Assembly (NCBI RefSeq): GCF_015864575.1
Contig: NZ_JADYWW010000002.1
Span: forward strand, 372,001 to 436,000
DNA length: 64,000 nucleotides
From: Salinibacterium sp. SWN248
GTDB lineage: Bacteria; Actinomycetota; Actinomycetes; Actinomycetales; Microbacteriaceae
Direction: 5' to 3'
The position numbers were made by a program, and so were the translations under genes. The notes beneath the pieces are model-generated. The model did not search any database. It saw nothing but the letters and a program-made list of their open reading frames with translations, and was not told the DNA's origin. Below, piece after piece: positions 1 through 64,000 of this stretch (its first letter is position 1; every line of letters begins with the position of its first letter).

Positions 1-307
1 TTGCCATCACGCCGCTGTCTTCGATCACCCGTTCGACAACTATTCCATCGGCACCCTCAGCTCCCGCAGGGCTTGCGTCCACGATGAGTACACCTGCACG
101 AACTGCATCCTTTCGGTGGTCGTCGGAGCGCAAGAGAGCGGCTAATTCATCTGAGGTCACCACAATCGCCGTTACAAACTGAGGGTGGGCGTGCACGGTG
201 AGATCGCGCGCCACAATAACGGAGTCGATGGGCGTAGTTGCCCTCCTATCAGCATTTTTGAGCGTTCCACCGAGCAGCCGCGTCAGGGAAAGAACGTCGA
301 ATGCCAT
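1..307 (-). CDS. N-terminal part of a possible PucR-like regulator (partial)
   Basis: An open frame runs from an ATG at 307-305 to the window edge on the minus strand, giving about 102 residues; the rest lies outside. The start reads MAFDVLSLTRLLGG, and a later stretch reads TTPIDSVIVARDL. This layout (a short leucine-rich helix, then a TPIDSV-type strand) resembles the N-terminal domain of PucR-type regulators, but the match is weak and made by eye. The gene is divergent from the alcohol dehydrogenase and permease genes, with a perfect 9-bp inverted repeat between them, which fits a local regulator. The helix-turn-helix that would settle the call is not in the window. It could equally be another regulatory or sensory protein. 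Confidence 0.4.
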   Translation of the reverse strand, partial: MAFDVLSLTRLLGGTLKNADRRATTPIDSVIVARDLTVHAHPQFVTAIVVTSDELAALLRSDDHRKDAVRAGVLIVDASPAGAEGADGIVVERVIEDSGVMA

Positions 308-326
308 TGTCTGAGTGTACATAATC

Positions 327-349
327 GTGGAAACTCAGGAAGTTTCCAC
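327..349. promoter_or_regulatory. Inverted repeat in the divergent regulator/dehydrogenase intergenic region
   Basis: GTGGAAACT at 327-335 and AGTTTCCAC at 341-349 are a perfect 9-bp inverted repeat with a 5-bp spacer. It sits 20 bp from the start of the minus-strand gene and 74 bp before the dehydrogenase start. The symmetry and position suggest a binding site for a dimeric regulator, perhaps the partial gene beside it; this is inference. Confidence 0.5.
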
Positions 350-422
350 ACTCTTTCACAGTGCCCAGCGAATTTCCGCGCCCTACCATCGGCGTAATCA
401 TCCACGCACTCAGGAGGCACCC

Positions 423-1523
423 ATGAAGGCCATCGTCTTCCGCTCCCCCGACCAGCCACTCGAATACACCGACGTAGAACTTGCCGCCCCCAAGGCTGGC
501 GAGGTGCGCGTAAAGATCGCTGCGGCGGGGGTCTGTCACTCAGACCTCCATATCAAGCGCGGCGAATGGGACGCGCCAGCGCCCCTCGTCATGGGCCACG
601 AAGGCTCCGGCGTTGTCGTCGAACTCGGCGAAGGCGTCACGTCACTCTCCGTCGGCGACCACGTAGTCCTTTCGTGGGTTCCGCCGTGTGGAGAGTGCCG
701 CTATTGCCGCTCTGGTCACGAAGCTCGTTGCCAAAAGGTTGCCACCGTCGTCGCCCCCAAAGGCGTTCTCTTCGACGGCACGTCTCGACTGAGCCGCGAG
801 GGTGATGAGAACATGCACCACTACCTCGGCGTCTCGTCATTCGCTGAAGAAGTTGTTGTTCCAGCATCCGGAGCGGTAAAAATCCGCGATGACGCCCCTC
901 TGGATATCGTTGCTCTCGTCGGCTGCGCTGTAGCGACAGGCGTGGGTGCCGTACTCAACACCGCGGCCGTTGAACCAGGCTCGACCGTGGTTGTCATCGG
1001 CTGTGGAGGCGTTGGCCTCAACGTCGTTCAGGGCGCAAAGCTCGCCGGCGCCGAACGCATCATCGCGATCGACGTGCGCGCCGAGAAGACCGCCCTCGCT
1101 ACCCAGTTCGGCGCCACCGACGCAATCGACGCGTCGCAGGTGGATGCCGTAGCCGCCCTCTACGAGCTGATTCCGGATGGTGTCGATTACGCCTTCGATG
1201 CCATCGGCCGCACCTCGACGACGGAACAGGCCATTAAGATGCTTGGTCTGGGTGGAGCCGCGGTCATCGTTGGCCTCCCCCCGACGGGTGCTCGTGCATC
1301 CTTCGAGCCTCTTGTTCTTGCCGAAGCCGACCAGCGCATCATCGGCTCGAACTACGGCAGCGTTCGCCCTTCTATCGATATCCCTGCGCTCGTCGACCGC
1401 TACATGGACGGCCAGCTCAAACTCGACCCGCTCGTATCTGGGCGACGTCCCCTCGCAGAGGCAGCGGAAGCGTTCGATGATCTCGAATTCCGCGGTGCCC
1501 TTCGCACCCTGCTCATTCCCTGA
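423..1523 (+). CDS. Zinc-dependent alcohol dehydrogenase (MDR family)
   Basis: A 366-residue medium-chain dehydrogenase that should interconvert an alcohol and an aldehyde with NAD. Catalytic zinc ligands are visible as Cys38 in GVCHSD and His59-Glu60 in GHEGSG. The structural zinc site is Cys89, Cys92, Cys95 and Cys103. The Rossmann motif VVVIGCGGVGLN follows at about residues 185-197. The ATG at 423 is chosen because AGGAGG lies just upstream at 412-417; an in-frame extension upstream has no ribosome binding site. An APC permease gene starts 40 bp downstream on the same strand, so the pair may import and oxidise an amine- or amino-acid-derived compound. The substrate is not known. Confidence 0.9.
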   Translation: MKAIVFRSPDQPLEYTDVELAAPKAGEVRVKIAAAGVCHSDLHIKRGEWDAPAPLVMGHEGSGVVVELGEGVTSLSVGDHVVLSWVPPCGECRYCRSGHEARCQKVATVVAPKGVLFDGTSRLSREGDENMHHYLGVSSFAEEVVVPASGAVKIRDDAPLDIVALVGCAVATGVGAVLNTAAVEPGSTVVVIGCGGVGLNVVQGAKLAGAERIIAIDVRAEKTALATQFGATDAIDASQVDAVAALYELIPDGVDYAFDAIGRTSTTEQAIKMLGLGGAAVIVGLPPTGARASFEPLVLAEADQRIIGSNYGSVRPSIDIPALVDRYMDGQLKLDPLVSGRRPLAEAAEAFDDLEFRGALRTLLIP

Positions 1524-1563
1524 CACTTCGCGTCACTACGCCCACTCTGAGGAGAGTTTGTTC

Positions 1564-3009
1564 ATGTCAGCACCAACCAGCACGCCACCAACCGCGAGCG
1601 CGACCCCCACCGATGTGGGATTGCGCCGCGGAGTAATGAGCGGCCCAGAACTCGCCGCTCAAGCCATTGCCAACATCGCCCCGAGCGCGGTCATCGCGTT
1701 CACCGCCGCCGCCATCTTCTTGGGCGCCGGCAACAGCACTGTTTATTCCTTCATCCTGGCCACGGTCGTTATCCTGAGCGTTGGTTACTGCGTAGCCGTC
1801 TTCGCGAAGCGTCATGCCTCGGCCGGCTCGCTCTACACCTATGTTTCCAAGGGTCTCGGCCCATTCGGAGCCTACGTGGCCGGCGTCACCCTGCTGATCG
1901 GATGCTGGGGAATCGCCGCCGGATCATTGGGAGGTTCCGTCTCGTACATGAGCCAGTTCCTCGTCGCGATCGGGGTTCCCGCTGGCGGTGTTCTCGCGCA
2001 GATCGGTCTCGCCATTTTGCTCGGTGGACTCGCGACGCTCTTCACGATTCGTGGCATCCGCCTCTCCGCTCGCATCTCGCTGGTGCTTGAACTCGTCTCG
2101 GTAGCCATCATTCTGGTTCTGCTCGTGATGGCTCTCGTCTGGGCTGGTGCAAACGCTTGGGACCCCTCGCAGTTCTCGCTCACTGGAGTGCCCATATCGG
2201 GCGTTGCGACCGGAATGGTTCTCGGTATCCTCGGTTTTGTCGGCTTTTCGTCGGCTGATGCACTCGGCCGTGAAGCTCGCAACCCCTACACCGCTATCCC
2301 CCGCGCCATTATGTGGAGTGCTGTCACCGTCGGCATCCTCTACGTCTTCGCCGCGTACACACAGGTTGTCATCTTGGGCGACGGTCTCGGCGCGAGCGCA
2401 AACCCACTCGAAGAGATCTCGACCACCATCGGCATGCCAGCGTGGTTCGCTCCGGTTCTGACCTTCGGCGTTGGCGCATCGTTCTTCGCCGTTGTTGTTG
2501 CTCCGCTCAACGTTGTGGGCCGCATCCTGTACGTCATGGGAAAAGAAGGCGTTGTTCCTGAGCGCTTCGGTCGCACCCACGAGCGCCACATGACCCCGCA
2601 CCGCGTGCTCTTGGTTGCCGGACCGCTCGCGATCGCCCTCGACGTCGTCATGCTCGCCTTTGGCGTTCACGCCATGGACATCGTGGTCTGGGTCGACACG
2701 TTCGGCACCTACGGCTATATGGTGGCGTACTCACTCGTTGCGATCGCCTGTGTCATCTACACGCAGCGCGAGAAGATCCCCAACGTGCTTGTGTGGATCG
2801 CCGCTACCGTCGCCGTCGCGAGCATGATTTGGGTGTTCATTGCGAACGTCTACCCCGTGCCGCCGTACCCGCTGAACCTGATTACCTACATCTTCCTTGC
2901 GGTGATGGTCGCGGCTGTCGTGTGGTACCGCAACCTTGCCAAGAAGCGCCCGGACGTTATTGCCGCTATCGGTAAGACCGAAACGGATCAGATGAACGGT
3001 GTCGGCTAA
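1564..3009 (+). CDS. APC family amino acid/amine permease
   Basis: A 481-residue membrane protein with about 12 hydrophobic segments. The N-terminal part, with GLRRGVMSGPELAAQAIANI leading into the first membrane helix, is typical of the APC superfamily of proton-coupled amino acid or amine importers. The ATG at 1564 follows a GAGGAGAG ribosome binding site. The gene lies 40 bp after the alcohol dehydrogenase and is probably cotranscribed with it. A strong hairpin follows the stop codon. The substrate cannot be named from sequence; the coupling to a dehydrogenase suggests an amine or amino alcohol. Confidence 0.85.
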   Translation: MSAPTSTPPTASATPTDVGLRRGVMSGPELAAQAIANIAPSAVIAFTAAAIFLGAGNSTVYSFILATVVILSVGYCVAVFAKRHASAGSLYTYVSKGLGPFGAYVAGVTLLIGCWGIAAGSLGGSVSYMSQFLVAIGVPAGGVLAQIGLAILLGGLATLFTIRGIRLSARISLVLELVSVAIILVLLVMALVWAGANAWDPSQFSLTGVPISGVATGMVLGILGFVGFSSADALGREARNPYTAIPRAIMWSAVTVGILYVFAAYTQVVILGDGLGASANPLEEISTTIGMPAWFAPVLTFGVGASFFAVVVAPLNVVGRILYVMGKEGVVPERFGRTHERHMTPHRVLLVAGPLAIALDVVMLAFGVHAMDIVVWVDTFGTYGYMVAYSLVAIACVIYTQREKIPNVLVWIAATVAVASMIWVFIANVYPVPPYPLNLITYIFLAVMVAAVVWYRNLAKKRPDVIAAIGKTETDQMNGVG

Positions 3010-3030
3010 GTCTCGCTAGTCGACGCACTA

Positions 3031-3075
3031 CGTCAGGCGGCTCTGCTCAAGCATTTCGAGCAGGGCCGTCTGACG
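3031..3075. terminator. Hairpin terminator between convergent genes
   Basis: A long inverted repeat with arms CGTCAGGCGGCTCTGCTC and GAGCAGGGCCGTCTGACG. The two mismatches become G-U pairs in RNA. It lies between the permease stop and the convergent hydrolase stop. No strong T-run follows, so it may act in both directions or need a factor. Confidence 0.65.
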
Positions 3076-3097
3076 ACGTTAAGCGCCACGGTGCGCG

Positions 3098-3925
3098 CTA
3101 TCGCTGCTTCTCTGCGAGCTCATGGCCCGCGTCAAGAACGGCGACCAAACGCTTTGCGAGACGTTTGCGCACGAGGTGATCGTTCGCCTCGACCCGGTGC
3201 ATGGTGACGTGCCTCATCTGTTCGATGATGCGCATGGTGCCTGGCGCAATGAATTGGTCGAGCGAGCCGTAGACAACGTCGATGGGGACGCGCACTGCGG
3301 CGATGTCGCTCACGGTGGTTTGTGTCTCGATACAGTTCTGAAGGCTCAGCACGAATGCCCGCCAATTGTGCTCAGAGACATCGAGAATGTCATCGAGCTG
3401 AAAAAGTCGACGAAGAGTGTCGACGGTGTTCATGGTGAACTCTTTGTTCGTCCTCAAGAATTCGTAGGCTCGCATATAGGCCCCGACTCGCGCCCGTATG
3501 AGCGGGTCGCCGATCTGGTTCGGCGGGACATAGATGGGCGGACTCACGAGCACCAGCCTGCTCACCTTGCTCGGGTGAGCTGCAGCGTAGCGGGCCGCGA
3601 GAAGACTTCCGAGAGAGTGCCCGACGAGAATGAAGGGGGCATCCAACTTGAGAGAGTGCACCGTCGACCTGATGGAATCGACGTGATCTTCGATCGTGTA
3701 GTTCGAGTCTGCCGGGCTTGGTGATTCCCCAAAGCCCAACAGATCGAACGAGATGCAACGGTAGTGATCAGACAGCTGCGGGATGACGTGCGCGAACGTC
3801 GCCGCTGATGAGGCGATTCCGTGAAGGAAGATGATCACGGGACCATCACCCTCATCCGCGGCGATGTTCAGGAGGGGTGCTCGTGACGGCAGTATTCTGC
3901 GTCGAAGTGCGCCCCATAAGTTCAT
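3098..3925 (-). CDS. Alpha/beta hydrolase
   Basis: A 275-residue soluble alpha/beta hydrolase. The oxyanion loop is FLHGIASS near residue 35 and the nucleophile elbow is VGHSLGS with Ser104. An Asp follows in VYGSLDQF, and a late His in EANDHLV completes a likely triad. There is no signal peptide or membrane anchor. Esterase, lipase-like or epoxide-type activities are all possible; the substrate is unknown. The gene stands alone, convergent with the permease. Confidence 0.85.
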   Translation of the reverse strand: MNLWGALRRRILPSRAPLLNIAADEGDGPVIIFLHGIASSAATFAHVIPQLSDHYRCISFDLLGFGESPSPADSNYTIEDHVDSIRSTVHSLKLDAPFILVGHSLGSLLAARYAAAHPSKVSRLVLVSPPIYVPPNQIGDPLIRARVGAYMRAYEFLRTNKEFTMNTVDTLRRLFQLDDILDVSEHNWRAFVLSLQNCIETQTTVSDIAAVRVPIDVVYGSLDQFIAPGTMRIIEQMRHVTMHRVEANDHLVRKRLAKRLVAVLDAGHELAEKQR

Positions 3926-3975
3926 GGCCCTAGTATCCCAGCCTTAGAAGGTCGGATGCGGGACCAGAGCACTTA

Positions 3976-4188
3976 TTAGCGAAGGTCTTCTTTGTATTCG
4001 TTCTTCGCCTTCGTAGCTTCGCTCTCAGCTTTCGCGCGTTCGAGGTCGGCCTCAGCCTTCGACACTTCGGCGTCAGCCTCGACCTGATCGGCGGCGTCGC
4101 TCACGCGTTCCTTGGTGTCATCGACGAATTCGCCAACCTTCTTGGCTGTAGCTTCGCCGGCATCCTTTGCGTTATCAATGAGACCCAT
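3976..4188 (-). CDS. Small charged helical protein (YtxH/LEA-like)
   Basis: A 70-residue hydrophilic protein starting MGLIDNAKDAGEATAKKVGE. It is almost entirely Ala, Glu, Lys and Asp and should form one long amphipathic helix. It resembles small stress proteins of the CsbD, YtxH or LEA-like type, but no family is certain. The ATG at 4188-4186 is chosen because AAGGAG lies 6 bases upstream; a longer in-frame start at 4284 has no support. No neighbour suggests a pathway. Confidence 0.7.
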   Translation of the reverse strand: MGLIDNAKDAGEATAKKVGEFVDDTKERVSDAADQVEADAEVSKAEADLERAKAESEATKAKNEYKEDLR

Positions 4189-4419
4189 GATTGCTCCTTG
4201 TGTTGGTAATCCGCGTCTTTCGCGCCCCTGTCGAGGCACAATTTCACAATACCTACGCGGTGAGAGCAGGTTCATATTTTCCATGGAACACCAAGAGTGC
4301 TCCCAGATAACGTCAAGGTCACGCTCCGGCCTCGCTCACTCTGCGCACGACAACAATCCGGGGGTGACGCCCGAATCGTGACAAACGTTGGGTAGTTTTT
4401 CGCCGTTGTTCAGCCCACC

Positions 4420-5367
4420 ATGGAAACCATGAGGCGCACACTATTCATCACCACAGCATTGGCACTTTCCGCTTTAACCCTGTCGGGATGTTCGGCAGGG
4501 ATGAGCGACACATCCACGAGTGAGTCCCAAGAGTTCCTTGTCGATCAGGTGGAGGCCGGCAGCTCCGGCGACTCGGCCGTTCTGGACCAAGGCGCACCCG
4601 CCGCCGACGGCGCACTAGTAAGCGGATCGGACATCAGCCGCGAGGTCATCACGACGGGCTACATGTCGGTGATCGTCGAAACACCGGAAGACGCCACCAC
4701 CGAGGCGATTCGCATCACCGAAGCCGTCGGTGGACACGTCGATGCCCGCAACGAATACGCCCCGTCGGAGGGAAACGGCGGGAGCTCGACGTTAACGCTG
4801 CGCATTCCGGCATCCGATCTCACTGCCACTCTCGACAAGTTCAAGGGATTAGGTGAACTGCAGGAGGTATCGACCAACGCGGTCGACGTCACGATGCAGT
4901 CGCGGGACCTCGAGGCTCGCATCACCGCACTTGAGGCATCCGTCGACCGTTTGCTGGCACTGCTCACCAAGGCAGAGGACACCGATACGCTCATCCAGTT
5001 GGAGACCGCGATCTCGAGCCGTCAGGGCGAGCTGGAGAGCCTGAAGTCACAAAAACGGTACCTCGATGATCAAGTAGCGATGTCCACGCTGACTCTCAGT
5101 TTGGTCTCTGAGGCCGAGGCGCCCAGTGTCGAACCAGGCAACTTCTTCGACGGACTCAGTGCAGGCTGGGCCGCTCTCGTCACCTTCTTCTCCGGGCTGC
5201 TGGTCCTCGCCGGTGTACTGCTCCCGTGGATCATCTTCCTCGCGATCGTCGCCGCAATCGTTGTGATGATCGTGCGATTTGCCCTACGAAACCGACGCGT
5301 CACCCCGGCGACAGTCTCGACTCCCCCGACCACCCCGGAGCCTGCCGCGGAGGTGAAGGCCGACTAG
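4420..5367 (+). CDS. DUF4349 domain lipoprotein
   Basis: A 315-residue membrane-anchored lipoprotein. A signal peptide ends in the lipobox LSGC with Cys24. Then come a low-complexity Ser/Asp-rich linker and the DUF4349 domain: a beta strand near REVITTGYMSVIV, then a long coiled coil near residues 160-210 rich in Leu, Glu and Arg. A C-terminal membrane segment lies at about 245-288, followed by a Pro/Thr-rich tail. The family's function is not established. An alternative ATG lies 9 bp downstream at 4429. Its stop codon overlaps that of the convergent oxidoreductase within CTAG. Confidence 0.85.
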   Translation: METMRRTLFITTALALSALTLSGCSAGMSDTSTSESQEFLVDQVEAGSSGDSAVLDQGAPAADGALVSGSDISREVITTGYMSVIVETPEDATTEAIRITEAVGGHVDARNEYAPSEGNGGSSTLTLRIPASDLTATLDKFKGLGELQEVSTNAVDVTMQSRDLEARITALEASVDRLLALLTKAEDTDTLIQLETAISSRQGELESLKSQKRYLDDQVAMSTLTLSLVSEAEAPSVEPGNFFDGLSAGWAALVTFFSGLLVLAGVLLPWIIFLAIVAAIVVMIVRFALRNRRVTPATVSTPPTTPEPAAEVKAD

Positions 5368-6404
5368 GCCTTCTCTGCCAGCAGTTCCCGCACCCGGGGA
5401 ATGACCTCGGTGGCGTACAACTCAATACTGCGCATCATGCGTTCGTGAGGCAGGGTTCCTGCGCTGTACTTCATGTCGAATCGCTGGATGCCGAGGGCAG
5501 AGATAGTGTTCGCTATCTTCTGCGCCACGGTCTCCGGCGATCCGGCGTACATGGAGCCGTGCTTCACTTCGCCGATGAACTCATCAACGCTCGATTCGGG
5601 CCAGCCGCGGTCGCGACCGATGCGGTCACGCATGGTCTTGTAGTGCGGCCACAGCTCCTCAACGACCTTGTCGTCGGAGTCGGTGATGTAGCCGGGCGAG
5701 TGAACGGCGATCGGCAGGTCGGGTTGCCCCAACTCGGCCAGCGCGTTCTGGAACAGCTGCGCGTAGGGAGCAAAGCGCTCGGGCTGGCCACCGATGATGG
5801 CCAGCACGAGCGGCATCCCGTAGCGGGCCGCGCGCACGACAGACTCGGGGCTTCCGCCGACGCCAATCCACGTCTTGAGAGAGCCGGATTCGGTGCGCGG
5901 GAAGACCTGTTGGTTCTTGAGGCCCGCCCGCAGCGTGCCCGACCAAGTGACGGGCTCTTCCTTGATGAGCTCAGAGAAGAGGTCGAGCTTCTCGGAGAAC
6001 AACGTTTCGTAGTCGGCGAGGTTGTAGCCGAAGAGCGGGAACGACTCCGTGAAGGAGCCGCGACCGAGGATGATCTCCGCGCGGCCGTTCGACAGGGCAT
6101 CCACGGTGGCAAAGCGTTCGTAGACGCGCACGGGGTCGTCAGAGCTCAAGACCGTAACGGCCGAGCCCAGCTGGATGTTGGTGGTCGCGGCGGCAAGAGC
6201 GCCGAGCACGGTTTCGGGAGCGGTAATCGCAAAATCGTCGCGGTGATGCTCGCCCACACCGAAGTAGTCGATGCCGAGCTTGTCGGCCAGCACTCCTTCA
6301 GCAACAACGTTGCGGATGACCTGCGCTTGGCTGAGCGGCGCACCATCTTCATCTACCGTGACGTCGCCAAATGTGCCGAGTCCAAACTGAACCTGCTGAT
6401 TCAC
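5364..6404 (-). CDS. LLM-class flavin-dependent oxidoreductase
   Basis: A 346-residue TIM-barrel protein of the luciferase-like monooxygenase class, which uses FMN or F420. Typical motifs are GVGEHHRDDFAITAPE near the start, then SAVTVLSSDDPVRVYERFAT, ILGRGSFTESFPLFGY and the late strand TWIGVGGSPESVVRAA. The GTG at 6404-6402 is preferred because AAAGGGAG sits just upstream; the upstream extension lacks family similarity. The reaction and substrate cannot be told. It is convergent with the DUF4349 gene and unrelated to it in function. Confidence 0.85.
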   Translation of the reverse strand: MNQQVQFGLGTFGDVTVDEDGAPLSQAQVIRNVVAEGVLADKLGIDYFGVGEHHRDDFAITAPETVLGALAAATTNIQLGSAVTVLSSDDPVRVYERFATVDALSNGRAEIILGRGSFTESFPLFGYNLADYETLFSEKLDLFSELIKEEPVTWSGTLRAGLKNQQVFPRTESGSLKTWIGVGGSPESVVRAARYGMPLVLAIIGGQPERFAPYAQLFQNALAELGQPDLPIAVHSPGYITDSDDKVVEELWPHYKTMRDRIGRDRGWPESSVDEFIGEVKHGSMYAGSPETVAQKIANTISALGIQRFDMKYSAGTLPHERMMRSIELYATEVIPRVRELLAEKA

Positions 6405-6537
6405 GAGCTCCCTTTCGCTGAGACGCCGATCGCGTCTGTAGGCAAAACCGTAGCCGGGCATCCGCTATTCCACGATTCTGAGGCAGGCACCCGCCAGATG
6501 GCGGTCGGGCGGATGCGGGGCGCGCGGCCGTGGTGCG

Positions 6538-7545
6538 TTAGACCGAGTCGCGCCGCACGAGAGAGGTCGGCAGGGTGTCCCTGATTGGCCCCGCCGCCGG
6601 AGCAGCAATGAGTTCGGCGAGCGCGGTTACCATTCGAGCGCCGAGTTCTTCCAGCGGCTGGCGTACCGTCGTGAGCCGAGGTTCAAGGGTTGTCGCAATC
6701 ACGGTGTCGTCGAAGGAGACGAGCGCGACGTCTTCGGGCACGCGACGCCCTCGCGCCTTGAGCGTTCCTACCGCCCCAGCCGCCATAAGATCGGACATCA
6801 CGAATACGCCGTCGAGATCAGGGTGCTGGTCGAGCAGAAGCCCCATGGCCTCCGCACCCCCAACCGTTTGGAAGTCTGACTCGGCGACAAGGGAACTATC
6901 GAGACCATGGGCGTCGAGGGCCTGCTGAAAACCTCGAAGACGGTCTTGAGAGACGCCCATTCCGTGAGGACCAGTGATGACGCCAATGCGGCGTCGACCC
7001 GCAGCGATCAGTGCCTCCGCAGCGAGCGTGCTGCCGCCGACGTTGTCGGAGTCAATATACGACAGCGGAGCATCGACCGATTCAGTGGGCCGTCCCAGAA
7101 ACACGACGGGAAGATCGGACTGCGCGAGCAAGCGAGGAAGCTCGGTGTTGTGCGCTTCGAGAATAACCATGGCGCCGTCGACGTGGCTGGCTTCGAGAAA
7201 GCGCAGAAACTTCTCGTCGCTCTCATCGTTGGCACGCAGCAGCATCACGAGTTGTTGGTCCGTTTTGGCGATCTCCCGAATGGCTCCGTGGAGCGCCATC
7301 GCGAAGAACGAGTTGGTCATGCCTTCGATGTTCGTTTCCGAGACGATGAGCGCGACCGAATCGTGGCGACCACGGGCTAACGAGCGTGCGGCAGGGTTGG
7401 GGCGAAAGCCTAGCTTTTCAGCTGCACGCTGCACCGCTGCACTGCGCTCGGGGTGAACCGTGAGCTTGCCGTTGATTGCGCGAGAAGCCGTTGTGCGCGA
7501 TACGCCGGCCTCACGCGCGACGTCGTCGAGGGTAACCATCTGCAC
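6538..7545 (-). CDS. LacI family repressor, CebR-like
   Basis: A 335-residue LacI/GalR regulator. The helix-turn-helix is MVTLDDVAREAGVSRTTASR, followed by the hinge helix NPAARSLARGR and a periplasmic-binding-protein-like sensor domain. A GTG at 7545 has AGGGG just upstream; the ATG at 7539 is the other option. It is divergent from a binding-protein, two-permease and beta-glucosidase operon, and a perfect palindrome lies between them. This is the layout of Streptomyces cebR-cebEFG-bglC, so control by cellobiose or a related glucoside is likely; that is inference from context. Confidence 0.85.
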   Translation of the reverse strand: MQMVTLDDVAREAGVSRTTASRAINGKLTVHPERSAAVQRAAEKLGFRPNPAARSLARGRHDSVALIVSETNIEGMTNSFFAMALHGAIREIAKTDQQLVMLLRANDESDEKFLRFLEASHVDGAMVILEAHNTELPRLLAQSDLPVVFLGRPTESVDAPLSYIDSDNVGGSTLAAEALIAAGRRRIGVITGPHGMGVSQDRLRGFQQALDAHGLDSSLVAESDFQTVGGAEAMGLLLDQHPDLDGVFVMSDLMAAGAVGTLKARGRRVPEDVALVSFDDTVIATTLEPRLTTVRQPLEELGARMVTALAELIAAPAAGPIRDTLPTSLVRRDSV

Positions 7546-7667
7546 ATCATCCCCTGCCTCGTCGTAATTCGTGGAACGCGCACCGCTCGTCGTTGCGAAT
7601 TTTAGGGAAGCGCAATCTTTTTGTTGTCTTTCCCGACATAAGCCTATACGGTGGCATTACTTCATCA

Positions 7668-7681
7668 AGGAAGCGCTTCCT
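7668..7681. promoter_or_regulatory. LacI/CebR-type operator palindrome
   Basis: AGGAAGCGCTTCCT is a perfect 14-bp palindrome with the central AGCGCT typical of LacI-family operators, and close to the CebR box known from streptomycetes. It lies 76 bp before the binding-protein start and 123 bp from the repressor start, so one site could control both. Confidence 0.75.
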
Positions 7682-7756
7682 CGGACAGTCCTCGAACGCA
7701 CTTCCCCGATGGATGCCCCCTCAAATCCCCAATCACACCTCAACGTGGAGGACGTA

Positions 7757-9025
7757 ATGTCAGCGAAAAGAATCGCCAGAACAGTGATCGCGGGAGGCGC
7801 AGCTCTTGCGCTTCTTGCCGGATGCTCGGGCGGAGGTGACACCGACGGAAAGATCACTCTCGACGTCTGGACCTTCGGTGGCATGGGCCTCGACGAAGCA
7901 TTTGCAACGTACCAAGAAGAAAACCCCAACATCATCCTCAAGGTCACCAACGCCGGCGGATCCGATGAACAAGCTCAGGCACTGACCACCGCCCTCGCTG
8001 GCGGCAAGGGGCCCGACGTAGCGGCAATCGAAGTCGGCTACATGTCGCAGTTCAAGGCTCAACCGCAAAACTTCGTTGATCTGCGCACTCTCGGTTCAGA
8101 CGACATTGAAAGCAGCTTTCTCGACTGGCGCTGGTCTCAAGGCGTCGCCGCTGACGGCTCGGTAGTCGGCATCCCCACCGACGTGGGCGGGCTGGCAATG
8201 GCCTACCGCACCGATCTCTTCGAAGCCGCCGGACTCCCCAGCGACCGCGACGAGGTAAGCGCCCTCTGGCCGACGTGGGACGACTTCATCGAGGTCGGCG
8301 CAGAGTACCGCGCAGCTACCGGCAAGGGAATGATCGACAACGTTAACAGCGCGATCTTCAACCCTGCGGTACGCCAGGGCAGCGAAATGTACTACGGCGA
8401 CGGCGACGACGACCTCATCTACGACAGCAACCCCGACGTGCGGGAGGCGTTTGGCTACGCTCTCGACGCCATCGATGCGGGCATCAGCTCACGCACTCCG
8501 TCGTGGAGTGAAGCGTGGAACGCCGGTATGAACAACGGTGACTTCGCCGTGCTTGCCGCACCAGCGTGGATGATGACGTACATCTCCCAGCAGGCGCCAG
8601 ACACCTCAGGAAAGTGGGATATCGCAGCGGTTCCCGAGAACGCCGGCAACTGGGGCGGCAGCCAGCTCGCTATCCCCGCTAAGTCAGACCACCCCGAAGA
8701 GGCATTCGCCTTTATCGAGTGGCTCATGTCGCCGGAGCGTCAGCTCGAGATTTTCCAGGCCCACGGCAACTTCCCGTCGACCCCGGAACTCTACGAAACG
8801 GAAGACATCCAGAACTTCACCAGTGAGTTCTTCAACGATGCCCCTGTCGGACCGATCTACGCCAACAGCGTGGCGTCCATCGAGCCGATCTTCGAAGGTC
8901 CGCAGCAGCGCATCATCGACACCGCAATCTTGAACTCGCTCTCACAAGTCGAGAACGGTGAAGAACCTGCGGCTGATGCCTGGTCCACTGCACTTAAGAA
9001 CGTCAAGACTGCCCTAGGCGGCTAG
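7757..9025 (+). CDS. Sugar ABC transporter substrate-binding lipoprotein, CebE-like
   Basis: A 422-residue extracellular solute-binding lipoprotein. The signal peptide ends in LLAGC with Cys23. The mature part opens with ITLDVWTFGG, and contains the family strand GPDVAAIEVGY and a late Trp-rich lobe. The ATG at 7757 follows GGAGG; upstream in-frame starts would bury the signal peptide. It is first in an operon with two permeases and a GH3 enzyme, so it probably binds a beta-glucoside such as cellobiose. A strong hairpin after its stop may raise its level relative to the permeases. Confidence 0.9.
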   Translation: MSAKRIARTVIAGGAALALLAGCSGGGDTDGKITLDVWTFGGMGLDEAFATYQEENPNIILKVTNAGGSDEQAQALTTALAGGKGPDVAAIEVGYMSQFKAQPQNFVDLRTLGSDDIESSFLDWRWSQGVAADGSVVGIPTDVGGLAMAYRTDLFEAAGLPSDRDEVSALWPTWDDFIEVGAEYRAATGKGMIDNVNSAIFNPAVRQGSEMYYGDGDDDLIYDSNPDVREAFGYALDAIDAGISSRTPSWSEAWNAGMNNGDFAVLAAPAWMMTYISQQAPDTSGKWDIAAVPENAGNWGGSQLAIPAKSDHPEEAFAFIEWLMSPERQLEIFQAHGNFPSTPELYETEDIQNFTSEFFNDAPVGPIYANSVASIEPIFEGPQQRIIDTAILNSLSQVENGEEPAADAWSTALKNVKTALGG

Positions 9026-9032
9026 TGCTCCC

Positions 9033-9062
9033 GGGGCGGGCTCACTCGCGTGGGTCCGCCCC
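9033..9062 (+). other. Intercistronic hairpin after the binding-protein gene
   Basis: GGGGCGGGCTCAC, loop TCGC, GTGGGTCCGCCCC: a 13-bp stem counting two G-U pairs. No T-run follows, so it is more likely a stem that blocks 3' exonucleases or partly terminates. That would explain extra binding protein over permease, as is common in such operons. Confidence 0.6.
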
Positions 9063-9089
9063 TTCCCATCCCCTGTCAAGGAGTTCGCC

Positions 9090-10070
9090 ATGGTTCTGTC
9101 TGCCCCTCCCCGTTCCACCCCCGCGCCTCAGAGCACCAAGAGCGCCAAGAGCACCGCCCTCAAGCCTCGCCGTCGCATCAAGTCGGCGTCGCGAGTGGAT
9201 GCTTTTGCCCCCTACATGTACATTGCGCCGTTCTTCGCGCTCTTCGCCGTGTTCGGCCTGTTCCCCACCGTCTTCACGTTCTATGTCGCTCTCTTCGACT
9301 GGAATCCGATCGGCGGCCAGACCTTCATCGGCCTGGACAACTTCGTCACCCTCTACGGCGACGAGCGTTTCTGGAACGCGATGCGCAACACCTTCAGCAT
9401 CTGGATTCTCTCGACTGTTCCGCAGCTGCTGCTCGCCCTCTTCCTTGCTCAGCTACTCAACAACGCTCGATTGAAGTTCGCGAACCTTTTCCGCATGACG
9501 ATGCTCGTTCCTTACATCACCTCGGTGGTGGCGACAACGATCGTCTTTGCCTCGCTCTTTGGTCGCGACTACGGCCTCATCAATAGCTTCCTCAACTTCT
9601 TCGGAGTCGAGTCGATTGACTTCGCGGCCAACACGTTCGCCAGTCACATCATGGTTTCGACCATGGTGCTGTGGCGCTGGTTCGGGTACAACACTCTGAT
9701 CTATCTGGCGGCGCTCCAAGCGATCCCCAAGGACATCTATGAAGCTGCCGCCATCGATGGTGCGGGAGGTTTCAAACAGTTCTTCTATGTGACGATTCCG
9801 TCGCTTCGTCCCGTCATCATTTTCACGATTATCGTTTCCACCATTGGTGGCCTTCAGGTCTTTACGGAGCCTCTACTACTCTCCGCCCCTGGCCTCACGG
9901 GCGGTTCCGGTCGCCAGTTCCAGACCCTCAGCCTGTTTATGTACGAGCAAGGGTTCGGCAACTTCCAGTTCGGCTACGGCTCCGCCATCGGCGTGACCCT
10001 GTTCGCCCTGATCGTCGTGTTCTCTGTCATCAACTATCTGCTCTCTCGTCGCATCACCTCAGACGACTAA
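9090..10070 (+). CDS. Sugar ABC transporter permease, CebF/MalF-type
   Basis: A 326-residue inner-membrane permease with six or so membrane helices after a basic N-terminal tail of about 40 residues. The EAA loop that contacts the ATPase is visible as YEAAAIDGAGGFKQFF followed by IPSLRP. The start follows AAGGAG. It lies 10 bp before the second permease gene. No ATPase gene is in the operon, so a shared MsiK-like ATPase elsewhere is likely, as known for streptomycete CebEFG. Confidence 0.9.
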   Translation: MVLSAPPRSTPAPQSTKSAKSTALKPRRRIKSASRVDAFAPYMYIAPFFALFAVFGLFPTVFTFYVALFDWNPIGGQTFIGLDNFVTLYGDERFWNAMRNTFSIWILSTVPQLLLALFLAQLLNNARLKFANLFRMTMLVPYITSVVATTIVFASLFGRDYGLINSFLNFFGVESIDFAANTFASHIMVSTMVLWRWFGYNTLIYLAALQAIPKDIYEAAAIDGAGGFKQFFYVTIPSLRPVIIFTIIVSTIGGLQVFTEPLLLSAPGLTGGSGRQFQTLSLFMYEQGFGNFQFGYGSAIGVTLFALIVVFSVINYLLSRRITSDD

Positions 10071-10080
10071 GGACGCCATC

Positions 10081-10962
10081 ATGACTACTTCCACCCCTGA
10101 CGCTGTCGTCACCACTGCTCCTCGCCTCCGCAAACGTGCTTTCGCCGGTCGCGTGCGCTGGTGGACCTACGCGTTCCTCTTCGCCTCGGTCGCCGTGAGT
10201 GCGTTTCCGTTGTATTGGATGTTCGTCGTCTCGACGAATGACTCCGCAGCGGTTTCCCAAACTCCCCCAACTGTGGTGCCGGGCGGTAACTTCTTTGTTC
10301 TCGCGGAGCAGGTCTTTACGACTGTGCCGTTTGTGCAGAGCTTGGCGAACTCGTTCGTCGTGGCGGGAAGCATCGCGATTTCTCAGATGATCTTGTGCAC
10401 TCTCGCCGGCTTCGCTTTCGCGAAGCTGGAGTTCCGTGGGCGCGATCCGCTCTTCATCATTGTGCTCATCACCATGATGGTTCCCACCCAGCTCGCGGTG
10501 ATCCCCCTGTACATGATCATGTCGAACCTCGAGTGGATCGATACCCTTCAGGCGCTGATCGTGCCCGGCATGGCAAGCGCCTTCGGCATTTTCTGGATGC
10601 GCCAGCACCTCTCGACCGTTCTCAACAACGAGCTCATGCAGGCGGCAAGAATCGACGGCTGCAGCACCTGGCAGATCTATTGGCGCATCGCCTTCCCGCT
10701 CGTGCGCTCCGCTGGATTCGTGCTCGGACTGCTCGCGTTCGTCACGGCGTGGAACGACTTCCTCTGGCCCCTGATCGTCATCCAGTCGCCCGAAAACTAC
10801 ACGGTGCAATTGGCCATCAAGGCTCTGCAGCGGCAGTACTTCGTCGACTACGGCCTCGCGATGTCCGGGTCATTCCTCGCGACAATTCCGCTGCTGATTC
10901 TCTTCATCTTCGTCGGCCGCAAGATGGTCGCCGGCGTCATGGATGGTGCCTTCAAGGGGTAA
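10081..10962 (+). CDS. Sugar ABC transporter permease, CebG/MalG-type
   Basis: A 293-residue membrane permease with six helices. The EAA-type loop reads QAARIDGCSTWQIYWRIAFP. It pairs with the upstream permease to form the channel. The start ATG at 10081 follows the preceding stop by 10 bp, consistent with translational coupling. The GH3 gene starts 51 bp after its stop. Confidence 0.9.
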   Translation: MTTSTPDAVVTTAPRLRKRAFAGRVRWWTYAFLFASVAVSAFPLYWMFVVSTNDSAAVSQTPPTVVPGGNFFVLAEQVFTTVPFVQSLANSFVVAGSIAISQMILCTLAGFAFAKLEFRGRDPLFIIVLITMMVPTQLAVIPLYMIMSNLEWIDTLQALIVPGMASAFGIFWMRQHLSTVLNNELMQAARIDGCSTWQIYWRIAFPLVRSAGFVLGLLAFVTAWNDFLWPLIVIQSPENYTVQLAIKALQRQYFVDYGLAMSGSFLATIPLLILFIFVGRKMVAGVMDGAFKG

Positions 10963-11013
10963 TCACCTTCCCCTGTCGGCATCACCAATTCGCTTCCACC
11001 CCAGAAAGAAACC

Positions 11014-13329
11014 ATGACTCTCTTTATCACCACGCCCGCTGGCGCCAGCGAAACCAACGATCAGGTCGAGAATCTCATCGCGCAGATGACTCTCGAAGAA
11101 AAACTCGCCCAACTCGTCGGCATCTGGGTAGGCGCTGGCGTCGATGGCCAGAGTGTTGCCCCCATGCAGAGTGCGCAAGACGACGGGGCCGACGACTTCA
11201 ACGAATTCTCGAAGAACGGCCTCGGCCACCTCACTCGCGTGTTCGGTACGGTTCCGGTCAGTCCCGCCGCTGGTAGGTCCGCGTTGGGCCGTACCCAACG
11301 GTGGTTGCGCGACAACACTCGGTTGGGTATCCCGGCGATCGCCCACGAAGAGTGCCTGACCGGTTTGGCGGCGTGGCAAGCGACCACGTTCCCCACTCCC
11401 TTGGCGTGGGGCGCAACGTTTGATCCGGCCCTCATCGAAGAGATGGGGCACGCGATCGGCGAGAGTATGGCGAAGCTCGGGGTTCACCAGGGCCTCGCTC
11501 CCGTGCTCGATGTGATCCGCGACGTGCGCTGGGGCCGGGTCGAAGAGTGCATTGCCGAAGACCCTTTCGTCGTTGGGGAACTCGGTTCTGCCTACGTTCG
11601 TGGACTGCAATCCACGGGCGTCATCGCCACCCTTAAGCACTTCGTCGGGTACTCGAACTCGCGAGCGGGGCGCAACCTGGCTCCCGTCCATGCCGGCCCG
11701 CGCGAAGTGGCCGACGTGCTGCTTGTTCCCTTCGAGATGGCGGTGTTGGATGCGGGCGTGGGCTCGGTCATGCACTCGTACGCCGAAATTGACGGCGTGC
11801 CCGTAGCATCCGACCCCACTCTCTTGACCGACCTGTTGCGTGAGCGCTGGGGCTTTCGGGGAACCGTGGTGGCTGATTACTTTGGCGTCGCATTTCTCGA
11901 ATCGCTGCATCAGGTTGCGAGCGATCTCGGCGACGCGGCCGCTCAAGCCTTGGCCGCCGGCGTCGATATCGAGCTACCCACCGGCAAGGCTTACTTGGCA
12001 CCGCTCGCCGAGAAGGTGCGCAACGGTGACGTCGACATCGCCCTCGTCGATCGGGCACTGCGCCGGGTGTTGGCACAGAAACAACAGCTCGGCTTGCTCG
12101 ACCCCGAGTCCGCCGCTTTCTCAGTAGACGCGACTGACGAGGAGATCGATCTCGATCCCCCGCACCACCGCGCGATTGCCGCGACGATCGCCGAAAAGTC
12201 CGTCACTCTGTTGAGTAACGGTGGGATTCTGCCGCTTGCTCCGGATGCGCGAATCGCTGTGGTTGGCCCTAATGCTCACCGCACCGCTGCCCTCTTCGGC
12301 TGCTACTCCTTTACCAATCACGTGCTCGGGCAGCATCCGGATGTCGAAATGGGCATTGAGGTTGAGACTCTTTTCGAGAGCCTGCACCATGACTTTGGTG
12401 GGGTGCTTGGTTTCGCGCAGGGGTGTGCCGTGGATGACGACGACACCTCACAAATTGCCGAGGCTGTTGAACTCGCCACCACTGCAGGGGTTGCCGTCAT
12501 TGCCGTCGGCGACCACGCCGGGCTCTTTGGCCGCGGCACCTCGGGGGAAGGCTGCGACCGCGACTCGCTCGAGCTGCCCGGCGTTCAACGCCAGCTCGTC
12601 GAAGCAGTGCTCGACACCGGAACCCCGGTGGTACTCGTGGTCATTTCCGGACGCCCCTATGCCATCGATTGGGCTGCTGCTCGTGGCGCCGCCATCGTTC
12701 AAGCGTTCTTCCCCGGCGAAGAGGGCGCCGCGGCGATCAGCGGTGCGATCGCCGGTCGCATCAATCCCTCAGGCCGGCTGGCCGTTTCAGTACCGCGCTC
12801 AGCGGGGTCGCAACCGTACTCGTACCTTCACCCGCGTCTCGGGGAACCGAGCGAAGTATCGAACCTCACGACGGCTCCCGCCTTCCCTTTCGGCTTCGGG
12901 CTCAGCTACACGAGCTTCGGCTATTCGGATGCGGGCGTCGCTTCCGAGACGATCGCTGCCGATGGCAGGTTCGACATCCACTTCACGGTGACGAACACGG
13001 GCGCCCGCGAGGGTGACGAAGTCGTTCAGGTGTATGCGCATGATGTCGTGGGTTCTGTTACCCGGCCCACGCGCCAGTTGGTTGCATTCACACGAGTGAC
13101 GCTGCAGCCGGGCGAATCGCGCACTTTCGCGATGAGCATCCCGACCACGCGCATCGCGTTCAGCGACCGCAGCCTGACGCGCATCGTCGAGCCCGGCGAC
13201 GTGCGGCTGTGGCTCGGCAGTGACTGCGAGACCGAAGCTGTACCGCTCGGAACGGTCACGATCTCCGGGCCCGTTCACTCCGTGACGACGAACGACAGCC
13301 GAAGCGTGGATATCACTGTCGTCACCTAA
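11014..13329 (+). CDS. Glycoside hydrolase family 3 beta-glucosidase-type enzyme
   Basis: A 771-residue GH3 enzyme with no signal peptide, so it acts in the cytoplasm on imported sugars. The TIM-barrel domain holds the substrate loop HEECLTG (residues 111-117), KHFVGY (208-213) and the nucleophile Asp288 in VVADYF. The alpha/beta sandwich follows, with GDHAGLFGRGTSGEG and NPSGRL. A C-terminal fibronectin III-like domain reads GDEVVQVYAHD. Beta-glucosidase is favoured by the CebR-like context, but GH3 enzymes also include beta-xylosidases. It is last in the operon and is followed by a strong hairpin. Confidence 0.9.
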   Translation: MTLFITTPAGASETNDQVENLIAQMTLEEKLAQLVGIWVGAGVDGQSVAPMQSAQDDGADDFNEFSKNGLGHLTRVFGTVPVSPAAGRSALGRTQRWLRDNTRLGIPAIAHEECLTGLAAWQATTFPTPLAWGATFDPALIEEMGHAIGESMAKLGVHQGLAPVLDVIRDVRWGRVEECIAEDPFVVGELGSAYVRGLQSTGVIATLKHFVGYSNSRAGRNLAPVHAGPREVADVLLVPFEMAVLDAGVGSVMHSYAEIDGVPVASDPTLLTDLLRERWGFRGTVVADYFGVAFLESLHQVASDLGDAAAQALAAGVDIELPTGKAYLAPLAEKVRNGDVDIALVDRALRRVLAQKQQLGLLDPESAAFSVDATDEEIDLDPPHHRAIAATIAEKSVTLLSNGGILPLAPDARIAVVGPNAHRTAALFGCYSFTNHVLGQHPDVEMGIEVETLFESLHHDFGGVLGFAQGCAVDDDDTSQIAEAVELATTAGVAVIAVGDHAGLFGRGTSGEGCDRDSLELPGVQRQLVEAVLDTGTPVVLVVISGRPYAIDWAAARGAAIVQAFFPGEEGAAAISGAIAGRINPSGRLAVSVPRSAGSQPYSYLHPRLGEPSEVSNLTTAPAFPFGFGLSYTSFGYSDAGVASETIAADGRFDIHFTVTNTGAREGDEVVQVYAHDVVGSVTRPTRQLVAFTRVTLQPGESRTFAMSIPTTRIAFSDRSLTRIVEPGDVRLWLGSDCETEAVPLGTVTISGPVHSVTTNDSRSVDITVVT

Positions 13330-13339
13330 GCCGTCTGGC

Positions 13340-13372
13340 TTTCGGCGGGCGGCTGAGCATCCCCCGCCGAAA
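13340..13372 (+). terminator. Terminator after the beta-glucosidase gene
   Basis: TTTCGGCGGG and CCCGCCGAAA form a perfect 10-bp stem around a 13-base loop, 10 bp after the stop codon. There is no clear T-run. Confidence 0.65.
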
Positions 13373-13428
13373 TAGCGGATGCCGCACCGCACGCACTTGT
13401 CCCGCGGGCGCGCGGGCTCCGCGCACAA

Positions 13429-13462
13429 CAGCGCCCCGGTCAAGATGGTGACCGGGGCGCTG
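13429..13462. terminator. Bidirectional terminator between convergent genes
   Basis: CAGCGCCCCGGTCA and TGACCGGGGCGCTG form a perfect 14-bp stem with a 6-base loop. It lies 34 bp past the stop of the minus-strand membrane hydrolase and also downstream of the plus-strand GH3 gene. Confidence 0.7.
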
Positions 13463-13495
13463 CTGGAGCCGATCAGATGATCGGAGAGAGCGTAC

Positions 13496-15346
13496 TTACG
13501 CTGCGGTGAGCGTGTTCGTTACCGAGATGAGGGTAACGATTGCCGCGTTGATGAAGCCGGCGATGTACGGGTTGTTCGTCTCACGGTAGATCTTGCGCGA
13601 GATGACTGCGGTTACGGCCAGGATGAGAATGACCGGGTAGAGCCAGATGCTGAAGATGCCGCCGAAGCCGTCGATCGTGTACCCCGTGGTGAAGAAGTTG
13701 GTGTACTGAGCGACGACGAGAACGATGGGTGCCAGAGCGTTGAAGAACGCGAGCAGTGCCGTGTTGATCCACTCCTTGCCGCGGATGGAGAAGCGGTTGA
13801 AGGCGTTGACCGCCACCGAGTTCGCCACGAAGTAGATCGCGAAGAGCGGCAGGTACATGAGCGCAATGCCGACCTTGTCAGGCGTGAAGGCCTTGACAGC
13901 GATGACCCACCAGCGGAAGTCCGTCTTGAAGAAGTAGTCGAGCACGAAGACGATCGCGTACGCCGAAACAACAACGACAAACGACAGACCGAGTCCGTGG
14001 AAGAACTTCTTCCAGCCAGGCAGCACTCCGGAGGCACGAAGGTCGAGACCGTTCTTGCGCCCGAAGACCAGGTACGAGATCGTCATGATGATGATCGCGG
14101 CAATCGCGTTGACCGCGGCCCAGAAGGCTACGAAGAACACGGCACCCTGAGGCATGAAGAACGACACAGCGTTGAACGCGATCGCGCCCATCCATGGGGT
14201 GTTAGCGAGGATCAACCAGCTCCAACCGGAGATGATTGCCGAAACAACCAGTCCACCCCAGAACCAGGCGAGTCCCTTACGAGTTGCGGGTACTACTGCT
14301 GCGGCAGGAGCGCGCAGTCCAGCGAAGGCGCGGGTCGAGAGCAGTGCACGCGTGAAGGCGACGAGGAAGATTCCGAAGCCGATCAGTCCGAAGAGCGTGA
14401 AGGTTTCCTTGACCTGCCACACCTGCGAACCGGATGCGATCTCGTTGGGAGCGCCGAACGCTTCTTCAAAGAACTCGATCTGGCTAGCAACCGTCGTCTG
14501 GGAGATGGTTCCCCAGGGGTGGTTTTCTGCTGGCGTGTAAACGATGCGGAGAGCATCCTCACCATCGACGGAGTCGGTGTAGAACTCGCTCGCTTCGCGA
14601 ACGTCAGAGGAAACCTCTTCCGGGTTTGCACCGAAGTGGAGGAACGACTGTGCGTTCGGGGTTCCGATGTAGTCGCGCGGCGGCGTGAGAACTTCGCCCT
14701 CGGGGCTGTAGCTGCGGAAGAAGAACTCGTCGTACTGGTCAGCAACGATTCCGACATCGCGGGCACCGTAGAGGTTGAAGTACGCGTTCTCAGCTTCGGC
14801 ATCCGTGTAGACGGCGTCGTTGTCGACGAGCAGGATGGCCGAGATGAGCTGTTCGTCAGCGGCGTTGTCGAGCACGGTCGAGAAGTTTGCTGCGCGCGCA
14901 CCGTTCGAGTGACCGCTCACACCAATCTTGTCGGTGTCAACGTAGGGAAAGTCAGCGACGAGCTTTACAGCGTCGTACATACCGGTTCCACCGAGGGTGA
15001 CATCCGTGGTCAACGGCGAGGAGTTGCCGTGACCGTACATGTCGATCGACACAACAACGTAGCCGCGACGTGCAAGCTCAACGTAGTTGGCGTCTTGCAT
15101 TTCGCGGTTGTTCCACCAACCGTGGCTCACCACGATGACCGGAGCCTTGTTGTCGACGGTTGCACTGTCAGGCTTGAAGAGCAGCGCGCTCATCATCTGG
15201 CCCGACGAGGTCTCCCAGTTCATGTCCTTGACGCTGATTGAGCCTGCACCGGTTTGAACGATGGACGCACCGATGGATGTGACCAACATCATGACTAGCG
15301 AGAGAACGAGCCAGAAGCTGTTCCTCTTTACTAACGAGGTTTTCAT
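13496..15346 (-). CDS. Membrane-anchored alpha/beta hydrolase with C-terminal multi-helix domain
   Basis: A 616-residue two-part protein. One membrane segment near residues 11-33 is followed by an alpha/beta hydrolase domain, probably outside the cell: oxyanion loop VVSHGWW (near 73-78) and nucleophile elbow SGHSNGA with Ser147. From about residue 315 to the end there are eight or nine hydrophobic helices, such as GLIGFGIFLVAF and ALMYLPLFAIYFVANSVAV. I do not recognise a named family for the membrane half. The gene is 86 bp after glpK on the same strand, so it may release or handle a glycerol-containing or acyl compound. That is inference from context only. Confidence 0.75.
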   Translation of the reverse strand: MKTSLVKRNSFWLVLSLVMMLVTSIGASIVQTGAGSISVKDMNWETSSGQMMSALLFKPDSATVDNKAPVIVVSHGWWNNREMQDANYVELARRGYVVVSIDMYGHGNSSPLTTDVTLGGTGMYDAVKLVADFPYVDTDKIGVSGHSNGARAANFSTVLDNAADEQLISAILLVDNDAVYTDAEAENAYFNLYGARDVGIVADQYDEFFFRSYSPEGEVLTPPRDYIGTPNAQSFLHFGANPEEVSSDVREASEFYTDSVDGEDALRIVYTPAENHPWGTISQTTVASQIEFFEEAFGAPNEIASGSQVWQVKETFTLFGLIGFGIFLVAFTRALLSTRAFAGLRAPAAAVVPATRKGLAWFWGGLVVSAIISGWSWLILANTPWMGAIAFNAVSFFMPQGAVFFVAFWAAVNAIAAIIIMTISYLVFGRKNGLDLRASGVLPGWKKFFHGLGLSFVVVVSAYAIVFVLDYFFKTDFRWWVIAVKAFTPDKVGIALMYLPLFAIYFVANSVAVNAFNRFSIRGKEWINTALLAFFNALAPIVLVVAQYTNFFTTGYTIDGFGGIFSIWLYPVILILAVTAVISRKIYRETNNPYIAGFINAAIVTLISVTNTLTAA

Positions 15347-15432
15347 TGATTCCCTACCCCTTCGTGGGTATCGATTGCTGTGTGGTTATGAACGTGACTG
15401 ACAGCACGTCCGTCATGGGTAAATCAGGCAGA

Positions 15433-16950
15433 TCAGGTCTCCACGTCCTCATCAACCCAGCCCATGGTCTTGGTTACCGCTTTTTTCCAGTTGCGGTAAA
15501 GCTGATCTCTCTCGAGGCGAGCCATTTGCGGCTTCCACCTCTTGTCTTCGTTCCAGGTCGACAGCACATCGTGCTCGCTCTCCCAGAAACCGATCGCGAT
15601 CCCGGCTGCAAAGGCGGCGCCGAGGGCGGTGGTTTCGGTGATGCGGGGGCGGATAACATCCACGCCCAGCTGGTCAGCCTGAAACTGCATGAGAAGTTCG
15701 TTTGCCACCATGCCGCCGTCGACGCGGAGCTCAGCGAGGTCGACTCCGGCATCCGCATTCATGGCGTCCATAACCTCGCGCGTTTGGTACGCGGTGGCTT
15801 CGAGCGCGGCGCGAGCGATGTGGTTCTTGGTGACGTAGCGAGTGAGTCCGAGAAGGGCCCCCCGAGCATCCGGTCGCCAGTAGGGGGCGAAGAGTCCGGA
15901 GAAGGCAGGCACGAAGTAGGCGCCGCCGTTGTCTTCAACTTCGAGAGCGAGGCGTTCGATGTCAGGCGCATCGGCAAACATGCCGAGGTTGTCGCGCAGC
16001 CACTGAACGAGCGATCCGGTCACCGCGATCGAGCCCTCGAGGGCATAGACGGGAGCGGCGTCACCGATCTTGTAGCAAACCGTAGTGATGAGGCCGTTAT
16101 TGCTGTGCACGCGCTTGTTGCCGGTGTTGAGCAGCAAGAAGTTGCCGGTGCCGTAGGTGTTCTTGGCCATGCCCTCGCTGAAGCACGCCTGACCGAAGGT
16201 GGCAGCCTGCTGGTCTCCGAGGATGCCCGCAATCGGCACTCCCGGCAGCGAACCGTGGTCGCGGCAATGGCCAAAGATCTCGCTCGATGAACGAATCTCG
16301 GGCAGCATCGACATCGGGATTCCCATATCGGCGGCAATATCTTCACGCCACTGCAGGGTGTCAAGGTCCATCAGCATGGTGCGGGATGCGTTGGTCACGT
16401 CGGTCGCGTGCACTCCCCCGTCGATACCGCCGGTGAGGTTCCAGAGCAGCCACGTGTCAATGGTTCCGAAGAGCAGTTCACCGCGGTCGGCCGCTTCTTG
16501 AGCACCGTCGATGTAGCGGAGAATCCAGGTGACCTTGGGTCCGGCGAAGTACGGTGCGAGCGGAAGGCCAGTGATGGCTTTGTACTTTTCGAGTCCCTCG
16601 GCGCCCGCGAGCTCGTTCACGATGTGCTGAGTGCGAGTGTCTTGCCAGACGATTGCGTTCGTGACCGGCTTGCCCGTGAGCTTGTTCCACACCACCGTGG
16701 TTTCACGCTGGTTGGTAATGCCGACGGCGGCGATGTCCTGGTACGTGAGGTTCGCACGCGACAGCGAAAGGCCTACTGTCTCTCGAACGTTGTCCCAGAT
16801 TTCCATCGGGTCATGTTCGACCCAGCCGGCGCGCGGAAATATCTGTTCGTGTTCGAGCTGCCCGTTCGAGACGATACGCGCGTCATGATCAAAGATGATC
16901 GAGCGAGAGCTCGTCGTTCCCTGGTCAATTGACAAGATGTACTGTGTCAT
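15433..16950 (-). CDS. glpK: Glycerol kinase
   Basis: A 505-residue FGGY-family kinase that makes glycerol-3-phosphate from glycerol and ATP. Seen are the N-terminal phosphate loop [12 protein letters not shown], the glycerol-site segment NQRETTVVW, the motif [13 protein letters not shown] and the nucleotide-site segment [11 protein letters not shown]. Length is typical. It lies 69 bp after glpD. No glycerol facilitator gene (glpF) is in the window, although glpF often sits with these two genes. Confidence 0.97.
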
Positions 16951-17019
16951 TTTTGGCGTATCTCCATTGATCGTCTGTACTTCTGTAGGGCAGTTTCGTG
17001 CCCGGTTTCAGTAGTTCGG

Positions 17020-18795
17020 TTACTTCGATTCGAGTGCTGCGGGCGGGGTAACGAGCGGCACGATTTGCGGTGCTGCTTCGCGCACGGTGGATGCGGCTTC
17101 GTCATCGCGGGTGAGCGCGGCAGCAGCCACGGCATCCGCCATCTGGTGGTACACGGCAACTTCGTGAGCGGTGGTCTGCTCGTCCCAACCGAGCAAGCTC
17201 GCTGCGATTTCAGCGACCTCCGGCACGGCGGCCATTCCCTCGTTGAGGTACTCGTAGTTCATTCGAGTGCGTCGCGTCATGAGATCTTCGAGGTGCAAAG
17301 CGCCTTCATGCGTGATGGCGTAGGCGATCTCGGCACGAAGGTAAGCGGACGCGTGCGTGAGCGGCTTGCCCATCGTTGCGTCAGCATCCGCCATTGCAGC
17401 GATTTCGCTGATGTTGGCGCCATAGCGGTGCAGGAGGTGGTCGATCATCTGATCGCTCCAGCCGTACGTGGCGCCGAGGCCGGCGGCACTAGCGCGGGCC
17501 TCTTCGAGACCGTCAGCACCGAGAAGCGCAACACGAGCGGTGGTCGAAGGGTTAGCTTTGGCAGCGTCTTTGCCGATGGCAAAGTCGACGGCATCCTTGG
17601 CCATGACGCGGTAGGTGGTGAACTTTCCGCCGGCAATCACGGTGAGGCCGGGGATGGGCGACGCCACGGTGTGCTCGCGCGACACCTTGGCAGAGTTGGT
17701 GCCTTCCATCGTGCCGGGCTGCAGCAGGGGGCGAAGACCTGCCCAGGTGCCGATCACGTCGGTGCGGTCGATGGGGTGGGCGAGAACGGCGTTCGCTTCG
17801 GCGATGACGTAGTCAATGTCGTCGGCAGTCGCTGCGGGGTTGAGCAGGTTTTCTTTCCACGGGGTGTCCGTGGTGCCGATGACCCAGTAACGCGACCACG
17901 GAATAACGAAGAGCACGCTCTTGGACGTCTGCAAGATCAGCCCAGCTTCACCCTTGATGCGTTCACGAGGAACAACAATGTGGATGCCCTTGGAGGCCAG
18001 CACCTTGAGTCCGCCGCTTTCGTGGGCGAGCTCTTGGGTCTCGCCAGTCCAGACGCCAGTGGAGTTGATGACGGCCTTGGCCCGTACCGGGAAGGTCTTT
18101 CCGGTTTCGAGGTCGACCATGACGGCGCCGTTGACGGCACCCTCATCGTTGTGAGTGATTTCGATGACCTGGGTGCGGCTAGCTGCTGCTGCGCCGTGGG
18201 CCGAAGCGGTGCGGATGACGCTGACAACGTAGCGAGCATCATCGACGTTGGCATCCCAGTATTCGATCGCACCAACGGCAGCGTCGTGAGCGAGGCCGGG
18301 GAATCGAGCCGCGAGTTGCTTGCGCGACAGGTGGCGGTGCCACGGCACGCTGCGCTTGCCGCGAGAGTTCTTGACCGTGACGGACGCGAGGAAGTCGTAG
18401 AGGGCGATACCGGCACCGACGAAAGCGCGCTCCCACACGTGGTGGCGCAGCGGGTAAAGGAAGGGCAGCGGACGCACGAGGTGCGGTGCCACATTGTTCA
18501 GCAGCAGATCGCGCTCGGTGAGTGCTTCGTGCACGAGCTTGAAGTCGAGCATCTGCAGGTATCGCAGTCCACCGTGGATGAGCTTGCTGGCGCGGCTGGA
18601 GGAACCCGCGGCCCAGTCTTGGGCTTCGACAACGACGGTGTCGAGACCCCGAGTTGCGGCATCCAGTGCGATTCCCGCACCGGTGATTCCTCCACCAATA
18701 ACGAGCACGTCAAGCTCACGGCCCGGCTGTGCACTATCAACGAGGCGCTGGATAGCGCTGTCGCGGGTTTCTCGAGTGAGGGACTGATCAGCCAT
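17020..18795 (-). CDS. glpD: Aerobic glycerol-3-phosphate dehydrogenase
   Basis: A 591-residue FAD enzyme that oxidises glycerol-3-phosphate to dihydroxyacetone phosphate at the membrane and feeds electrons to quinone. The FAD-binding motif is VLVIGGGITGAGIALDAATR near residues 33-52, followed by SSRASKLIHGGLRYLQ. Later motifs are INSTGVWTG and VIAGGKFTTYR. The ATG at 18795 is chosen, with AGAAGAG about 9 bases upstream; a TTG two codons earlier is less likely. It heads an operon with glpK and the membrane hydrolase and is divergent from a SorC/DeoR-type regulator that probably controls it. Confidence 0.95.
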   Translation of the reverse strand: MADQSLTRETRDSAIQRLVDSAQPGRELDVLVIGGGITGAGIALDAATRGLDTVVVEAQDWAAGSSSRASKLIHGGLRYLQMLDFKLVHEALTERDLLLNNVAPHLVRPLPFLYPLRHHVWERAFVGAGIALYDFLASVTVKNSRGKRSVPWHRHLSRKQLAARFPGLAHDAAVGAIEYWDANVDDARYVVSVIRTASAHGAAAASRTQVIEITHNDEGAVNGAVMVDLETGKTFPVRAKAVINSTGVWTGETQELAHESGGLKVLASKGIHIVVPRERIKGEAGLILQTSKSVLFVIPWSRYWVIGTTDTPWKENLLNPAATADDIDYVIAEANAVLAHPIDRTDVIGTWAGLRPLLQPGTMEGTNSAKVSREHTVASPIPGLTVIAGGKFTTYRVMAKDAVDFAIGKDAAKANPSTTARVALLGADGLEEARASAAGLGATYGWSDQMIDHLLHRYGANISEIAAMADADATMGKPLTHASAYLRAEIAYAITHEGALHLEDLMTRRTRMNYEYLNEGMAAVPEVAEIAASLLGWDEQTTAHEVAVYHQMADAVAAAALTRDDEAASTVREAAPQIVPLVTPPAALESK

Positions 18796-18918
18796 GAACA
18801 ATGCTCTTCTAACGTGTGGTGGTGGTACCGCCGAGGGCGGCTGTGAATCCTCTGAGATGAGTCACGTTGAGCAGCGTATTACGGTATCTATACCCAATGA
18901 CAAACTGAGCAGCACATC

Positions 18919-18932
18919 TGCACGAACGTGCA
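18919..18932. promoter_or_regulatory. Palindrome before the SorC-type regulator
   Basis: TGCACG-AA-CGTGCA, perfect 6-bp half-sites two bases apart, just before the regulator start in the divergent glpD/regulator region. The place fits an autoregulatory operator that may also act on glpD. Inference from symmetry and position. Confidence 0.45.
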
Positions 18933-18944
18933 AGGATGGAAGGC

Positions 18945-19976
18945 ATGGAACGCGAAGAGGCAATGCTGTCGGCATCATCGATGTATTACTTGCAAGACAT
19001 CAAGATGGACACCATCGCCAACCACCTACATATGTCGCGCTCGAGCGTGTCTCGGCTGCTTCGAGATGCTCGCGAAAGTGGTCTCGTTGAGATCACTCTG
19101 CGCCCCACCCCCACGCGCGGTCCCGGTCTCGCGAAAAAGATCGAGGGTTGCTTCGGCGTCGAGACCCACGTTGTCCCGGTTGCTGACCTGGCGGATGAGG
19201 CAGAACGGCTCGATCAAGTGGCCCGTGCCACCGCCAGAATGGTGACCAGCTGGTTCGACTCCGACATGATTATGGGGGTTGCTTGGGGTACCACTTTGGC
19301 CGCGATCTCCAAGTATTTAGGCAAAAAACCCACCCGGGGAAGCGCCGTTGTTCAGCTCAATGGTGCGGCGAACGTGCGCACCTCGGGAGTCGAATACGCG
19401 GGTAATCTGATCGCCAACTTCGGTGACGCCTTCGATGCCCAGGTGCACCTTTTCCCAGTGCCCGCGTTCTTCGATTACGCGGAAACCCGCAACGCGATGT
19501 GGTCAGAGCGGTCAATTGTGCGCGTGCTCGAATATCAGCGCCGAGCCGATATTGCGCTGTTCTCGATCGGTGCGATTGCGGGAGAGGTGCCCAGCCACGT
19601 CTACTCCGCCGGCTACCTCGAAGCCGGAGACATCGCCACCCTCGACAGCGAAGGGATTGTGGGCGACGTGTGCACCATTTTCTTGCGTGAAGATGGCACC
19701 TACGAAGACCTCTCGATGAACGCACGTGCAACCGGACCGACCCCCGCCGAACTGCGGTCAATCCCCCGCCGCATCTGCGGCGTCGCCGGCGACAACAAGG
19801 TCATTCCGCTACTCGCAGCTCTGCGGGCAGGCGTTATTACTGACCTCGTAATCGATGAACAGACCGCGACGAGACTCGTCGAACACGTTCTCGAGCTCAA
19901 GGATGGCGCGGCATCCGACGGCGAAATCGCCTTCCAAGGCGAGCAGCGCAACGATGAGGCGGGTACCCCGAGCTAG
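18945..19976 (+). CDS. SorC/DeoR-type sugar-binding transcriptional regulator
   Basis: A 343-residue regulator. The N-terminal helix-turn-helix reads MDTIANHLHMSRSSVSRLLR. The rest is the sugar-phosphate-binding domain of the SorC family, with VAWGTTLAAISKYL, VQLNGAAN and FSIGAIAG. The ATG at 18945 is preferred because AAGGATGG lies upstream at a normal distance; the ATG at 18936 would sit on that site. It is divergent from glpD, so glycerol-3-phosphate or a related sugar phosphate is a reasonable effector, but this is inference. It is convergent with the aldehyde dehydrogenase of the next region. Confidence 0.85.
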   Translation: MEREEAMLSASSMYYLQDIKMDTIANHLHMSRSSVSRLLRDARESGLVEITLRPTPTRGPGLAKKIEGCFGVETHVVPVADLADEAERLDQVARATARMVTSWFDSDMIMGVAWGTTLAAISKYLGKKPTRGSAVVQLNGAANVRTSGVEYAGNLIANFGDAFDAQVHLFPVPAFFDYAETRNAMWSERSIVRVLEYQRRADIALFSIGAIAGEVPSHVYSAGYLEAGDIATLDSEGIVGDVCTIFLREDGTYEDLSMNARATGPTPAELRSIPRRICGVAGDNKVIPLLAALRAGVITDLVIDEQTATRLVEHVLELKDGAASDGEIAFQGEQRNDEAGTPS

Positions 19977-20089
19977 GGCTCGTGGTATCCGCCACAGTTT
20001 TCAGTTCGAAGTGCGCTCGCTAGTGTGGTTGGAAGAAAATGATCGTCTTGAGGTTTTACCGCGCTTCGTAGCGTGGCACTATCGAACGG

Positions 20090-21517
20090 TCATACGCGCG
20101 GAGGCCCTGCGACGACTTGAAGTTCGGTGAAACCGTGAAGCCCCCAGGGACCATTCTCAACGCCGACACCGCTCCACTTATGCCCGCCGAACGGGAGGTG
20201 CGGCCGCACACCACGCCCGTGCTCGTTGATCGAAACCTGACCGGCATCGAGCTCGCCGGCGATGCTATAGGCACGCTCCGGATCACCCGACCAAACGGAT
20301 GCCGTCAATCCGTACTCACTCTTGTTTGCACGCTTGATTGCGTCATCGATATCGGTGTATGACAAAACGGGCAACACAGGCCCGAACTGCTCTTCAGCAA
20401 CGACCCGTGTGCTGTCAGAAACATTGTCGAGAATCGTAGGTTGGAAGAAGTATCCGTCCCTGTCGATTCGTGAGCCCCCAGCAACGGTACGTGCGCCGTT
20501 GCTTGTCGCATCCTCGACCAGCTCCGCCACGCGGCTCAACTGGGGTTCGTTGTTGATCGGGCCGAGCCGTGCTCCGGCCACAGTGCCGTCATCGACCTTC
20601 ACGGAGCGAGCAATCTCACCCAGTGCTTCGGTGAGCTCAGCGCGAATGCTCTCGTGCGCGTAAACCCTCTTGACGGCATAGCAGAGTTGACCGTTGTTGT
20701 AAAAGGCATTCCAGAACAAAGTCTCGGCTACCTCGGAGACGTTTACGTCCGGAAGGATGATCGCCGGGTCGTTGCCGCCCAGTTCCAGAGTGACGCGCTT
20801 GAGGTCATCCGCTGCGTTAAGGGCGACGATCTTGCCAATCTCAGTGGAGCCCGTGAAACTCACCTTGCGCGGAATTGGATCCGAGACCATAGCCGACCCC
20901 AGGGTTCCCGAGACCACGTTGAGCACGCCGTCCGGAACGATCCCGCGGAAAAGCTGCCCCAGCGCAAGAGTTGACATAGGGGTGAATTGCGATGGCTTGA
21001 CCACCACGGTGTTGCCCGCACGAAGCGCCGGGGCGATCTTCCAGACGGCGAGTGCGATAGGGAAATTCCAGGGAGTGATCGCGCTGACGACACCGAGCGG
21101 GCGCCGGAAGATTTCTTCGTAACCGGCTGCATCATCGCGGATCACCTCGCGCGGAATCTCTAACTCTGCGTAGTAATCGAACCATGCAGCCGCGGCCATC
21201 AGTTCGCTCGCCGCCACATCCAATGGCTTCCCCTGCTCGGCAGTGAGAATGGGCGCAATCGAACTGACTCCGTTCCGAACCGCGTTCGCCATCTCTCTGA
21301 GCACTTCGCGGCGGTAGTTGTCGTCCCTCTTCCACGTAGCAAAAGCAGACTGAGCCACTTCGAAGACACCGTGGAGCTGCTCTGCGGTGATCGAGGGTGC
21401 CTCCGCAAAAAAGCGACCCGTCGCTGGGTTAATGACAGAGAAGGAACTGGACGCGTTAAGGTCCTTTCCGCCACTGGTGGCCGCAATTTTCAGCATCTGC
21501 GTGTCGGAAATCGTCAT
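20090..21517 (-). CDS. Aldehyde dehydrogenase (first of two paralogues)
   Basis: A 475-residue NAD(P)-dependent aldehyde dehydrogenase. Seen are the cofactor loop ITPWNFPIALAVWKIAPAL, the catalytic Glu in LELGGND, the catalytic Cys in NNGQLCYAVKR and the C-terminal motif GRGVRPHLPFGGHKWSG. It is closely similar along its length to the second enzyme at 28914-30353, including the shared end GVGVENGPWGLH. Upstream lie two TTGTATAC motifs 63 bp apart. It probably oxidises an aldehyde formed in the P450-started pathway of this island. It marks the left end of the island. Confidence 0.92.
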   Translation of the reverse strand: MTISDTQMLKIAATSGGKDLNASSSFSVINPATGRFFAEAPSITAEQLHGVFEVAQSAFATWKRDDNYRREVLREMANAVRNGVSSIAPILTAEQGKPLDVAASELMAAAAWFDYYAELEIPREVIRDDAAGYEEIFRRPLGVVSAITPWNFPIALAVWKIAPALRAGNTVVVKPSQFTPMSTLALGQLFRGIVPDGVLNVVSGTLGSAMVSDPIPRKVSFTGSTEIGKIVALNAADDLKRVTLELGGNDPAIILPDVNVSEVAETLFWNAFYNNGQLCYAVKRVYAHESIRAELTEALGEIARSVKVDDGTVAGARLGPINNEPQLSRVAELVEDATSNGARTVAGGSRIDRDGYFFQPTILDNVSDSTRVVAEEQFGPVLPVLSYTDIDDAIKRANKSEYGLTASVWSGDPERAYSIAGELDAGQVSINEHGRGVRPHLPFGGHKWSGVGVENGPWGLHGFTELQVVAGPPRV

Positions 21518-21625
21518 TGAAATCTTCCTCTCGTAACCGAGGTCATCGACTCCGACGACCTGGTGTTGCTAAACCCTTTGACGCCGTTGAAAGCGTACTC
21601 GCCAGAATAGTCCGACGTGCGTTGT

Positions 21626-21635
21626 TTGTATACTT
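21626..21635. promoter_or_regulatory. GntR-type operator candidate, site 1
   Basis: TTGTATACTT, centred 113 bp before the aldehyde dehydrogenase start. It is paired with site 2, centre to centre 63 bp. It fits the FadR-type GntR consensus with GT and AC half-sites. Confidence 0.55.
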
Positions 21636-21688
21636 TTTAATCTGAAAATGTGGGGTATTCATCCTCACAGGGATCCTAAAACGCAAGA

Positions 21689-21698
21689 TTGTATACAT
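21689..21698. promoter_or_regulatory. GntR-type operator candidate, site 2
   Basis: TTGTATACAT, 63 bp from site 1. It is flanked by a wider inverted repeat: GCAAGA at 21683-21688 and TCTTGC further right. It lies in the same intergenic region, upstream of the aldehyde dehydrogenase and just past the stop of the enoyl-CoA hydratase gene. Confidence 0.55.
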
Positions 21699-21728
21699 CA
21701 TGCATTCTTGCGACACAGGGCGTGACAG

Positions 21729-22508
21729 CTAGTCGCGCCCCCACACGAACCTAGGTTTCTCCCGTGCGGCGAAAGCTGCGGCCCCGATCGAGGGGTCCTC
21801 GCTCACCTTCAGCTCTTCCCACCAGCGCGCGTAGAGCTGCTCGACATCGCCATCGCCTGACACGAGAGCGCCGATGAGCTGCTTAGTAGAATGAATCGAG
21901 AGCTGAGATCTAGCCACCAGATCGGCACAGAGCGACTCAAGGCTCGATGGGAAATGTTCATCCGCGACGACCGAAGTGATCAATCCCATTTCGTAAGCCT
22001 CGGTAGCCGAGACGCTATTGCCAGTAAAGAGCAAGTACTTGGCCCGGGCCGGGCCGACGATATTCACTAGCCTCGTGATGCCCGACAACGGGTAGATGAT
22101 GCCAATTTTTGCCGGCGTTATGGCCAAACTTGAACTCGTGGCCGCCACACGTAGGTCACAGGCCGCCGCAACTTCCCAACCACCGCCAAAACAAATCCCC
22201 TCGATCGCGGCCACTGTCGGCTTGGGGAAGGCAGCGATCGCCTCCTCTGCACGAGAAACCCACCCTCCTAACCCCACGCTTGGATCAAGGATGGAATCGA
22301 GCGAGCCAATATCTGCGCCCGCCGAGAAGTGCCCCTCCGCACCGCGAATCACCACGACGGTGACGGTTGAGTCATCCGCTAGCCTCGCCAGAGTCGGCTC
22401 GAACGACTGCCACATCGATAGCGTCATCGCGTTTCGTCGGGGCGGGTTGGAAATTGTGATGGTCGCGACGGCACAGTCCTGCGTCACGGTGAGGTTTCCG
22501 TCCGTCAT
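21729..22508 (-). CDS. Enoyl-CoA hydratase/isomerase family protein
   Basis: A 259-residue crotonase-fold protein. Seen are the oxyanion-hole segment GHFSAGADIGSLD and the second loop IEGICFGGGWEVAAACDLR, followed by TPAKIGIIYPLSG. It should hydrate or isomerise an enoyl-CoA. The ATG at 22508 (or a GTG three bases earlier) has no clear ribosome binding site. A TATACA-like -10 element within operator site 3 lies only about 17 bp upstream, so the message may be nearly leaderless. It is divergent from an aldo/keto reductase. Confidence 0.85.
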   Translation of the reverse strand: MTDGNLTVTQDCAVATITISNPPRRNAMTLSMWQSFEPTLARLADDSTVTVVVIRGAEGHFSAGADIGSLDSILDPSVGLGGWVSRAEEAIAAFPKPTVAAIEGICFGGGWEVAAACDLRVAATSSSLAITPAKIGIIYPLSGITRLVNIVGPARAKYLLFTGNSVSATEAYEMGLITSVVADEHFPSSLESLCADLVARSQLSIHSTKQLIGALVSGDGDVEQLYARWWEELKVSEDPSIGAAAFAAREKPRFVWGRD

Positions 22509-22523
22509 CACGCGAGACCGATG

Positions 22524-22533
22524 TTGTATACCA
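22524..22533. promoter_or_regulatory. GntR-type operator candidate, site 3
   Basis: TTGTATACCA, 16 bp upstream of the enoyl-CoA hydratase start. On the minus strand it contains TATACA, a good -10 element for that gene. Site 4 is 63 bp away. Confidence 0.55.
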
Positions 22534-22586
22534 ATGAAACAATTTCTAAGCGATTCACGCCTAACAGTCTAGCGTTCTGGGCGCAA

Positions 22587-22596
22587 AAGTATACAA
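22587..22596. promoter_or_regulatory. GntR-type operator candidate, site 4
   Basis: AAGTATACAA, 22 bp before the aldo/keto reductase start. Its TATACA can serve as the -10 element of that gene, with a short leader carrying GAAAGGAA. Paired with site 3 at 63 bp. Confidence 0.55.
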
Positions 22597-22618
22597 TACG
22601 CAGATCGAAAGGAACACG

Positions 22619-23464
22619 ATGAGCACCGAAGCGATCAACCAGCAACTAGCAATCGGCGGCGACCTCCCCGTGCGTCGAATCGGCTACGGAACCATGCAAC
22701 TCACTGGGCCCGGCGTTTGGGATTGGCCAACCAACCGCGACGACGCCGTCGCGGTGATCAGACTCGCTGTGGAACTCGGCGTCACGCTGATCGACACCGC
22801 AGACGTCTACGGCCCGTACGTCACCGATGCCCTTATCCGAGAGGCACTTCACCCCTACCGCAACGATGTCGTAATCGCCACCAAAGTTGGATTCACCCGA
22901 CAGGGCCCCAACCAGTGGATCCCCCTTGGTCGCCCCGAGTACCTTCGTCAGCAGACTGAGTTAAGCCTGCGCAACCTCGGCCTCGAACGCATCGACCTAT
23001 TACAGTTGCATCGGGTTGACCCGACGGTTCCACTCGAGGATCAAGTCGGTGAGCTGAAGGCGCTGCAGCAAGAAGGCAAGATTCGTCACATTGGACTCTC
23101 CGAGGTAACCGTCGAGCAAATCGAGCAAGCTCGCGCTGTCGCCGAGATCGTCACCGTCCAGAATCGCTACAACCTTGGATTCCGCGACTTCGAGAATGTA
23201 CTTGATTACGCCGCAGCCAATGGGATTGGTTTCATCCCGTGGTTTCCGCTCGATACCGGCAACCTCACGACGGCAGACGCCGTGGTTCGCGTTGCATCGG
23301 AGACGGGAAGCACTCCCGCGCAGGTCGCCATCGCTTGGCTGCTCAAGCGCTCAGACGTCATGCTGCCAATTCCAGGTACATCGTCTCAACAGCATCTTCG
23401 CGAAAATCTCGGAGCGGAAGAAATCACTCTGACTGACGAGCAATTCGCTTCACTCCACGGTTAA
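22619..23464 (+). CDS. Aldo/keto reductase
   Basis: A 281-residue NADPH-dependent TIM-barrel reductase. The catalytic set is visible: Asp and Tyr in LIDTADVYGP, Lys in IATKVGF and His in LLQLHRVDP. The C-terminal cofactor-binding segment reads LPIPGTSSQQHLREN. GAAAGGAA precedes the start. Divergent from the enoyl-CoA hydratase and sharing the paired operator region, it probably belongs to the same regulon. It may reduce a carbonyl intermediate; the substrate is unknown. Confidence 0.92.
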   Translation: MSTEAINQQLAIGGDLPVRRIGYGTMQLTGPGVWDWPTNRDDAVAVIRLAVELGVTLIDTADVYGPYVTDALIREALHPYRNDVVIATKVGFTRQGPNQWIPLGRPEYLRQQTELSLRNLGLERIDLLQLHRVDPTVPLEDQVGELKALQQEGKIRHIGLSEVTVEQIEQARAVAEIVTVQNRYNLGFRDFENVLDYAAANGIGFIPWFPLDTGNLTTADAVVRVASETGSTPAQVAIAWLLKRSDVMLPIPGTSSQQHLRENLGAEEITLTDEQFASLHG

Positions 23465-23470
23465 ACTCGG

Positions 23471-23507
23471 CTTCCGGCCCAGCCGCATAGCGGTACTGGG
23501 CCGGAAG
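23471..23507. terminator. Bidirectional terminator
   Basis: CTTCCGGCCCAG and CTGGGCCGGAAG are perfect 12-bp arms, and the loop itself holds CCGC-ATA-GCGG. It lies between the convergent aldo/keto reductase and CoA-transferase genes. Confidence 0.75.
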
Positions 23508-23529
23508 AGAGTCACTCTGGCTTGGTCCC

Positions 23530-25881
23530 CTAGCGGTACGCGATCGGCAAGACGTGCTGCACAGGGCCGCCCGTCCGCACAGCGCCAACCTCAAGCAACG
23601 CAGTGATCTCGTCGTCGTCGAACCCGGCTTCTGTGAGCACGGCTACCGTGCTTTGCCCGACCCCATCCGGGCTCAAAGGCCCGCGACGCTGAGTCCGACT
23701 GAATCCGGCATAACGCGCTGTCATCATGAAGCTGCTCTTATCGTCGGCTGTGCGCACATGCACTGCCTCTGCGTCAAGCAAACGTGGATCACGGAGCACT
23801 GAACTCAGCGGCCGCGCTTGCACTGCACGAAGCCCTGCCGCCGAAACAGCAGCCACCGCCTCCTCGCTCGTCAACTCGCGCAACGACTTTGCCAGCGACT
23901 CACGAACAGCGTCCATGTCACCGGAAGAAGTGTCTGAGTTTATGAGTTCCGCGAACACCAGCATCGAGGTTGCTGCTGCCGGCCCTCCCTTGACGAGCGT
24001 GGAATCAACGTAGATCCACCCATCCGAAGTCTCATAGTATGACTGCACTGGTGAGAGGCCTCGAAGGTCGCTGCGCCCAACGGCCAGCTCCGGACGGCCA
24101 TCGTACTTGACCATGTCTCCCATCTGCAGGAAGACCGAAACCGCCGCCAGCGAGTCCCAGGTGCGCTGCCCCCGACCAGTTTGCTGCCTGTCGTAGAGCG
24201 CTAGAACGCACGTGAGCGCAGAGAGCGCGGCTGCAGTCACGTCGTTGATAGCAATCGTATTTGCAACAGGGTCATCCTCCCCGCCCCACGATGTCATCAT
24301 TCCGCTCATCGCCTGAACGACCATGTCGACCCCCGGAGCCTGCGAGAGCGGCCCACCTTCACCATAGGCAGAGAGCGACATCGTGACGATATTTTGGTTG
24401 ATTTCGGCGAGTTTCTCGTAGTCGATATTAAGACTGGACATCACCCCAGGGCGCATGCCGTCGATCACGACATCACTGACCTTGACGAGCCGATGGAACG
24501 CGCCCTGCCCTGCCTCAGATTTTAGATCAATCGCAAGACTGCGCATCCCTCTGTTGTAGGCGTAACCCGAACCGCGGAATGGGTCGCCTGTGAGTGGCTC
24601 AACCTTGATCACATCAGCCCCCAGTTCCTTCAAGAGGAATCCTGCGTAGGGCGAGGCCACAAAGGTTCCCATATTGAGTACTCGGAATCCCGCGAGCGGG
24701 CCCTCAACGAAACGGGGCGCCGGCTCCTCAGAAACGGGACGAGCGCTCCAGGGCGTGGCGCCGTTGTGTTCGCCATGCGAGGGAGCATGGCGGTCGAATC
24801 GTGCTGGTGTGCGTGTGAGATTAATCGCTGAGCCAGGCATTACGACACGACCACGGGCCGGATCGTCGATCTCCACCCGCATACCGATTCCGCGAATCTG
24901 TGGGTGATCGAGCCATTCTTCCCTGCTCATCGCGGGGCCGCAAGGAATGCCAATGCTGGAAAGCAGCGCGAGCGATTCCTCCCGCGTGCGCGAAGCGAAA
25001 GCGTCGACGAGTTTTGGCAAACACCATTCGAAATTCTCCGTGAGCGCCATTCGAGCTGATACCCCGTCGATTCTTGGGTCAGCGAGAATGGCGTCGAGGC
25101 CGAGGGCTTTCAGCAGACCCGTTTCAAACTTCGGGCCGAGAGCACCACAGGAAATCCAGGTACCGTCGGAACAGCGGAACTGACGGTAGGTAGGATGACG
25201 CCCCGCTGGACCAACTTTCATCGAGGGGTCAGGCAGGGTGGGATCGACGCTCATCGCAGTGACTGTTGCCTCGATCAATCCTTGAACACCAGTGACCGTC
25301 ACCACTTGCCCGAGCCCGGAAACCGTGCGTTCGACCAACGCAGCAACTAAACATGCCGCTGCCCACACGCCATGGATATAGAGGAGATACGGCGACATGG
25401 TCTCGATCGGACCGCCCGCGACTGACGACTGCCGCATCGCTTGTCCGCCATATGCTGCCAAGAGACCATTTGACTCACCCTCCCACGGTGCGTAACCGTC
25501 AAGGTAGGGCGGCATTCGAAGCTCGATGAGTCTGATGTTTGCCGCAGCCGCAGACTCAACCTCCGGGCCCCAGGCCGCTAAGCTGTCTGCGGCGCCCAGA
25601 ATGCACACATCCGCGTTGCCGATGGCAGCCACTAACCAGTCTCGGTCCGCTTCCACCGTCGGATCAATGACGACGGAGCGCTTGTTACGATTCCATACAG
25701 CGGCACCGGGCAGCGAATCGTAGACGTCTGGTTCAGGCGAGGCGACTTTGATCACGTCTGCGCCGAAGTCACCAAGGAACATACTCGCGACGGGCGCCGC
25801 GATTCCGGTGCTGAGATCGAGTACTCGGATGTCTGCCAGTGCGCTCGTATCGTCGCCCCCGGCCTGTTTACGGACGCTCAT
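23530..25881 (-). CDS. Fused double-domain CaiB/BaiF-type CoA transferase
   Basis: A 783-residue protein made of two class III CoA-transferase domains, about twice the usual length. Domain 1 covers about residues 15-365 (RVLDLSTGIAAPVASMFLGD), domain 2 about 395-770 (RVLNMGTFVASPYAGFLLKE). Domain 2 keeps the expected catalytic Asp at 519 in PGVDMVVQAMSG. The matching place in domain 1 reads GESNGLLAAYGG, with Asn138 instead, so one half may be inactive. It should move CoA onto a carboxylic acid. Its start overlaps the stop of the MaoC gene by 4 bp, so the two are coupled. This is the only obvious acid-activating enzyme in the island. Confidence 0.88.
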   Translation of the reverse strand: MSVRKQAGGDDTSALADIRVLDLSTGIAAPVASMFLGDFGADVIKVASPEPDVYDSLPGAAVWNRNKRSVVIDPTVEADRDWLVAAIGNADVCILGAADSLAAWGPEVESAAAANIRLIELRMPPYLDGYAPWEGESNGLLAAYGGQAMRQSSVAGGPIETMSPYLLYIHGVWAAACLVAALVERTVSGLGQVVTVTGVQGLIEATVTAMSVDPTLPDPSMKVGPAGRHPTYRQFRCSDGTWISCGALGPKFETGLLKALGLDAILADPRIDGVSARMALTENFEWCLPKLVDAFASRTREESLALLSSIGIPCGPAMSREEWLDHPQIRGIGMRVEIDDPARGRVVMPGSAINLTRTPARFDRHAPSHGEHNGATPWSARPVSEEPAPRFVEGPLAGFRVLNMGTFVASPYAGFLLKELGADVIKVEPLTGDPFRGSGYAYNRGMRSLAIDLKSEAGQGAFHRLVKVSDVVIDGMRPGVMSSLNIDYEKLAEINQNIVTMSLSAYGEGGPLSQAPGVDMVVQAMSGMMTSWGGEDDPVANTIAINDVTAAALSALTCVLALYDRQQTGRGQRTWDSLAAVSVFLQMGDMVKYDGRPELAVGRSDLRGLSPVQSYYETSDGWIYVDSTLVKGGPAAATSMLVFAELINSDTSSGDMDAVRESLAKSLRELTSEEAVAAVSAAGLRAVQARPLSSVLRDPRLLDAEAVHVRTADDKSSFMMTARYAGFSRTQRRGPLSPDGVGQSTVAVLTEAGFDDDEITALLEVGAVRTGGPVQHVLPIAYR

Positions 25882-26717
25882 CGTAGCGTCATCGATCCGC
25901 GGTCGAGCACAACTTCGCCCGCACTATTGAGCGTCTGGAACCGGGCGCCCGAATCCTCCGACCACATCCGCACAGTGAGCGTCTCCCCGAGGGAAACGAC
26001 CTTTGTGAATCGTGCGTGCATACTGCCGAATCGCGACGGATCGGAACCCGCGATGCCGTGCAGGAGTGCTCGGGCGGTGAAGCCATAGGTGCACATGCCG
26101 TGCAAAATCGGCGCCGGAAATCCTGCACGTGCGGCAAATGTTGGGTCGCTGTGCAACGGGTTGCGGTCGCCAGTCAAACGGTAGAGCAGTGCTTGTTCTG
26201 GGCGAGTCTCGTAGGTGATGATGACGTCGGGTTCTCGATCGGGCTGCTCCCAACCATCGCCGGGTCCACGCTCGCCTCCGAATCCGCCTTCACCGCGCAC
26301 GAACATTCCCGACTGTAGACGCGCAACGAGCTCTCCACTAGCCGTGTCGACCACGTCGGTAGCGGTTGATACTAGGGCGCCTGAACCCTTGTCAAAAATT
26401 CCAGTGATCGAAGCGGTGGATGTGACGTCTCCGCTGGCATCCAAGTCGCCGAACAACTCGAACCCCATGTCCGCGTGCAGCATCTTGGTCATATCGATGC
26501 TGAAGCCGTCGGGCAGTGGTCCGCCAGCCGCGACACAAATGAATGACGGCAGCACGCGCTGTTGAACAGCAGAATTCTCTGTAGTGAACTTCAGCTCGGC
26601 TGACGCATCGCCTTGGCCAGCACCCACAGCGACCGCATAGAGCAATGCATCTTTTGATTCCCACGTGCGCCGCAGCGGGGCGCCGGTTTTACCTACGTAT
26701 GACGTATCGATGGCCAC
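25878..26717 (-). CDS. MaoC-type 2-enoyl-CoA hydratase (hydratase 2)
   Basis: A 279-residue double hot-dog protein. The hydratase-2 motif is clear: YRLTGDRNPLHSDPTFAARA with the catalytic Asp and His, then FPAPILHGMCTYGF. It should add water to a trans-2-enoyl-CoA to give the 3R-hydroxy form, as in bile acid and methyl-branched acyl-CoA oxidation. The GTG at 26717 has AAAGGAG just upstream. It forms an operon with the fused CoA transferase. Paired TTGTATAC-type sites lie upstream. Confidence 0.9.
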   Translation of the reverse strand: MAIDTSYVGKTGAPLRRTWESKDALLYAVAVGAGQGDASAELKFTTENSAVQQRVLPSFICVAAGGPLPDGFSIDMTKMLHADMGFELFGDLDASGDVTSTASITGIFDKGSGALVSTATDVVDTASGELVARLQSGMFVRGEGGFGGERGPGDGWEQPDREPDVIITYETRPEQALLYRLTGDRNPLHSDPTFAARAGFPAPILHGMCTYGFTARALLHGIAGSDPSRFGSMHARFTKVVSLGETLTVRMWSEDSGARFQTLNSAGEVVLDRGSMTLR

Positions 26718-26766
26718 GATCGAACTCCTTTGTTTGATGGATCCAGATTAGCCGGATTTAGACTTT

Positions 26767-26776
26767 TTGTATACAT
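26767..26776. promoter_or_regulatory. GntR-type operator candidate, site 5
   Basis: TTGTATACAT, centred 55 bp before the MaoC start, with a weaker partner 61 bp away. Confidence 0.55.
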
Positions 26777-26827
26777 TCAGCGCATTCAATTCAGAAATTG
26801 AGGCTCAAACCGCCTGAACCGTGAGAA

Positions 26828-26837
26828 ATGTATGCAT
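26828..26837. promoter_or_regulatory. GntR-type operator candidate, site 6 (degenerate)
   Basis: ATGTATGCAT, with GTATGC in place of GTATAC, 61 bp from site 5. It is kept because its spacing matches the other pairs. Confidence 0.35.
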
Positions 26838-26903
26838 AGCCGGAACTAGCGACGCCGCTACAGGGAGAGGTGAACTCGATTTAGGAATGAACTGCTCTGA
26901 CGC

Positions 26904-27368
26904 TCACGTAGAAACAGAATGGCGAACGGGGTCGAGCTGCGTGCCGGCCGCGTAGCGGAAATCGAACGCTACAGCGCCCTCTGAAAGCAACGCTGCTTCG
27001 AGAAGAACTGAAGAAACATCGGCCCCCTCGGCGCCGTGAGCCGGAGTGCTCAACTGCGCAAGGAACAAGCGGAGCCCGGCAGTGCGGGTGGCCTCTGTGC
27101 CAGCAACGCTGAGCCGACTGCCGTCATTATCCACGTGGACCCAGGGGTCCGAAATCAACAAGTTCATGGCTCCAGCGTGGGCACTAAACCGAACCGCTCC
27201 ACCGAATTTCAGAACCCCGTCGCCCTCCGCAACAAACGGGAACAAAAAAGCTTGCTGCTGCTTTGCCGCACCATCAGTCACCTCGATAGTTCCACCGACG
27301 TCTTCAACGTAAGAGCGGAATGCCGTTTTTACATTCCATGCCAAATAAGGGCTGACCGGTCCTGACAT
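26904..27368 (-). CDS. HtaA-domain protein without signal peptide
   Basis: A 154-residue protein starting MSGPVSPYLAWNVKTAFRSY. The N-terminal Tyr8, Trp11 and Tyr20 pattern, the later FSAHAGAMNLLISDPWVHVD with His64, and the order of beta strands look like the HtaA domain known from corynebacterial haem-uptake proteins. Those are secreted or cell-wall bound, while this one has neither signal peptide nor membrane segment, so it should be cytoplasmic. The ATG at 27368 is chosen because GAGGAG lies 7 bases upstream. It sits downstream of the P450 genes on the same strand, after the MFS gene. A role in haem supply to the P450, or binding of the hydrophobic substrate, is inference. The family call is by eye. 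Confidence 0.6.
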   Translation of the reverse strand: MSGPVSPYLAWNVKTAFRSYVEDVGGTIEVTDGAAKQQQAFLFPFVAEGDGVLKFGGAVRFSAHAGAMNLLISDPWVHVDNDGSRLSVAGTEATRTAGLRLFLAQLSTPAHGAEGADVSSVLLEAALLSEGAVAFDFRYAAGTQLDPVRHSVST

Positions 27369-27445
27369 ATGGTTACTCCTCAGTGGTATTGATGTGCGCC
27401 GCGCAAAAAACTGATTCCTGCGCGGCGCACTCAAACAAACGGGTA

Positions 27446-28804
27446 CTACTTGGTCAGCACAGTCTCACTTGCCTCTGCCTGCGAGTCCTCCTGCCGAGCA
27501 AGTTTGCTCAGCGCTTCAGCAGCGGCCATTTCATCTGTCGCCGCGACCTTATCGAAGCCTTCGATAGCGGGGTAGGGGTACTTACCGAGAAACGCAATCG
27601 TGATCGCAGAAACCACGAGTACACCCGCGAGTACCGGAATCACCGGGTCGTACGCCCCGAACGTGTCGTAGGCAAGACCGAGCAAGAGCGGGCCGAAGGC
27701 GGTTCCCAACAGGAAGGCAGAAAGCACGACGCCGAGAATACGTCCGAAGTGCTTCATGCCAAGGTAGCGGCTGACAAAAAAAGCGATTAAGTCCGCTTCG
27801 ATTCCGTACGCAAGCCCGATGAGACCGACCGCGATCGCGGCGCTCAAGAAGGGGGTGTGAAGGAAGAAAAGGCCGATGGCCGGCGCGATAATCACGATCG
27901 GGCCAATAATGCGGCCATCAATCCTGTCGATGAGCACGCCCCCAACAAGTCGCCCAACGAGCGATGCGAGCCCGAATATCGTCACCAGCAATACCGCTTG
28001 CGGCACACCAAGCCCGCGGTCCGACATCATGGGCACCAAGTGAACTTGCAAGCCAACGATTGTGACACCGACAAAACCAAGTGCGAGCGCGAGCATCCAG
28101 AAGTGGCGCCCTCGCAGCGCCTCTCCCAAGGTGAGCCCTGGCAATTCAAGGCTGACAACCTCGCCATCTTCGACGGACTCGGTAACTAGTCGCCCCTTAA
28201 CACTGCGCTCGGCACGCACGCGGACAAACGCAAAGGTCATGGTGAGCGCGACAACCAAGGCGATGAGAGCCATCAGCGGGTAGGCGGTACGCCAACCGTA
28301 GTTGCCAATAAATACACCCGCGATGATGGGCACGAACGAAGTACCGAGCCCAGTAATCGCTGCCATGACACCGACGGCGAGTGCCCGCTTGTTGTCGAAC
28401 CAACTCATTAACGCCTTGGTGAAGGTGAGCGATGTTCCAGCTCCGAAGAAGCCAAGCAGGAAGAAAGGTACCAAGAAAAGTACGACGTTATCAGCCGGCG
28501 TAAGCGCGATGACCGCGGTGAAGGCTGTGAAGCCGGTCCAGCAAATCACAAGGACCGGGCGCAACGCATACTTGTCGACCATACGGCCGACGATGGGAAG
28601 TCCGATGGCCATGCCGATAGCCGCCACAGAATAGGCGCCAGTAACGACAGTCCTCCCCCACCCCGTCTCATCAGTGATCGGGATAACAAAGATACCGAGG
28701 GTGCTGAGAACGACCGGACCGGGACCGAACGCGCCAGCGACACCCCCGCCAAATACCACCCACCACGGGCTCCGTCTTTTTCGAACAGCTGTAGTCATGC
28801 TCAT
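27446..28804 (-). CDS. MFS transporter (oxalate/formate or monocarboxylate type)
   Basis: A 452-residue protein with 12 membrane helices. The first helix pair, with GAFGPGPVVLSTLGIFVIPI and TGWGRTVVTGAYSV, looks like the oxalate/formate antiporter group of the MFS. GAGGAG lies 5 bases before the ATG at 28804. It lies between the aldehyde dehydrogenase and the HtaA-domain gene and is probably in the same transcript as the P450 genes. It may import the substrate or export an acid. Confidence 0.87.
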   Translation of the reverse strand: MSMTTAVRKRRSPWWVVFGGGVAGAFGPGPVVLSTLGIFVIPITDETGWGRTVVTGAYSVAAIGMAIGLPIVGRMVDKYALRPVLVICWTGFTAFTAVIALTPADNVVLFLVPFFLLGFFGAGTSLTFTKALMSWFDNKRALAVGVMAAITGLGTSFVPIIAGVFIGNYGWRTAYPLMALIALVVALTMTFAFVRVRAERSVKGRLVTESVEDGEVVSLELPGLTLGEALRGRHFWMLALALGFVGVTIVGLQVHLVPMMSDRGLGVPQAVLLVTIFGLASLVGRLVGGVLIDRIDGRIIGPIVIIAPAIGLFFLHTPFLSAAIAVGLIGLAYGIEADLIAFFVSRYLGMKHFGRILGVVLSAFLLGTAFGPLLLGLAYDTFGAYDPVIPVLAGVLVVSAITIAFLGKYPYPAIEGFDKVAATDEMAAAEALSKLARQEDSQAEASETVLTK

Positions 28805-28913
28805 TATTTCTCCTCATTGAGTTTCATGTAGCGGCTACGGTCGCCCGACCAGTTGGCCTTGATAGACCGAGGTGACGCCTGCGCGCCACCCCGGAAAATG
28901 GTGTTCTAGTCCT

Positions 28914-30353
28914 TTAGTTCTTCTTTCGCGGTGGGCCCGCGACGACCTGGAGCTCGGTGAAGCTGTGCAGCCCCCACGGGCCGTTCTCAACTCCAACGCC
29001 GCTCCATTTGTGGCCACCGAATGGAAGGTGTGGCAACACTCCTCGCCCATGGGCGTTGATCGAAACCTGCCCACTGTCGATGTGTGACGCGACCGCAAGC
29101 GCGTGCTCGGTATCGGCTGACCACACTGATGCGGTGAGCCCGTACTCGCTGTTGTTCGCCCGGTCGATTGCGTCGGATTCATCGGTGAATTCGAGAATCG
29201 GCAGAACAGGTCCAAACTGTTCTTCGTCAACAACTCTGAAATCATCCTCGACACCGTCGAGAATGGTTGGCTTGTAGAAGTAGCCGTCCCGGTCAAGCGC
29301 TTCACCACCGGCAACCACCCGAGCTCCCCGCCCCACAGCGTCGCGCACAAGGTCTTTCACTCGCTCGAACTGTGGCTTGTTATTGATCGGACCGAGCTGC
29401 ACCCCGTCAGTCATACCGTCATCGATGCGGGCCTTACGCGCGATCTCGCCGAGTGCTTCTACCAGTTCCTGCTTGACATCTTTGTGCGCATATACACGTT
29501 TGACGGCTAGGCAAATCTGGCCGTTATTGGCGAACGCGCTCCAGAAGAGGCTGTCTGCGACCTCCTGGACATTGACGTCCCGGAGAATAATGGCGGGGTC
29601 GTTGCCGCCCAACTCAAGAGTGACTCGTTTGAGATCTTCTGCGGCTGCAACAGCAACGCGCTTGCCCACTGCGGTCGATCCGGTGAAGCTGACCTTACGC
29701 GGAACTGGATGCGAAACCATTGCGGCACCAAGCGGATCCGGCCCCGTAACAACGTTGAGCACGCCATCCGGCAACACCCCGCGCAGAACCTTCGCGAGGG
29801 CGAGTGTAGCTAGAGGCGTATAGGGAGAAGGCTTCACCACAATTGTGTTTCCAGCGCGCAATGCTGGTGCGATCTTCCACATAGCGAGCGTGATGGGAAA
29901 ATTCCACGGCGTTATGGCGCTCACGACGCCCATCGGGCGGCGCAAAACCTCTTCGTACCCTTCGGCGTCGTCTCGGATTACTTCCCTCGGCACCTCGAGC
30001 TCCGCGAAGTAACGCAGCCACATGGCAGCGCCGAGAAATTCCATCCGTGAGTCAGCGAGTGGTTTCCCCTGTTCAGCGGTGAGGATAGGCGCCAGTTCCT
30101 CGACGGCAGCCTCAATCGCGGCTGCTGCGGCCAGCAGGCCGGCACGACGGAACTCGTCGTCCCGCTTCCACATCTGGAAGGCTCGATCCGCTGCAGCAAA
30201 AACGAGATCTAGCTGCAGCGGAGTCACCGCGGGTGCTTGGGCAAAGACGGCGCCTGTCGACGGGTTAATAACGCCAAAGGTTGTTTCGGTCGCAAAATCT
30301 GCGCCGTTCACTGTCGCCAGAGCTGGCATCGAGAATAGGTCTGCACTTGTCAT
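28914..30353 (-). CDS. Aldehyde dehydrogenase (second paralogue)
   Basis: A 479-residue aldehyde dehydrogenase. Seen are ITPWNFPITLAMWKIAPAL, the catalytic Glu in LELGGND, the catalytic Cys in NNGQICLAVKR and the end GVGVENGPWGLHSFTELQ. The ATG at 30353 follows a G-rich ribosome binding site; upstream extension is not supported. It is very similar to the enzyme at 20090-21517. It follows the alcohol dehydrogenase gene and should complete oxidation of the P450 product to a carboxylic acid. Confidence 0.93.
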   Translation of the reverse strand: MTSADLFSMPALATVNGADFATETTFGVINPSTGAVFAQAPAVTPLQLDLVFAAADRAFQMWKRDDEFRRAGLLAAAAAIEAAVEELAPILTAEQGKPLADSRMEFLGAAMWLRYFAELEVPREVIRDDAEGYEEVLRRPMGVVSAITPWNFPITLAMWKIAPALRAGNTIVVKPSPYTPLATLALAKVLRGVLPDGVLNVVTGPDPLGAAMVSHPVPRKVSFTGSTAVGKRVAVAAAEDLKRVTLELGGNDPAIILRDVNVQEVADSLFWSAFANNGQICLAVKRVYAHKDVKQELVEALGEIARKARIDDGMTDGVQLGPINNKPQFERVKDLVRDAVGRGARVVAGGEALDRDGYFYKPTILDGVEDDFRVVDEEQFGPVLPILEFTDESDAIDRANNSEYGLTASVWSADTEHALAVASHIDSGQVSINAHGRGVLPHLPFGGHKWSGVGVENGPWGLHSFTELQVVAGPPRKKN

Positions 30354-30372
30354 GATTGTTTCCCCCCTTCGA

Positions 30373-31464
30373 TCAGGCTTCGCTGACAACGAGTACAGGC
30401 TTGATCGTCACGCCCGACAATGAGTCGGCTTCCGCCTGGTTGATGTCCGCGAGCGGGTAGGTTCGAATGAGCTTCTCAAAGGGAAACAGCCCCTTTTTCC
30501 AAAATTCGAGCAACTGCGGAATGAAAATTTGAGGTATTGAGCTACCTTCTAGGGCATACGTCACGGTGCGTCCCGCGAGGAGATTGGGGGCGACAACTAG
30601 GTCTCCACCACCAGCGCCCACAAGAACAGCTTTGCCCGGACGAGCGAGCACGGTGATGGAGGTTTGGATCACTGAGCTGACCGCGGTCGTCTCGAACGTG
30701 AAGTCAACCCCACTGCTGCCTGCCACCACTGCCGCCTGAACGTCAGGGTCGTCGCCCCGCACGACGCGGGTCGCTCCGAGCTCAAGCGCCATCTCCAATC
30801 GGCTCTCATTGAGATCGATCACGACGATCTCACTGGCGCCCGCAATTTTGGCGGCCATCACTGCGGAGAGACCAACAGCACCCGCTCCAAAGATTGCAAT
30901 GCTCTGGCCTGCGGCAAGCTTCATCTCGTTGAGCACTGAGCCAGCACCGGTCTGGATGCCGCAGCCAAGCGGCCCGAGAAGATCAAGCGGCACTTCCTTG
31001 TCGACTACAACAATGTTGCGCTCTGTCGCAATCGAGTATTCGGCGAAAGAGGATTGGCCGAACCAACGGTTGGCGACTGGATCCCCAGACTCGGTCGTCG
31101 CGCTGACGGAGCCGTCAGCACGACGACCTGTCACGTTCCGCAGCTCGAATTCAACGCAATACGCCGGCGCTCCGCGAAGGCACGATTCGCACCAGCCACA
31201 GGAGTCAAAGCTCATAAGTACGTGATCGCCAACGGCGGTGCGGGTTACGGCCGAACCGATCTTTTCGACCACACCTGACCCTTCATGTCCGAGAACTACC
31301 GGCGCGACCATGGCGCCGAATTCGGGGATCCGAGGCAACATGTCTGTGTGACACATGCCTGCTCCGACCACGCGAACAAGCACCTCGTTCTGAGCGAGTT
31401 CGCCTAGAGTGACCTCTTCCACTACGAACGGCTGGTCGTGGCCTTTGAGTACTGCTGCTTTCAT
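30373..31464 (-). CDS. Zinc-dependent alcohol dehydrogenase, aryl/terpene-alcohol type
   Basis: A 363-residue MDR enzyme. Catalytic zinc ligands lie in GMCHTDM and LGHEGSG; the structural zinc site is CGWCESCLRGAPAYC. The Rossmann motif is IFGAGAVGLSAVMAAKIAGA. These features are like those of benzyl- and geraniol-type alcohol dehydrogenases. The ATG at 31464 is used; the longer in-frame start adds a Pro-rich tail with no family match. It lies between the ferredoxin reductase and the aldehyde dehydrogenase and probably oxidises the alcohol made by the P450. Confidence 0.92.
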   Translation of the reverse strand: MKAAVLKGHDQPFVVEEVTLGELAQNEVLVRVVGAGMCHTDMLPRIPEFGAMVAPVVLGHEGSGVVEKIGSAVTRTAVGDHVLMSFDSCGWCESCLRGAPAYCVEFELRNVTGRRADGSVSATTESGDPVANRWFGQSSFAEYSIATERNIVVVDKEVPLDLLGPLGCGIQTGAGSVLNEMKLAAGQSIAIFGAGAVGLSAVMAAKIAGASEIVVIDLNESRLEMALELGATRVVRGDDPDVQAAVVAGSSGVDFTFETTAVSSVIQTSITVLARPGKAVLVGAGGGDLVVAPNLLAGRTVTYALEGSSIPQIFIPQLLEFWKKGLFPFEKLIRTYPLADINQAEADSLSGVTIKPVLVVSEA

Positions 31465-31510
31465 TTCTTTGACAACTTCCTTGTTGAATACTGTTGAAAT
31501 GGGGGTGGGG

Positions 31511-32746
31511 TCAGCGGCTGGAGGATGCCGCTGTGGCGGGCTGAAGAATGTCGCCTGCACGATCGAAGTCGCCGCGCTCAGCGATGAAACGACGGTATTT
31601 CATGATTCGTCGTGGCTCGTTCAGCGTCGCTACCCCGACGAGGCGGTCTCCTGCACGGTAGAGCGCGACGAACTTGTCTTCGTCGGGACCACCGGAGACA
31701 AAACTCACGCTGTCGGCAATTGCCGTTCCTACGAACTGGATCCGATTGCCATACCAATCGCTCCAGAAGTAAGGCACAGTTTCGTACTTCTTTGCCTTTT
31801 CAGAGAAGAGCGCGTTAGTCGCGGCCTGCGTGCCTTGGTCTGCGGCATTCGTCCAATTCTCGAGGCGCATCGTAGAATCCATGAGCCCATTCGGCCAGTG
31901 AGCGACATCTCCTGCCGCGTACACACCCTCAGCAGATGTCTGCATGAAGGCGTCGCAGACGATGCCACCGTCAATAGGGCTCATTTCGAGGCCCGAGTCG
32001 GCAAGCCAGCTGGTTGCTGGTGCGGCTCCTACTCCCACGATAATGAGATCGGCAGGAATGATCTCGCCGTTGTTGAGGCGCACCGCCTCGACATGATCCG
32101 TTCCGATTACCTCATCGATTTGTACGCTGGTGAGCAGGCGAGTTCCGTTTCTCCCGTGGAGCGCAGAGATTGCCTTTCCCACAACTTCGCCGACCGCACG
32201 CACTAGCGGAACAGGTGCGGCTTCGATCACCGTGACCGTCGCACCTCTGGCCTGCGCCGAGGACGCGATCTCTGAACCGATGAAGCCTGCACCGATGACA
32301 ACAAGGTTGCTACCTTCGCCGATTGCATCGCGGATCTGACGCGCATCCTCGAGGGTACGTAGCGTCAGAATGCCGTCAATCGCGGGAAGGTGCGCAAGTA
32401 CCCGTGGCTCTGCGCCCGTTGCAATGATGAGGCGTTCATAGGGAATCTCTTGATCGCCAACCGTGACCACCTTTCGTTCCGTGTCAACGCCGTCGACGAA
32501 AGTACCCAACCGAAGATCTACGTTGAGCTCAGTGCGAAGTTCCTCTTCTGTGAGGAAGTAGTCGGGAGACGCTCCCTCAGCGAGGAATCCTTTTGACAGC
32601 GGAGGGCGGTCGTACGGGAGATAGATCTCGGCCCCGATGAGTGTAATGGAATCGGTATACCCACCACGTCGCGCGGATTCAACCGCGCGAAGGCCGGCCA
32701 GGCTCGCTCCAACTACAACGAGCCCGGCTCCTGCTTCATTAGTCAT
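31511..32746 (-). CDS. FAD-dependent ferredoxin reductase for the P450
   Basis: A 411-residue reductase of the putidaredoxin/rhodocoxin reductase type. It has an N-terminal FAD motif VVVGASLAGLRAVESARR, an NAD motif VVIGAGFIGSEIASSAQARG, and a later FAD site VYAAGDVAHWPN. It passes electrons from NADH to the ferredoxin. The ATG at 32746 has GAGGTAA upstream and lies 2 bp after the ferredoxin stop. The order P450, ferredoxin, reductase makes a complete class I electron chain. Confidence 0.93.
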   Translation of the reverse strand: MTNEAGAGLVVVGASLAGLRAVESARRGGYTDSITLIGAEIYLPYDRPPLSKGFLAEGASPDYFLTEEELRTELNVDLRLGTFVDGVDTERKVVTVGDQEIPYERLIIATGAEPRVLAHLPAIDGILTLRTLEDARQIRDAIGEGSNLVVIGAGFIGSEIASSAQARGATVTVIEAAPVPLVRAVGEVVGKAISALHGRNGTRLLTSVQIDEVIGTDHVEAVRLNNGEIIPADLIIVGVGAAPATSWLADSGLEMSPIDGGIVCDAFMQTSAEGVYAAGDVAHWPNGLMDSTMRLENWTNAADQGTQAATNALFSEKAKKYETVPYFWSDWYGNRIQFVGTAIADSVSFVSGGPDEDKFVALYRAGDRLVGVATLNEPRRIMKYRRFIAERGDFDRAGDILQPATAASSSR

Positions 32747-32748
32747 TT

Positions 32749-32973
32749 TCAGATTACCTCTAGCTTGAGCGCTTTTGCTGGGCACGAGCGCACGGCCGTT
32801 TCTACGTCTTCTAGATCAGCATCCGTGACTGTTTCGCTGAGCAGCAGCAGTGACCCATCGTCACTGACTTCAAAGTGCTCGGGTGCCAAGGATTCACAGA
32901 TGCCAATGCCAGTGCAGCGGCCGCGGTCAACAACGATCCTCATGCGTGCCGCTTCGGTGTGAACGTCACTCAT
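32749..32973 (-). CDS. [3Fe-4S]-type ferredoxin
   Basis: A 74-residue ferredoxin. Three Cys residues are in place: Cys20 and Cys26 in RCTGIGIC and Cys64 in RSCPAKAL. The position where a [4Fe-4S] protein has a fourth Cys is Ile23, so a [3Fe-4S] cluster is expected, as in many actinobacterial P450 partners. It starts 2 bp after the P450 stop. It delivers electrons from the reductase to the P450. An internal ATG at 32943 would also be possible. Confidence 0.93.
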   Translation of the reverse strand: MSDVHTEAARMRIVVDRGRCTGIGICESLAPEHFEVSDDGSLLLLSETVTDADLEDVETAVRSCPAKALKLEVI

Positions 32974-32975
32974 GA

Positions 32976-34250
32976 TCAGCTCACCTTCACTGGAAGGTTC
33001 TTGACGCCATTGATGAAATTGCTGTACAGGTTCACTGGCTCACCAACCTCCATGTTCGGCAGCTTGGTCGTAATCTCACTGAAGAGCGCGTTCAGTTGAG
33101 CCTTCGCGACACCATTGCCGAGACAGAAGTGCACTCCACCGCCACCGAAACCAACGTGTGGGCTGCGTCCACGGGTGAGGTCGAACTTGTGAGGATCCTC
33201 GAATTCGCGTTCGTCACGGTTTCCCGATCCGTAGAAGATGACGACCTTGTCGCCCTTGAGAATCTTCTGTCCACGCAGCTCGATGTCTTCGCGTGCGGTG
33301 CGCGCGAACTCAATGACGGGCGATGCATGGCGAACGAACTCTTCGATCGACCCAGCAATACGGCCTTCGTAGTCTTCCATGAGCCAGTCGCGCTGGTCCG
33401 GGTTACGGTCAAGTGACACAACAGTCCGTGACGTCGTCTGCTTCGTCGTATCGTTGCCGGCGACGCTCAACAACAGCATCATTGCGCCGATGTCGTCATC
33501 GCTCAACGGTTTGCCGTCGAAATCGGCATTTGCCAGTGCCGTCGCAATGTCTGCAGCAGGGTACTTGCGGCGGTGATTGACAATGTCGACGCCAATCTCC
33601 TGCAGAATTGCGATTTGCTGCAGCACGAAATCTAACGGATTCACTCCGGCCGGAAGAATGTCAGGGTCGCTCGCACCAACCTGATTGTCGCCGGCTTGCG
33701 CGAAGGCCCCTACGAGGTCTTCTGGAACACCCACCATGTCCGCAACAGTCAGCATCGGCAGCTTTGCCGACACTTCGTGCACGAAGTCGAATTCACCAGC
33801 GCCGACGACCCGGTCGACAATCTGTGCGGCTCGTTCTTTAATCTTGACGCTCAACACACCGACTGCCTTGGGAGTGAAGGCCCGGCTCATGATCTGGCGG
33901 TATCGGGTATGAAATGGAGGGTCCATGCTGAGGAATGTCGGCGGAATCAGAAGCCCAGGATAACGAGGCGCCAAACTGATGTGTCCTGGCTCAGCGGAGC
34001 TAAAGATCTCGTTGTTCTCGCTAACGAAGCGGATGTCTTCGGCCAGAGTTACAGCCCAGAACCCAGCTTCCCCATGCACCTCCTGAGGCATTGTCGGAAC
34101 CTCAAGCGATCGGTGCCAGCTGACGGGATTATCCTTGCGAAGTCGCGCGAATGTTTCGTCTCGCTGTTCAAAACTCTTTCTCCAGAAATCTTCGCTGGAG
34201 ATGTCTTCGTCGGTCGTCAACTCGTGCTCTGTGGAATAAACTGTCGTCAT
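32976..34250 (-). CDS. Cytochrome P450 (CYP124/125/268-like group)
   Basis: A 424-residue soluble bacterial P450. The oxygen-binding I-helix reads SVAGNDTTKQTT, the K-helix ExxR is EEFVRHASP-type, and the haem loop is FGGGGVHFCLGNG with Cys376. The heme loop with GVHFCLG is typical of the actinobacterial group that hydroxylates end methyls of sterol side chains and methyl-branched or isoprenoid lipids; the exact family is inference. The ATG at 34250 has AGGAG upstream; a longer in-frame start is Arg/Ser-rich and wrong. It is followed by its ferredoxin and reductase. It probably starts the pathway of this island. Confidence 0.92.
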   Translation of the reverse strand: MTTVYSTEHELTTDEDISSEDFWRKSFEQRDETFARLRKDNPVSWHRSLEVPTMPQEVHGEAGFWAVTLAEDIRFVSENNEIFSSAEPGHISLAPRYPGLLIPPTFLSMDPPFHTRYRQIMSRAFTPKAVGVLSVKIKERAAQIVDRVVGAGEFDFVHEVSAKLPMLTVADMVGVPEDLVGAFAQAGDNQVGASDPDILPAGVNPLDFVLQQIAILQEIGVDIVNHRRKYPAADIATALANADFDGKPLSDDDIGAMMLLLSVAGNDTTKQTTSRTVVSLDRNPDQRDWLMEDYEGRIAGSIEEFVRHASPVIEFARTAREDIELRGQKILKGDKVVIFYGSGNRDEREFEDPHKFDLTRGRSPHVGFGGGGVHFCLGNGVAKAQLNALFSEITTKLPNMEVGEPVNLYSNFINGVKNLPVKVS

Positions 34251-34287
34251 TGACTTTGCTCCTATTTCTTTGTGCTCGTTGAACGAG

Positions 34288-35205
34288 CTACTTCTTTGTC
34301 TGGGACGAGAACGGGCTCGGAGCGAGGCCCTCAGCGAGGGGGCGGAACGTGCTCTCGATCTCGGTGGCAAGATCCTGAACTGCCCACGGCTCGTCGCCTG
34401 AGATTTCCGCAATCTGCTCGGGCACGTTGTACAGTCCGACCTTGTAGCCGGCGGCAGCGACAACTCGGCCGCTCATCCAATCTGAGCGATCCGAAGCGAG
34501 GTACACGGCAACAGGTGCAATGTTGTCCGGCGACATAGCCCTCTCGTCAGCCGGCGCCTCACCCATCTTTTTCCCATCCGGGATCGTAGCGACGAGACGA
34601 GTCGCGGCGCCTGGTGCGATTGCGTTGGCCGTTACGCCGTAGCGAGCCAATCCCTGCGCGAGCGACTGAGTAAGTCCGACGACGCCCATCTTCGCTGCAG
34701 CGTAGTTGGGCTGTCCCGGCGAACCGTGAAGGCCCGATACCGAGGTGAAGTTGATGATTCGGTAGTTTCCCTCGGGGTTGCGCTGCTCACGCCAGTAGGC
34801 GGATGCAGGGCGCACGGTGCTGTACACGCCTTTCATGTGTACACGGATGACCGCGTCCCAGTCTTTTTCTTCGAGGTTGAAAATCATACGGTCACGAAGA
34901 ATGCCGGCGACGTTGACCACGATGTCGAGCTTTCCAAAGTTCTCAATAGCTGCGGCGACCAGGCGCTCGCCGGTCGCGACATCAGCGATATCTCCGCCAT
35001 CTGCGACAACGCGGAGCCCATTTACGTTGAGTTCAGCGGCGATGTCTGTTGCAGGCCCAGCGTCAAGCCCGGTGCCATCTTCGGTGGAACCGAGGTCATT
35101 CACTACGACCGATGCGCCTTCTTTGACGAAGGCGCGGGTAATGGAAGCGCCGATGCCCCGTCCGCCGCCCGTAATGATGGCTACTTTACCTTCGAGAATT
35201 CCCAC
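34288..35205 (-). CDS. Short-chain dehydrogenase/reductase
   Basis: A 305-residue SDR resembling the hydroxyacyl-CoA dehydrogenase part of peroxisomal multifunctional enzymes. The cofactor motif TGGGRGIGASI, NVAGILRD, the catalytic Ser in NFTSVSGLHG and YAAAKMG with Tyr and Lys are seen. A GTG at 35205 is chosen because AAGGAG lies 5 bases upstream; the GTG at 35211 overlaps that site. It is first in the minus-strand transcript, before the P450, with a perfect TTGTATACAA site upstream. It probably oxidises a hydroxy intermediate, often the partner of a MaoC hydratase. Confidence 0.92.
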   Translation of the reverse strand: MGILEGKVAIITGGGRGIGASITRAFVKEGASVVVNDLGSTEDGTGLDAGPATDIAAELNVNGLRVVADGGDIADVATGERLVAAAIENFGKLDIVVNVAGILRDRMIFNLEEKDWDAVIRVHMKGVYSTVRPASAYWREQRNPEGNYRIINFTSVSGLHGSPGQPNYAAAKMGVVGLTQSLAQGLARYGVTANAIAPGAATRLVATIPDGKKMGEAPADERAMSPDNIAPVAVYLASDRSDWMSGRVVAAAGYKVGLYNVPEQIAEISGDEPWAVQDLATEIESTFRPLAEGLAPSPFSSQTKK

Positions 35206-35268
35206 AATCACTCCTTTGTGTTCTGTTTTATCTTTGACTTAGCTGAACAATAGCCGCCATTTGGGCAC

Positions 35269-35278
35269 TTGTATACAA
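35269..35278. promoter_or_regulatory. GntR-type operator candidate, site 7 (perfect)
   Basis: TTGTATACAA, a perfect 10-bp palindrome, 64 bp before the SDR start. It is the best copy of the motif and sits before the longest operon of the island. Confidence 0.65.
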
Positions 35279-35474
35279 CTGTTGCAAATTGGCGACAATT
35301 ATCAGGTTGTCGAATTTATCTTCCCACGCGCGCAGACATTAGGACTGACCATCGTGCCATCGTGAAACTGAACAATTTTCTTCATTTTTCGGCCTGAATT
35401 GGAGTTTCTTAACCCAATAGTCGCAACGCGAGAGGGGTCTGATGATCCTCACTCGTGCGCCCCTTTTGGGCTTT

Positions 35475-35504
35475 TTGTGTACAGAACGTGAAATTCGTAT
35501 ACAG
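35475..35504. promoter_or_regulatory. GntR-type operator candidates, sites 8 and 9
   Basis: TTGTGTACAG at 35475-35484 and TCGTATACAG at 35495-35504. Their centres are 20 bp apart, about two helix turns, so two dimers could bind one face. The second holds TATACA, a -10 candidate for the DUF35 gene. Confidence 0.5.
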
Positions 35505-35555
35505 TGGGCGTCAGCAGCGCGGATCACGCGCCGACATCGTCGTCGAAGGGCAACC

Positions 35556-35972
35556 ATGACAGCCGGGCCGGTACCCCTACCCACTCCCCAGACAGCTCCG
35601 TTCTGGGACGGAACGCGAAACAGTGAATTGCGGGTGCAACGCTGCCGCGCATGCAGCCGCCACTTTTTCTATCCCAGACCGATTTGTCGGTACTGCCAGT
35701 CGTCAGACTTGGAGTGGGTGACGACTTCTGGACGAGCAACGCTCGCGTCCTACATCATCAACTACCGCCCGTTGCCGTTCTTCGAGACGAAGGAACCCCA
35801 AGTCATCGCACTCGTTGATCTGGAAGAGGGGCCGCGAATGGTCTGCACCCTCATCGGCGTGGAACCGCGCCCCGAAGCCATCTCTATTGGGATGGCTCTA
35901 TATGTGAGCTTCGAAGAGCGAGGCGACCAGATGCTGCCGGTGTTTGGCCCAGTAGAAGTGAGAAACAAATGA
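35556..35972 (+). CDS. DUF35 OB-fold zinc-ribbon protein (acyl-CoA-associated)
   Basis: A 138-residue protein. The N-terminal zinc ribbon has Cys30, Cys33, Cys44 and Cys47 in CRACSRHFFYPRPICRYC. The OB-fold follows with TLASYIINYRPLPFF and VDLEEGPRMVCTLI. DUF35 proteins pair with thiolase-fold enzymes, for example ChsH2 with Ltp2 in steroid side-chain cleavage. The ATG at 35556 has GAAGGG upstream; longer starts are not supported. It overlaps the thiolase-fold gene by 4 bp, so the two are coupled and likely form one complex. Confidence 0.9.
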   Translation: MTAGPVPLPTPQTAPFWDGTRNSELRVQRCRACSRHFFYPRPICRYCQSSDLEWVTTSGRATLASYIINYRPLPFFETKEPQVIALVDLEEGPRMVCTLIGVEPRPEAISIGMALYVSFEERGDQMLPVFGPVEVRNK

Positions 35973-37126
35973 CCTCGATGCACGGTGGCGATGTAGCAAT
36001 CGTTGGCGCTTCAGAATCCACCCGTCTCGGGACCATCCCGGATATGTCTGTTCTTGAGCTGCACGTAGAGTCCGCCCTTAACGCGCTCGCTGACGCCGGC
36101 CTGACCCCGGCGGATGTTGATGGCATCGCTAACGATGTAATGCCGGCGTATGAAGTTGCCGACATGCTCGGAATTCGTCCGCGGTGGCTCGACGGCACTT
36201 CGGTCGGAGGGTGCAGTTTTATGCTGCACGTCCGCCACGCCGCTTCCGCCATTGCTTCTGGCGCAGCCAACGTCGTGCTCATTACGCACGGTGAATCAGG
36301 ACGATCCCGTGTCGGCACTAAGCCCTACGTAGGCGACCCGTCTTCCTTGGCCGGACAGTTCGAACACCCCTATGGCGCCCTCGCCCCGTACTCGAGCTTC
36401 ACCCTTCCCGTCATGGGCTTCCTTGAGTCTCGAGGAATGTCCAGGCGAGATCTCGCTGAAGTTGCTTCAGCACAGCGCTCGTGGGCGGAGCGCAACCCTC
36501 GAGCGCTTCGCCAGACTCCCATCACCGTTGACGAGGTGCTCGACGCACCCCCCGTCGCGTACCCCTTTACGCGCGATATGTGCTGCGTTGTAACGGATGG
36601 CGGCGGCGCGCTCGTCATGATGAGCGCGGAACGGGCCAAAGACCTTCCTTCCGCTAACCGGGCGATTTATCTGCTCGGGTCTGGAGAGTCGTCAGAAAGC
36701 GCCATCATCTCGCAGATGGATGATCTCGACAGCTTCGGCGCGTTCCGCCGATCAAGCGATGAAGCATTTCGGACAGCAGGCATCGAACGCGCCGACGTCG
36801 ATCACGCGATGTTCTACGACGCTTTCGCGCACCTTCCTCTTTACATGCTCGAAGACACAGGTTTCGTGGGCCGCGGAGAGTCTGGCGCGTTTATTCGCGA
36901 AGGTCACACGCGTGCCGGTGGTTCGTTACCCATGAATACCAATGGCGGTGGTCTCTCTTACACTCACACCGGCAAATACGGCATGTTCGCCATCCAAGAG
37001 GCCGTACGCCAGCTTCGCGGCGAAGCCGCTGCGCAAGTTCCTGATGTCGAGATCAGTTTCGTTCAGGGAGTGGGGATGATGTTCGGCGCCGCTGGCAGCT
37101 TGGTGCTCAGCAACAAAGAGAACTAG
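35969..37126 (+). CDS. Thiolase-fold SCPx/Ltp2-like enzyme (aldolase or thiolase)
   Basis: A 385-residue thiolase superfamily protein of the SCPx/lipid-transfer group. It opens VAIVGASESTRLG and has Cys82 in SVGGCSFML, the middle segment MFYDAFAHLPLYMLED, and the late Gly-rich part MNTNGGGLSYTHTGKYGMFA with Tyr residues in the places known to matter in Ltp2-type retro-aldolases. Coupled to a DUF35 gene, it may split a branched 3-hydroxyacyl-CoA (aldolase) or a 3-oxoacyl-CoA (thiolase). The aldolase option is inference by analogy with Ltp2-ChsH2. It is followed 10 bp later by the GntR gene. Confidence 0.88.
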   Translation: MTSMHGGDVAIVGASESTRLGTIPDMSVLELHVESALNALADAGLTPADVDGIANDVMPAYEVADMLGIRPRWLDGTSVGGCSFMLHVRHAASAIASGAANVVLITHGESGRSRVGTKPYVGDPSSLAGQFEHPYGALAPYSSFTLPVMGFLESRGMSRRDLAEVASAQRSWAERNPRALRQTPITVDEVLDAPPVAYPFTRDMCCVVTDGGGALVMMSAERAKDLPSANRAIYLLGSGESSESAIISQMDDLDSFGAFRRSSDEAFRTAGIERADVDHAMFYDAFAHLPLYMLEDTGFVGRGESGAFIREGHTRAGGSLPMNTNGGGLSYTHTGKYGMFAIQEAVRQLRGEAAAQVPDVEISFVQGVGMMFGAAGSLVLSNKEN

Positions 37127-37136
37127 CGCGCTCGCG

Positions 37137-37910
37137 ATGCCTTCGCTAAAGCGAGAAAAGCGCGAAACTCCGGAATCGGGAAAAAACGGCGAGCAACCTC
37201 GCTTGCCTCCACGCACAAGCAAAAAGAGTGCTCGGGGGAAACCGAGCGCTAGTATAACTCCTATGCGTGCTAGTGAAACTGCCTATCGTCGACTGCGGGA
37301 TGACATCATTCAATGGCGGCTGCAGCCCGGCACGCCTCTCGGTGAAGTGGAAACCGCCGCACGCATCGGCGTCTCACGGACTCCGGTTCGTGAGGCTCTT
37401 TCTCGCCTTACGGCAGAGGGGCTAGTTGACACCGTCAATGGAAGAACCGCGGCCGTGTCAAGCCTCTCGCGCGCCAACGTCATCGAGCTCTTCGAACTAC
37501 GCGAAGCGCTCGAGGCACAATCTGCCAGGCTGGCGGCACGCAAACGAGATCCAATCGTTTTCGAAAAGTTGCGAGCAGACTTCCTTGCCGGACCAAGTGA
37601 GACCGAACCAGAAGGTCTCGATCAGCCACGTCCTTATTTTCTTGCTGACGCACTGGATCTCGCCATCGATCAGGCCGCGGATAGCATTTACCTGCGGAAT
37701 GCTCAGACCACTCTGCGGGGCCACCTCGCTCGAGTCCGACGCAATGCTCATTCCGTTCCCGGTCGACTTCAACGCGCTACCGAGGAGCACCTCCTCATCG
37801 TCGAAGCGATCCTCGAGCAAAACGAAGCTCTCGCGGTGCACGCTACGGCTGTACATCTCCACAATAGTCTTGCCAACGTATTGTCAACGCTTCCGCTGAC
37901 TGACGACTAG
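37137..37910 (+). CDS. GntR family regulator (FCD type)
   Basis: A 257-residue GntR regulator. The winged helix reads YRRLRDDIIQWRLQPGTPLG followed by ARIGVSRTPVREALSRLTAE; the C-terminal FCD effector domain includes ELFELREALEAQSARLAA. The ATG at 37137 gives a 42-residue Lys/Arg-rich tail not usual in the family. An ATG at 37264 gives a 215-residue protein of normal length but has no good ribosome binding site. Located inside the island, it is the best candidate for binding the TTGTATACAA sites, which fit the FadR-type consensus. Effector may be an acyl-CoA or acid intermediate. Confidence 0.87.
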   Translation: MPSLKREKRETPESGKNGEQPRLPPRTSKKSARGKPSASITPMRASETAYRRLRDDIIQWRLQPGTPLGEVETAARIGVSRTPVREALSRLTAEGLVDTVNGRTAAVSSLSRANVIELFELREALEAQSARLAARKRDPIVFEKLRADFLAGPSETEPEGLDQPRPYFLADALDLAIDQAADSIYLRNAQTTLRGHLARVRRNAHSVPGRLQRATEEHLLIVEAILEQNEALAVHATAVHLHNSLANVLSTLPLTDD

Positions 37911-37970
37911 GCCCCAGCGCCGCGCACTACACACAGGCTCCGCTTATCGGCGACGAAGCTGCGTGCTGCT

Positions 37971-39221
37971 CTAACCCAGTTCCGGCCGGTTGTACGGAGC
38001 GGTCGGCCCGGTTTGGTTTGCGCCAGGGAAGGTAGGGCCCAAAGATCGACCCGCCCGGAGCACGAATATCAACGTCGTCACCACGAGCATTGCAGCGACT
38101 ACATAGGCGGCCCCGAAGCCCAAGCTCTCAGCGAGCAAGCCGCTAACGAGCGGCCCAAGGATTCCGGCAAGGTCGCTTCCAACCCAGTACGCCGCGAGAC
38201 CAAATCCAGAACGGCCGACCTTGGAATCGCCCAAAAGAGAGATAGCGGCTGTCGCGATGAGGCCACCCGCAAGTCCCAAAGTCATGAACGTGATGACCGC
38301 AATAGTGAAGTACTCCGAAAAATTCAAGCCGACGGCTGCTAAGAAAGCGAGACCGAGTCCGACGACGAGGGGTTTAATGCGCCCGATTCGGTCGGAGATG
38401 GTACCACCAGTGGATGACCCGACGATCTGCAGAACTGCAGAAATCGAGAGCAACAGTCCAATGACGCCTACCGAGTACCCGATGCTGGAGAGGTTGAGCG
38501 GCAGAGTGGTAGTGCGCATTCCATAGAAAACCCACCCCACTAGAACCTGACATGCAACAGCGGCGACGAAGAGCCGATCGGAAAAGATCGCGGCAAAAGC
38601 AGCTCTACGACCACCGATTACTCCCCCTTCGGGAGCGACCTCGGCGGGGACCGCTTTTACATCACGTGCAGAGCGGAGCAAAACCACAGTGACCGCGGAT
38701 GCTAGGGCCAGCGCACCGCCATAGCCGAGAAGAGGCAACCGCGGATCGAAAATGGCAAGCAGGCCGCCAAGGGCTGGGCCTGCCACTGTCCCCAACGCCG
38801 TTGAACTGGCGAAGACGCTCATGGCCCGGCCTCTCACGGCGACGGGAGCCAGCACGAGCAGCAGCGCCGAGGATGCGATTGTGAACGCCGCGCTACCGAC
38901 ACCGCTGATGGTTCTGAACGTGATAAAGCCGAGATAATCAGGAGACAAGCCCGCGATAATGCTGCACACCGATTGGACCAAAAGGCCGACCCACAGAACC
39001 GTTCGGAGTCGAAGCCGGTCGAGGTATTTGGCGAACGCCAAGTTCGTGATGAGACGGGCGGCAGCGAAACCGCTAATGGCCAGGCTCATAAGAGTGGTGC
39101 CAGCATTGAACTCGCGGCCGAGCGCCGGGAGCGACGGCCCGATGACTCCGAACCCCAGCGTGACGATGAACCCTATCAGGGATACGATCCACACTTCTTT
39201 GGGAAGCCGCGCCCTAACCAT
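37971..39221 (-). CDS. MFS transporter (drug/metabolite type)
   Basis: A 416-residue protein with 12 membrane helices. It has GFIVTLGFGVIGPSLPALGREF in the first helices and GGTISDRIGRIKP in the loop that forms the usual MFS motif A repeat. Paired TATAC sites lie upstream at 39263-39334, so it probably belongs to the island regulon. It may take up the substrate or export a toxic intermediate. It is convergent with the GntR gene. Confidence 0.87.
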   Translation of the reverse strand: MVRARLPKEVWIVSLIGFIVTLGFGVIGPSLPALGREFNAGTTLMSLAISGFAAARLITNLAFAKYLDRLRLRTVLWVGLLVQSVCSIIAGLSPDYLGFITFRTISGVGSAAFTIASSALLLVLAPVAVRGRAMSVFASSTALGTVAGPALGGLLAIFDPRLPLLGYGGALALASAVTVVLLRSARDVKAVPAEVAPEGGVIGGRRAAFAAIFSDRLFVAAVACQVLVGWVFYGMRTTTLPLNLSSIGYSVGVIGLLLSISAVLQIVGSSTGGTISDRIGRIKPLVVGLGLAFLAAVGLNFSEYFTIAVITFMTLGLAGGLIATAAISLLGDSKVGRSGFGLAAYWVGSDLAGILGPLVSGLLAESLGFGAAYVVAAMLVVTTLIFVLRAGRSLGPTFPGANQTGPTAPYNRPELG

Positions 39222-39262
39222 TCGTTCTCTCTTCTGTCGAATTCTTCACCGCGTCCATTTCC

Positions 39263-39272
39263 CTGCATACAA
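39263..39272. promoter_or_regulatory. GntR-type operator candidate, site 10
   Basis: CTGCATACAA, which reads TTGTATGCAG on the minus strand, centred about 47 bp before the MFS start. Its partner lies 62 bp away. Confidence 0.4.
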
Positions 39273-39324
39273 TTTAGGGGAAATCGCGCGATGTCACCTC
39301 CAGTAGAACATGGTTTGGTGGTTT

Positions 39325-39334
39325 AGGTATACAA
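39325..39334. promoter_or_regulatory. GntR-type operator candidate, site 11
   Basis: AGGTATACAA, 62 bp from site 10. It is the right-hand end of the motif series in the island. Nothing else is seen in the remaining stretch up to the next gene at 39477. Confidence 0.45.
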
Positions 39335-39476
39335 CAAACCGATTTGGCGTGAATTGGACCAAGATGCGGTCGCCGCAGGAGGCCACCCACACGCGTATGT
39401 GGGAGTGCGAAAATTGCGACATCAGAGAATCGAGCTGGCGTCAATCGCGGAACCGTGCGGAAAAAGCTCCGGCAGG

Positions 39477-40916
39477 CTACTCGGCGACGACGTGCATGGC
39501 GCGGGCGGCATCCGTGATGCTTCCCGTCAGTGACGGGTAAACAGAGAACGCGCGAGCCATTTGGTCGACGGTAAGGCGGTGCTCTACCGCGAGCGCGATC
39601 GAGATGATCAGCTCGGAGGCATTGGGGGCAACGATGACTCCACCAATCACCGTGCCAGAACCGGTGCGAGCAAAGAGCTTCACGAAGCCGTCCTTGATGC
39701 CCATCATCTTGGCGCGCGGGTTCGATGCCAGCGGCAACTTGTAGATCGTGCCCTGAACGAGCCCGTCTTCGATCTGCTTTTGCGACCAGCCAACCGTGGC
39801 GATTTCAGGCTGAGTGAAGATGTTGGATGCCACGTTGCGCAGTTCGATCGGCGTCACGCCGTCGCCCATCGCGTGGAATACGGCGGTGCGGCCCTGCATA
39901 GAAGCAACCGAGGCGAGCGGGAAGAAGTCTGAACAGTCACCGGCCGCGTAGATCGACGGCATCGAGGTGCGGGCAACACGGTTGACCCGGATGTGACCAG
40001 ACTCGGTCAGTTGCACGCCAGCCTCTTCGAGTCCGAGACCTTCGGTATTCGGCAGCGAACCCACGGCCATGAGGCAGTGGCTGCCTTCAACCGTTCGTCC
40101 GTCGCTGAGCGTAGCAATCACGCCATTCTTGGTGGTGGTGACGGATTCGGCCCGCGACTTGGAGAGCACGGTCATACCGTTGCGCTTGAACACGTCTTCA
40201 ATCACGCGGGCAGCGTCTTCGTCTTCACCGGGCAGCACGCGGTCGCGCGAAGAAATCAGGGTGACTTTGGCGCCGAGCGCCGTGTACGCCGACGCGAATT
40301 CGGCACCGGTTACACCGGAACCGACCACGATGAGGTGTTCGGGGGTTTCGGTGAGCGTGTAGAGCTGCGTCCACGTGAGGATGCGCTTGCCATCGGGCAG
40401 TGCGGAGTCGAGCACGCGCGGGCGGGCGCCGACCGAGACAATGACGGTGTCGGCATCCACTTCGTCGAAGTCTGTTCCTGCTTTGCCCTTGCCGGTCGAC
40501 ACGACCAGGCGCTGCGGGCCATCGAGGCGGCCTTCGCCGTGGATGATTTTCACCCCGGCCTTGATGAGTTGCGACTTCATATCGTCGGACTGTTGCTGCG
40601 CAAGGCGCATGAGGCGCGCGTTCACGGCAGCAAGGTTCACGGTGATTTCGGGGCGAACGGCACGACCGGAATCGGAGCGCGAGTAGAACTGCACGCCCAG
40701 CTCTGCGGCATCCCGAATCGCGTTGGTTGCTTCTGCAGTGGCGATGAGCGTCTTCGACGGCACCACATCAGTGAGCACAGCAGATCCGCCGACACCTTCG
40801 CGCTCAACGAGGGTCACCTCCGCGCCCAGCTGCGCGCCCGCCAGGGCTGCTTCGTAGCCACCGGGGCCACCGCCGAGTATTGCAATTCGTTGGGTGCGCT
40901 CGAACTCATAGGCCAT
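39477..40916 (-). CDS. LpdA-type NAD(P)H quinone reductase (lacks redox disulfide)
   Basis: A 479-residue flavoprotein of the disulfide reductase fold. The FAD motif is IAILGGGPGGYEAALAGAQL and the NAD motif IVVGSGVTGAEFASAY; the second FAD site is IYAAGDCSDFFPLA. Where true dihydrolipoamide dehydrogenases have a Cys pair, this one reads GGSAVLTDVVPSKTL with no Cys. This is the pattern of the mycobacterial LpdA quinone reductase, so quinone reduction is more likely than lipoamide oxidation. The ATG at 40916 is used since the FAD motif follows closely. It is divergent from the purine nucleoside phosphorylase gene. Confidence 0.88.
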   Translation of the reverse strand: MAYEFERTQRIAILGGGPGGYEAALAGAQLGAEVTLVEREGVGGSAVLTDVVPSKTLIATAEATNAIRDAAELGVQFYSRSDSGRAVRPEITVNLAAVNARLMRLAQQQSDDMKSQLIKAGVKIIHGEGRLDGPQRLVVSTGKGKAGTDFDEVDADTVIVSVGARPRVLDSALPDGKRILTWTQLYTLTETPEHLIVVGSGVTGAEFASAYTALGAKVTLISSRDRVLPGEDEDAARVIEDVFKRNGMTVLSKSRAESVTTTKNGVIATLSDGRTVEGSHCLMAVGSLPNTEGLGLEEAGVQLTESGHIRVNRVARTSMPSIYAAGDCSDFFPLASVASMQGRTAVFHAMGDGVTPIELRNVASNIFTQPEIATVGWSQKQIEDGLVQGTIYKLPLASNPRAKMMGIKDGFVKLFARTGSGTVIGGVIVAPNASELIISIALAVEHRLTVDQMARAFSVYPSLTGSITDAARAMHVVAE

Positions 40917-41080
40917 GCGCCAATTCTCTCGCGGTTCTGCCTCATCGACAAACCGCACGCTCACCGGTGTGCGTCAGCGCACTGCGCGGCTCGAATCACC
41001 CGCGTCGTGCGCGTCGGCCTGCTCACATTCGCGCTGAATGTACCGGTGAGTCGCAGTCACCACCGTTTAGAGTGGATGCC

Positions 41081-41917
41081 ATGTCACAGTCGCCAACCAC
41101 AAACCCCCTCGACGACCCCACAGCAGACCCGTTTGAGGTCGCGAAAGACGCCGCTGCAGCAATCGCAGCCGCGACCGGAGTCGAGAAGCACGACATTGCC
41201 CTCACCCTCGGAAGTGGGTGGGGCAAAGCCGCCGACCTGATCGGTGAAACAACGGCAACGATTGCCGCCTCCGACATCCCCGGCTTCTCCAAGCCTGCCC
41301 TCGAAGGCCACGTCGGAACCCTGCGGTCAATCCTGTTGCCGAGCGGCAAGCGCGCCCTCGTCATTGGCGCTCGCACGCACTACTACGAAAACCACGGCGT
41401 TCGCCGCGTTGTTCACTCGGTACGCACCGCTGCCGCCACCGGCGCGACGACCATGATCCTCACGAACGGTGCCGGCGGCATCAAAGAGACGTGGAAGCCC
41501 GGAACCCCCGTGCTGATCAGTGATCACCTCAACCTCACGGCAGACTCGCCCCTCGAAGGTGCGACGTTCATCGACCTCACCGACCTCTACAGCAAGCGCC
41601 TACGCGAGATCGCCAAGTCGATCGATCCGAGCCTCGACGAGGGTGTGTACACGCAGTTCCGCGGCCCGCACTACGAGACGCCCGCTGAAGTCCAGATGGC
41701 CAAGACCATGGGCGGCCACATCGTGGGAATGTCCACGGCGCTCGAAGCGATTGCCGCGCGCCAAGCGGGCATGGAAATCCTGGGAATGTCACTCATCACG
41801 AACCTGGCCGCCGGCATCCAAACCACTCCCCTCAGCCACGAAGAAGTAATTCAGGCGGGCAAGGATGCTGAAGTACAGATCAGTGGTCTTCTCGCCCAGA
41901 TTGTGACCGCACTATGA
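41081..41917 (+). CDS. Purine nucleoside phosphorylase
   Basis: A 278-residue trimeric-type purine nucleoside phosphorylase. Seen are the phosphate loop ALTLGSGWGKAADL, the ARTHYYENHGVRR segment, TNGAGGIKETWKPG and the base-binding GPHYETPAEVQMAKTMG with VGMSTALEAIAAR. It splits purine nucleosides with phosphate to base and ribose-1-phosphate. The ATG at 41081 is chosen by homology. It overlaps the phosphosugar mutase gene by 4 bp, which would use the ribose-1-phosphate. Confidence 0.95.
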   Translation: MSQSPTTNPLDDPTADPFEVAKDAAAAIAAATGVEKHDIALTLGSGWGKAADLIGETTATIAASDIPGFSKPALEGHVGTLRSILLPSGKRALVIGARTHYYENHGVRRVVHSVRTAAATGATTMILTNGAGGIKETWKPGTPVLISDHLNLTADSPLEGATFIDLTDLYSKRLREIAKSIDPSLDEGVYTQFRGPHYETPAEVQMAKTMGGHIVGMSTALEAIAARQAGMEILGMSLITNLAAGIQTTPLSHEEVIQAGKDAEVQISGLLAQIVTAL

Positions 41918-43581
41918 GCACCGAAATTCTCACCACCGCCGAGCTCATCGCTGCGGCCGACGCGTGGCTAGAGCAAGACCCCGACGCCGTCACCCACACT
42001 GAGCTCGAAGCTCTAATTACGGATGCCGCCCAGGGCGACGAGGCCGCTATCGCTGGCCTTCATGACCGCTTTGATTCGCGGCTCGCGTTCGGCACTGCGG
42101 GGTTGCGCGGCGCGCTGGGTGCCGGCCCCAACCGCATGAACCGGGTGTTGGTCACTCAGGCGGCTGCGGGACTTGCCGCCTACCTTCTCACCCATGAGCT
42201 CAGCCCGAGCATCGTGATCGGCTACGACGGCCGCATCAACTCTGAAGTTTTCGCTCGAGACACCGCCACCATCATGGCAGGGGCTGGTGTGCGCGCCATC
42301 CTGTTGCCGCGACTGCTGCCCACCCCCGTGCTCGCCTTCGCTGTGCGCCACCTTAACGTCAGCGCCGGTGTGATGGTCACCGCCAGCCACAACCCCGCAA
42401 TCGACAACGGCTACAAGGTCTATCTGGGCGGCGACAACCACGGTTCACAAATCGTGCCGCCCGCCGACGCCGACATCGCCCACGCCATTGATCTCGTTGC
42501 GAAGGGGTCGATTGCCGACCTCCCACGCTCCACCGATTTTGTCACCACCGACGAGGGTGTTGTCGACGAATACATTGCCCTCACGGCGGCCCTCGCCGGC
42601 CCCATCAAGGACGTCGTTTACACCTACACGGCTATGCACGGCGTGGGTTGGGAAACTAGCAAAGCCGTCTATGAGAAGGCCGGATTCGCCGCCCCCGCCC
42701 TCGTCGAAGAACAAGCCCACCCCGACGCCGCGTTCCCCACCGTCGCCTTCCCTAACCCGGAAGAGCCAGGTGCCATGGACCTCAGCTTTGCGAAAGCACG
42801 CGAAGTAGGGGCCGACCTCGCCATTGCTCACGACCCCGACGCCGACCGCCTCGCGGTGGCAGTGCCCGGTCGCGACGGCGAATGGCGCCGGCTGAGCGGA
42901 AACGAAGTGGGAATATTGCTGGGGTGGCGCGCGGCAAAACGCGCCAACGGTCACGGCGTTCTCGCGGCATCCATTGTCTCGTCTCCGGCGCTGCGTGCCA
43001 TCGCTGCGGGCTACGACCTGGACTACACAGACACCCTCACGGGCTTCAAGTGGATCTCCCGTATCGATGGGCTCGTGTTCGGCTACGAAGAAGCTCTCGG
43101 CTACCTCGTTGATCCCGCCAAAGTTCGCGACAAGGATGGCATCTCGGCGTCAGTCGACTTCCTCTCGATGGCCGCCGAGCTCAAGGCCGATGGCAAGACC
43201 GTGCTCGACAGGCTTGACGAATTCGCGGCACGCTTCGGCGCTTTTGCCTCTCGCCAGGTATCGCTGCGCTTCGCCAAGATTTCAGAGATTGGTGAGACGA
43301 TGACGCGCTTGCGTGCGAACGCTCCCGCCACCGTCGGTGGTCTCGCTGTGGCATCCTTCGATGACTTTGAAAACGGTGTTGACGGCTTCGCGCCCAGCAA
43401 CATCATTCGCCTGCAATTCGAGGGCGGAGCACGCGTCATCGTGCGCCCCAGTGGCACAGAACCCAAACTCAAGTTCTATGTGGATGCCTCGAGCATGTCA
43501 GGCGAAGGCACTGAGCGTCAGGCTGCGGCCGAAGCCGTCGCGAGCCAGCTTGAAGCGGGGATGCGCGAGGTTCTCGGCTAG
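41914..43581 (+). CDS. Phosphosugar mutase (phosphomannomutase/phosphopentomutase-like)
   Basis: A 555-residue alpha-D-phosphohexomutase family protein. The phosphoserine loop is VTASHNPAIDNGYK near residue 157; the metal loop is AHDPDADRLAV; the sugar loop GYEEALGY and the phosphate loop RPSGTEPKLKFY are present. Coupled by a 4-bp overlap to the nucleoside phosphorylase, it probably turns ribose-1-phosphate into ribose-5-phosphate, although mannose or glucose phosphates are also possible. Confidence 0.93.
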   Translation: MSTEILTTAELIAAADAWLEQDPDAVTHTELEALITDAAQGDEAAIAGLHDRFDSRLAFGTAGLRGALGAGPNRMNRVLVTQAAAGLAAYLLTHELSPSIVIGYDGRINSEVFARDTATIMAGAGVRAILLPRLLPTPVLAFAVRHLNVSAGVMVTASHNPAIDNGYKVYLGGDNHGSQIVPPADADIAHAIDLVAKGSIADLPRSTDFVTTDEGVVDEYIALTAALAGPIKDVVYTYTAMHGVGWETSKAVYEKAGFAAPALVEEQAHPDAAFPTVAFPNPEEPGAMDLSFAKAREVGADLAIAHDPDADRLAVAVPGRDGEWRRLSGNEVGILLGWRAAKRANGHGVLAASIVSSPALRAIAAGYDLDYTDTLTGFKWISRIDGLVFGYEEALGYLVDPAKVRDKDGISASVDFLSMAAELKADGKTVLDRLDEFAARFGAFASRQVSLRFAKISEIGETMTRLRANAPATVGGLAVASFDDFENGVDGFAPSNIIRLQFEGGARVIVRPSGTEPKLKFYVDASSMSGEGTERQAAAEAVASQLEAGMREVLG

Positions 43582-43594
43582 CACCGCAGGTGCT

Positions 43595-43651
43595 GCTGCC
43601 GAACGGCAGCGCGCGAAGAAACGTGGGGAGGGCGTCCTCGGTTAGCCGAGG
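43595..43651. terminator. Hairpins between convergent mutase and PTS genes
   Basis: GCTGCCG-AA-CGGCAGC at 43595-43610 lies past the mutase stop. CCTCGG-TTAG-CCGAGG at 43636-43651 spans the stop codon of the PTS IIB gene. GAGGGCGTCCTC also occurs twice, 20 bp apart, in the same stretch. Confidence 0.5.
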
Positions 43652-43914
43652 GCGTCCTCTAGCTTTTGGGCAAGCTCCGACGTGTCAAAGAGGTTCACAA
43701 TCACGATGACATCGGCGTTGGTCTTGCCAATCGCCTCAACGAACTCTTGCGTCGTGAGAATAATCTGAGCATCCGCGGCAACCGTGCGAACGGTACTCAC
43801 TTCAGCGGCAACGACAGTGGCTTCGAGATCAAGCGCGCGCAACGCACGTTCTGCGTTGACCTTGAGAACACCGGAACTGCCGATGCCAGCACCACAGATG
43901 GTCACGATTTTCAC
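43642..43914 (-). CDS. PTS IIB component, ascorbate/lactose-like
   Basis: A 90-residue IIB domain. The phosphoryl-carrying Cys7 lies in VTICGAGIGSSG, as in UlaB-type proteins. It would take phosphate from IIA and pass it to a sugar through a IIC channel. It overlaps the IIA gene by 4 bp. No IIC gene is nearby, which is unusual. Confidence 0.87.
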   Translation of the reverse strand: MKIVTICGAGIGSSGVLKVNAERALRALDLEATVVAAEVSTVRTVAADAQIILTTQEFVEAIGKTNADVIVIVNLFDTSELAQKLEDALG

Positions 43915-44360
43915 GACGGATTCACTCCCATAATGCGTTGGACCTCGGCAGCGGACGTTGCTGCGGCGAGCTCGTTAATCGCCGAGGAGTCATTGAAAAT
44001 GTTAGCGACAGCCGCGACCGCTGCCAAGTGTGCGCCCGCCTCAGAAATAGCGAGGCCAAGCACCACCCTCACCGGATCGTTGTGGGCGTGACCGAACCGT
44101 ACAGGTTCTTTGAGAGTGACAACCGAGAGCCCGTTTGCGATCACTTGGGGGCCAGGGCGAGCGTGAGCCAAAGCAAGACCGGGCGCAATAACGACGTAGG
44201 GACCGTGATCCTCGATCATGCGGATCATCTCGTCGGCATACCCCGGCTTCGCCGCGCCAGAACGCACGAGGGCTTCGCCCGACAGTCGAACAGCGGCTCG
44301 CCAATCAACCGCAAAAGCATCAATTTCAATCGCTGATTCGGGCAGCGGAGGGAGGGACAT
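43911..44360 (-). CDS. PTS IIA component, ascorbate/mannitol-like
   Basis: A 149-residue IIA domain with the phosphorylated His66 in GLALAHARPG, close to UlaC and MtlA-type IIA. It starts 2 bp after the adenosine deaminase stop, so the three genes are one operon. No sugar channel is encoded, so the pair may serve a IIC elsewhere or act as a regulatory phosphorelay. Confidence 0.87.
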   Translation of the reverse strand: MSLPPLPESAIEIDAFAVDWRAAVRLSGEALVRSGAAKPGYADEMIRMIEDHGPYVVIAPGLALAHARPGPQVIANGLSVVTLKEPVRFGHAHNDPVRVVLGLAISEAGAHLAAVAAVANIFNDSSAINELAAATSAAEVQRIMGVNPS

Positions 44361-44362
44361 AG

Positions 44363-45484
44363 CTACGCTTTCTCAAAACCGACGCTGATGGCCTCGGAGA
44401 GCTCTTCGCGTTCTTCAAGGGGCAGGAAGGCTGCGGCCGCAGCATTGAGCTGGAAGACCTCGATGTCGGTGAGGTCGTAGCCAAACGCTTCCGTAAGCAA
44501 CGCGAGTTCACGGCTGAGAGTCGTGGCACTCATCAGCCGGTTGTCGGTGTTGACGGTGACGCGGAATCCGAGTTGGTAGAGCAAATCGAAGGGGTGATCG
44601 ATGATCTCGTCGCCCCACTGCTCGATCGCACCGGTTTGAAGGTTGGATGACGGGCTCAACTCGAGCGCGATCTCGCGATCCTTGACCCACTGGGCCAAGT
44701 CCCCGAGCGTCACATACGTGTTCTCGTCGTCTTCGTTGGCAATCGTGATGTCTTCAGCCAGGCGAACGCCGTGCCCGAGACGAAGCGCGCGACCGTCAAA
44801 GAGGGCACTGCGGATGCTGTCGAGGCCGTCTGCTTCCCCCGCGTGCACGGTGGCAGGAATGTAGTTGTGCGCGAGCAAGTCGAACGCACCACGGAGGCGG
44901 CTCGGCGGGAATCCTGCTTCGGGACCAGCAATGTCGAAACCGATAACACCGCGGTCGCGGTGACGGATTGCCAGCTCGGCGATGTCGGTGCCGCGATCGG
45001 CTTGGCGCATGGCAGACAACAACTGCCCCACCCGGATGCTGCGGCCGCTCGAGCGCACGGCATCCACACCCTGCTCCAAGCCTTCTTGCACGGCGGTGAC
45101 AACCTGATCGAGGTCGAGCCCCTTCTGCAGGTGCTGCTCTGGCGCCCAACGGATTTCACCATAAATGACACCGTCATCAGCAAGGTCTTCCACGAACTCG
45201 CGGGCGACCCGCTGGAGACCCTCGGTGGTCTGCATGACAGCGATGGTGGCGTCGAAAGTCGCGAGGTAATTCACGAGCGAGCCGGAATCGGCCTGAGTCG
45301 CAAACCATGATTTCAGCGCCTCCGAGTCATTCTCGGGGAGCGCGTAGCCGACCTCATCGGCAAGTTCGACGATGGTCTGAGGCCGCAACCCTCCATCGAG
45401 GTGATCGTGGAGGGAAACCTTGGGAAGCGCAGTAATGCTCGCGCCACCTCCGGGCATCAAAAAGTTCTCAACAGCGGCGTTCAT
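44363..45484 (-). CDS. add: Adenosine deaminase
   Basis: A 373-residue metal-dependent deaminase turning adenosine into inosine. Zinc ligands and catalytic residues are visible: KVSLHDHLDGGLR, VHAGEADG with Glu, RLGHG, SPSSNLQTG and VNTDNRLMS. It is first in the add-IIA-IIB operon. A perfect AGGTTAACCT palindrome lies upstream. Confidence 0.95.
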   Translation of the reverse strand: MNAAVENFLMPGGGASITALPKVSLHDHLDGGLRPQTIVELADEVGYALPENDSEALKSWFATQADSGSLVNYLATFDATIAVMQTTEGLQRVAREFVEDLADDGVIYGEIRWAPEQHLQKGLDLDQVVTAVQEGLEQGVDAVRSSGRSIRVGQLLSAMRQADRGTDIAELAIRHRDRGVIGFDIAGPEAGFPPSRLRGAFDLLAHNYIPATVHAGEADGLDSIRSALFDGRALRLGHGVRLAEDITIANEDDENTYVTLGDLAQWVKDREIALELSPSSNLQTGAIEQWGDEIIDHPFDLLYQLGFRVTVNTDNRLMSATTLSRELALLTEAFGYDLTDIEVFQLNAAAAAFLPLEEREELSEAISVGFEKA

Positions 45485-45523
45485 ACGTCTAAATCTACCG
45501 TGCCTCTGGCTGAAAGCGCGCTG

Positions 45524-45533
45524 AGGTTAACCT
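45524..45533. promoter_or_regulatory. Palindrome upstream of add
   Basis: AGGTTAACCT, a perfect 10-bp palindrome 40 bp before the add start and just past the stop of the IclR gene. It may be an operator; there is no second copy seen nearby. Confidence 0.35.
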
Positions 45534-45541
45534 GAACGGCG

Positions 45542-46225
45542 TTACGATCCTGTGAATGCTTCCCCGCTGAGGAGAATCGAGATTTCTTTTGCGGCGGCGG
45601 ATGCCAATTCTTGAACGCGGTCCACACCCACTTCGCTGAACGTTGGTGCCACGTATGGCACCGTCAGTGCGGCCACCACAGCACCTCTCGCCCCGAGAAT
45701 CGGCGCCACTACATCGGTGATTCCGGGGTGCAAGGTATCGGCGCGCACGACCGTGTCAGCCGTCACTGCTGATGTTGCCGCAAGCACCGAACCTGTCGCC
45801 GTCGTCGTCAAATCGAATGTTGCCCCGACGCGCACTCGAAAACCGAAGTCGGCGGGAGACTCCACCTGGGCGACGACGCGCACTTCACTGCCATCGAGCA
45901 CGGCGAGGTTGCACGATTGCCGCACCTGCTCCGCGAGAACCTGCATGATGGGTTGCGCCACGCTGACCAATCCCCGAAGTGGCGGATGCCGGTGCGCGAG
46001 TTCCAAGAGTTTCATTGCCAGCGTGTAGAGCCCCGACTGCTTGTCCCGGAACACGTAGCCGCGGCGCTCGAGAGTGGAAAGAACTCGAAAAATCTGGCCA
46101 ATACTGCGCCCGGTTGCTTCCGCAATTTCCGACTGACTGAGGGCTCCCGATGTTTCGGCGAGCAGCTCGAGAATGTCGAGCCCTTTGTCGAGGGCTGGCG
46201 CAGTGTACTCGGGAGTGGTCGCCAT
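45542..46225 (-). CDS. IclR family regulator
   Basis: A 227-residue IclR protein. The winged helix reads ALSQSEIAEATGRSIGQIFR with LERRGYVFRD, and the effector domain follows, with QSCNLAVLDGSEVRVVAQ. Its start shares a base with the stop of the SAHH-like gene (TAATG), so it is cotranscribed with it. The symmetric 10-bp inverted repeat in front of that operon is its likely target. Effector unknown; a nucleoside or homocysteine adduct would fit. Confidence 0.9.
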   Translation of the reverse strand: MATTPEYTAPALDKGLDILELLAETSGALSQSEIAEATGRSIGQIFRVLSTLERRGYVFRDKQSGLYTLAMKLLELAHRHPPLRGLVSVAQPIMQVLAEQVRQSCNLAVLDGSEVRVVAQVESPADFGFRVRVGATFDLTTTATGSVLAATSAVTADTVVRADTLHPGITDVVAPILGARGAVVAALTVPYVAPTFSEVGVDRVQELASAAAKEISILLSGEAFTGS

Positions 46226-47403
46226 TAGCGGTCCGCTTTCATCACGGCGAGCATCCGCCGGGCCGCTTCGCGGTTGATGCTGTCGGGCACGGGTTGCGCA
46301 CCTGGTTCGAGCGTGCCTGCCGCTGTCGCAATGCGTTCAAGCGAAAGCGCTTGAAGCAGAAATCCGAGATCCATCGATTCGATCGAGTTGCCCCGAGGCT
46401 CGCGCCCCGCCAGATTGATCATGCGGCCGTCCGCGAGCAGGGTGACGTGGCGGTTTCCTGGGAGGTTAACTCGCTCGATTGCACCGTCGATCACGGTCGT
46501 GCTCGTCGCCGCATCGCGCAGAGCCAGAACGTCGATTTCCCAGTCGAAGTGACCGCAGTTCACGAGCATCGCCCCGTCTGCGACAACCTCGAAGAAGTCG
46601 GTAGTCAGAACCTGCGGATGGCCGGTAGCCGTAATGAAGACCTCGCCCCAGCCGGCGAGGTCGAATACGTTTGCCACTCGATAGCCATCGAGTGCTGCCT
46701 CAAGGGCCTTGATCTCATCGACTTCTACAACAGCTACCTTGCCGCCCAAAGCACGAAGATAGTGCGCCACGCCGCGACCGCACCACCCGTAGCCAGCGAC
46801 CACAAAGCGGCGCCCAGAGACCATGACGTTCGTGACACGCATAAAGCTCTCAACAACTGACTGACCTGCCGCATGCTTGTTCTCATTGATCACCGTCAGG
46901 GGGTTGTCGTCGATAACGATGATGGGAAAGCGGATGTGCGTAGCGAGTTCCTCGCGCAGACGGTAGCTTCCTGAGGTGGTTTCTTCGGTGCCGCCGACAA
47001 TGCGATCGGTCTCTCCGAGCTCAACGAGACGAGCAACAATGCCGGCGCCGTTGTCGAGAATGATGTCTGGTTTCGACTCCACCACGTTTCGAATGTGTGC
47101 CTCATATTCGCACTCAGAGTCATCGCGGGCACCAAAAATTGTCATTCCCTGCGACCGCAAATAGGCAACAACATCATCCTGCGTCGACCCGAGATTGCCG
47201 GTCGCGACGATCTCCGCTCCCCCGGCCTTCAAGGTCTCGAGCAACACCGCTGTCTTCGGCTCGAGGTGCATCGCCATGCCGATGCGGTGCCCGGCGAAGG
47301 GCTTCGCTTGCTCGAACCGCTTTCGCACTTCGGCGAGCAACGGCATACGAGATCTCACCCAGAGCAACCGGGCGGCGGCACCGTCAATAAGATCATTTGT
47401 CAT
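46225..47403 (-). CDS. Divergent S-adenosylhomocysteine hydrolase-like protein
   Basis: A 392-residue protein of the SAHH fold, about the size of short archaeal-type forms. It keeps MHLEPKTAVLLETL with its His, GGTEETTSGSYRLREE, the NAD motif VVAGYGWCGRGVA and VNCGHFDWEID. However, the usual SCN segment reads TGNLGSTQDD with Gly for Cys, the LDDGGD segment reads LDNGAG, and the Lys/Asp/Asn substrate segment is shortened to ENKHAAGQS. It may act on a related nucleoside adduct rather than SAH. It is divergent from a nucleoside hydrolase, with a shared operator, and is followed by its IclR regulator. Confidence 0.8.
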   Translation of the reverse strand: MTNDLIDGAAARLLWVRSRMPLLAEVRKRFEQAKPFAGHRIGMAMHLEPKTAVLLETLKAGGAEIVATGNLGSTQDDVVAYLRSQGMTIFGARDDSECEYEAHIRNVVESKPDIILDNGAGIVARLVELGETDRIVGGTEETTSGSYRLREELATHIRFPIIVIDDNPLTVINENKHAAGQSVVESFMRVTNVMVSGRRFVVAGYGWCGRGVAHYLRALGGKVAVVEVDEIKALEAALDGYRVANVFDLAGWGEVFITATGHPQVLTTDFFEVVADGAMLVNCGHFDWEIDVLALRDAATSTTVIDGAIERVNLPGNRHVTLLADGRMINLAGREPRGNSIESMDLGFLLQALSLERIATAAGTLEPGAQPVPDSINREAARRMLAVMKADR

Positions 47404-47415
47404 ATCTCAACTCTA

Positions 47416-47442
47416 CATATATGAATGACGTTTTCATATATG
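47416..47442. promoter_or_regulatory. Symmetric divergent promoter/operator
   Basis: CATATATGAA at 47416-47425 and TTCATATATG at 47433-47442 are perfect 10-bp inverted arms with a 7-bp spacer. Each arm carries TATATG, which can act as a -10 element for the gene on its side. Both starts lie within about 13 bases, so both messages may be leaderless or nearly so. IclR is the likely binder. Confidence 0.65.
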
Positions 47443-47451
47443 CTTTTGATC

Positions 47452-48399
47452 ATGGCTGAAAAAATTATCCTCGACTGCGACCCCGGGCACGACGACGCGA
47501 TTGCGATCCTGCTCGCTCACGGTAGCCCGCACATCGAACTCCTCGGAGTCACGACCGTGATGGGCAACCAAACAATCGAGAAAGTCACTCGCAACGCTCT
47601 GGCCGTTGCCCGCGTCGCCGGCATCACCGACGTGCCCTTCGCCCGCGGAGCCCACCGCCCGCTCGTGCGCGAAGTCGAAGTAGCCGAATCCATTCACGGC
47701 GAATCCGGTCTTGACGGCCCCGTGCTCCCCGAGCCTCTTATCGAGTTGGATGCTCGTCACGCCGTCGACTTCATCATCGACACCGTTATGCAGAACGAGC
47801 CAGGCACCGTCACGCTCGTGCCAACCGGCGCGCTCACCAACCTCGCTCTTGCCGTGCGCAAGGAGCCCCGCATCGCAGAGCGCGTCAAGCAAGTTGTCAT
47901 GATGGGTGGCGGCGTCAACGTCGGCAACTGGAGCGCTACCGCCGAGTTCAACATTGTGATCGACCCAGAGGCCGCCCACATCGTCGTCAACGAATCGTGG
48001 CCACTCACGATGGTGGGCATTGACGTCACTCACGACGCCCTCGCCACCGACGACGTCGCCGCTGCGATCGCCGCCGTAGGCACCGCCCCCGCAGCATTCG
48101 TCGGTGAACTCCTTGAATTCTTCGGCGCTACGTACCGCGAAGCTCAAGGCTTCGAGCACCCGCCCGTGCACGACCCATGTGCCGTCGCGTTCGTGATCGA
48201 CCCCACCATCATGGACACCGTCAAGGTCCCCTTGAATGTGGAACTCACGGGTCAGCTCACGCTCGGCATGACCGTCACAGACTTCCGCGCGCCGGCCCCC
48301 GCCGACTGCACGACTCAGGTCGCTCGCAACATCGACGTTCCCAAATTCTGGGACATGATCGTCGACGCCCTCGAGCGCATCGGCGACCCGAAGCTCTAG
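47452..48399 (+). CDS. Inosine/uridine-preferring nucleoside hydrolase
   Basis: A 315-residue nucleoside hydrolase. The calcium-binding Asp cluster is LDCDPGHDDAIA at the start; VMMGGGVNVGN, AEFNIVIDPEAA and a late HDPCAV complete the site. It cleaves ribonucleosides to base and ribose without phosphate. The ATG at 47452 is favoured by the family start; no ribosome binding site is seen. It is divergent from the SAHH-like gene. Its stop codon overlaps that of the convergent MFS gene within CTAG. Confidence 0.95.
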   Translation: MAEKIILDCDPGHDDAIAILLAHGSPHIELLGVTTVMGNQTIEKVTRNALAVARVAGITDVPFARGAHRPLVREVEVAESIHGESGLDGPVLPEPLIELDARHAVDFIIDTVMQNEPGTVTLVPTGALTNLALAVRKEPRIAERVKQVVMMGGGVNVGNWSATAEFNIVIDPEAAHIVVNESWPLTMVGIDVTHDALATDDVAAAIAAVGTAPAAFVGELLEFFGATYREAQGFEHPPVHDPCAVAFVIDPTIMDTVKVPLNVELTGQLTLGMTVTDFRAPAPADCTTQVARNIDVPKFWDMIVDALERIGDPKL

Positions 48400-49913
48400 A
48401 CCTGCAGCGCGCGTGCCCGGCGCTTGCGTGCACCGAGATCGATAACGCCAACAAGCATCGCGATCGAGAAGAAGAGCGTTGTGGCGAGCATCCCGGTGCC
48501 GTAAGCGTGGTGGTACAGCTCGACGGTGCTTTCGCCGCTGTTGCGTTCGTTGTACAGAGTGGAATAGAACAACGAGAGTGCGACGGCGGTTCCGATCGCC
48601 GTCCCAATTCGTTGGCCAAGCTGCCCTACGGATCCCGCTAGGCCACCCTCGACGGGCGAAATGTCGTGCAGTGTGAGGGTCTGGTTGGGCGAGACGACGA
48701 GCCCACCGCCGGTGCCACCGATAATGAGGGCTGCCGCCATCATGTAGGGCGTCAGCTCCGGCGGAGTCAGAATCGCGGCGGCCATGAGGAGCCCAAGCCC
48801 CACGAGCAAGATGGCGAGGCCCACGACAACGAGCGAGCGTCCGTAGCGCTCAACCAGGATGCCGCCGCGCCACGACGACACCGCACTGGTCAGCGCAAAA
48901 CCGATCGTCACCATCCCCGCGAAGACGGGCTCGAGACCAAGCCCTAGCTGCAAATACAGCGTCGTCATGAGAAACATCGCTGGCATTGCCGCGAAGTACA
49001 CGGTCGCGAGCAGCGTTCCGTTGCGGAACGAGCTGATGCGGAACAGCTGAAGCGGAACGAGAGGCGCCCGTCCCCCTGCTGCGTAGCGACGCTCCCACGC
49101 GACGAAAGCGGCGGCAGAAAGCACAAAGAGCACCAGCAGCCACCAACGGTTGGGGTCATCCGTCGGAGCACCCGTCGTGAAGAGGAATGGCCACATCAAC
49201 GCAAGCACCGTGATGCCGAAGATCGCGATACCGACCGGGTCGAGGCTGAGACGCTCGTAGCCTGCCTTGGAGGTGGTCGGGAGAATGCGCCATGCCAGGA
49301 CGAGGGCGATGATGCCGAGGGGCACGTTCATCCAGAAGATGTAACGCCAGCCGTCTTCGGCGCCGCCGATCGCGATCATCAGCCCACCAAGCGTGGGGCC
49401 AAACGCAGTGGCGACACCGATCATCGCACCGAAAAGACCAAAAGCGCGGCCACGCTCGGGCCCCCGGAACAACTGCTGGATAAGGCCAATGACCTGAGGC
49501 ATTTGGATGCCGGCCGCGACACCCTGCAGCAACCGGAACACCAGCAACAGGGTCGCATTCGGGGCGAGGGCACACGCGACACTGGCGAGGGTGAAGAGCG
49601 TCAGCCCCACGAGAAACAGTTTCTTGCGCGAACGCTGATCGCCCAGGCGGCCCGCGGGCACCAGCACAAGGCCAAAGGTCAGCACATAGCCTGACACAAT
49701 GAGCTGCAATTGTGTGGATGTCGCGCCGAGAGCATCCTCGATCGACGGAAGAGCCACGTTGACCTTCGAGAGGTCAAGGATCGTGATTGCGGCGACCACA
49801 ACACACACCCAGAAGGCACGCCATTTAGCCGAGTGTTCGGCTTCGGTCTCGGTAGTGTGTGCGCCACCCGGTGCCGGATCAGCACTGGCGGTGGTCTCAT
49901 CCGCGGTCGTCAT
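48396..49913 (-). CDS. MFS multidrug exporter, DHA2 (14-helix) type
   Basis: A 505-residue membrane protein with about 14 helices, as in EmrB/QacA proteins. It has ITILDLSKVNVALPSIEDAL in helix 1, the motif GRLGDQRSRKKLFLVG, and the family stretch LRLLQG-like VFRLLQGVAAG. It probably exports drugs or metabolites by proton exchange. Placed among nucleoside genes, it could also export nucleosides or bases; context only. Confidence 0.88.
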   Translation of the reverse strand: MTTADETTASADPAPGGAHTTETEAEHSAKWRAFWVCVVVAAITILDLSKVNVALPSIEDALGATSTQLQLIVSGYVLTFGLVLVPAGRLGDQRSRKKLFLVGLTLFTLASVACALAPNATLLLVFRLLQGVAAGIQMPQVIGLIQQLFRGPERGRAFGLFGAMIGVATAFGPTLGGLMIAIGGAEDGWRYIFWMNVPLGIIALVLAWRILPTTSKAGYERLSLDPVGIAIFGITVLALMWPFLFTTGAPTDDPNRWWLLVLFVLSAAAFVAWERRYAAGGRAPLVPLQLFRISSFRNGTLLATVYFAAMPAMFLMTTLYLQLGLGLEPVFAGMVTIGFALTSAVSSWRGGILVERYGRSLVVVGLAILLVGLGLLMAAAILTPPELTPYMMAAALIIGGTGGGLVVSPNQTLTLHDISPVEGGLAGSVGQLGQRIGTAIGTAVALSLFYSTLYNERNSGESTVELYHHAYGTGMLATTLFFSIAMLVGVIDLGARKRRARALQV

Positions 49914-49982
49914 TGAGACAACATTACGTCAGCGGATGAGACCCACCATTCAGCTTACGAAGCCAGCATTCGGGGCGGTGCG

Positions 49983-51299
49983 CTAGTCGATGCGCCCAGC
50001 GATCAGCGGACCGCCATCGTGGATGGTGTCCCCGGCATCACCGATGCGGTACGCGCCCTCGAGCGACTCGAGTGCGCGCTCAAAACGAGCAGGCTCGTCG
50101 GCGTGCATCGTGAACAACGGCTCGCCCTTGCGCACGGTGTCGCCCGGCTTGGCATGCAAATCGATGCCAGCGGCGTGCTGCACCGGGTCCTGCTTGCGAG
50201 CGCGACCGGCGCCGAGACGCCATGCAGCAACGCCAAATGGGAGAGCTTCTTGTTCCACGAGAACGCCATCGCGCTCGGCGACAACAACGTGGCTTTCCTT
50301 CGGCTGCGGCAAGGCAGCGTCGGGGTCTCCACCCTGAGCGGAGATCATGCCGCGCCAGGCATCCATCGCTTGGCCGCTATCGAGAGCGGCTTCAACATCC
50401 GCGTCTTCGTGACCAACCTGAGCCAACATTTCGCGGGCGAGCGCTACCGTCAGCGCACGCACATCAGCGGGGCCGCCACCGGCGAGAACCTCAACCGATT
50501 CGCGTACCTCATTAGCGTTTCCGATGGTGAGACCGAGGGGAACATTCATGTTGGTGAGCAGCGCGACAGTCTTGACTCCCGCATCCTTGCCTAGGCGAAC
50601 CATGGTTTCGGCGAGCTCGCGACTACGGTCGGCATCCTTCATGAAGGCGCCAGAGCCGAACTTAACATCGAGCACGAGGGCCGACGTTCCTTCCGCAATC
50701 TTCTTGCTCATGATCGAGGATGCGATCAACGGGATCGCTTCAACCGTTCCGGTGATGTCGCGAAGGGCATACAACTTCTTGTCGGCCGGAGCGAGCCCTG
50801 AACCGGCAGCACAGATCACTCCGCCAACGCCGCGCAGCTGGGCGTAGAACTCTTCGTTGCTGAGGTCAGCACGCCAGCCGGGGATGCTCTCGAGCTTGTC
50901 GAGCGTGCCACCCGTGTGGCCAAGACCGCGGCCCGAAAGCTGCGGCACGGCGACGCCGAAGGAGGCGACGAGCGGGGCGAGCGGCAAGGTGATCTTGTCA
51001 CCAACGCCACCGGTCGAGTGCTTGTCGGTCGTGGGCTTGCCCAGTCCTTCAAAGCTCAGCGTCTCGCCGCTGGCGATCATGGCCAGGGTGAGGTCACGGA
51101 TTTCTTCGCGCTCCATGCCGTTGATGAAGATGGCCATTGTCATGGCAGCCATCTGCTCGTCGCCGACATAACCGCGAGTGTAGGCATCCACGAGCCAGTT
51201 GATCTGGTCGGCGCTGAGTACACCCTTGTCACGCTTGGTGTGGATGAGGTCCACGGCGTCGAAACGTTCGACCTGCTTGGCTTCTGCGCTGTTATTCAC
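49983..51299 (-). CDS. deoA: Thymidine/pyrimidine-nucleoside phosphorylase
   Basis: A 438-residue phosphorylase. The signature SGRGLGHTGGTLDKLESIPG, the phosphate loop DKHSTGGVGDKIT and VKFGSGAFMKD are clear. It splits thymidine or related pyrimidine nucleosides to base and (deoxy)ribose-1-phosphate. The GTG at 51299 is chosen because GAGGAG lies 8 bases upstream; it overlaps the end of the cytidine deaminase gene by 8 bp, so they are coupled. Confidence 0.95.
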   Translation of the reverse strand: MNNSAEAKQVERFDAVDLIHTKRDKGVLSADQINWLVDAYTRGYVGDEQMAAMTMAIFINGMEREEIRDLTLAMIASGETLSFEGLGKPTTDKHSTGGVGDKITLPLAPLVASFGVAVPQLSGRGLGHTGGTLDKLESIPGWRADLSNEEFYAQLRGVGGVICAAGSGLAPADKKLYALRDITGTVEAIPLIASSIMSKKIAEGTSALVLDVKFGSGAFMKDADRSRELAETMVRLGKDAGVKTVALLTNMNVPLGLTIGNANEVRESVEVLAGGGPADVRALTVALAREMLAQVGHEDADVEAALDSGQAMDAWRGMISAQGGDPDAALPQPKESHVVVAERDGVLVEQEALPFGVAAWRLGAGRARKQDPVQHAAGIDLHAKPGDTVRKGEPLFTMHADEPARFERALESLEGAYRIGDAGDTIHDGGPLIAGRID

Positions 51300-51708
51300 T
51301 GCGGTACTCCTCAAGAGTGCGTGGCCCGAACGCGTCGGGGATCACTTCGTCAATCGTTTTGATGCCAGAAACGGTGTCGAGCAACATGCCTTCGGCGGAG
51401 TGCTCGAACAACAGTTGGCGGCAGCGCCCGCACGGCATGAGGGCGTTGCCTTTGCCATCGACACACGTGAAGGCAACGAGCTTTCCGCCGCCTGTCATGT
51501 GCAGGGCAGAGATCAGAGAACACTCCCCACACAGAGTGAGGCCGTAGGACGCGTTCTCGACGTTCGCCCCCGAAATCACCCGGCCGTCGTCGACAATTGC
51601 GGCGACGCCGACCGGGAACTTCGAATAGGGAACGTAGGCGTGGGTCAGGGCGTCTGTGGCGACGAGCCTCAGCGCATCCCAGTCAATAGATTGCGGCTCG
51701 ATCGTCAT
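51292..51708 (-). CDS. cdd: Cytidine deaminase
   Basis: A 138-residue zinc deaminase for cytidine and deoxycytidine. Zinc ligands lie in TLCGECSL and MPCGRCRQLL, with the catalytic Glu in the first; YVPYSKFPVGVA and ANVENASYG form the nucleoside site. It begins 4 bp after the permease stop and overlaps deoA, making a transport-and-use operon for pyrimidine nucleosides. Confidence 0.96.
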   Translation of the reverse strand: MTIEPQSIDWDALRLVATDALTHAYVPYSKFPVGVAAIVDDGRVISGANVENASYGLTLCGECSLISALHMTGGGKLVAFTCVDGKGNALMPCGRCRQLLFEHSAEGMLLDTVSGIKTIDEVIPDAFGPRTLEEYRSE

Positions 51709-51712
51709 AGCG

Positions 51713-52993
51713 TTACCCCTTTATGTATGGTGTTCCGGATGCTGCTGGCGGCCGAGACTTTCCGACCAGACCGGCGACGGCGATGATTGTCACGACGTAC
51801 GGCAGCATGAGCATGAACTCGCTCGGAACCGGCGAACCCACCACGCTCAGAGCGTTCTGCAGGTTGCTGGCGAAGCCGAAGAGCAGCGCCGCGAGCGTTG
51901 CCTTGATCGGGTCCCAGCGACCAAAGATCACGGCGGCGAGAGCGATAAAGCCGGCGCCCGCAGTGACGTCCTTGCCGAACTGGCCTGTCTGGCTCAGCGT
52001 GATGAATGCTCCACCGAGACCGGCGATCGCGCCGGCAAGGGCGACGTTCCAGAAACGGGTAAGCGTCACGTTGATGCCGACGGTGTCGGCGGCCTTGGGG
52101 TGCTCACCGACGGCACGCAGACGCAGTCCCCAGCGAGTGCGGTACAGCGCGAACGCAACGGCGGCCACGATGACGTACAGCAAGTAGACGATCAGCGTCT
52201 GCTGGAACAGCACCGGGCCGATGATCGGGATGCCGCTCAGCAGCGGAATCGCCAGCGTCGAGAACCCTTCCGGGTTGTTCAACTGCTCGGGGTTGTCCGT
52301 AAGCCAAGTCGAGTACAGGAATCCGGTGAGACCAGAAACCAGAACGTTGATGACAACACCGACGATGATCTGATTGACGAGGTATTTGATCGCGAAGACC
52401 GAGAGCAAGAACGACACGAGCATTCCGGCGACAGCCGCCGCGAAGAGTCCCGCGAAGGCGGAGCCCGTGAGGGTTCCGACGACGGCGGAAACAAACGCAC
52501 CGGCCAGCAGTTGGGCTTCGATCGCGATGTTGACGACACCGACGCGCTCGGAGATTACGCCACCGAGAGCACCAAATATGAGCGGAACGGCAAGCACGAG
52601 AGAACCGGCAAGCAGTTCAGGAACGCGAAGCGTCTCATCGGCAGCAGCCCAGGTGAGGAAGCCGGTGAGAGCGAGAATTGCACCCACGATCGGAATCCAC
52701 TTAGGCACCGCGCGATCCTGCGAGATCATGAATGCCGAGCCGACCGCGATGAGCGCGGTCAGGATCGTCACGACAACGCCGGTCGCGAGCGCAGGCAAGT
52801 GAATAACCGGCAGTTGGAACAGGTCGGACCCCGTGGAGAGGTTGAACCCGGTGGGGGCGTCCTCAGCGAAGCCTACGAAGAGCACGCCAGAGATCAGCGA
52901 GACAATCGCGAATGCGATCGGGAGCTTCCAGCTACGACGATCGATCTTCGATCCTGCGTGGCTTTTGCCTTCAGAAGTTTTGGTGAAAGTCAT
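51713..52993 (-). CDS. Nucleoside ABC transporter permease (NupQ/YufQ-type)
   Basis: A 426-residue membrane protein with eight to ten helices. The core has LGGVISERVGVVNIAIEAQL, typical of the second permease of BmpA-type nucleoside importers and of branched-chain-type permeases. Its ATG shares a base with the stop of the other permease (TAATG). It forms the channel with that protein. Confidence 0.9.
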   Translation of the reverse strand: MTFTKTSEGKSHAGSKIDRRSWKLPIAFAIVSLISGVLFVGFAEDAPTGFNLSTGSDLFQLPVIHLPALATGVVVTILTALIAVGSAFMISQDRAVPKWIPIVGAILALTGFLTWAAADETLRVPELLAGSLVLAVPLIFGALGGVISERVGVVNIAIEAQLLAGAFVSAVVGTLTGSAFAGLFAAAVAGMLVSFLLSVFAIKYLVNQIIVGVVINVLVSGLTGFLYSTWLTDNPEQLNNPEGFSTLAIPLLSGIPIIGPVLFQQTLIVYLLYVIVAAVAFALYRTRWGLRLRAVGEHPKAADTVGINVTLTRFWNVALAGAIAGLGGAFITLSQTGQFGKDVTAGAGFIALAAVIFGRWDPIKATLAALLFGFASNLQNALSVVGSPVPSEFMLMLPYVVTIIAVAGLVGKSRPPAASGTPYIKG

Positions 52994-54279
52994 TAGCTGA
53001 CCACCTTCTTTGCGCGAGCGCCGGGTTGCGGCAGTCGGAACACAGCCCTCACGAGCGGCGGAGCTGCGATAAACAGAACGATGAGGGACTGAACAACGAG
53101 AACGATGTCAATCGGGATGCCCTGCGAAGCCTGCATGGTGAACCCGCCTGCTTTGAAAGCACCAAAGAGGAGGCCGGCAGCGAAGGTTCCCCACGGGGTT
53201 GAACGCCCGAGGAGAGCAACGGTGATGGCGTCGAAGCCGATTCCCGCATCGACTCCAGAGGTGAATCCGCTCGTGGTCGTTCCGAGCACCTCGGTGCTCG
53301 CAGCGAGACCAGCGTAGCCACCCGCAATCAGCATGACGTAGATGTAGATGCGCTCAACCTTGACACCGGCGACGCGAGCCGCGTGAGGGTTGAGGCCCAC
53401 AGCGCGGAACTTGAAACCGAGGCTTGAGCGGTCAATGAGCCACCAAGCCACAACGGTAGCCGCAACCACGAGAACGAAGCCCCAGTGCAGTTTGAAGCCG
53501 TCACCAAAGATGGGCTGCAGGACGGCGCTTTCTGCTGCCGGTGGTGTCTTCGGGTTGTTGGAACCTGGGTTCTTGAGCAGATCAGTGCGCAGCAAGAAGC
53601 TGATCAGGTAGTAGGCAACGTAGTTGAGCATGATCGTGACGATCACCTCGTGAGCACCGGTGCGCGCTTTCAAGAGACCAGCAATCGCACCCCAGAGGGC
53701 ACCACCGATGATTCCCATGATCACAGCAACGGTGACGTGGATGACGATGGGCAGATCCCACGCGAAGCTCGCGTAGCCGGCGAATGCTGCACCGACGATG
53801 ATCTGGCCGCGGCCACCAATGTTGAACAGACCAACACGGAAGGCGATCGCGACACCGAGCCCGGCGGCTATCAGCGGCGTTGCGAAGACCAAGGTCTGCG
53901 TTAGCGGCTTGATGGCCGAAAGGAAGTCATCGCGACGGAAGTCGTAGATCGATCCTTGGAACAGTGCGAGGTAAGCACCGCCGACAGCGGAGCCGATGGC
54001 CGCGAAGAGGTCACCGGGACGAGCAAAGAAGTAACCGGCTGCATCCTGCACATCGGAATCGGTGAATGCGATGAGCACTCCACCAATCAGGATCGCCAAG
54101 ACGACGGCGAGCAGCGAAAGCAGCGCGTTACCCGACGCGATTTCTCGGAACGCGTTCGTCCAGCGGACAGTGTCCTGGTTCGTTTCCGAGGTCGTGGCAG
54201 TCTCTGTCACGGCCGCTTCTTCGGCTTTCAGGTCTTCAGGCTTCTGGTCTTCAGGTTTCTGTGGTGTTGGCTCGCTCAT
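52993..54279 (-). CDS. Nucleoside ABC transporter permease (NupP/YufP-type)
   Basis: A 428-residue permease with a 40-residue charged N-terminal tail rich in Glu, Lys and Thr, then about ten helices. AFRVGLFNIGGRGQIIVGA and a late GGYAGLAASTEVLG are family segments. Its start overlaps the ATPase stop by 4 bp. Confidence 0.9.
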   Translation of the reverse strand: MSEPTPQKPEDQKPEDLKAEEAAVTETATTSETNQDTVRWTNAFREIASGNALLSLLAVVLAILIGGVLIAFTDSDVQDAAGYFFARPGDLFAAIGSAVGGAYLALFQGSIYDFRRDDFLSAIKPLTQTLVFATPLIAAGLGVAIAFRVGLFNIGGRGQIIVGAAFAGYASFAWDLPIVIHVTVAVIMGIIGGALWGAIAGLLKARTGAHEVIVTIMLNYVAYYLISFLLRTDLLKNPGSNNPKTPPAAESAVLQPIFGDGFKLHWGFVLVVAATVVAWWLIDRSSLGFKFRAVGLNPHAARVAGVKVERIYIYVMLIAGGYAGLAASTEVLGTTTSGFTSGVDAGIGFDAITVALLGRSTPWGTFAAGLLFGAFKAGGFTMQASQGIPIDIVLVVQSLIVLFIAAPPLVRAVFRLPQPGARAKKVVS

Positions 54280-55790
54280 GCTGCCTCCTCCGTAATGCGT
54301 TCGCCAGCCATCATGAGGCCGAGTTTTTCGCGCGGGGTATCCGCAGGCACGATTCCAACAATTTGTCCCTTGTACATGACCGCGATGCGGTCTGCGAGGG
54401 AAACGACTTCGTCGAGTTCAGTCGAGACGACGATCACGGGAACTCCGCGATCACGCACTCGAACAATCTGCTCGTGAACAAATTCGATAGAACCAACGTC
54501 GAGTCCACGAGTCGGCTGCGAGACGACCAACAACGACAGCTCGCGGCTGAGTTCTCGAGCCAACACAACCTTCTGCTGGTTACCGCCCGAGAGCTTCGAG
54601 ACGAGCTCGCCAATGCTCTGAGCGCGGATGTCGTATTCCTCAAGCTTCTCGGTCGCAAACTCGGTGAGCACGTCCGTTTGCAACGTGGCGTACTTGACGA
54701 ACGGTTCCCCGTCACTGCGGTCGAGCATCAAGTTTTCGGCAACCGAGAAGGCACCGACGAGACCATCGAGAGTGCGGTCTTCCGGGACATAACCAACGCC
54801 AGCATCGAGGATTTGGCGGGCGTTGAGGCCGAGCAATTCGGTGCCGTTCAACGTAATGGAACCCGATGCTCGCTCTTGCATGCCGAGCAGCGCTTCAGCC
54901 AGTTCAGTTTGACCGTTGCCCTGCACTCCCGCGATGGCGAGAATCTCGCCACCCCGAATCGTGACGCTGAGGTCTGTGACTGCACGGTGCCCAAGTTCAT
55001 CAGCGATCGACAGCTTGTCGATCACGAGAGAGTTGTCGGTGAGCTGCGCCGGAGCCTTGTCGATCGTGAGGTCGACAGCACGGCCGACCATGAGCGATGC
55101 CAGTTCTTCCTTGTTCGCACTCGGGTCTGCTTCGCCAACAACTTTTCCTAGGCGGATGACGGTGATGCGGTCCGCTACTTCGCGAACTTCACGCAGCTTG
55201 TGCGTGATGAAAACAATGGAGGTGCCTTCGGACTTGAGCTGGCGCATGATGGCCATAAACTCGTCAGTCTCTTGAGGCGTCAGTACCGCGGTCGGCTCAT
55301 CGAAGACCAGGATCTTGGCTTCACGCGAGAGCGCCTTGACGATCTCCACACGCTGCTGCACGCCAACCGGCAAATCCTCGACGAGAGCGTCGGGATCGAT
55401 GTCGAAACCGAAGCGAGCGGATATGTCGCGCACGAGTGTGCGCGCGGCTTCGAGGTTGAGGAGCCCTGGACCGTAGACCTCTTCGTGACCAAGAGCCACG
55501 TTCTCTGCAACCGTAAACACGGGGATCAGCATGAAGTGTTGGTGGACCATGCCGATACCGGAGCGCATCGCGTCTCCTGGTCCGGCGAAGTGACGCACCT
55601 CGTCATCGATGAGAATTTCGCCCTCCTCGGCCTGATACAGGCCGTAGAGCACATTCATCAACGTTGACTTACCCGCGCCATTCTCGCCGAGGAGGCAGTG
55701 AATCTCGCCCTCTTCGACCGTGAGATCAATATGGTCATTCGCGATTAGGTCACCGAAGCGCTTGGTAATACCTCGCAGCTCAAGCTTCAC
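54276..55790 (-). CDS. Nucleoside ABC transporter ATPase (NupO/YufO-type, two domains)
   Basis: A 504-residue double ATPase. Domain 1 has a full Walker A (GENGAGKST), signature LPVGVQQRVEI and Walker B ILVFDEPTAVL. Domain 2 has a changed Walker A (GVQGNGQTE, no Lys) and signature LSGGNQQKVVLAREL. One strong and one weak site is normal in the RbsA/NupO group. It powers uptake of nucleosides bound by the BmpA lipoprotein. Confidence 0.94.
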   Translation of the reverse strand: MKLELRGITKRFGDLIANDHIDLTVEEGEIHCLLGENGAGKSTLMNVLYGLYQAEEGEILIDDEVRHFAGPGDAMRSGIGMVHQHFMLIPVFTVAENVALGHEEVYGPGLLNLEAARTLVRDISARFGFDIDPDALVEDLPVGVQQRVEIVKALSREAKILVFDEPTAVLTPQETDEFMAIMRQLKSEGTSIVFITHKLREVREVADRITVIRLGKVVGEADPSANKEELASLMVGRAVDLTIDKAPAQLTDNSLVIDKLSIADELGHRAVTDLSVTIRGGEILAIAGVQGNGQTELAEALLGMQERASGSITLNGTELLGLNARQILDAGVGYVPEDRTLDGLVGAFSVAENLMLDRSDGEPFVKYATLQTDVLTEFATEKLEEYDIRAQSIGELVSKLSGGNQQKVVLARELSRELSLLVVSQPTRGLDVGSIEFVHEQIVRVRDRGVPVIVVSTELDEVVSLADRIAVMYKGQIVGIVPADTPREKLGLMMAGERITEEAA

Positions 55791-55872
55791 AATCTCTCCT
55801 CAGTACTGTGACGGGCATCATCGCCGTCGTCGGGTTTCACAAGAATAGCCTCAGAGGACTAGTCCAAAACGA

Positions 55873-55900
55873 AGGGGGCTGACCCTCAGGCCAGCCCCCT
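55873..55900 (-). terminator. Hairpin between bmpA-like gene and the ATPase gene
   Basis: AGGGGGCTG and CAGCCCCCT form a perfect 9-bp stem that can extend with two more pairs. On the minus strand it lies just after the lipoprotein stop, and a short T-rich stretch follows. It probably lets only part of transcription continue into the transporter genes. Confidence 0.65.
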
Positions 55901-55913
55901 CAGTTCTATCTAA

Positions 55914-57011
55914 TTAGTTCAGGTACGACGTTACGGCGATGTCGCCGGAAATGATGCCGTCCTTGACGGTGACGAGCTCAGCTTCGAGCCCTCCGTCAAC
56001 CATCGACTCGAAGTCGTGGAACGGCGAGATGCCAACTCCACCGTTTTCGAGGGTTCCGATGTACGGCGTGGTGTCGAGCGAACCGGTCGATGCCTCGTTG
56101 ACGACGTCTTCAACTGCAACGCCGATCTGCTTGAGGATCGAGGTGAGGAACAAGTCCGCAGCTGCGGTCTCGGTCTCGGTCAGGTCAGCGTCTACACCGA
56201 TCATGGCGATGTCCTTGCCGGAGTCGCGGATTGCCTCAACCGCGCTCTGGAAGATGGGTCCACCAGCAGGAAGCAGAACGTCTGCACCCTGGTCGATCAG
56301 GTTCTGAGCTGCTGCACGCGAGTCGGTTCCCGGAGCGAAGGTACCGATGAAGGTTCCGTCCTGTGCTGCGATGTCCCAACCACGAACGGTGACGTCGGTG
56401 CCCTTTTCGGAGTTGTAGTACTCAACACCCTGAGCGGTTCCGTCGAGGAAGATCGAAACGGTGGGGAAGTTCATTCCGCCGTACATTCCGATAACACCGG
56501 TCTTGGAGTAGCTAGCCGCAGCGTAACCCGCGAGGAATGCAGCACCAGCGGTGTCGAAGAGGATCGGCTTGATGTTCGGAGCGTCGATGGTGCCATCGAA
56601 GTCGTTGTCTGCCGCGTCGTCAACAATTGCGAAGTCGATGTCGGGGTTCGCGAGAGCGAACTCAACGGTGGCTGCGGAGAGGTTGAATCCGACGGTGACG
56701 ATCAGGTCGCAACCCTCAGCTACGAGGCTTTCGATGTTGGGTGCGTAGTCTGCATCGCTGGTCGACTCGACAGCGTTGAATTCAACACCGAGTTCGGTGG
56801 CTGCCTTTTCGATACCTTCGTAGCCGAGCTGGTTGAACGACTTGTCGTCGAATCCGCCCGAGTCAGAAACCATGCAGGGAAGGTAGTCAAGCATTTCGCC
56901 TGATCCGGCGTCGGTCTCTTCGGGTGCTGATGCGCAACCGGCGAGTACGAGTGCGCTGGTGGCAACGAGCGCCATGCCGCTGAGTGCGCGGCCGTGAGTG
57001 CTGATTCTCAA
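55914..57011 (-). CDS. BmpA/PnrA-type nucleoside-binding lipoprotein
   Basis: A 365-residue lipoprotein. The signal peptide ends VLAGC with Cys26. The mature protein has MVSDSGGFDDKSFNQLGYEG, the family hallmark, and later VGFNLSAATVEFA and LLPAGGPIFQSA. Such proteins bind purine nucleosides outside the membrane. The TTG at 57011 is preferred because GGAGG lies 5 bases upstream; longer frames lack any start support. It is first in the nup-cdd-deoA operon. Confidence 0.92.
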   Translation of the reverse strand: MRISTHGRALSGMALVATSALVLAGCASAPEETDAGSGEMLDYLPCMVSDSGGFDDKSFNQLGYEGIEKAATELGVEFNAVESTSDADYAPNIESLVAEGCDLIVTVGFNLSAATVEFALANPDIDFAIVDDAADNDFDGTIDAPNIKPILFDTAGAAFLAGYAAASYSKTGVIGMYGGMNFPTVSIFLDGTAQGVEYYNSEKGTDVTVRGWDIAAQDGTFIGTFAPGTDSRAAAQNLIDQGADVLLPAGGPIFQSAVEAIRDSGKDIAMIGVDADLTETETAAADLFLTSILKQIGVAVEDVVNEASTGSLDTTPYIGTLENGGVGISPFHDFESMVDGGLEAELVTVKDGIISGDIAVTSYLN

Positions 57012-57051
57012 GGTGTCCTCCAAGATGCTGTCCGACAGAAATTGTCGAAAC

Positions 57052-57080
57052 ATAGTGAACCTACGCTACCGAAGAATCAA
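57052..57080 (-). promoter_or_regulatory. Candidate promoter of the bmpA-nup operon
   Basis: On the minus strand, TTGATT (57080-57075) and CACTAT (57057-57052) are 17 bp apart, about 40 bp before the TTG start. The -35 is good, the -10 only fair. Confidence 0.4.
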
Positions 57081-57141
57081 GGAATGCATTGTGCGAATAT
57101 GAGCGCCGAAGCCGAATGGTTACAAACGCGAAATACGGTTG

Positions 57142-58263
57142 TCACAACACATCATTGCGTCCGGAGACTTTTAGAGCATCCACTACAGATTTCACTCTCT
57201 GAGCGTTTGCAGTTGTAGTAACCAGCAAAGCATCGGGCGTATCGACCACGACAATGTCGTTTACCCCAATTAGGGAAATAAGCCGATCAGTCTGGCTAAT
57301 CACCACTCCGGTGGACTTATCGGCCAGTACTCGAGCATTTTCGCCGAGGATCGCGAGGTCTGATTTGCGCCCGCCCGAGTGCAACTTGGCGATCGAAGCG
57401 AAGTCGCCAACGTCATCCCAATCGAAGTCTCCGGGGATCACGACGAGGCGCCCTTCTTCGGCAGCAGGTTCGGCCACCGTGTAGTCAATGGCGATCTTGG
57501 CGAGGTGCGGCCAGACGGCGTCGACGACGGCGCCACGTTCTGGGGTGTCCCACACTTCAGCGAGCTCGGTGAGGCCAGCCAACAGTTCGGGTTCGGCTTT
57601 GCCCAGTTGTTCGAGAAGCACGTCGGCACGCGAAATAAACATGCCGCCGTTCCAGAGGTAGTCGCCGCTGGCCACGTAGGCCTGGGCTGTCTCGAAATCG
57701 GGCTTCTCAACGAACGACTTCGCCATGACAGCGCTGGGAGCGTCGTCGATCTCGAGCGGATCGCCGCAGTGGATGTAGCCAAACCCAATCGCGGGCTCGG
57801 TGGGCGTGATTCCAATGGCAGCGATGTAACCGGCATTGGCCACGGCGATCGACTCGCGCACGCTGCGCCTGAATCCGCGGATGTCGCGGATCACATGGTC
57901 AGCAGCAAACGATCCGATGATGACGTTGGGGTCGCGTTTGAGCAGGATCGCGGCCGCAAGCCCGATCGCTGCAGAGGAGTCTTTGGGCTCGCTCTCGAGC
58001 ACGACGTTGGGGTCGCTGAGCTCAGGCAGCTGCTTTTCGACAGCGGCACGGTGCGCGCGCCCGGTCACGACCATAATGCGGTCGGCGCCAGAGATCGGCG
58101 CAAGGCGATCCCAGGTGTCCCGCAGCAAGGTCTGGCCTGATCCGGTGAGGTCGTGCAAGAACTTGGGGGCGTCGGCCCGCGACAGCGGCCATAGCCGTGA
58201 CCCGATACCGCCGGCGGGGATCACGCTATAGAAGTTGTCGAACGGGGCCTGATGTTGGCTCAT
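57142..58263 (-). CDS. Mannose-1-phosphate guanylyltransferase
   Basis: A 373-residue nucleotidyltransferase that makes GDP-mannose from mannose-1-phosphate and GTP. Seen are the P-loop-like VIPAGGIGSRLWPLSR, the segment APKFLHDLTG, ESEPKDSSAAIGLAA, FAADHVI and the late FDWDDVGDFASI. Divergent from a GDP-mannose-type glycosyltransferase, which fits a joint role in making mannolipids or mannosylated glycans. Confidence 0.95.
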   Translation of the reverse strand: MSQHQAPFDNFYSVIPAGGIGSRLWPLSRADAPKFLHDLTGSGQTLLRDTWDRLAPISGADRIMVVTGRAHRAAVEKQLPELSDPNVVLESEPKDSSAAIGLAAAILLKRDPNVIIGSFAADHVIRDIRGFRRSVRESIAVANAGYIAAIGITPTEPAIGFGYIHCGDPLEIDDAPSAVMAKSFVEKPDFETAQAYVASGDYLWNGGMFISRADVLLEQLGKAEPELLAGLTELAEVWDTPERGAVVDAVWPHLAKIAIDYTVAEPAAEEGRLVVIPGDFDWDDVGDFASIAKLHSGGRKSDLAILGENARVLADKSTGVVISQTDRLISLIGVNDIVVVDTPDALLVTTTANAQRVKSVVDALKVSGRNDVL

Positions 58264-58298
58264 GCCTCCACCTTAGACTTCAGCACCCGTTAACTCGC

Positions 58299-58338
58299 CG
58301 GTTGTCTGCACCTTCTACTGTCAGGGTCACGACAACCG
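58299..58338. promoter_or_regulatory. Wide inverted repeat in the divergent manC-type/GT4 region
   Basis: CGGTTGTC at 58299-58306 and GACAACCG at 58331-58338, perfect, 24 bp apart. It may be a binding site shared by both genes, or chance; no second copy was seen. Confidence 0.3.
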
Positions 58339-58353
58339 ATTGAGGTGCTGATT

Positions 58354-59484
58354 GTGCGAGTCGCCATTGTGAGCGAAAGCTTCCTCCCCACTGTCAACGG
58401 CGTCACCAACAGCGTGCTGAAGGTGCTCGACTATTTGAGCGCCGAAGGCCACGAGGCGATTGTGATTTGTCCATCGGCTGGCGCCCCCAAGACCTACGCG
58501 GGATTCACAGTGCACGCGGTGCCCGCACTGGCTTATCGGCAGTTTCCTGTTGGCCTGCCTAATCCGCAAGTCCACAAGTTGATCGCCGACTTTCGCCCCG
58601 ATGTGGTTCACGCCGCTGCTCCCTTTCTTCTCGGCGCTCAAGCCATTTCGTCGGCGAATCGCCTCGGCATCCCCGCAGTAGCGATTTTTCAGACGGATGT
58701 CGCAGGCTACGCTCGCCGTCACCACCTCGGTCAGGCAACCAAGCTGGCCTGGCGCATCGTGCGCTGGATCCACGATGGTGCTGAGCTCACGCTTGCCCCG
58801 TCGAGCACCGCAATGACGGATCTGCGGGCCATCGGCCTCACGAAGCTTGAACGCTGGGGTCGCGGCGTCGACCTCGCGATGTATCACCCCGCCAAGAAGC
58901 TCTCGCCTACGACGGCGAAGCTGCGCAAGCGCCTCTCCCCCAATGGCGAAATCGTCGTTGGATATGTGGGACGCATCGCTCCCGAGAAACAGGTGGAGCG
59001 GCTGCGAGCGTTTCGGGGCCTCACCGGGGTGCGCGTTGCGATCGTCGGAGACGGTTCATCGGTACCTCTGGTTAAGAAGGAGCTCGCCGGCATCCCCGTG
59101 ACGTGGCTGGGCAAGTTGGGTGGCGAGGATTTGGCCACGGCCTATGCCGCCTTCGACATTTTTGCGCACACGGGAACTGAAGAGACCTTTGGCCAAACTT
59201 TGCAGGAAGCACATTCGGCAGGTTTGCCCGTAGTGGCGCCCCGCGCTGGCGGCCCCATTGATTTGATTGACCACGGAATTGACGGCTTCCTCTTTGAGGC
59301 CGACAACGAAGATCAGTTGCGTGCGTATATAGAGGCGCTCGCTATTGATCCGGCGCTTCGAGCTCGCATGGGTGAGGCCGGGCGGCGCACTGTTCTCGGA
59401 AAGTCGTGGAGCGGAGTCTGCAGCGAACTTGTTCAGCACTACGAAGCGACGATTGCTGCTGCATCCGCACCGGTTCCTCGGTAG
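58354..59484 (+). CDS. GT4 glycosyltransferase, GDP-mannose-dependent mannosyltransferase-like
   Basis: A 376-residue GT-B enzyme. The N-terminal SESFLPTVNGVTNSVLKVL, FQTDVAGYARRH, GYVGRIAPEKQVERL and the donor site HTGTEETFGQTLQEAHSAGL are as in MgtA/PimB-type alpha-mannosyltransferases. A GTG at 58354 is chosen with TTGAGG 8 bases upstream. With the guanylyltransferase next to it, transfer of mannose to a membrane glycolipid is likely. Confidence 0.92.
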   Translation: MRVAIVSESFLPTVNGVTNSVLKVLDYLSAEGHEAIVICPSAGAPKTYAGFTVHAVPALAYRQFPVGLPNPQVHKLIADFRPDVVHAAAPFLLGAQAISSANRLGIPAVAIFQTDVAGYARRHHLGQATKLAWRIVRWIHDGAELTLAPSSTAMTDLRAIGLTKLERWGRGVDLAMYHPAKKLSPTTAKLRKRLSPNGEIVVGYVGRIAPEKQVERLRAFRGLTGVRVAIVGDGSSVPLVKKELAGIPVTWLGKLGGEDLATAYAAFDIFAHTGTEETFGQTLQEAHSAGLPVVAPRAGGPIDLIDHGIDGFLFEADNEDQLRAYIEALAIDPALRARMGEAGRRTVLGKSWSGVCSELVQHYEATIAAASAPVPR

Positions 59485-59511
59485 GTAGCTGCACACTGTG
59501 CCCACAGTGAC

Positions 59512-59531
59512 TTGACTTAGAGTGCGCTCTA
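59512..59531 (+). promoter_or_regulatory. MerR-type promoter/operator
   Basis: TTGACT at 59512-59517 followed by TAGAG-TGCG-CTCTA at 59518-59531, an inverted repeat with a 4-bp spacer right after the -35 box. This is typical of MerR-family self-controlled promoters. Confidence 0.55.
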
Positions 59532-59540
59532 GGAACAAAC

Positions 59541-59987
59541 ATGGGTGGCACGATGACAACAACGAACGAACGAGTACTCACCATCGGCGAGGTTGCCGAG
59601 GCGACCGGCGTCACCGATCACACGCTTCGCTACTACGAGAAAGCAGGACTTCTTGTGGTTCCCCGCCTCGCGAACGGTCAGCGGCGTTACCGCGAAATGG
59701 ATGTCAAGGCCGTCGAGTTCATCGGCCATCTTCGCCGCACCGGGATGCCCATCCGCACCATTCGGGAGTATGCCGATCTGGTGCGCAGCGGCAAAGACAC
59801 CTCAGCGGAGCGGATGCGCTTGCTCGAGCAGCACCGCGAAAATGTCATTCGTGACCTGGCCGAACAACAGAAGCACCTCGACGGGATCACACTGAAAATC
59901 GAATGGTACCGAGCGGCGATGGATCAGCGCGAAAGTTCCGGGGCTCAGTTCTCAGAATCTTTGGCGTCAACGGCGATTGCGCCCTAG
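59541..59987 (+). CDS. MerR family regulator
   Basis: A 148-residue MerR regulator. The DNA-binding domain reads LTIGEVAEATGVTDHTLRYY followed by NGQRRYREMDVKAVEFI. A long dimer helix follows with RMRLLEQHRENVIRDLAEQQ. No Cys residues for metal binding are seen, so it is more like AdhR or drug/aldehyde-type members. An ATG at 59553 is the other possible start. The repeat upstream is its likely own operator. Confidence 0.9.
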   Translation: MGGTMTTTNERVLTIGEVAEATGVTDHTLRYYEKAGLLVVPRLANGQRRYREMDVKAVEFIGHLRRTGMPIRTIREYADLVRSGKDTSAERMRLLEQHRENVIRDLAEQQKHLDGITLKIEWYRAAMDQRESSGAQFSESLASTAIAP

Positions 59988-60099
59988 ATTCAGCGCTTCG
60001 CTGGCAACACGGCTCGTTAACTTTCACAATATTCTCGAAAACATTCCGGATATCTCGCTATTTAGGGTCGACTGGGAAGCGAGGGCCTTCACGCGGGAA

Positions 60100-60152
60100 T
60101 AGAATGAGAGAGTCCGCCTGTGCGGACACTCATCGGTCGCGGTGGACGCGAC
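60100..60152 (+). promoter_or_regulatory. sdhC promoter element and structured leader
   Basis: TAGAAT at 60100-60105 is a good -10 element. Two hairpins follow: GTCCGC-CTGT-GCGGAC at 60112-60127 and GTCGCG-GTGGA-CGCGAC at 60136-60152. Then comes the ribosome binding site AGGAGGG before sdhC. The hairpins lie in the leader and could affect stability or translation. Confidence 0.45.
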
Positions 60153-60175
60153 CCCACACCGCAAGGAGGGTCCTC

Positions 60176-60613
60176 GTGCCAGAGAAGTCGGCGAGTAACC
60201 TAGTGGCGGAGCCGCAGTCGCCGCCCAAGATTCGCTCACCCAAGAGACCTGCTGGCACCCTGTACCGGGGTAAAGAGGGCATGTGGTCGTGGGTGTTGCA
60301 CCGTATTACCGGTGTTGCTATCTACTTCTTCCTCCTCGTGCACATTCTCGACACCGCCCTCGTGCGTGTGAGTCCTGAGGCCTACAACGCGGTGATCGAC
60401 ACCTACAAGACGCCCCTCATGGGACTTGGCGAGATTGCCCTCGTCGCGGCGATCGCATTCCACGCCTTCAACGGACTGCGCATCATCCTGATCGACTTTT
60501 GGGCGTTCGGTGCCAAGCACCAGCGCACCATGTTCTGGGTTGTCATTGGTCTCTGGGTGGTTCTGCTTGCCGCGTTCATCCCCCGCCAGCTAATGCACAT
60601 CTTCGGAGGTTGA
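60176..60613 (+). CDS. sdhC: Succinate dehydrogenase cytochrome b subunit
   Basis: A 145-residue membrane protein with three helices. The haem-region motif is HRITGVAIYFFLLVHI, with a second His in AIAFHAFNGLR. It anchors SdhAB and passes electrons to menaquinone. The GTG at 60176 follows AGGAGGG; upstream frames have no support. First gene of sdhCDAB. Confidence 0.94.
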   Translation: MPEKSASNLVAEPQSPPKIRSPKRPAGTLYRGKEGMWSWVLHRITGVAIYFFLLVHILDTALVRVSPEAYNAVIDTYKTPLMGLGEIALVAAIAFHAFNGLRIILIDFWAFGAKHQRTMFWVVIGLWVVLLAAFIPRQLMHIFGG

Positions 60614-60615
60614 GC

Positions 60616-61062
60616 ATGAGTCTCATCGAAGCCCCCCGCACCCCTACCCGTGGCCACCGCACCGGTGGAATCAACTGGGAAAAATGGGGATGGATCTACA
60701 TGCGCGCTTCTGGCGTCGTGCTGATCGTTCTGATCTTCGGCCACCTCTTCGTCAACCTTGTTGCCGGCGAGGGTGTCAAAGCCATCGACTTCGCGTTCGT
60801 CGGCGGAAAGCTCGCTGACCCGTTCTGGATTGTGTGGGACGGCCTCATGCTGTGGCTCGCGCTCATCCACGGCGGCAACGGAATGCGCACGCTCGTGAAC
60901 GACTATGCAACCAACCCCAAGGTGCGCAAGGTTCTCTTGATCGGAATTGCCGCATCCACGGTCATCCTGATCATTCTGGGAACGCTCGTGATCACTACCT
61001 TTGACCCCTGCCCAGCCGGAGCTGACCCAGCTCTGCTCCCCAGCTTCTGTGAGGCATCTTAA
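60616..61062 (+). CDS. sdhD: Succinate dehydrogenase membrane anchor subunit
   Basis: A 148-residue membrane protein with three helices; GVVLIVLIFGHLFVNLV has a haem-ligand-type His, and IHGGNGMRTLVNDY is the second family segment. It starts 2 bp after sdhC. Its C-terminal tail holds two Cys residues, which is not essential in the family. Confidence 0.92.
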   Translation: MSLIEAPRTPTRGHRTGGINWEKWGWIYMRASGVVLIVLIFGHLFVNLVAGEGVKAIDFAFVGGKLADPFWIVWDGLMLWLALIHGGNGMRTLVNDYATNPKVRKVLLIGIAASTVILIILGTLVITTFDPCPAGADPALLPSFCEAS

Positions 61063-62877
61063 TTGGCAACGATTAACACCGGCGACATCGCCGACGGAAC
61101 CGTTATTGACGGAATCCATTACCACCAGTTCGACATCGTTATTGTGGGCGCCGGTGGCGCTGGCATGCGAGCGGCTATCGAAGCCGGCCCGCACGCCAAG
61201 ACCGCTGTCATCTCCAAGCTCTACCCCACGCGTTCGCACACTGGTGCAGCGCAGGGTGGCATGGCTGCGGCCCTCGCCAACGTCGAAGAAGACAACTGGG
61301 AATGGCACACCTACGACACCGTCAAGGGTGGCGACTACCTCGTCGACCAAGATGCGGCAGAGATTCTCGCTAAAGAGGCCATCGACGCCGTTGTAGACCT
61401 TGAGAACATGGGTCTTCCGTTCAACCGCACCGAAGACGGCAAGATCGACCAGCGTCGCTTTGGTGGCCACACTCGCGAGCACGGCAAGGCTCCGGTTCGC
61501 CGCGCCTGCTACGCCGCTGACCGCACCGGTCACATGATCCTTCAGACGTTGTACCAAAACTGCGTCAAGCTCGGCATCAACTTCTTCAACGAGTTCTATG
61601 TTCTCGACCTGGTCATGACCGAGGTCGATGGCGTTGACGAACCGTCGGGCGTTGTTGCCTACGAGCTCGCTACCGGCGAGCTCCACGTGTTCCAGTCGAA
61701 GGCGATCATCTTCGCTACCGGTGGATTCGGCAAGATCTTCAAGACGACATCCAACGCTCACACCCTCACCGGTGATGGCGTCGGAATCATCTGGCGCAAG
61801 GGCCTTCCGTTGGAGGACATGGAGTTCTTCCAGTTCCACCCCACCGGGTTGGCTGGCCTCGGCATCCTGCTTTCCGAAGCTGCCCGTGGAGAGGGCGCGA
61901 TTCTGCGCAACTCCGAGGGCGAGCGCTTCATGGAGCGCTACACGCCGACGCTCAAGGACCTCGCGCCGCGTGACATCGTTGCGCGCTCGATGGCCACTGA
62001 GATTCGTGAAGGCCGTGGAGCTGGTCCCGACAAGGACTACCTGTTCCTCGACATCACTCACCTCGAGCCGGCCGTCATTGACGAGAAGCTGCCTGACATC
62101 ACCGAGTTCGCTCGCACCTACTTGGGCGTCGAGCCGTACACCGAGCCCGTTCCCGTGCTGCCGACCGCGCACTACGCGATGGGTGGTATTCCCACCAACG
62201 TTCAGGCCGAAGTACTGCGCAACAACACGGATGTCGTCAAGGGGCTCTACGCCGCTGGCGAGTGTGCGTGCGTTTCCGTTCACGGTTCTAACCGTTTGGG
62301 AACCAACTCGCTGCTCGACATCAACGTCTTCGGAAAGCGCGCCGGAAAGGCAGCCGTCGAGTACGTCAAGACTGCTGAATTCGTGCCGCTGCCCGAGAAC
62401 CCTGCCGGGGGCGTCAAGAACATCCTCGACATGGTTCGTGCCGGCGATGGCACCGAGCGTATTGCCGTCATCCGCAAGGAACTGCAGGTCTCGATGGACC
62501 GCAACGCGCAAATCTTCCGCACCGATGAAAGCCTCGAAGAGGTAACCAAGCTCATCCAGACGTTGCGCGCTCGCTACAAGAACATCCGCCTCGACGACAA
62601 GGGCAAGCGGTTCAACACCGACCTGCTCGAAGCCGTAGAGCTTGGTTTCCTGCTCGACCTCGCTGAAGTACTCGTGTTCTCAGCTCGGTCTCGCAAGGAA
62701 AGCCGTGGCGGCCACATGCGTGAGGACTACCCCAACCGTGACGACGAGAACTTCCTCGTACACACCATGGCGTACCTCACGGGCGACCCAGAATCAGAAG
62801 AGGCGGGTGACCACATCCGTCTCGACTGGAAGCCGGTAGTGATCACCAACTACCCGCCGATGGAAAGAAAGTACTAA
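61063..62877 (+). CDS. sdhA: Succinate dehydrogenase flavoprotein subunit
   Basis: A 604-residue FAD subunit that oxidises succinate to fumarate. Visible motifs: [17 protein letters not shown], the FAD-linking [40 protein letters not shown] and [12 protein letters not shown]. The TTG start at 61063 follows the sdhD stop directly, with GAGGCA upstream. The stop overlaps the sdhB start (TAATG). Confidence 0.97.
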
Positions 62878-63635
62878 TGAGCACTGCCGTCGCTGAAAAC
62901 AAGCCTGCCGCAGCAGAGGTCGTTCCGACCTTCACTGCGACGCTCATGATTCGTCGTTTCGATCCCGAGGTGGATGAAGAACCGCGCTGGGAAGACTTCG
63001 ACGTTGAGCTGTACGAGACCGACCGTATTCTCGATGCTCTTCACAAGATCAAGTGGGAGATGGATGGGTCGCTGACCTTCCGTCGCTCCTGCGCGCACGG
63101 TGTTTGTGGTTCGGATGCGATGCGCATCAACGGCCGCAACCGCCTGGCCTGCAAGACCCTGATCAAGGACCTCGACATTTCGAAGCCGATCTACGTGGAG
63201 GCCATCAAGGGTCTCCCCCTGGAGAAGGACTTGATCGTCGATATGGAGCCGTTCTTCGACTCGTTCAAAGAGGTCAACCCGTTCCTCATGGCCGGTCCCG
63301 TCAAGGGCGGCAAAGAGCGCAAGCAAAGCCCTGTGGAGCGCGCCCGCTTCGACGACACCACCAAGTGCATCCTGTGTGCTGCGTGCACGTCGAGCTGCCC
63401 CGTGTTCTGGACTGACGGTCAGTACTTCGGTCCTGCCGCCATCGTGAACGCGCACCGCTTCATCTTTGACTCGCGCGATGAGGGTGCTGGCGTTCGCCTC
63501 GACATCCTCAACGACAAAGAGGGCGTGTGGCGTTGCCGCACCACCTTCAACTGCACCGACGCGTGCCCCCGTGGCATCCAAGTCACTCAGGCAATCGCTG
63601 AAGTGAAGCAGGCCATCATCAAGGGCAAGCCGTAA
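62877..63635 (+). CDS. sdhB: Succinate dehydrogenase iron-sulfur subunit
   Basis: A 252-residue subunit with three clusters. The [2Fe-2S] site is Cys72, Cys77, Asp80 and Cys92, with Asp in place of the third Cys as in the E. coli protein. The other clusters use CILCAACTSSCP and CRTTFNCTDACPRG. It links the flavoprotein to the membrane subunits. A strong terminator follows. Confidence 0.97.
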   Translation: MSTAVAENKPAAAEVVPTFTATLMIRRFDPEVDEEPRWEDFDVELYETDRILDALHKIKWEMDGSLTFRRSCAHGVCGSDAMRINGRNRLACKTLIKDLDISKPIYVEAIKGLPLEKDLIVDMEPFFDSFKEVNPFLMAGPVKGGKERKQSPVERARFDDTTKCILCAACTSSCPVFWTDGQYFGPAAIVNAHRFIFDSRDEGAGVRLDILNDKEGVWRCRTTFNCTDACPRGIQVTQAIAEVKQAIIKGKP

Positions 63636-63658
63636 CCACGTTTTTCGCTTAAAACAAG

Positions 63659-63696
63659 ATCGCCCCTGGCGCTACCGAGGTAGCGCCAGGGGCGAT
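63659..63696 (+). terminator. Strong intrinsic terminator of sdhCDAB
   Basis: ATCGCCCCTGGCGCTAC, loop CGAG, GTAGCGCCAGGGGCGAT: a perfect 17-bp stem followed by TTGTTTGT. It is the clearest intrinsic terminator in the window. Confidence 0.9.
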
Positions 63697-63821
63697 TTGT
63701 TTGTGTGCGTCCGTCACCCACGGCGGACGCCCACTGTAGGCATTCGGGTTGCCTAATGAAAGAGACTGGTCTTCGCTCACATTATGACGAGAAGATTCGG
63801 CAATCACCCCCGAATTGGGGT

Positions 63822-64000
63822 TTAGCTCAGGAGGCGAACGTTGATGCCTTGGTTGTTGCCCGACGACAGTTGAAGCGGCTTGATGAGATCGTTGATGAGG
63901 CCATCGACCGTGCCGAGGAGGCCACCGAGCAGACCGCCGGTGCCGACGAGGCCACCCAAATAGCCGCGGTCAACGGTCTGAACCAAGTCGAGAGACGACA
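63822..64000 (-). CDS. C-terminal end of a Gly/Leu-rich protein (partial)
   Basis: The minus strand is open from the window edge to a TAA at 63824-63822, giving 59 residues. The sequence has GYLGGLVGTGGLLGGLLGTV followed by DGLINDLIKPL and ends GINVRLLS. The repeated Gly-Leu-Leu-Gly steps suggest a surface or low-complexity structural protein, but no family is recognised. It is convergent with sdhB. Codon use is like its neighbours. Confidence 0.5.
   Translation of the reverse strand, partial: SSLDLVQTVDRGYLGGLVGTGGLLGGLLGTVDGLINDLIKPLQLSSGNNQGINVRLLS

Follow-up and report, generated by a model that had tools for sequence, protein, structure and literature searches.

Several described systems resemble the locus analysed here. 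In the P450terp and P450lin systems, alcohol and aldehyde dehydrogenases take the steps that follow the initial oxidation. The bbs operon for benzylsuccinate beta-oxidation combines a type III CoA transferase, a hydratase, an SDR and a pair made up of a DUF35 protein and a thiolase-fold protein, and peroxisomal beta-oxidation of 2-methyl-branched compounds uses SCPx thiolytically. P450terp (CYP108A1) and P450lin (CYP111A1) are described as class I P450s that attack a monoterpenoid methyl group. In Pseudomonas sp. M1, beta-myrcene is degraded via myrcen-8-ol (myrDABC, MyrH) by terminal allylic methyl oxidation, alcohol and aldehyde dehydrogenases, CoA activation and a hydratase, with a proposed release of propionyl-CoA, as described in a review (PMC7794910); the same review has the terminal oxidation of 2-methyl branches releasing propionyl-CoA to the methylcitrate cycle. 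Finally, the steroid aldolases Ltp2-ChsH2 DUF35 and Sal-Shy DUF35 join a DUF35 domain to a thiolase-fold partner.

The present locus lies in a window of 64,000 nucleotides of the Salinibacterium sp. SWN248 genome (the whole stretch of DNA that was analysed), where it occupies positions ~19,955-39,480, that is, 19.5 kb with 17 genes. Compared with the myrcene route, it has a P450 instead of the membrane protein MyrH, a CoA transferase instead of the MyrC synthetase and a GntR regulator instead of MyrR, and it further contains MaoC, SDR and DUF35-Ltp proteins as well as an HtaA-domain protein. Its P450 belongs to a family other than those of P450terp and P450lin and is linked to a CoA half. Some of its proteins are similar to BbsA, BbsB and BbsD, albeit weakly; unlike the bbs operon, the island includes neither a radical enzyme nor an acyl-CoA dehydrogenase and begins with a P450.

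The genes flanking the island, one for a SorC-type regulator and the other of LpdA type, adjoin each other in two congeners (G145 and G1160), and the intervening segment is therefore an acquired island; the interval 20090-39334 delimited in the initial annotation corresponds to a real insertion. As read from this gene order, the island is a horizontal acquisition, by a single insertion, in a marine-type actinobacterium. All the genes named earlier are present, with Pfam or NCBIfam matches for the P450, ferredoxin, reductase, alcohol and aldehyde dehydrogenases, hydratases, SDR, transporters and regulator; missing from that list were the HtaA-domain protein (26907-27368) and an aldo/keto reductase (22619-23461, plus strand; PF00248, E 4.7e-71; NF007695 over cut-off). 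Acyl-CoA ligase and acyl-CoA dehydrogenase families have no Pfam match among the 17 island proteins, so that the reported lack of a ligase (0/17) holds and, with a type III CoA transferase present, the suggested activation by CoA transfer is supported. One of two MFS transporters (27449-28804, minus strand; PF07690) is closest to monocarboxylate/oxalate-formate types (NF049980 and TIGR00890 below cut-off); the other (37974-39221, minus strand) matches PF07690. Carboxylation of the Atu/Liu type was rejected: the genome encodes three PF01039 proteins, none of them in the island. The sequences used in the family scans were one codon too long at the start for HtaA, alcohol dehydrogenase and ferredoxin reductase and two codons too short for the SDR.

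We lean, with slightly more confidence than doubt, toward reading this acquired and probably co-regulated island as encoding a route that runs from a CYP268-like P450 to retro-aldol cleavage by a DUF35-Ltp pair with release of propionyl-CoA; the substrate, the cleavage chemistry and the role of HtaA are what we infer. The P450, fed by its own ferredoxin and reductase, would hydroxylate a terminal, probably allylic, methyl group of an isoprenoid or methyl-branched molecule, which the alcohol dehydrogenase and ALDH2 would convert to an acid and the fused type III CoA transferase to a CoA ester, in line with the methyl-to-acid-to-CoA logic of the initial annotation, which our analysis supports. 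An acyl-CoA dehydrogenase would be unnecessary provided that the substrate is already alpha,beta-unsaturated. Hydration by MaoC would yield a 3-hydroxy-2-methylacyl-CoA, in which the DUF35-Ltp pair would split the C-C bond, most likely by a retro-aldol reaction, into propionyl-CoA and an aldehyde. ALDH1 and ALDH2 could oxidise the aldehyde for the next round, and propionyl-CoA would enter the methylcitrate cycle, whose GntR regulator is a paralogue of the one in the island.

The P450 (32979-34250, minus strand; PF00067; numbered from the start at MTTVYS, 213 bases inside the listed ORF) has CYP268A2 (6bld) as its closest solved relative (E 1.8e-101; 44.1% identity over 401 aligned residues). 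This exceeds the >40% identity to a member by which P450 families are named, for a comparison made among solved P450s, such that another family could be nearer. The protein is also 38% identical to CYP124A1, by its PDB name a methyl-branched lipid omega-hydroxylase, and its PDB bit scores are 343 for CYP268, 310 for CYP125, 277 for CYP124 and 183 for P450terp, which bears out the previously noted kinship with P450s of methyl-branched lipids and sterols. The presence of P450terp among these matches brings up a cyclic, p-menthane- or terpineol-like substrate, the ring of which would be opened by DUF35-Ltp or by the crotonase-type enoyl-CoA hydratase/isomerase (ECH) of the island (21732-22508, minus strand; PF00378, E 1.1e-42); here, too, no acyl-CoA dehydrogenase would be needed, since oxidation of an allylic ring methyl would give an acid that is already unsaturated. 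Nevertheless, the order of the bit scores speaks against such a substrate, as does the ECH, which has no match in the Embleya and Sphingomonas stretches, and we consider it unlikely.

The ferredoxin (32752-32943, minus strand; PF13459/PF13370) contains three cysteines (10, 16 and 54) and therefore probably holds a [3Fe-4S] cluster. It is accompanied by a ferredoxin reductase (31514-32746, minus strand; PF07992 and PF14759), a Zn-dependent alcohol dehydrogenase (30376-31464, minus strand; PF08240, PF00107; TIGR03989 below cut-off) and ALDH2 (28917-30353, minus strand; PF00171, E 3.3e-146); the counterpart of ALDH2 is 74% identical in the genome G055, 67% in Embleya and 58% in Sphingomonas MM-1. 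ALDH1 (20093-21517, minus strand; PF00171, E 2.5e-141) is a paralogue of ALDH2 with 67% identity.

To our knowledge, the loading of heme into bacterial P450s is poorly understood, and the same gene run encodes an unexpected 154-aa protein with a single HtaA (CR) domain of the heme-binding type (26907-27368, minus strand; PF04213, E 5.9e-23, with the extra upstream codon included). Alignments show that the positions of the axial Tyr and helper His, the ligand roles of which in the CR domain have been described (PMC12494546), are conserved, which places the protein among HtaA CR-domain proteins. It thus resembles the HtaA/ChtA hemophores in domain and ligand positions but differs from them in being short, single-domain and located within a P450 gene run; by eye, we saw neither a signal peptide nor a hydrophobic N-terminus, the domain starting near residue 10, and the protein accordingly does not look secreted or surface-anchored. 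Ordinary heme uptake was put aside as its function, since no signal peptide is visible and none of the 17 genes encodes a heme ABC transporter. Elsewhere in the genome (C1:1021068), a second, longer HtaA protein has a signal-like N-terminus. In five of the six distinct plasmid contexts inspected, a signal-less HtaA gene lies within 5 kb of a P450 gene, and the small HtaA protein is probably a heme carrier or buffer that serves the P450. The linkage is not strict: the P450 closest to the HtaA gene of Mycolicibacterium madagascariense is ~25 kb off, and in GD02 the HtaA gene directly follows those of a Rieske oxygenase and a reductase, a P450 lying another 2.8 kb on.

In the CoA half, the fused type III (CaiB/BaiF) CoA transferase (783 aa; 23533-25881, minus strand) matches PF02515 in two stretches. 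Asp519 in its C-terminal half (GVDMVVQ), which we take to be the catalytic-type Asp, is found in all four aligned sequences (the window protein and three homologues), as against one of the four (M. madagascariense only) at the roughly corresponding place of the N-terminal half; family membership and this presumed catalytic Asp class the protein as a type III enzyme. The adjacent MaoC hydratase (25881-26717, minus strand; PF22622, PF01575) is of the MFE-2 hydratase-2 type, with a DxNxxH motif and a match to peroxisomal MFE-2 (1s9c, E 6e-51). The SDR (34291-35205, minus strand; PF00106; GTG start at 35205 likely) is of the (3R)-hydroxyacyl-CoA dehydrogenase (MFE-2) type, its best PDB match being 2et6 (E 4.9e-76). 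Its presence in the sets of Salinibacterium, Embleya and the sphingomonads, together with this MFE-2-like nature, agrees less well with retro-aldol cleavage than with thiolysis by way of a 3-keto intermediate.

The DUF35 protein (35556-35969, plus strand; PF01796, PF12172) is of the ChsH2 C-terminal type with a CxxC..CxxC Zn ribbon, and is followed by Ltp, a thiolase-fold, C-C cleaving enzyme (35969-37123, plus strand; PF22691; Gly81, Cys82, Y283DAF, His333). In the 31-row alignment from which the active site was read, the nucleophile position is occupied by Gly81 rather than by the Cys of canonical and SCP2 thiolases, and a Tyr replaces the His of HDxF; both replacements are shared with 26 aligned relatives, TcLtp2 (6ok1), 4u4e and 9myr. 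Hence, although the predicted DUF35/thiolase-fold pair is indeed present, thiolase-type cleavage is doubtful. The Gly and the Tyr of YDxF/Y are common to the steroid aldolases and the island Ltp, but the island protein has YDAF instead of the YDHF or YDCY of the Ltp2 and Sal enzymes, His333 aligns with the second catalytic Tyr (344) of Ltp2, and DUF35 is a separate protein. In the Ltp2 motif YDHF the Tyr acts as base and the His as oxyanion residue; the island Ltp retains the Tyr, but an Ala takes the place of this His of TcLtp2 and of the Cys acid of CtSal, so that Ltp is devoid of both published acid residues.

A thiolytic variant, with MaoC and the SDR acting as a split MFE-2 and Ltp cleaving 3-keto-2-methylacyl-CoA with CoA, draws on the nearest matches of these two proteins, on the recurrence of the SDR, which in Rhodococcus pGZ01 adjoins MaoC-DUF35-Ltp, and on the possibly catalytic Cys82, shared by 10 of the 27 sequences aligned and mainly by those closest to the island protein. 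The Gly and Tyr substitutions in Ltp and its aligned relatives argue against thiolysis, and the CtSal authors state that Gly at this position excludes it in CtSal; we regard the variant as possible but less probable than retro-aldol cleavage. Degradation of a sterol or bile-acid side chain, as might be suggested by the kinship of the P450 with CYP125/CYP124 and by the resemblance of DUF35-Ltp and MaoC to the ChsH/Ltp2 system, appears very improbable: the 17 genes include none for ring degradation, and Ltp is much nearer to 4u4e and PRK06158 (382 bits) than to Ltp2 (140 bits).

The initial annotation also reported a shared intergenic motif, which is indeed present beyond chance. The 19.5-kb island contains 10 TTGTATACAA-like sites (at least 8/10 match), as compared to a mean of 2.3 in shuffled sequences, and none of the 10 starts within a called gene, although the intergenic total is 1,722 bases; the sites at 35475 and 35495 are intergenic only with the DUF35 start at 35556, not 35442. 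Four site groups are pairs spaced 61-63 bp: TTGTATACTT / TTGTATACAT, 63 bp apart, upstream of ALDH1 (21626-21698); a pair 63 bp apart between the divergent ECH and aldo/keto reductase genes (22524-22596); TTGTATACAT (9/10) and ATGTATGCAT (7/10), 61 bp apart, upstream of MaoC-CoA transferase (26767-26837); and CTGCATACAA / AGGTATACAA, 62 bp apart (39263-39334). A perfect palindrome, TTGTATACAA, lies between the divergent SDR and DUF35 genes (35269-35278). Three pairs 60-64 bp apart were observed against a shuffle mean of 0.003, a number reached in none of 300 shuffles, and three of the five places with TGTATACA genome-wide are in the island. The motif is not island-specific, since elsewhere in the genome the prp operon and a TRAP-Ltp-ECH locus have similar pairs. 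The GntR/FCD regulator (37137-37907, plus strand; PF00392, PF07729) is a paralogue, 50.5% identical over 210 aa (the only comparison made among the GntRs of the genome), of that in the methylcitrate operon of the same genome, GntR-PrpD-PEP_mutase(PrpB)-citrate_synthase(PrpC), where similar sites are paired 62 bp apart. Sequence nearness and operator design thus ally it with methylcitrate (PrpR/PmiR-like) regulators. The operator-like sites are common to the ~6 transcription units, the genes of which are probably co-regulated, and the island is apparently switched by one regulator.

An 11-gene core that includes HtaA recurs in Embleya with 36-69% identity to the island, in the adjacent order LTP, DUF35 / MaoC, SDR, CoAT, P450, Fdx, FdR, ADH, ALDH2, HtaA; ECH, the aldo/keto reductase, ALDH1, both MFS transporters and GntR have no match in this stretch. 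A similar set, with a P450 distant from that of the island, is found on plasmids of the sphingomonads Sphingomonas MM-1 and Sphingobium MI1205 (adjacent Fdx, ADH, P450, two annotated MaoC pieces, CoAT, ALDH, SDR, DUF35 and LTP), although tblastn of the Sphingomonas stretch gives no match to the window MaoC and no ferredoxin reductase is listed in its gene run; an acyl-CoA dehydrogenase is not among the listed genes of either of the two sphingomonad stretches, for which the PLSDB tables are incomplete. At order level, a P450 search at E<=1e-100 returned the own genome alone (1/396). A contig scan with a single query sequence yielded only four loci. Salinibacterium sp. SWN167 has the same cluster. 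In other relatives the halves are apart: G055 carries the P450 half only, has the motif both in front of its P450 gene and in the Fdx-HtaA interval, encodes a GntR 57% identical to that of the island and is not among the Ltp matches at E<=1e-40, whereas G225, G057 and G126 carry the DUF35-Ltp-MaoC half with no P450 match in 34-36 kb, a P450 of 45% identity being on a different contig from Ltp in G057. Relatives carry the halves separately, and the island therefore joins two modules. That the two modules, one for P450 oxidation and one for CoA chemistry, have separate functions and were merely co-inserted could follow from this distribution but seems rather improbable, given the operator-like sites in both halves and the joining of the halves again in Embleya and sphingomonads. 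Thus, the single pathway proposed in the initial annotation gains from the one insertion, the shared sites and the recurrent core and loses from the separate halves, which make the linkage check it had set mixed; its statement that no described cluster has this exact set agrees with the literature searched, although sequenced plasmids do hold equivalent clusters.

A wider generalization is tentative and, in our estimate, rather doubtful: that small cytosolic actinobacterial HtaA proteins are dedicated partners (heme donors, buffers or heme-status sensors) of inducible catabolic P450s, and that the island clips isoprene ends aldolytically as propionyl-CoA, without an acyl-CoA dehydrogenase, by a DUF35-Ltp aldolase with a new Tyr/His active site, under a regulator that stems from propionate control. 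The island nonetheless offers a compact, testable gene set for the aerobic degradation of branched or terpenoid compounds that is distinct from both the Atu/Liu and the Myr route and whose core has similar counterparts in actinobacteria and on plasmids of sphingomonads. Furthermore, it extends the DUF35-partnered thiolase-fold enzymes by a branch with an active site unlike that of either steroid aldolase published so far, and it suggests that cytosolic HtaA proteins may handle heme for P450s.

The 17 genes at window positions about 19,955-39,480, flanked on the left by glpK-glpD-SorC and on the right by LpdA-PNP, form a real, acquired and apparently co-regulated catabolic island in the 3.05-Mb genome of this Salinibacterium-like member of the Microbacteriaceae; the island genes are present in Salinibacterium sp. 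SWN167 at 99-100% protein identity. The genes named in the initial annotation proved correct, but an HtaA-domain protein and an aldo/keto reductase (AKR) had been overlooked. Judged by strand and spacing, the transcription units are SDR-P450-Fdx-FdR-ADH-ALDH2-MFS1-HtaA (-), where Fdx and FdR are ferredoxin and its reductase, MaoC-CoA transferase (-), the divergent crotonase-type hydratase ECH (-) and AKR (+), ALDH1 (-), DUF35-Ltp-GntR (+), where Ltp is the thiolase-fold cleaving enzyme, and MFS2 (-).

The island is an insertion. LpdA was searched in 10 genomes of the genus and its region fetched from eight (source genome G000 and its relative G082 excluded), of which two, G145 and G1160, define the site: there LpdA adjoins SorC-glpD-glpK and the island is absent. 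Nucleotide alignment to island-less congeners ends at window 19938/19953 and restarts at 39476/39486. The other six genomes are uninformative for the site, five having neither an island gene nor a SorC or glp gene in the stretch fetched beside LpdA, and one (G1155) reaching its contig end at LpdA. GC content in 2-kb windows differs weakly (56-60% in the island, 58-64% outside); a tRNA search of the window found none, and no integrase is present among the proteins scanned in the window.

With operator-like sites defined by at least 8/10 matches to TTGTATACAA, 10 sites lie in the 19.5 kb of the island and two in the other 44.5 kb of the window. None of the 10 begins within a called gene, which for those at 35475 and 35495 hinges on the DUF35 start chosen. 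Site pairs 60-64 bp apart number three (four at a 7/10 threshold) vs shuffle means of 0.003 and 0.19, counts matched by 0/300 shuffles; pairs 61-63 bp apart occur in four of five intergenic groups, and the SDR/DUF35 intergenic region contains one perfect site with weaker ones further along. The pattern TGTATACA occurs at five places genome-wide, three of them in the island; since a backward-reading control pattern occurs at a similar rate (six places), the evidence lies in the clustering rather than in the number of places. Exact GTATAC pairs number three in the genome (control, 0), two in the island and one upstream of a TRAP transporter locus. The relative G055, from another genus and with a GntR 57% identical, has seven sites at 8-10/10 in 18 kb, four of which lie in the P450 upstream region and in the interval from which Fdx and HtaA diverge.

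Both CYP268A2 (44%) and CYP124A1 (38%) outscore P450terp as matches to the island P450. A second P450 of the genome (G000 contig C2:80290-81462, locus L048), at 39% to the island enzyme, has FdR and ALDH homologues nearby, an arrangement with counterparts in several other fetched family genomes. The CoA transferase comprises two CaiB/BaiF halves; an Asp, presumably the catalytic residue, is conserved in the C-terminal half of all four proteins aligned, whereas its approximate equivalent in the N-terminal half is Asp only in the Mycolicibacterium madagascariense sequence. Peroxisomal MFE-2 parts are among the closest solved relatives of SDR and MaoC.

The Ltp alignment has 31 rows: the window protein, 26 relatives and four PDB chains. 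Gly occupies the nucleophile column of every row but that of the true thiolase 6esq, which has Cys, and the YDxF Tyr is likewise kept everywhere except in 6esq (His). On this alignment, retro-aldol cleavage appears more likely than thiolytic cleavage, with residue roles taken from PMC12329534. The third YDxF residue, Ala in the island protein, varies among Ala, Ser and Asn in the relatives and is His in TcLtp2 and Cys in 9myr, which we infer from its YDCY to be CtSal; at the position of the thiolase His, the island protein has His333 and TcLtp2 has Tyr344. The predicted active site is unlike that of either published aldolase. Thiolytic cleavage by Ltp is a less likely alternative, to which the conserved SDR and the retained Cys82 (GGC in 10/27) point. 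The acid is probably unsaturated from the outset, as would be expected after oxidation of an allylic isoprenoid methyl, because no acyl-CoA dehydrogenase was found in the island or listed in the sphingomonad plasmid stretches, whose gene tables are incomplete. PMC7794910 offers precedents: myrcen-8-ol passes through myrcenoic acid to a CoA ester with a proposed release of C3 as propionyl-CoA, and 2-methyl branches supply the methylcitrate cycle.

Among 398 family genomes, the P450 is matched in 49 (E<=1e-60) and Ltp in 29 (E<=1e-40). Only G000, G082 (100%), G055 (66%), G087 (48%) and G057 (45%) have the P450 at 45% or above, and Ltp reaches at least 59% identity in G000, G082, G225, G057, G126, G020 (two copies) and G328. 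Among fetched family regions, G082 alone has the complete set. G055 carries GntR-ALDH2-ADH-P450-FdR-Fdx plus a divergent HtaA; its 36 kb have no match to the island CoA transferase, MaoC, DUF35 or Ltp, and it is absent from the Ltp matches at E<=1e-40. In G225, G057 and G126, DUF35-Ltp is accompanied by a distant SDR (35-36%) and MaoC (48-51%), and the island P450 has no match over 34-36 kb. Signatures seen on visual inspection suggest that G225 and G126 additionally encode an acyl-CoA dehydrogenase and an acyl-CoA synthetase of 713-720 aa. Across the phylum sample, Ltp at E<=1e-120 occurs in 3/396 genomes, source genome counted.

A search of 72,556 plasmid records recovered the fused CoA transferase in four (E<=1e-100). 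On the Embleya sp. NBC_00888 plasmid, LTP-DUF35 is divergent from MaoC-SDR-CoAT-P450-Fdx-FdR-ADH-ALDH2-HtaA, in a stretch with no match to ECH, AKR, ALDH1, MFS or GntR and with its other genes unannotated. Sphingomonas MM-1 pISP0 and Sphingobium MI1205 pMI1 carry, by annotation, Fdx-ADH-P450-MaoC-MaoC-CoAT-ALDH-SDR-DUF35-thiolase; the MM-1 genes match the island queries at 48% (Fdx), 50% (ADH), 29% (P450), 47% (CoAT), 58% (ALDH2), 65% (SDR), 60% (DUF35) and 71% (LTP), and that stretch has no match to the window MaoC or HtaA. Because the best PDB matches of the MM-1 P450 differ from those of the island P450, the oxygenase seems exchangeable and, on these comparisons, most of the downstream set fixed. 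A ligase version of the CoA half of the island is seen on Rhodococcus plasmid pGZ01 (L115 9856-14716), where an SDR-MaoC-DUF35-Ltp-AMP-binding unit lies beside ALDH and Zn-dehydrogenase genes.

In the 154-aa HtaA protein (window 26907-27368, -), the CR-domain positions of the axial Tyr and the helper His are conserved, their roles being those described in PMC12494546; among aligned HtaA proteins the Tyr is present in 11/11 and the His in 10/11. Short, signal-less proteins of this kind are repeatedly found in actinobacteria close to genes for P450s or Rieske oxygenases (loci L107 9965-10477, L109 7953-8441, L111 7974-8510, L105 9962-10459, L103 26644-27102 and L039 13653-14072, besides the window gene). 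From HtaA to the P450 the distance is 5.6 kb within one gene run in the window, and at most 2 kb in G055. The HtaA query matched 10 plasmid records, of which eight were inspected (LT1 and AT5 left out): seven (Embleya, TC1, R138, GD02, P. ureafaciens, D5-1 and Citricoccus) have a P450 no more than 5 kb away, and the ZXY-2 record ends before any P450 is visible. These records amount to five distinct contexts, all near a P450, with a product of per-record chances of ~3e-6 that assumes uniform placement, an assumption violated by catabolic clustering. A sixth plasmid context, that of M. madagascariense, met via its CoA transferase, has its nearest P450 ~25 kb off (total 5/6). There, CoA transferase, thiolase, DUF35, NTF2 and HtaA-domain genes lie together (L118 19796-25010), and the HtaA-domain protein, like ChtA, has Tyr instead of the helper His. 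PF04213 at E<=1e-8 gives 45 matches in 19/396 phylum genomes, of which only the window protein sits in an open frame shorter than 284 aa. Nine of the other 44 places (seven genomes, hand-picked and non-random) encode proteins of at least 266 aa, whose N-termini look signal-like on visual inspection in most cases, and have no P450 in the fetched 6.7-20 kb (tblastn, four P450 queries). Of two papers found to mention HtaA, cytochrome P450 and ferredoxin together, neither has a title or abstract opening that concerns such a pairing.

Pairs elsewhere in the genome rule out the motif as island-exclusive. One, 62 bp apart, lies upstream of the methylcitrate operon GntR-prpD-prpB-prpC (L157 5343-9727; G000 C2:327343-331727; Pfam GntR/FCD, MmgE_PrpD, PEP_mutase and Citrate_synt), whose GntR is a paralog of the island GntR at 50% identity. 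Two island-like pairs lie at a locus of TRAP transporter, Ltp (YDCY), two ECH and MBL genes (L158 7217-15835; G000 C1:557217-565835), which may belong to the same regulon as the island; none of the GntR proteins compared has a convincing match in 20 kb there (best E 0.21). In Pseudomonas aeruginosa, prp is repressed by a GntR/FCD protein, according to PMC9765439. PmiR senses 2-methylisocitrate, according to a reference title in PMC13086498. We infer that the island regulator and output are linked to propionyl-CoA. No described equivalent recognizable as this gene set was found in the open-access literature; the island represents a novel variation on terminal-methyl oxidation pathways.
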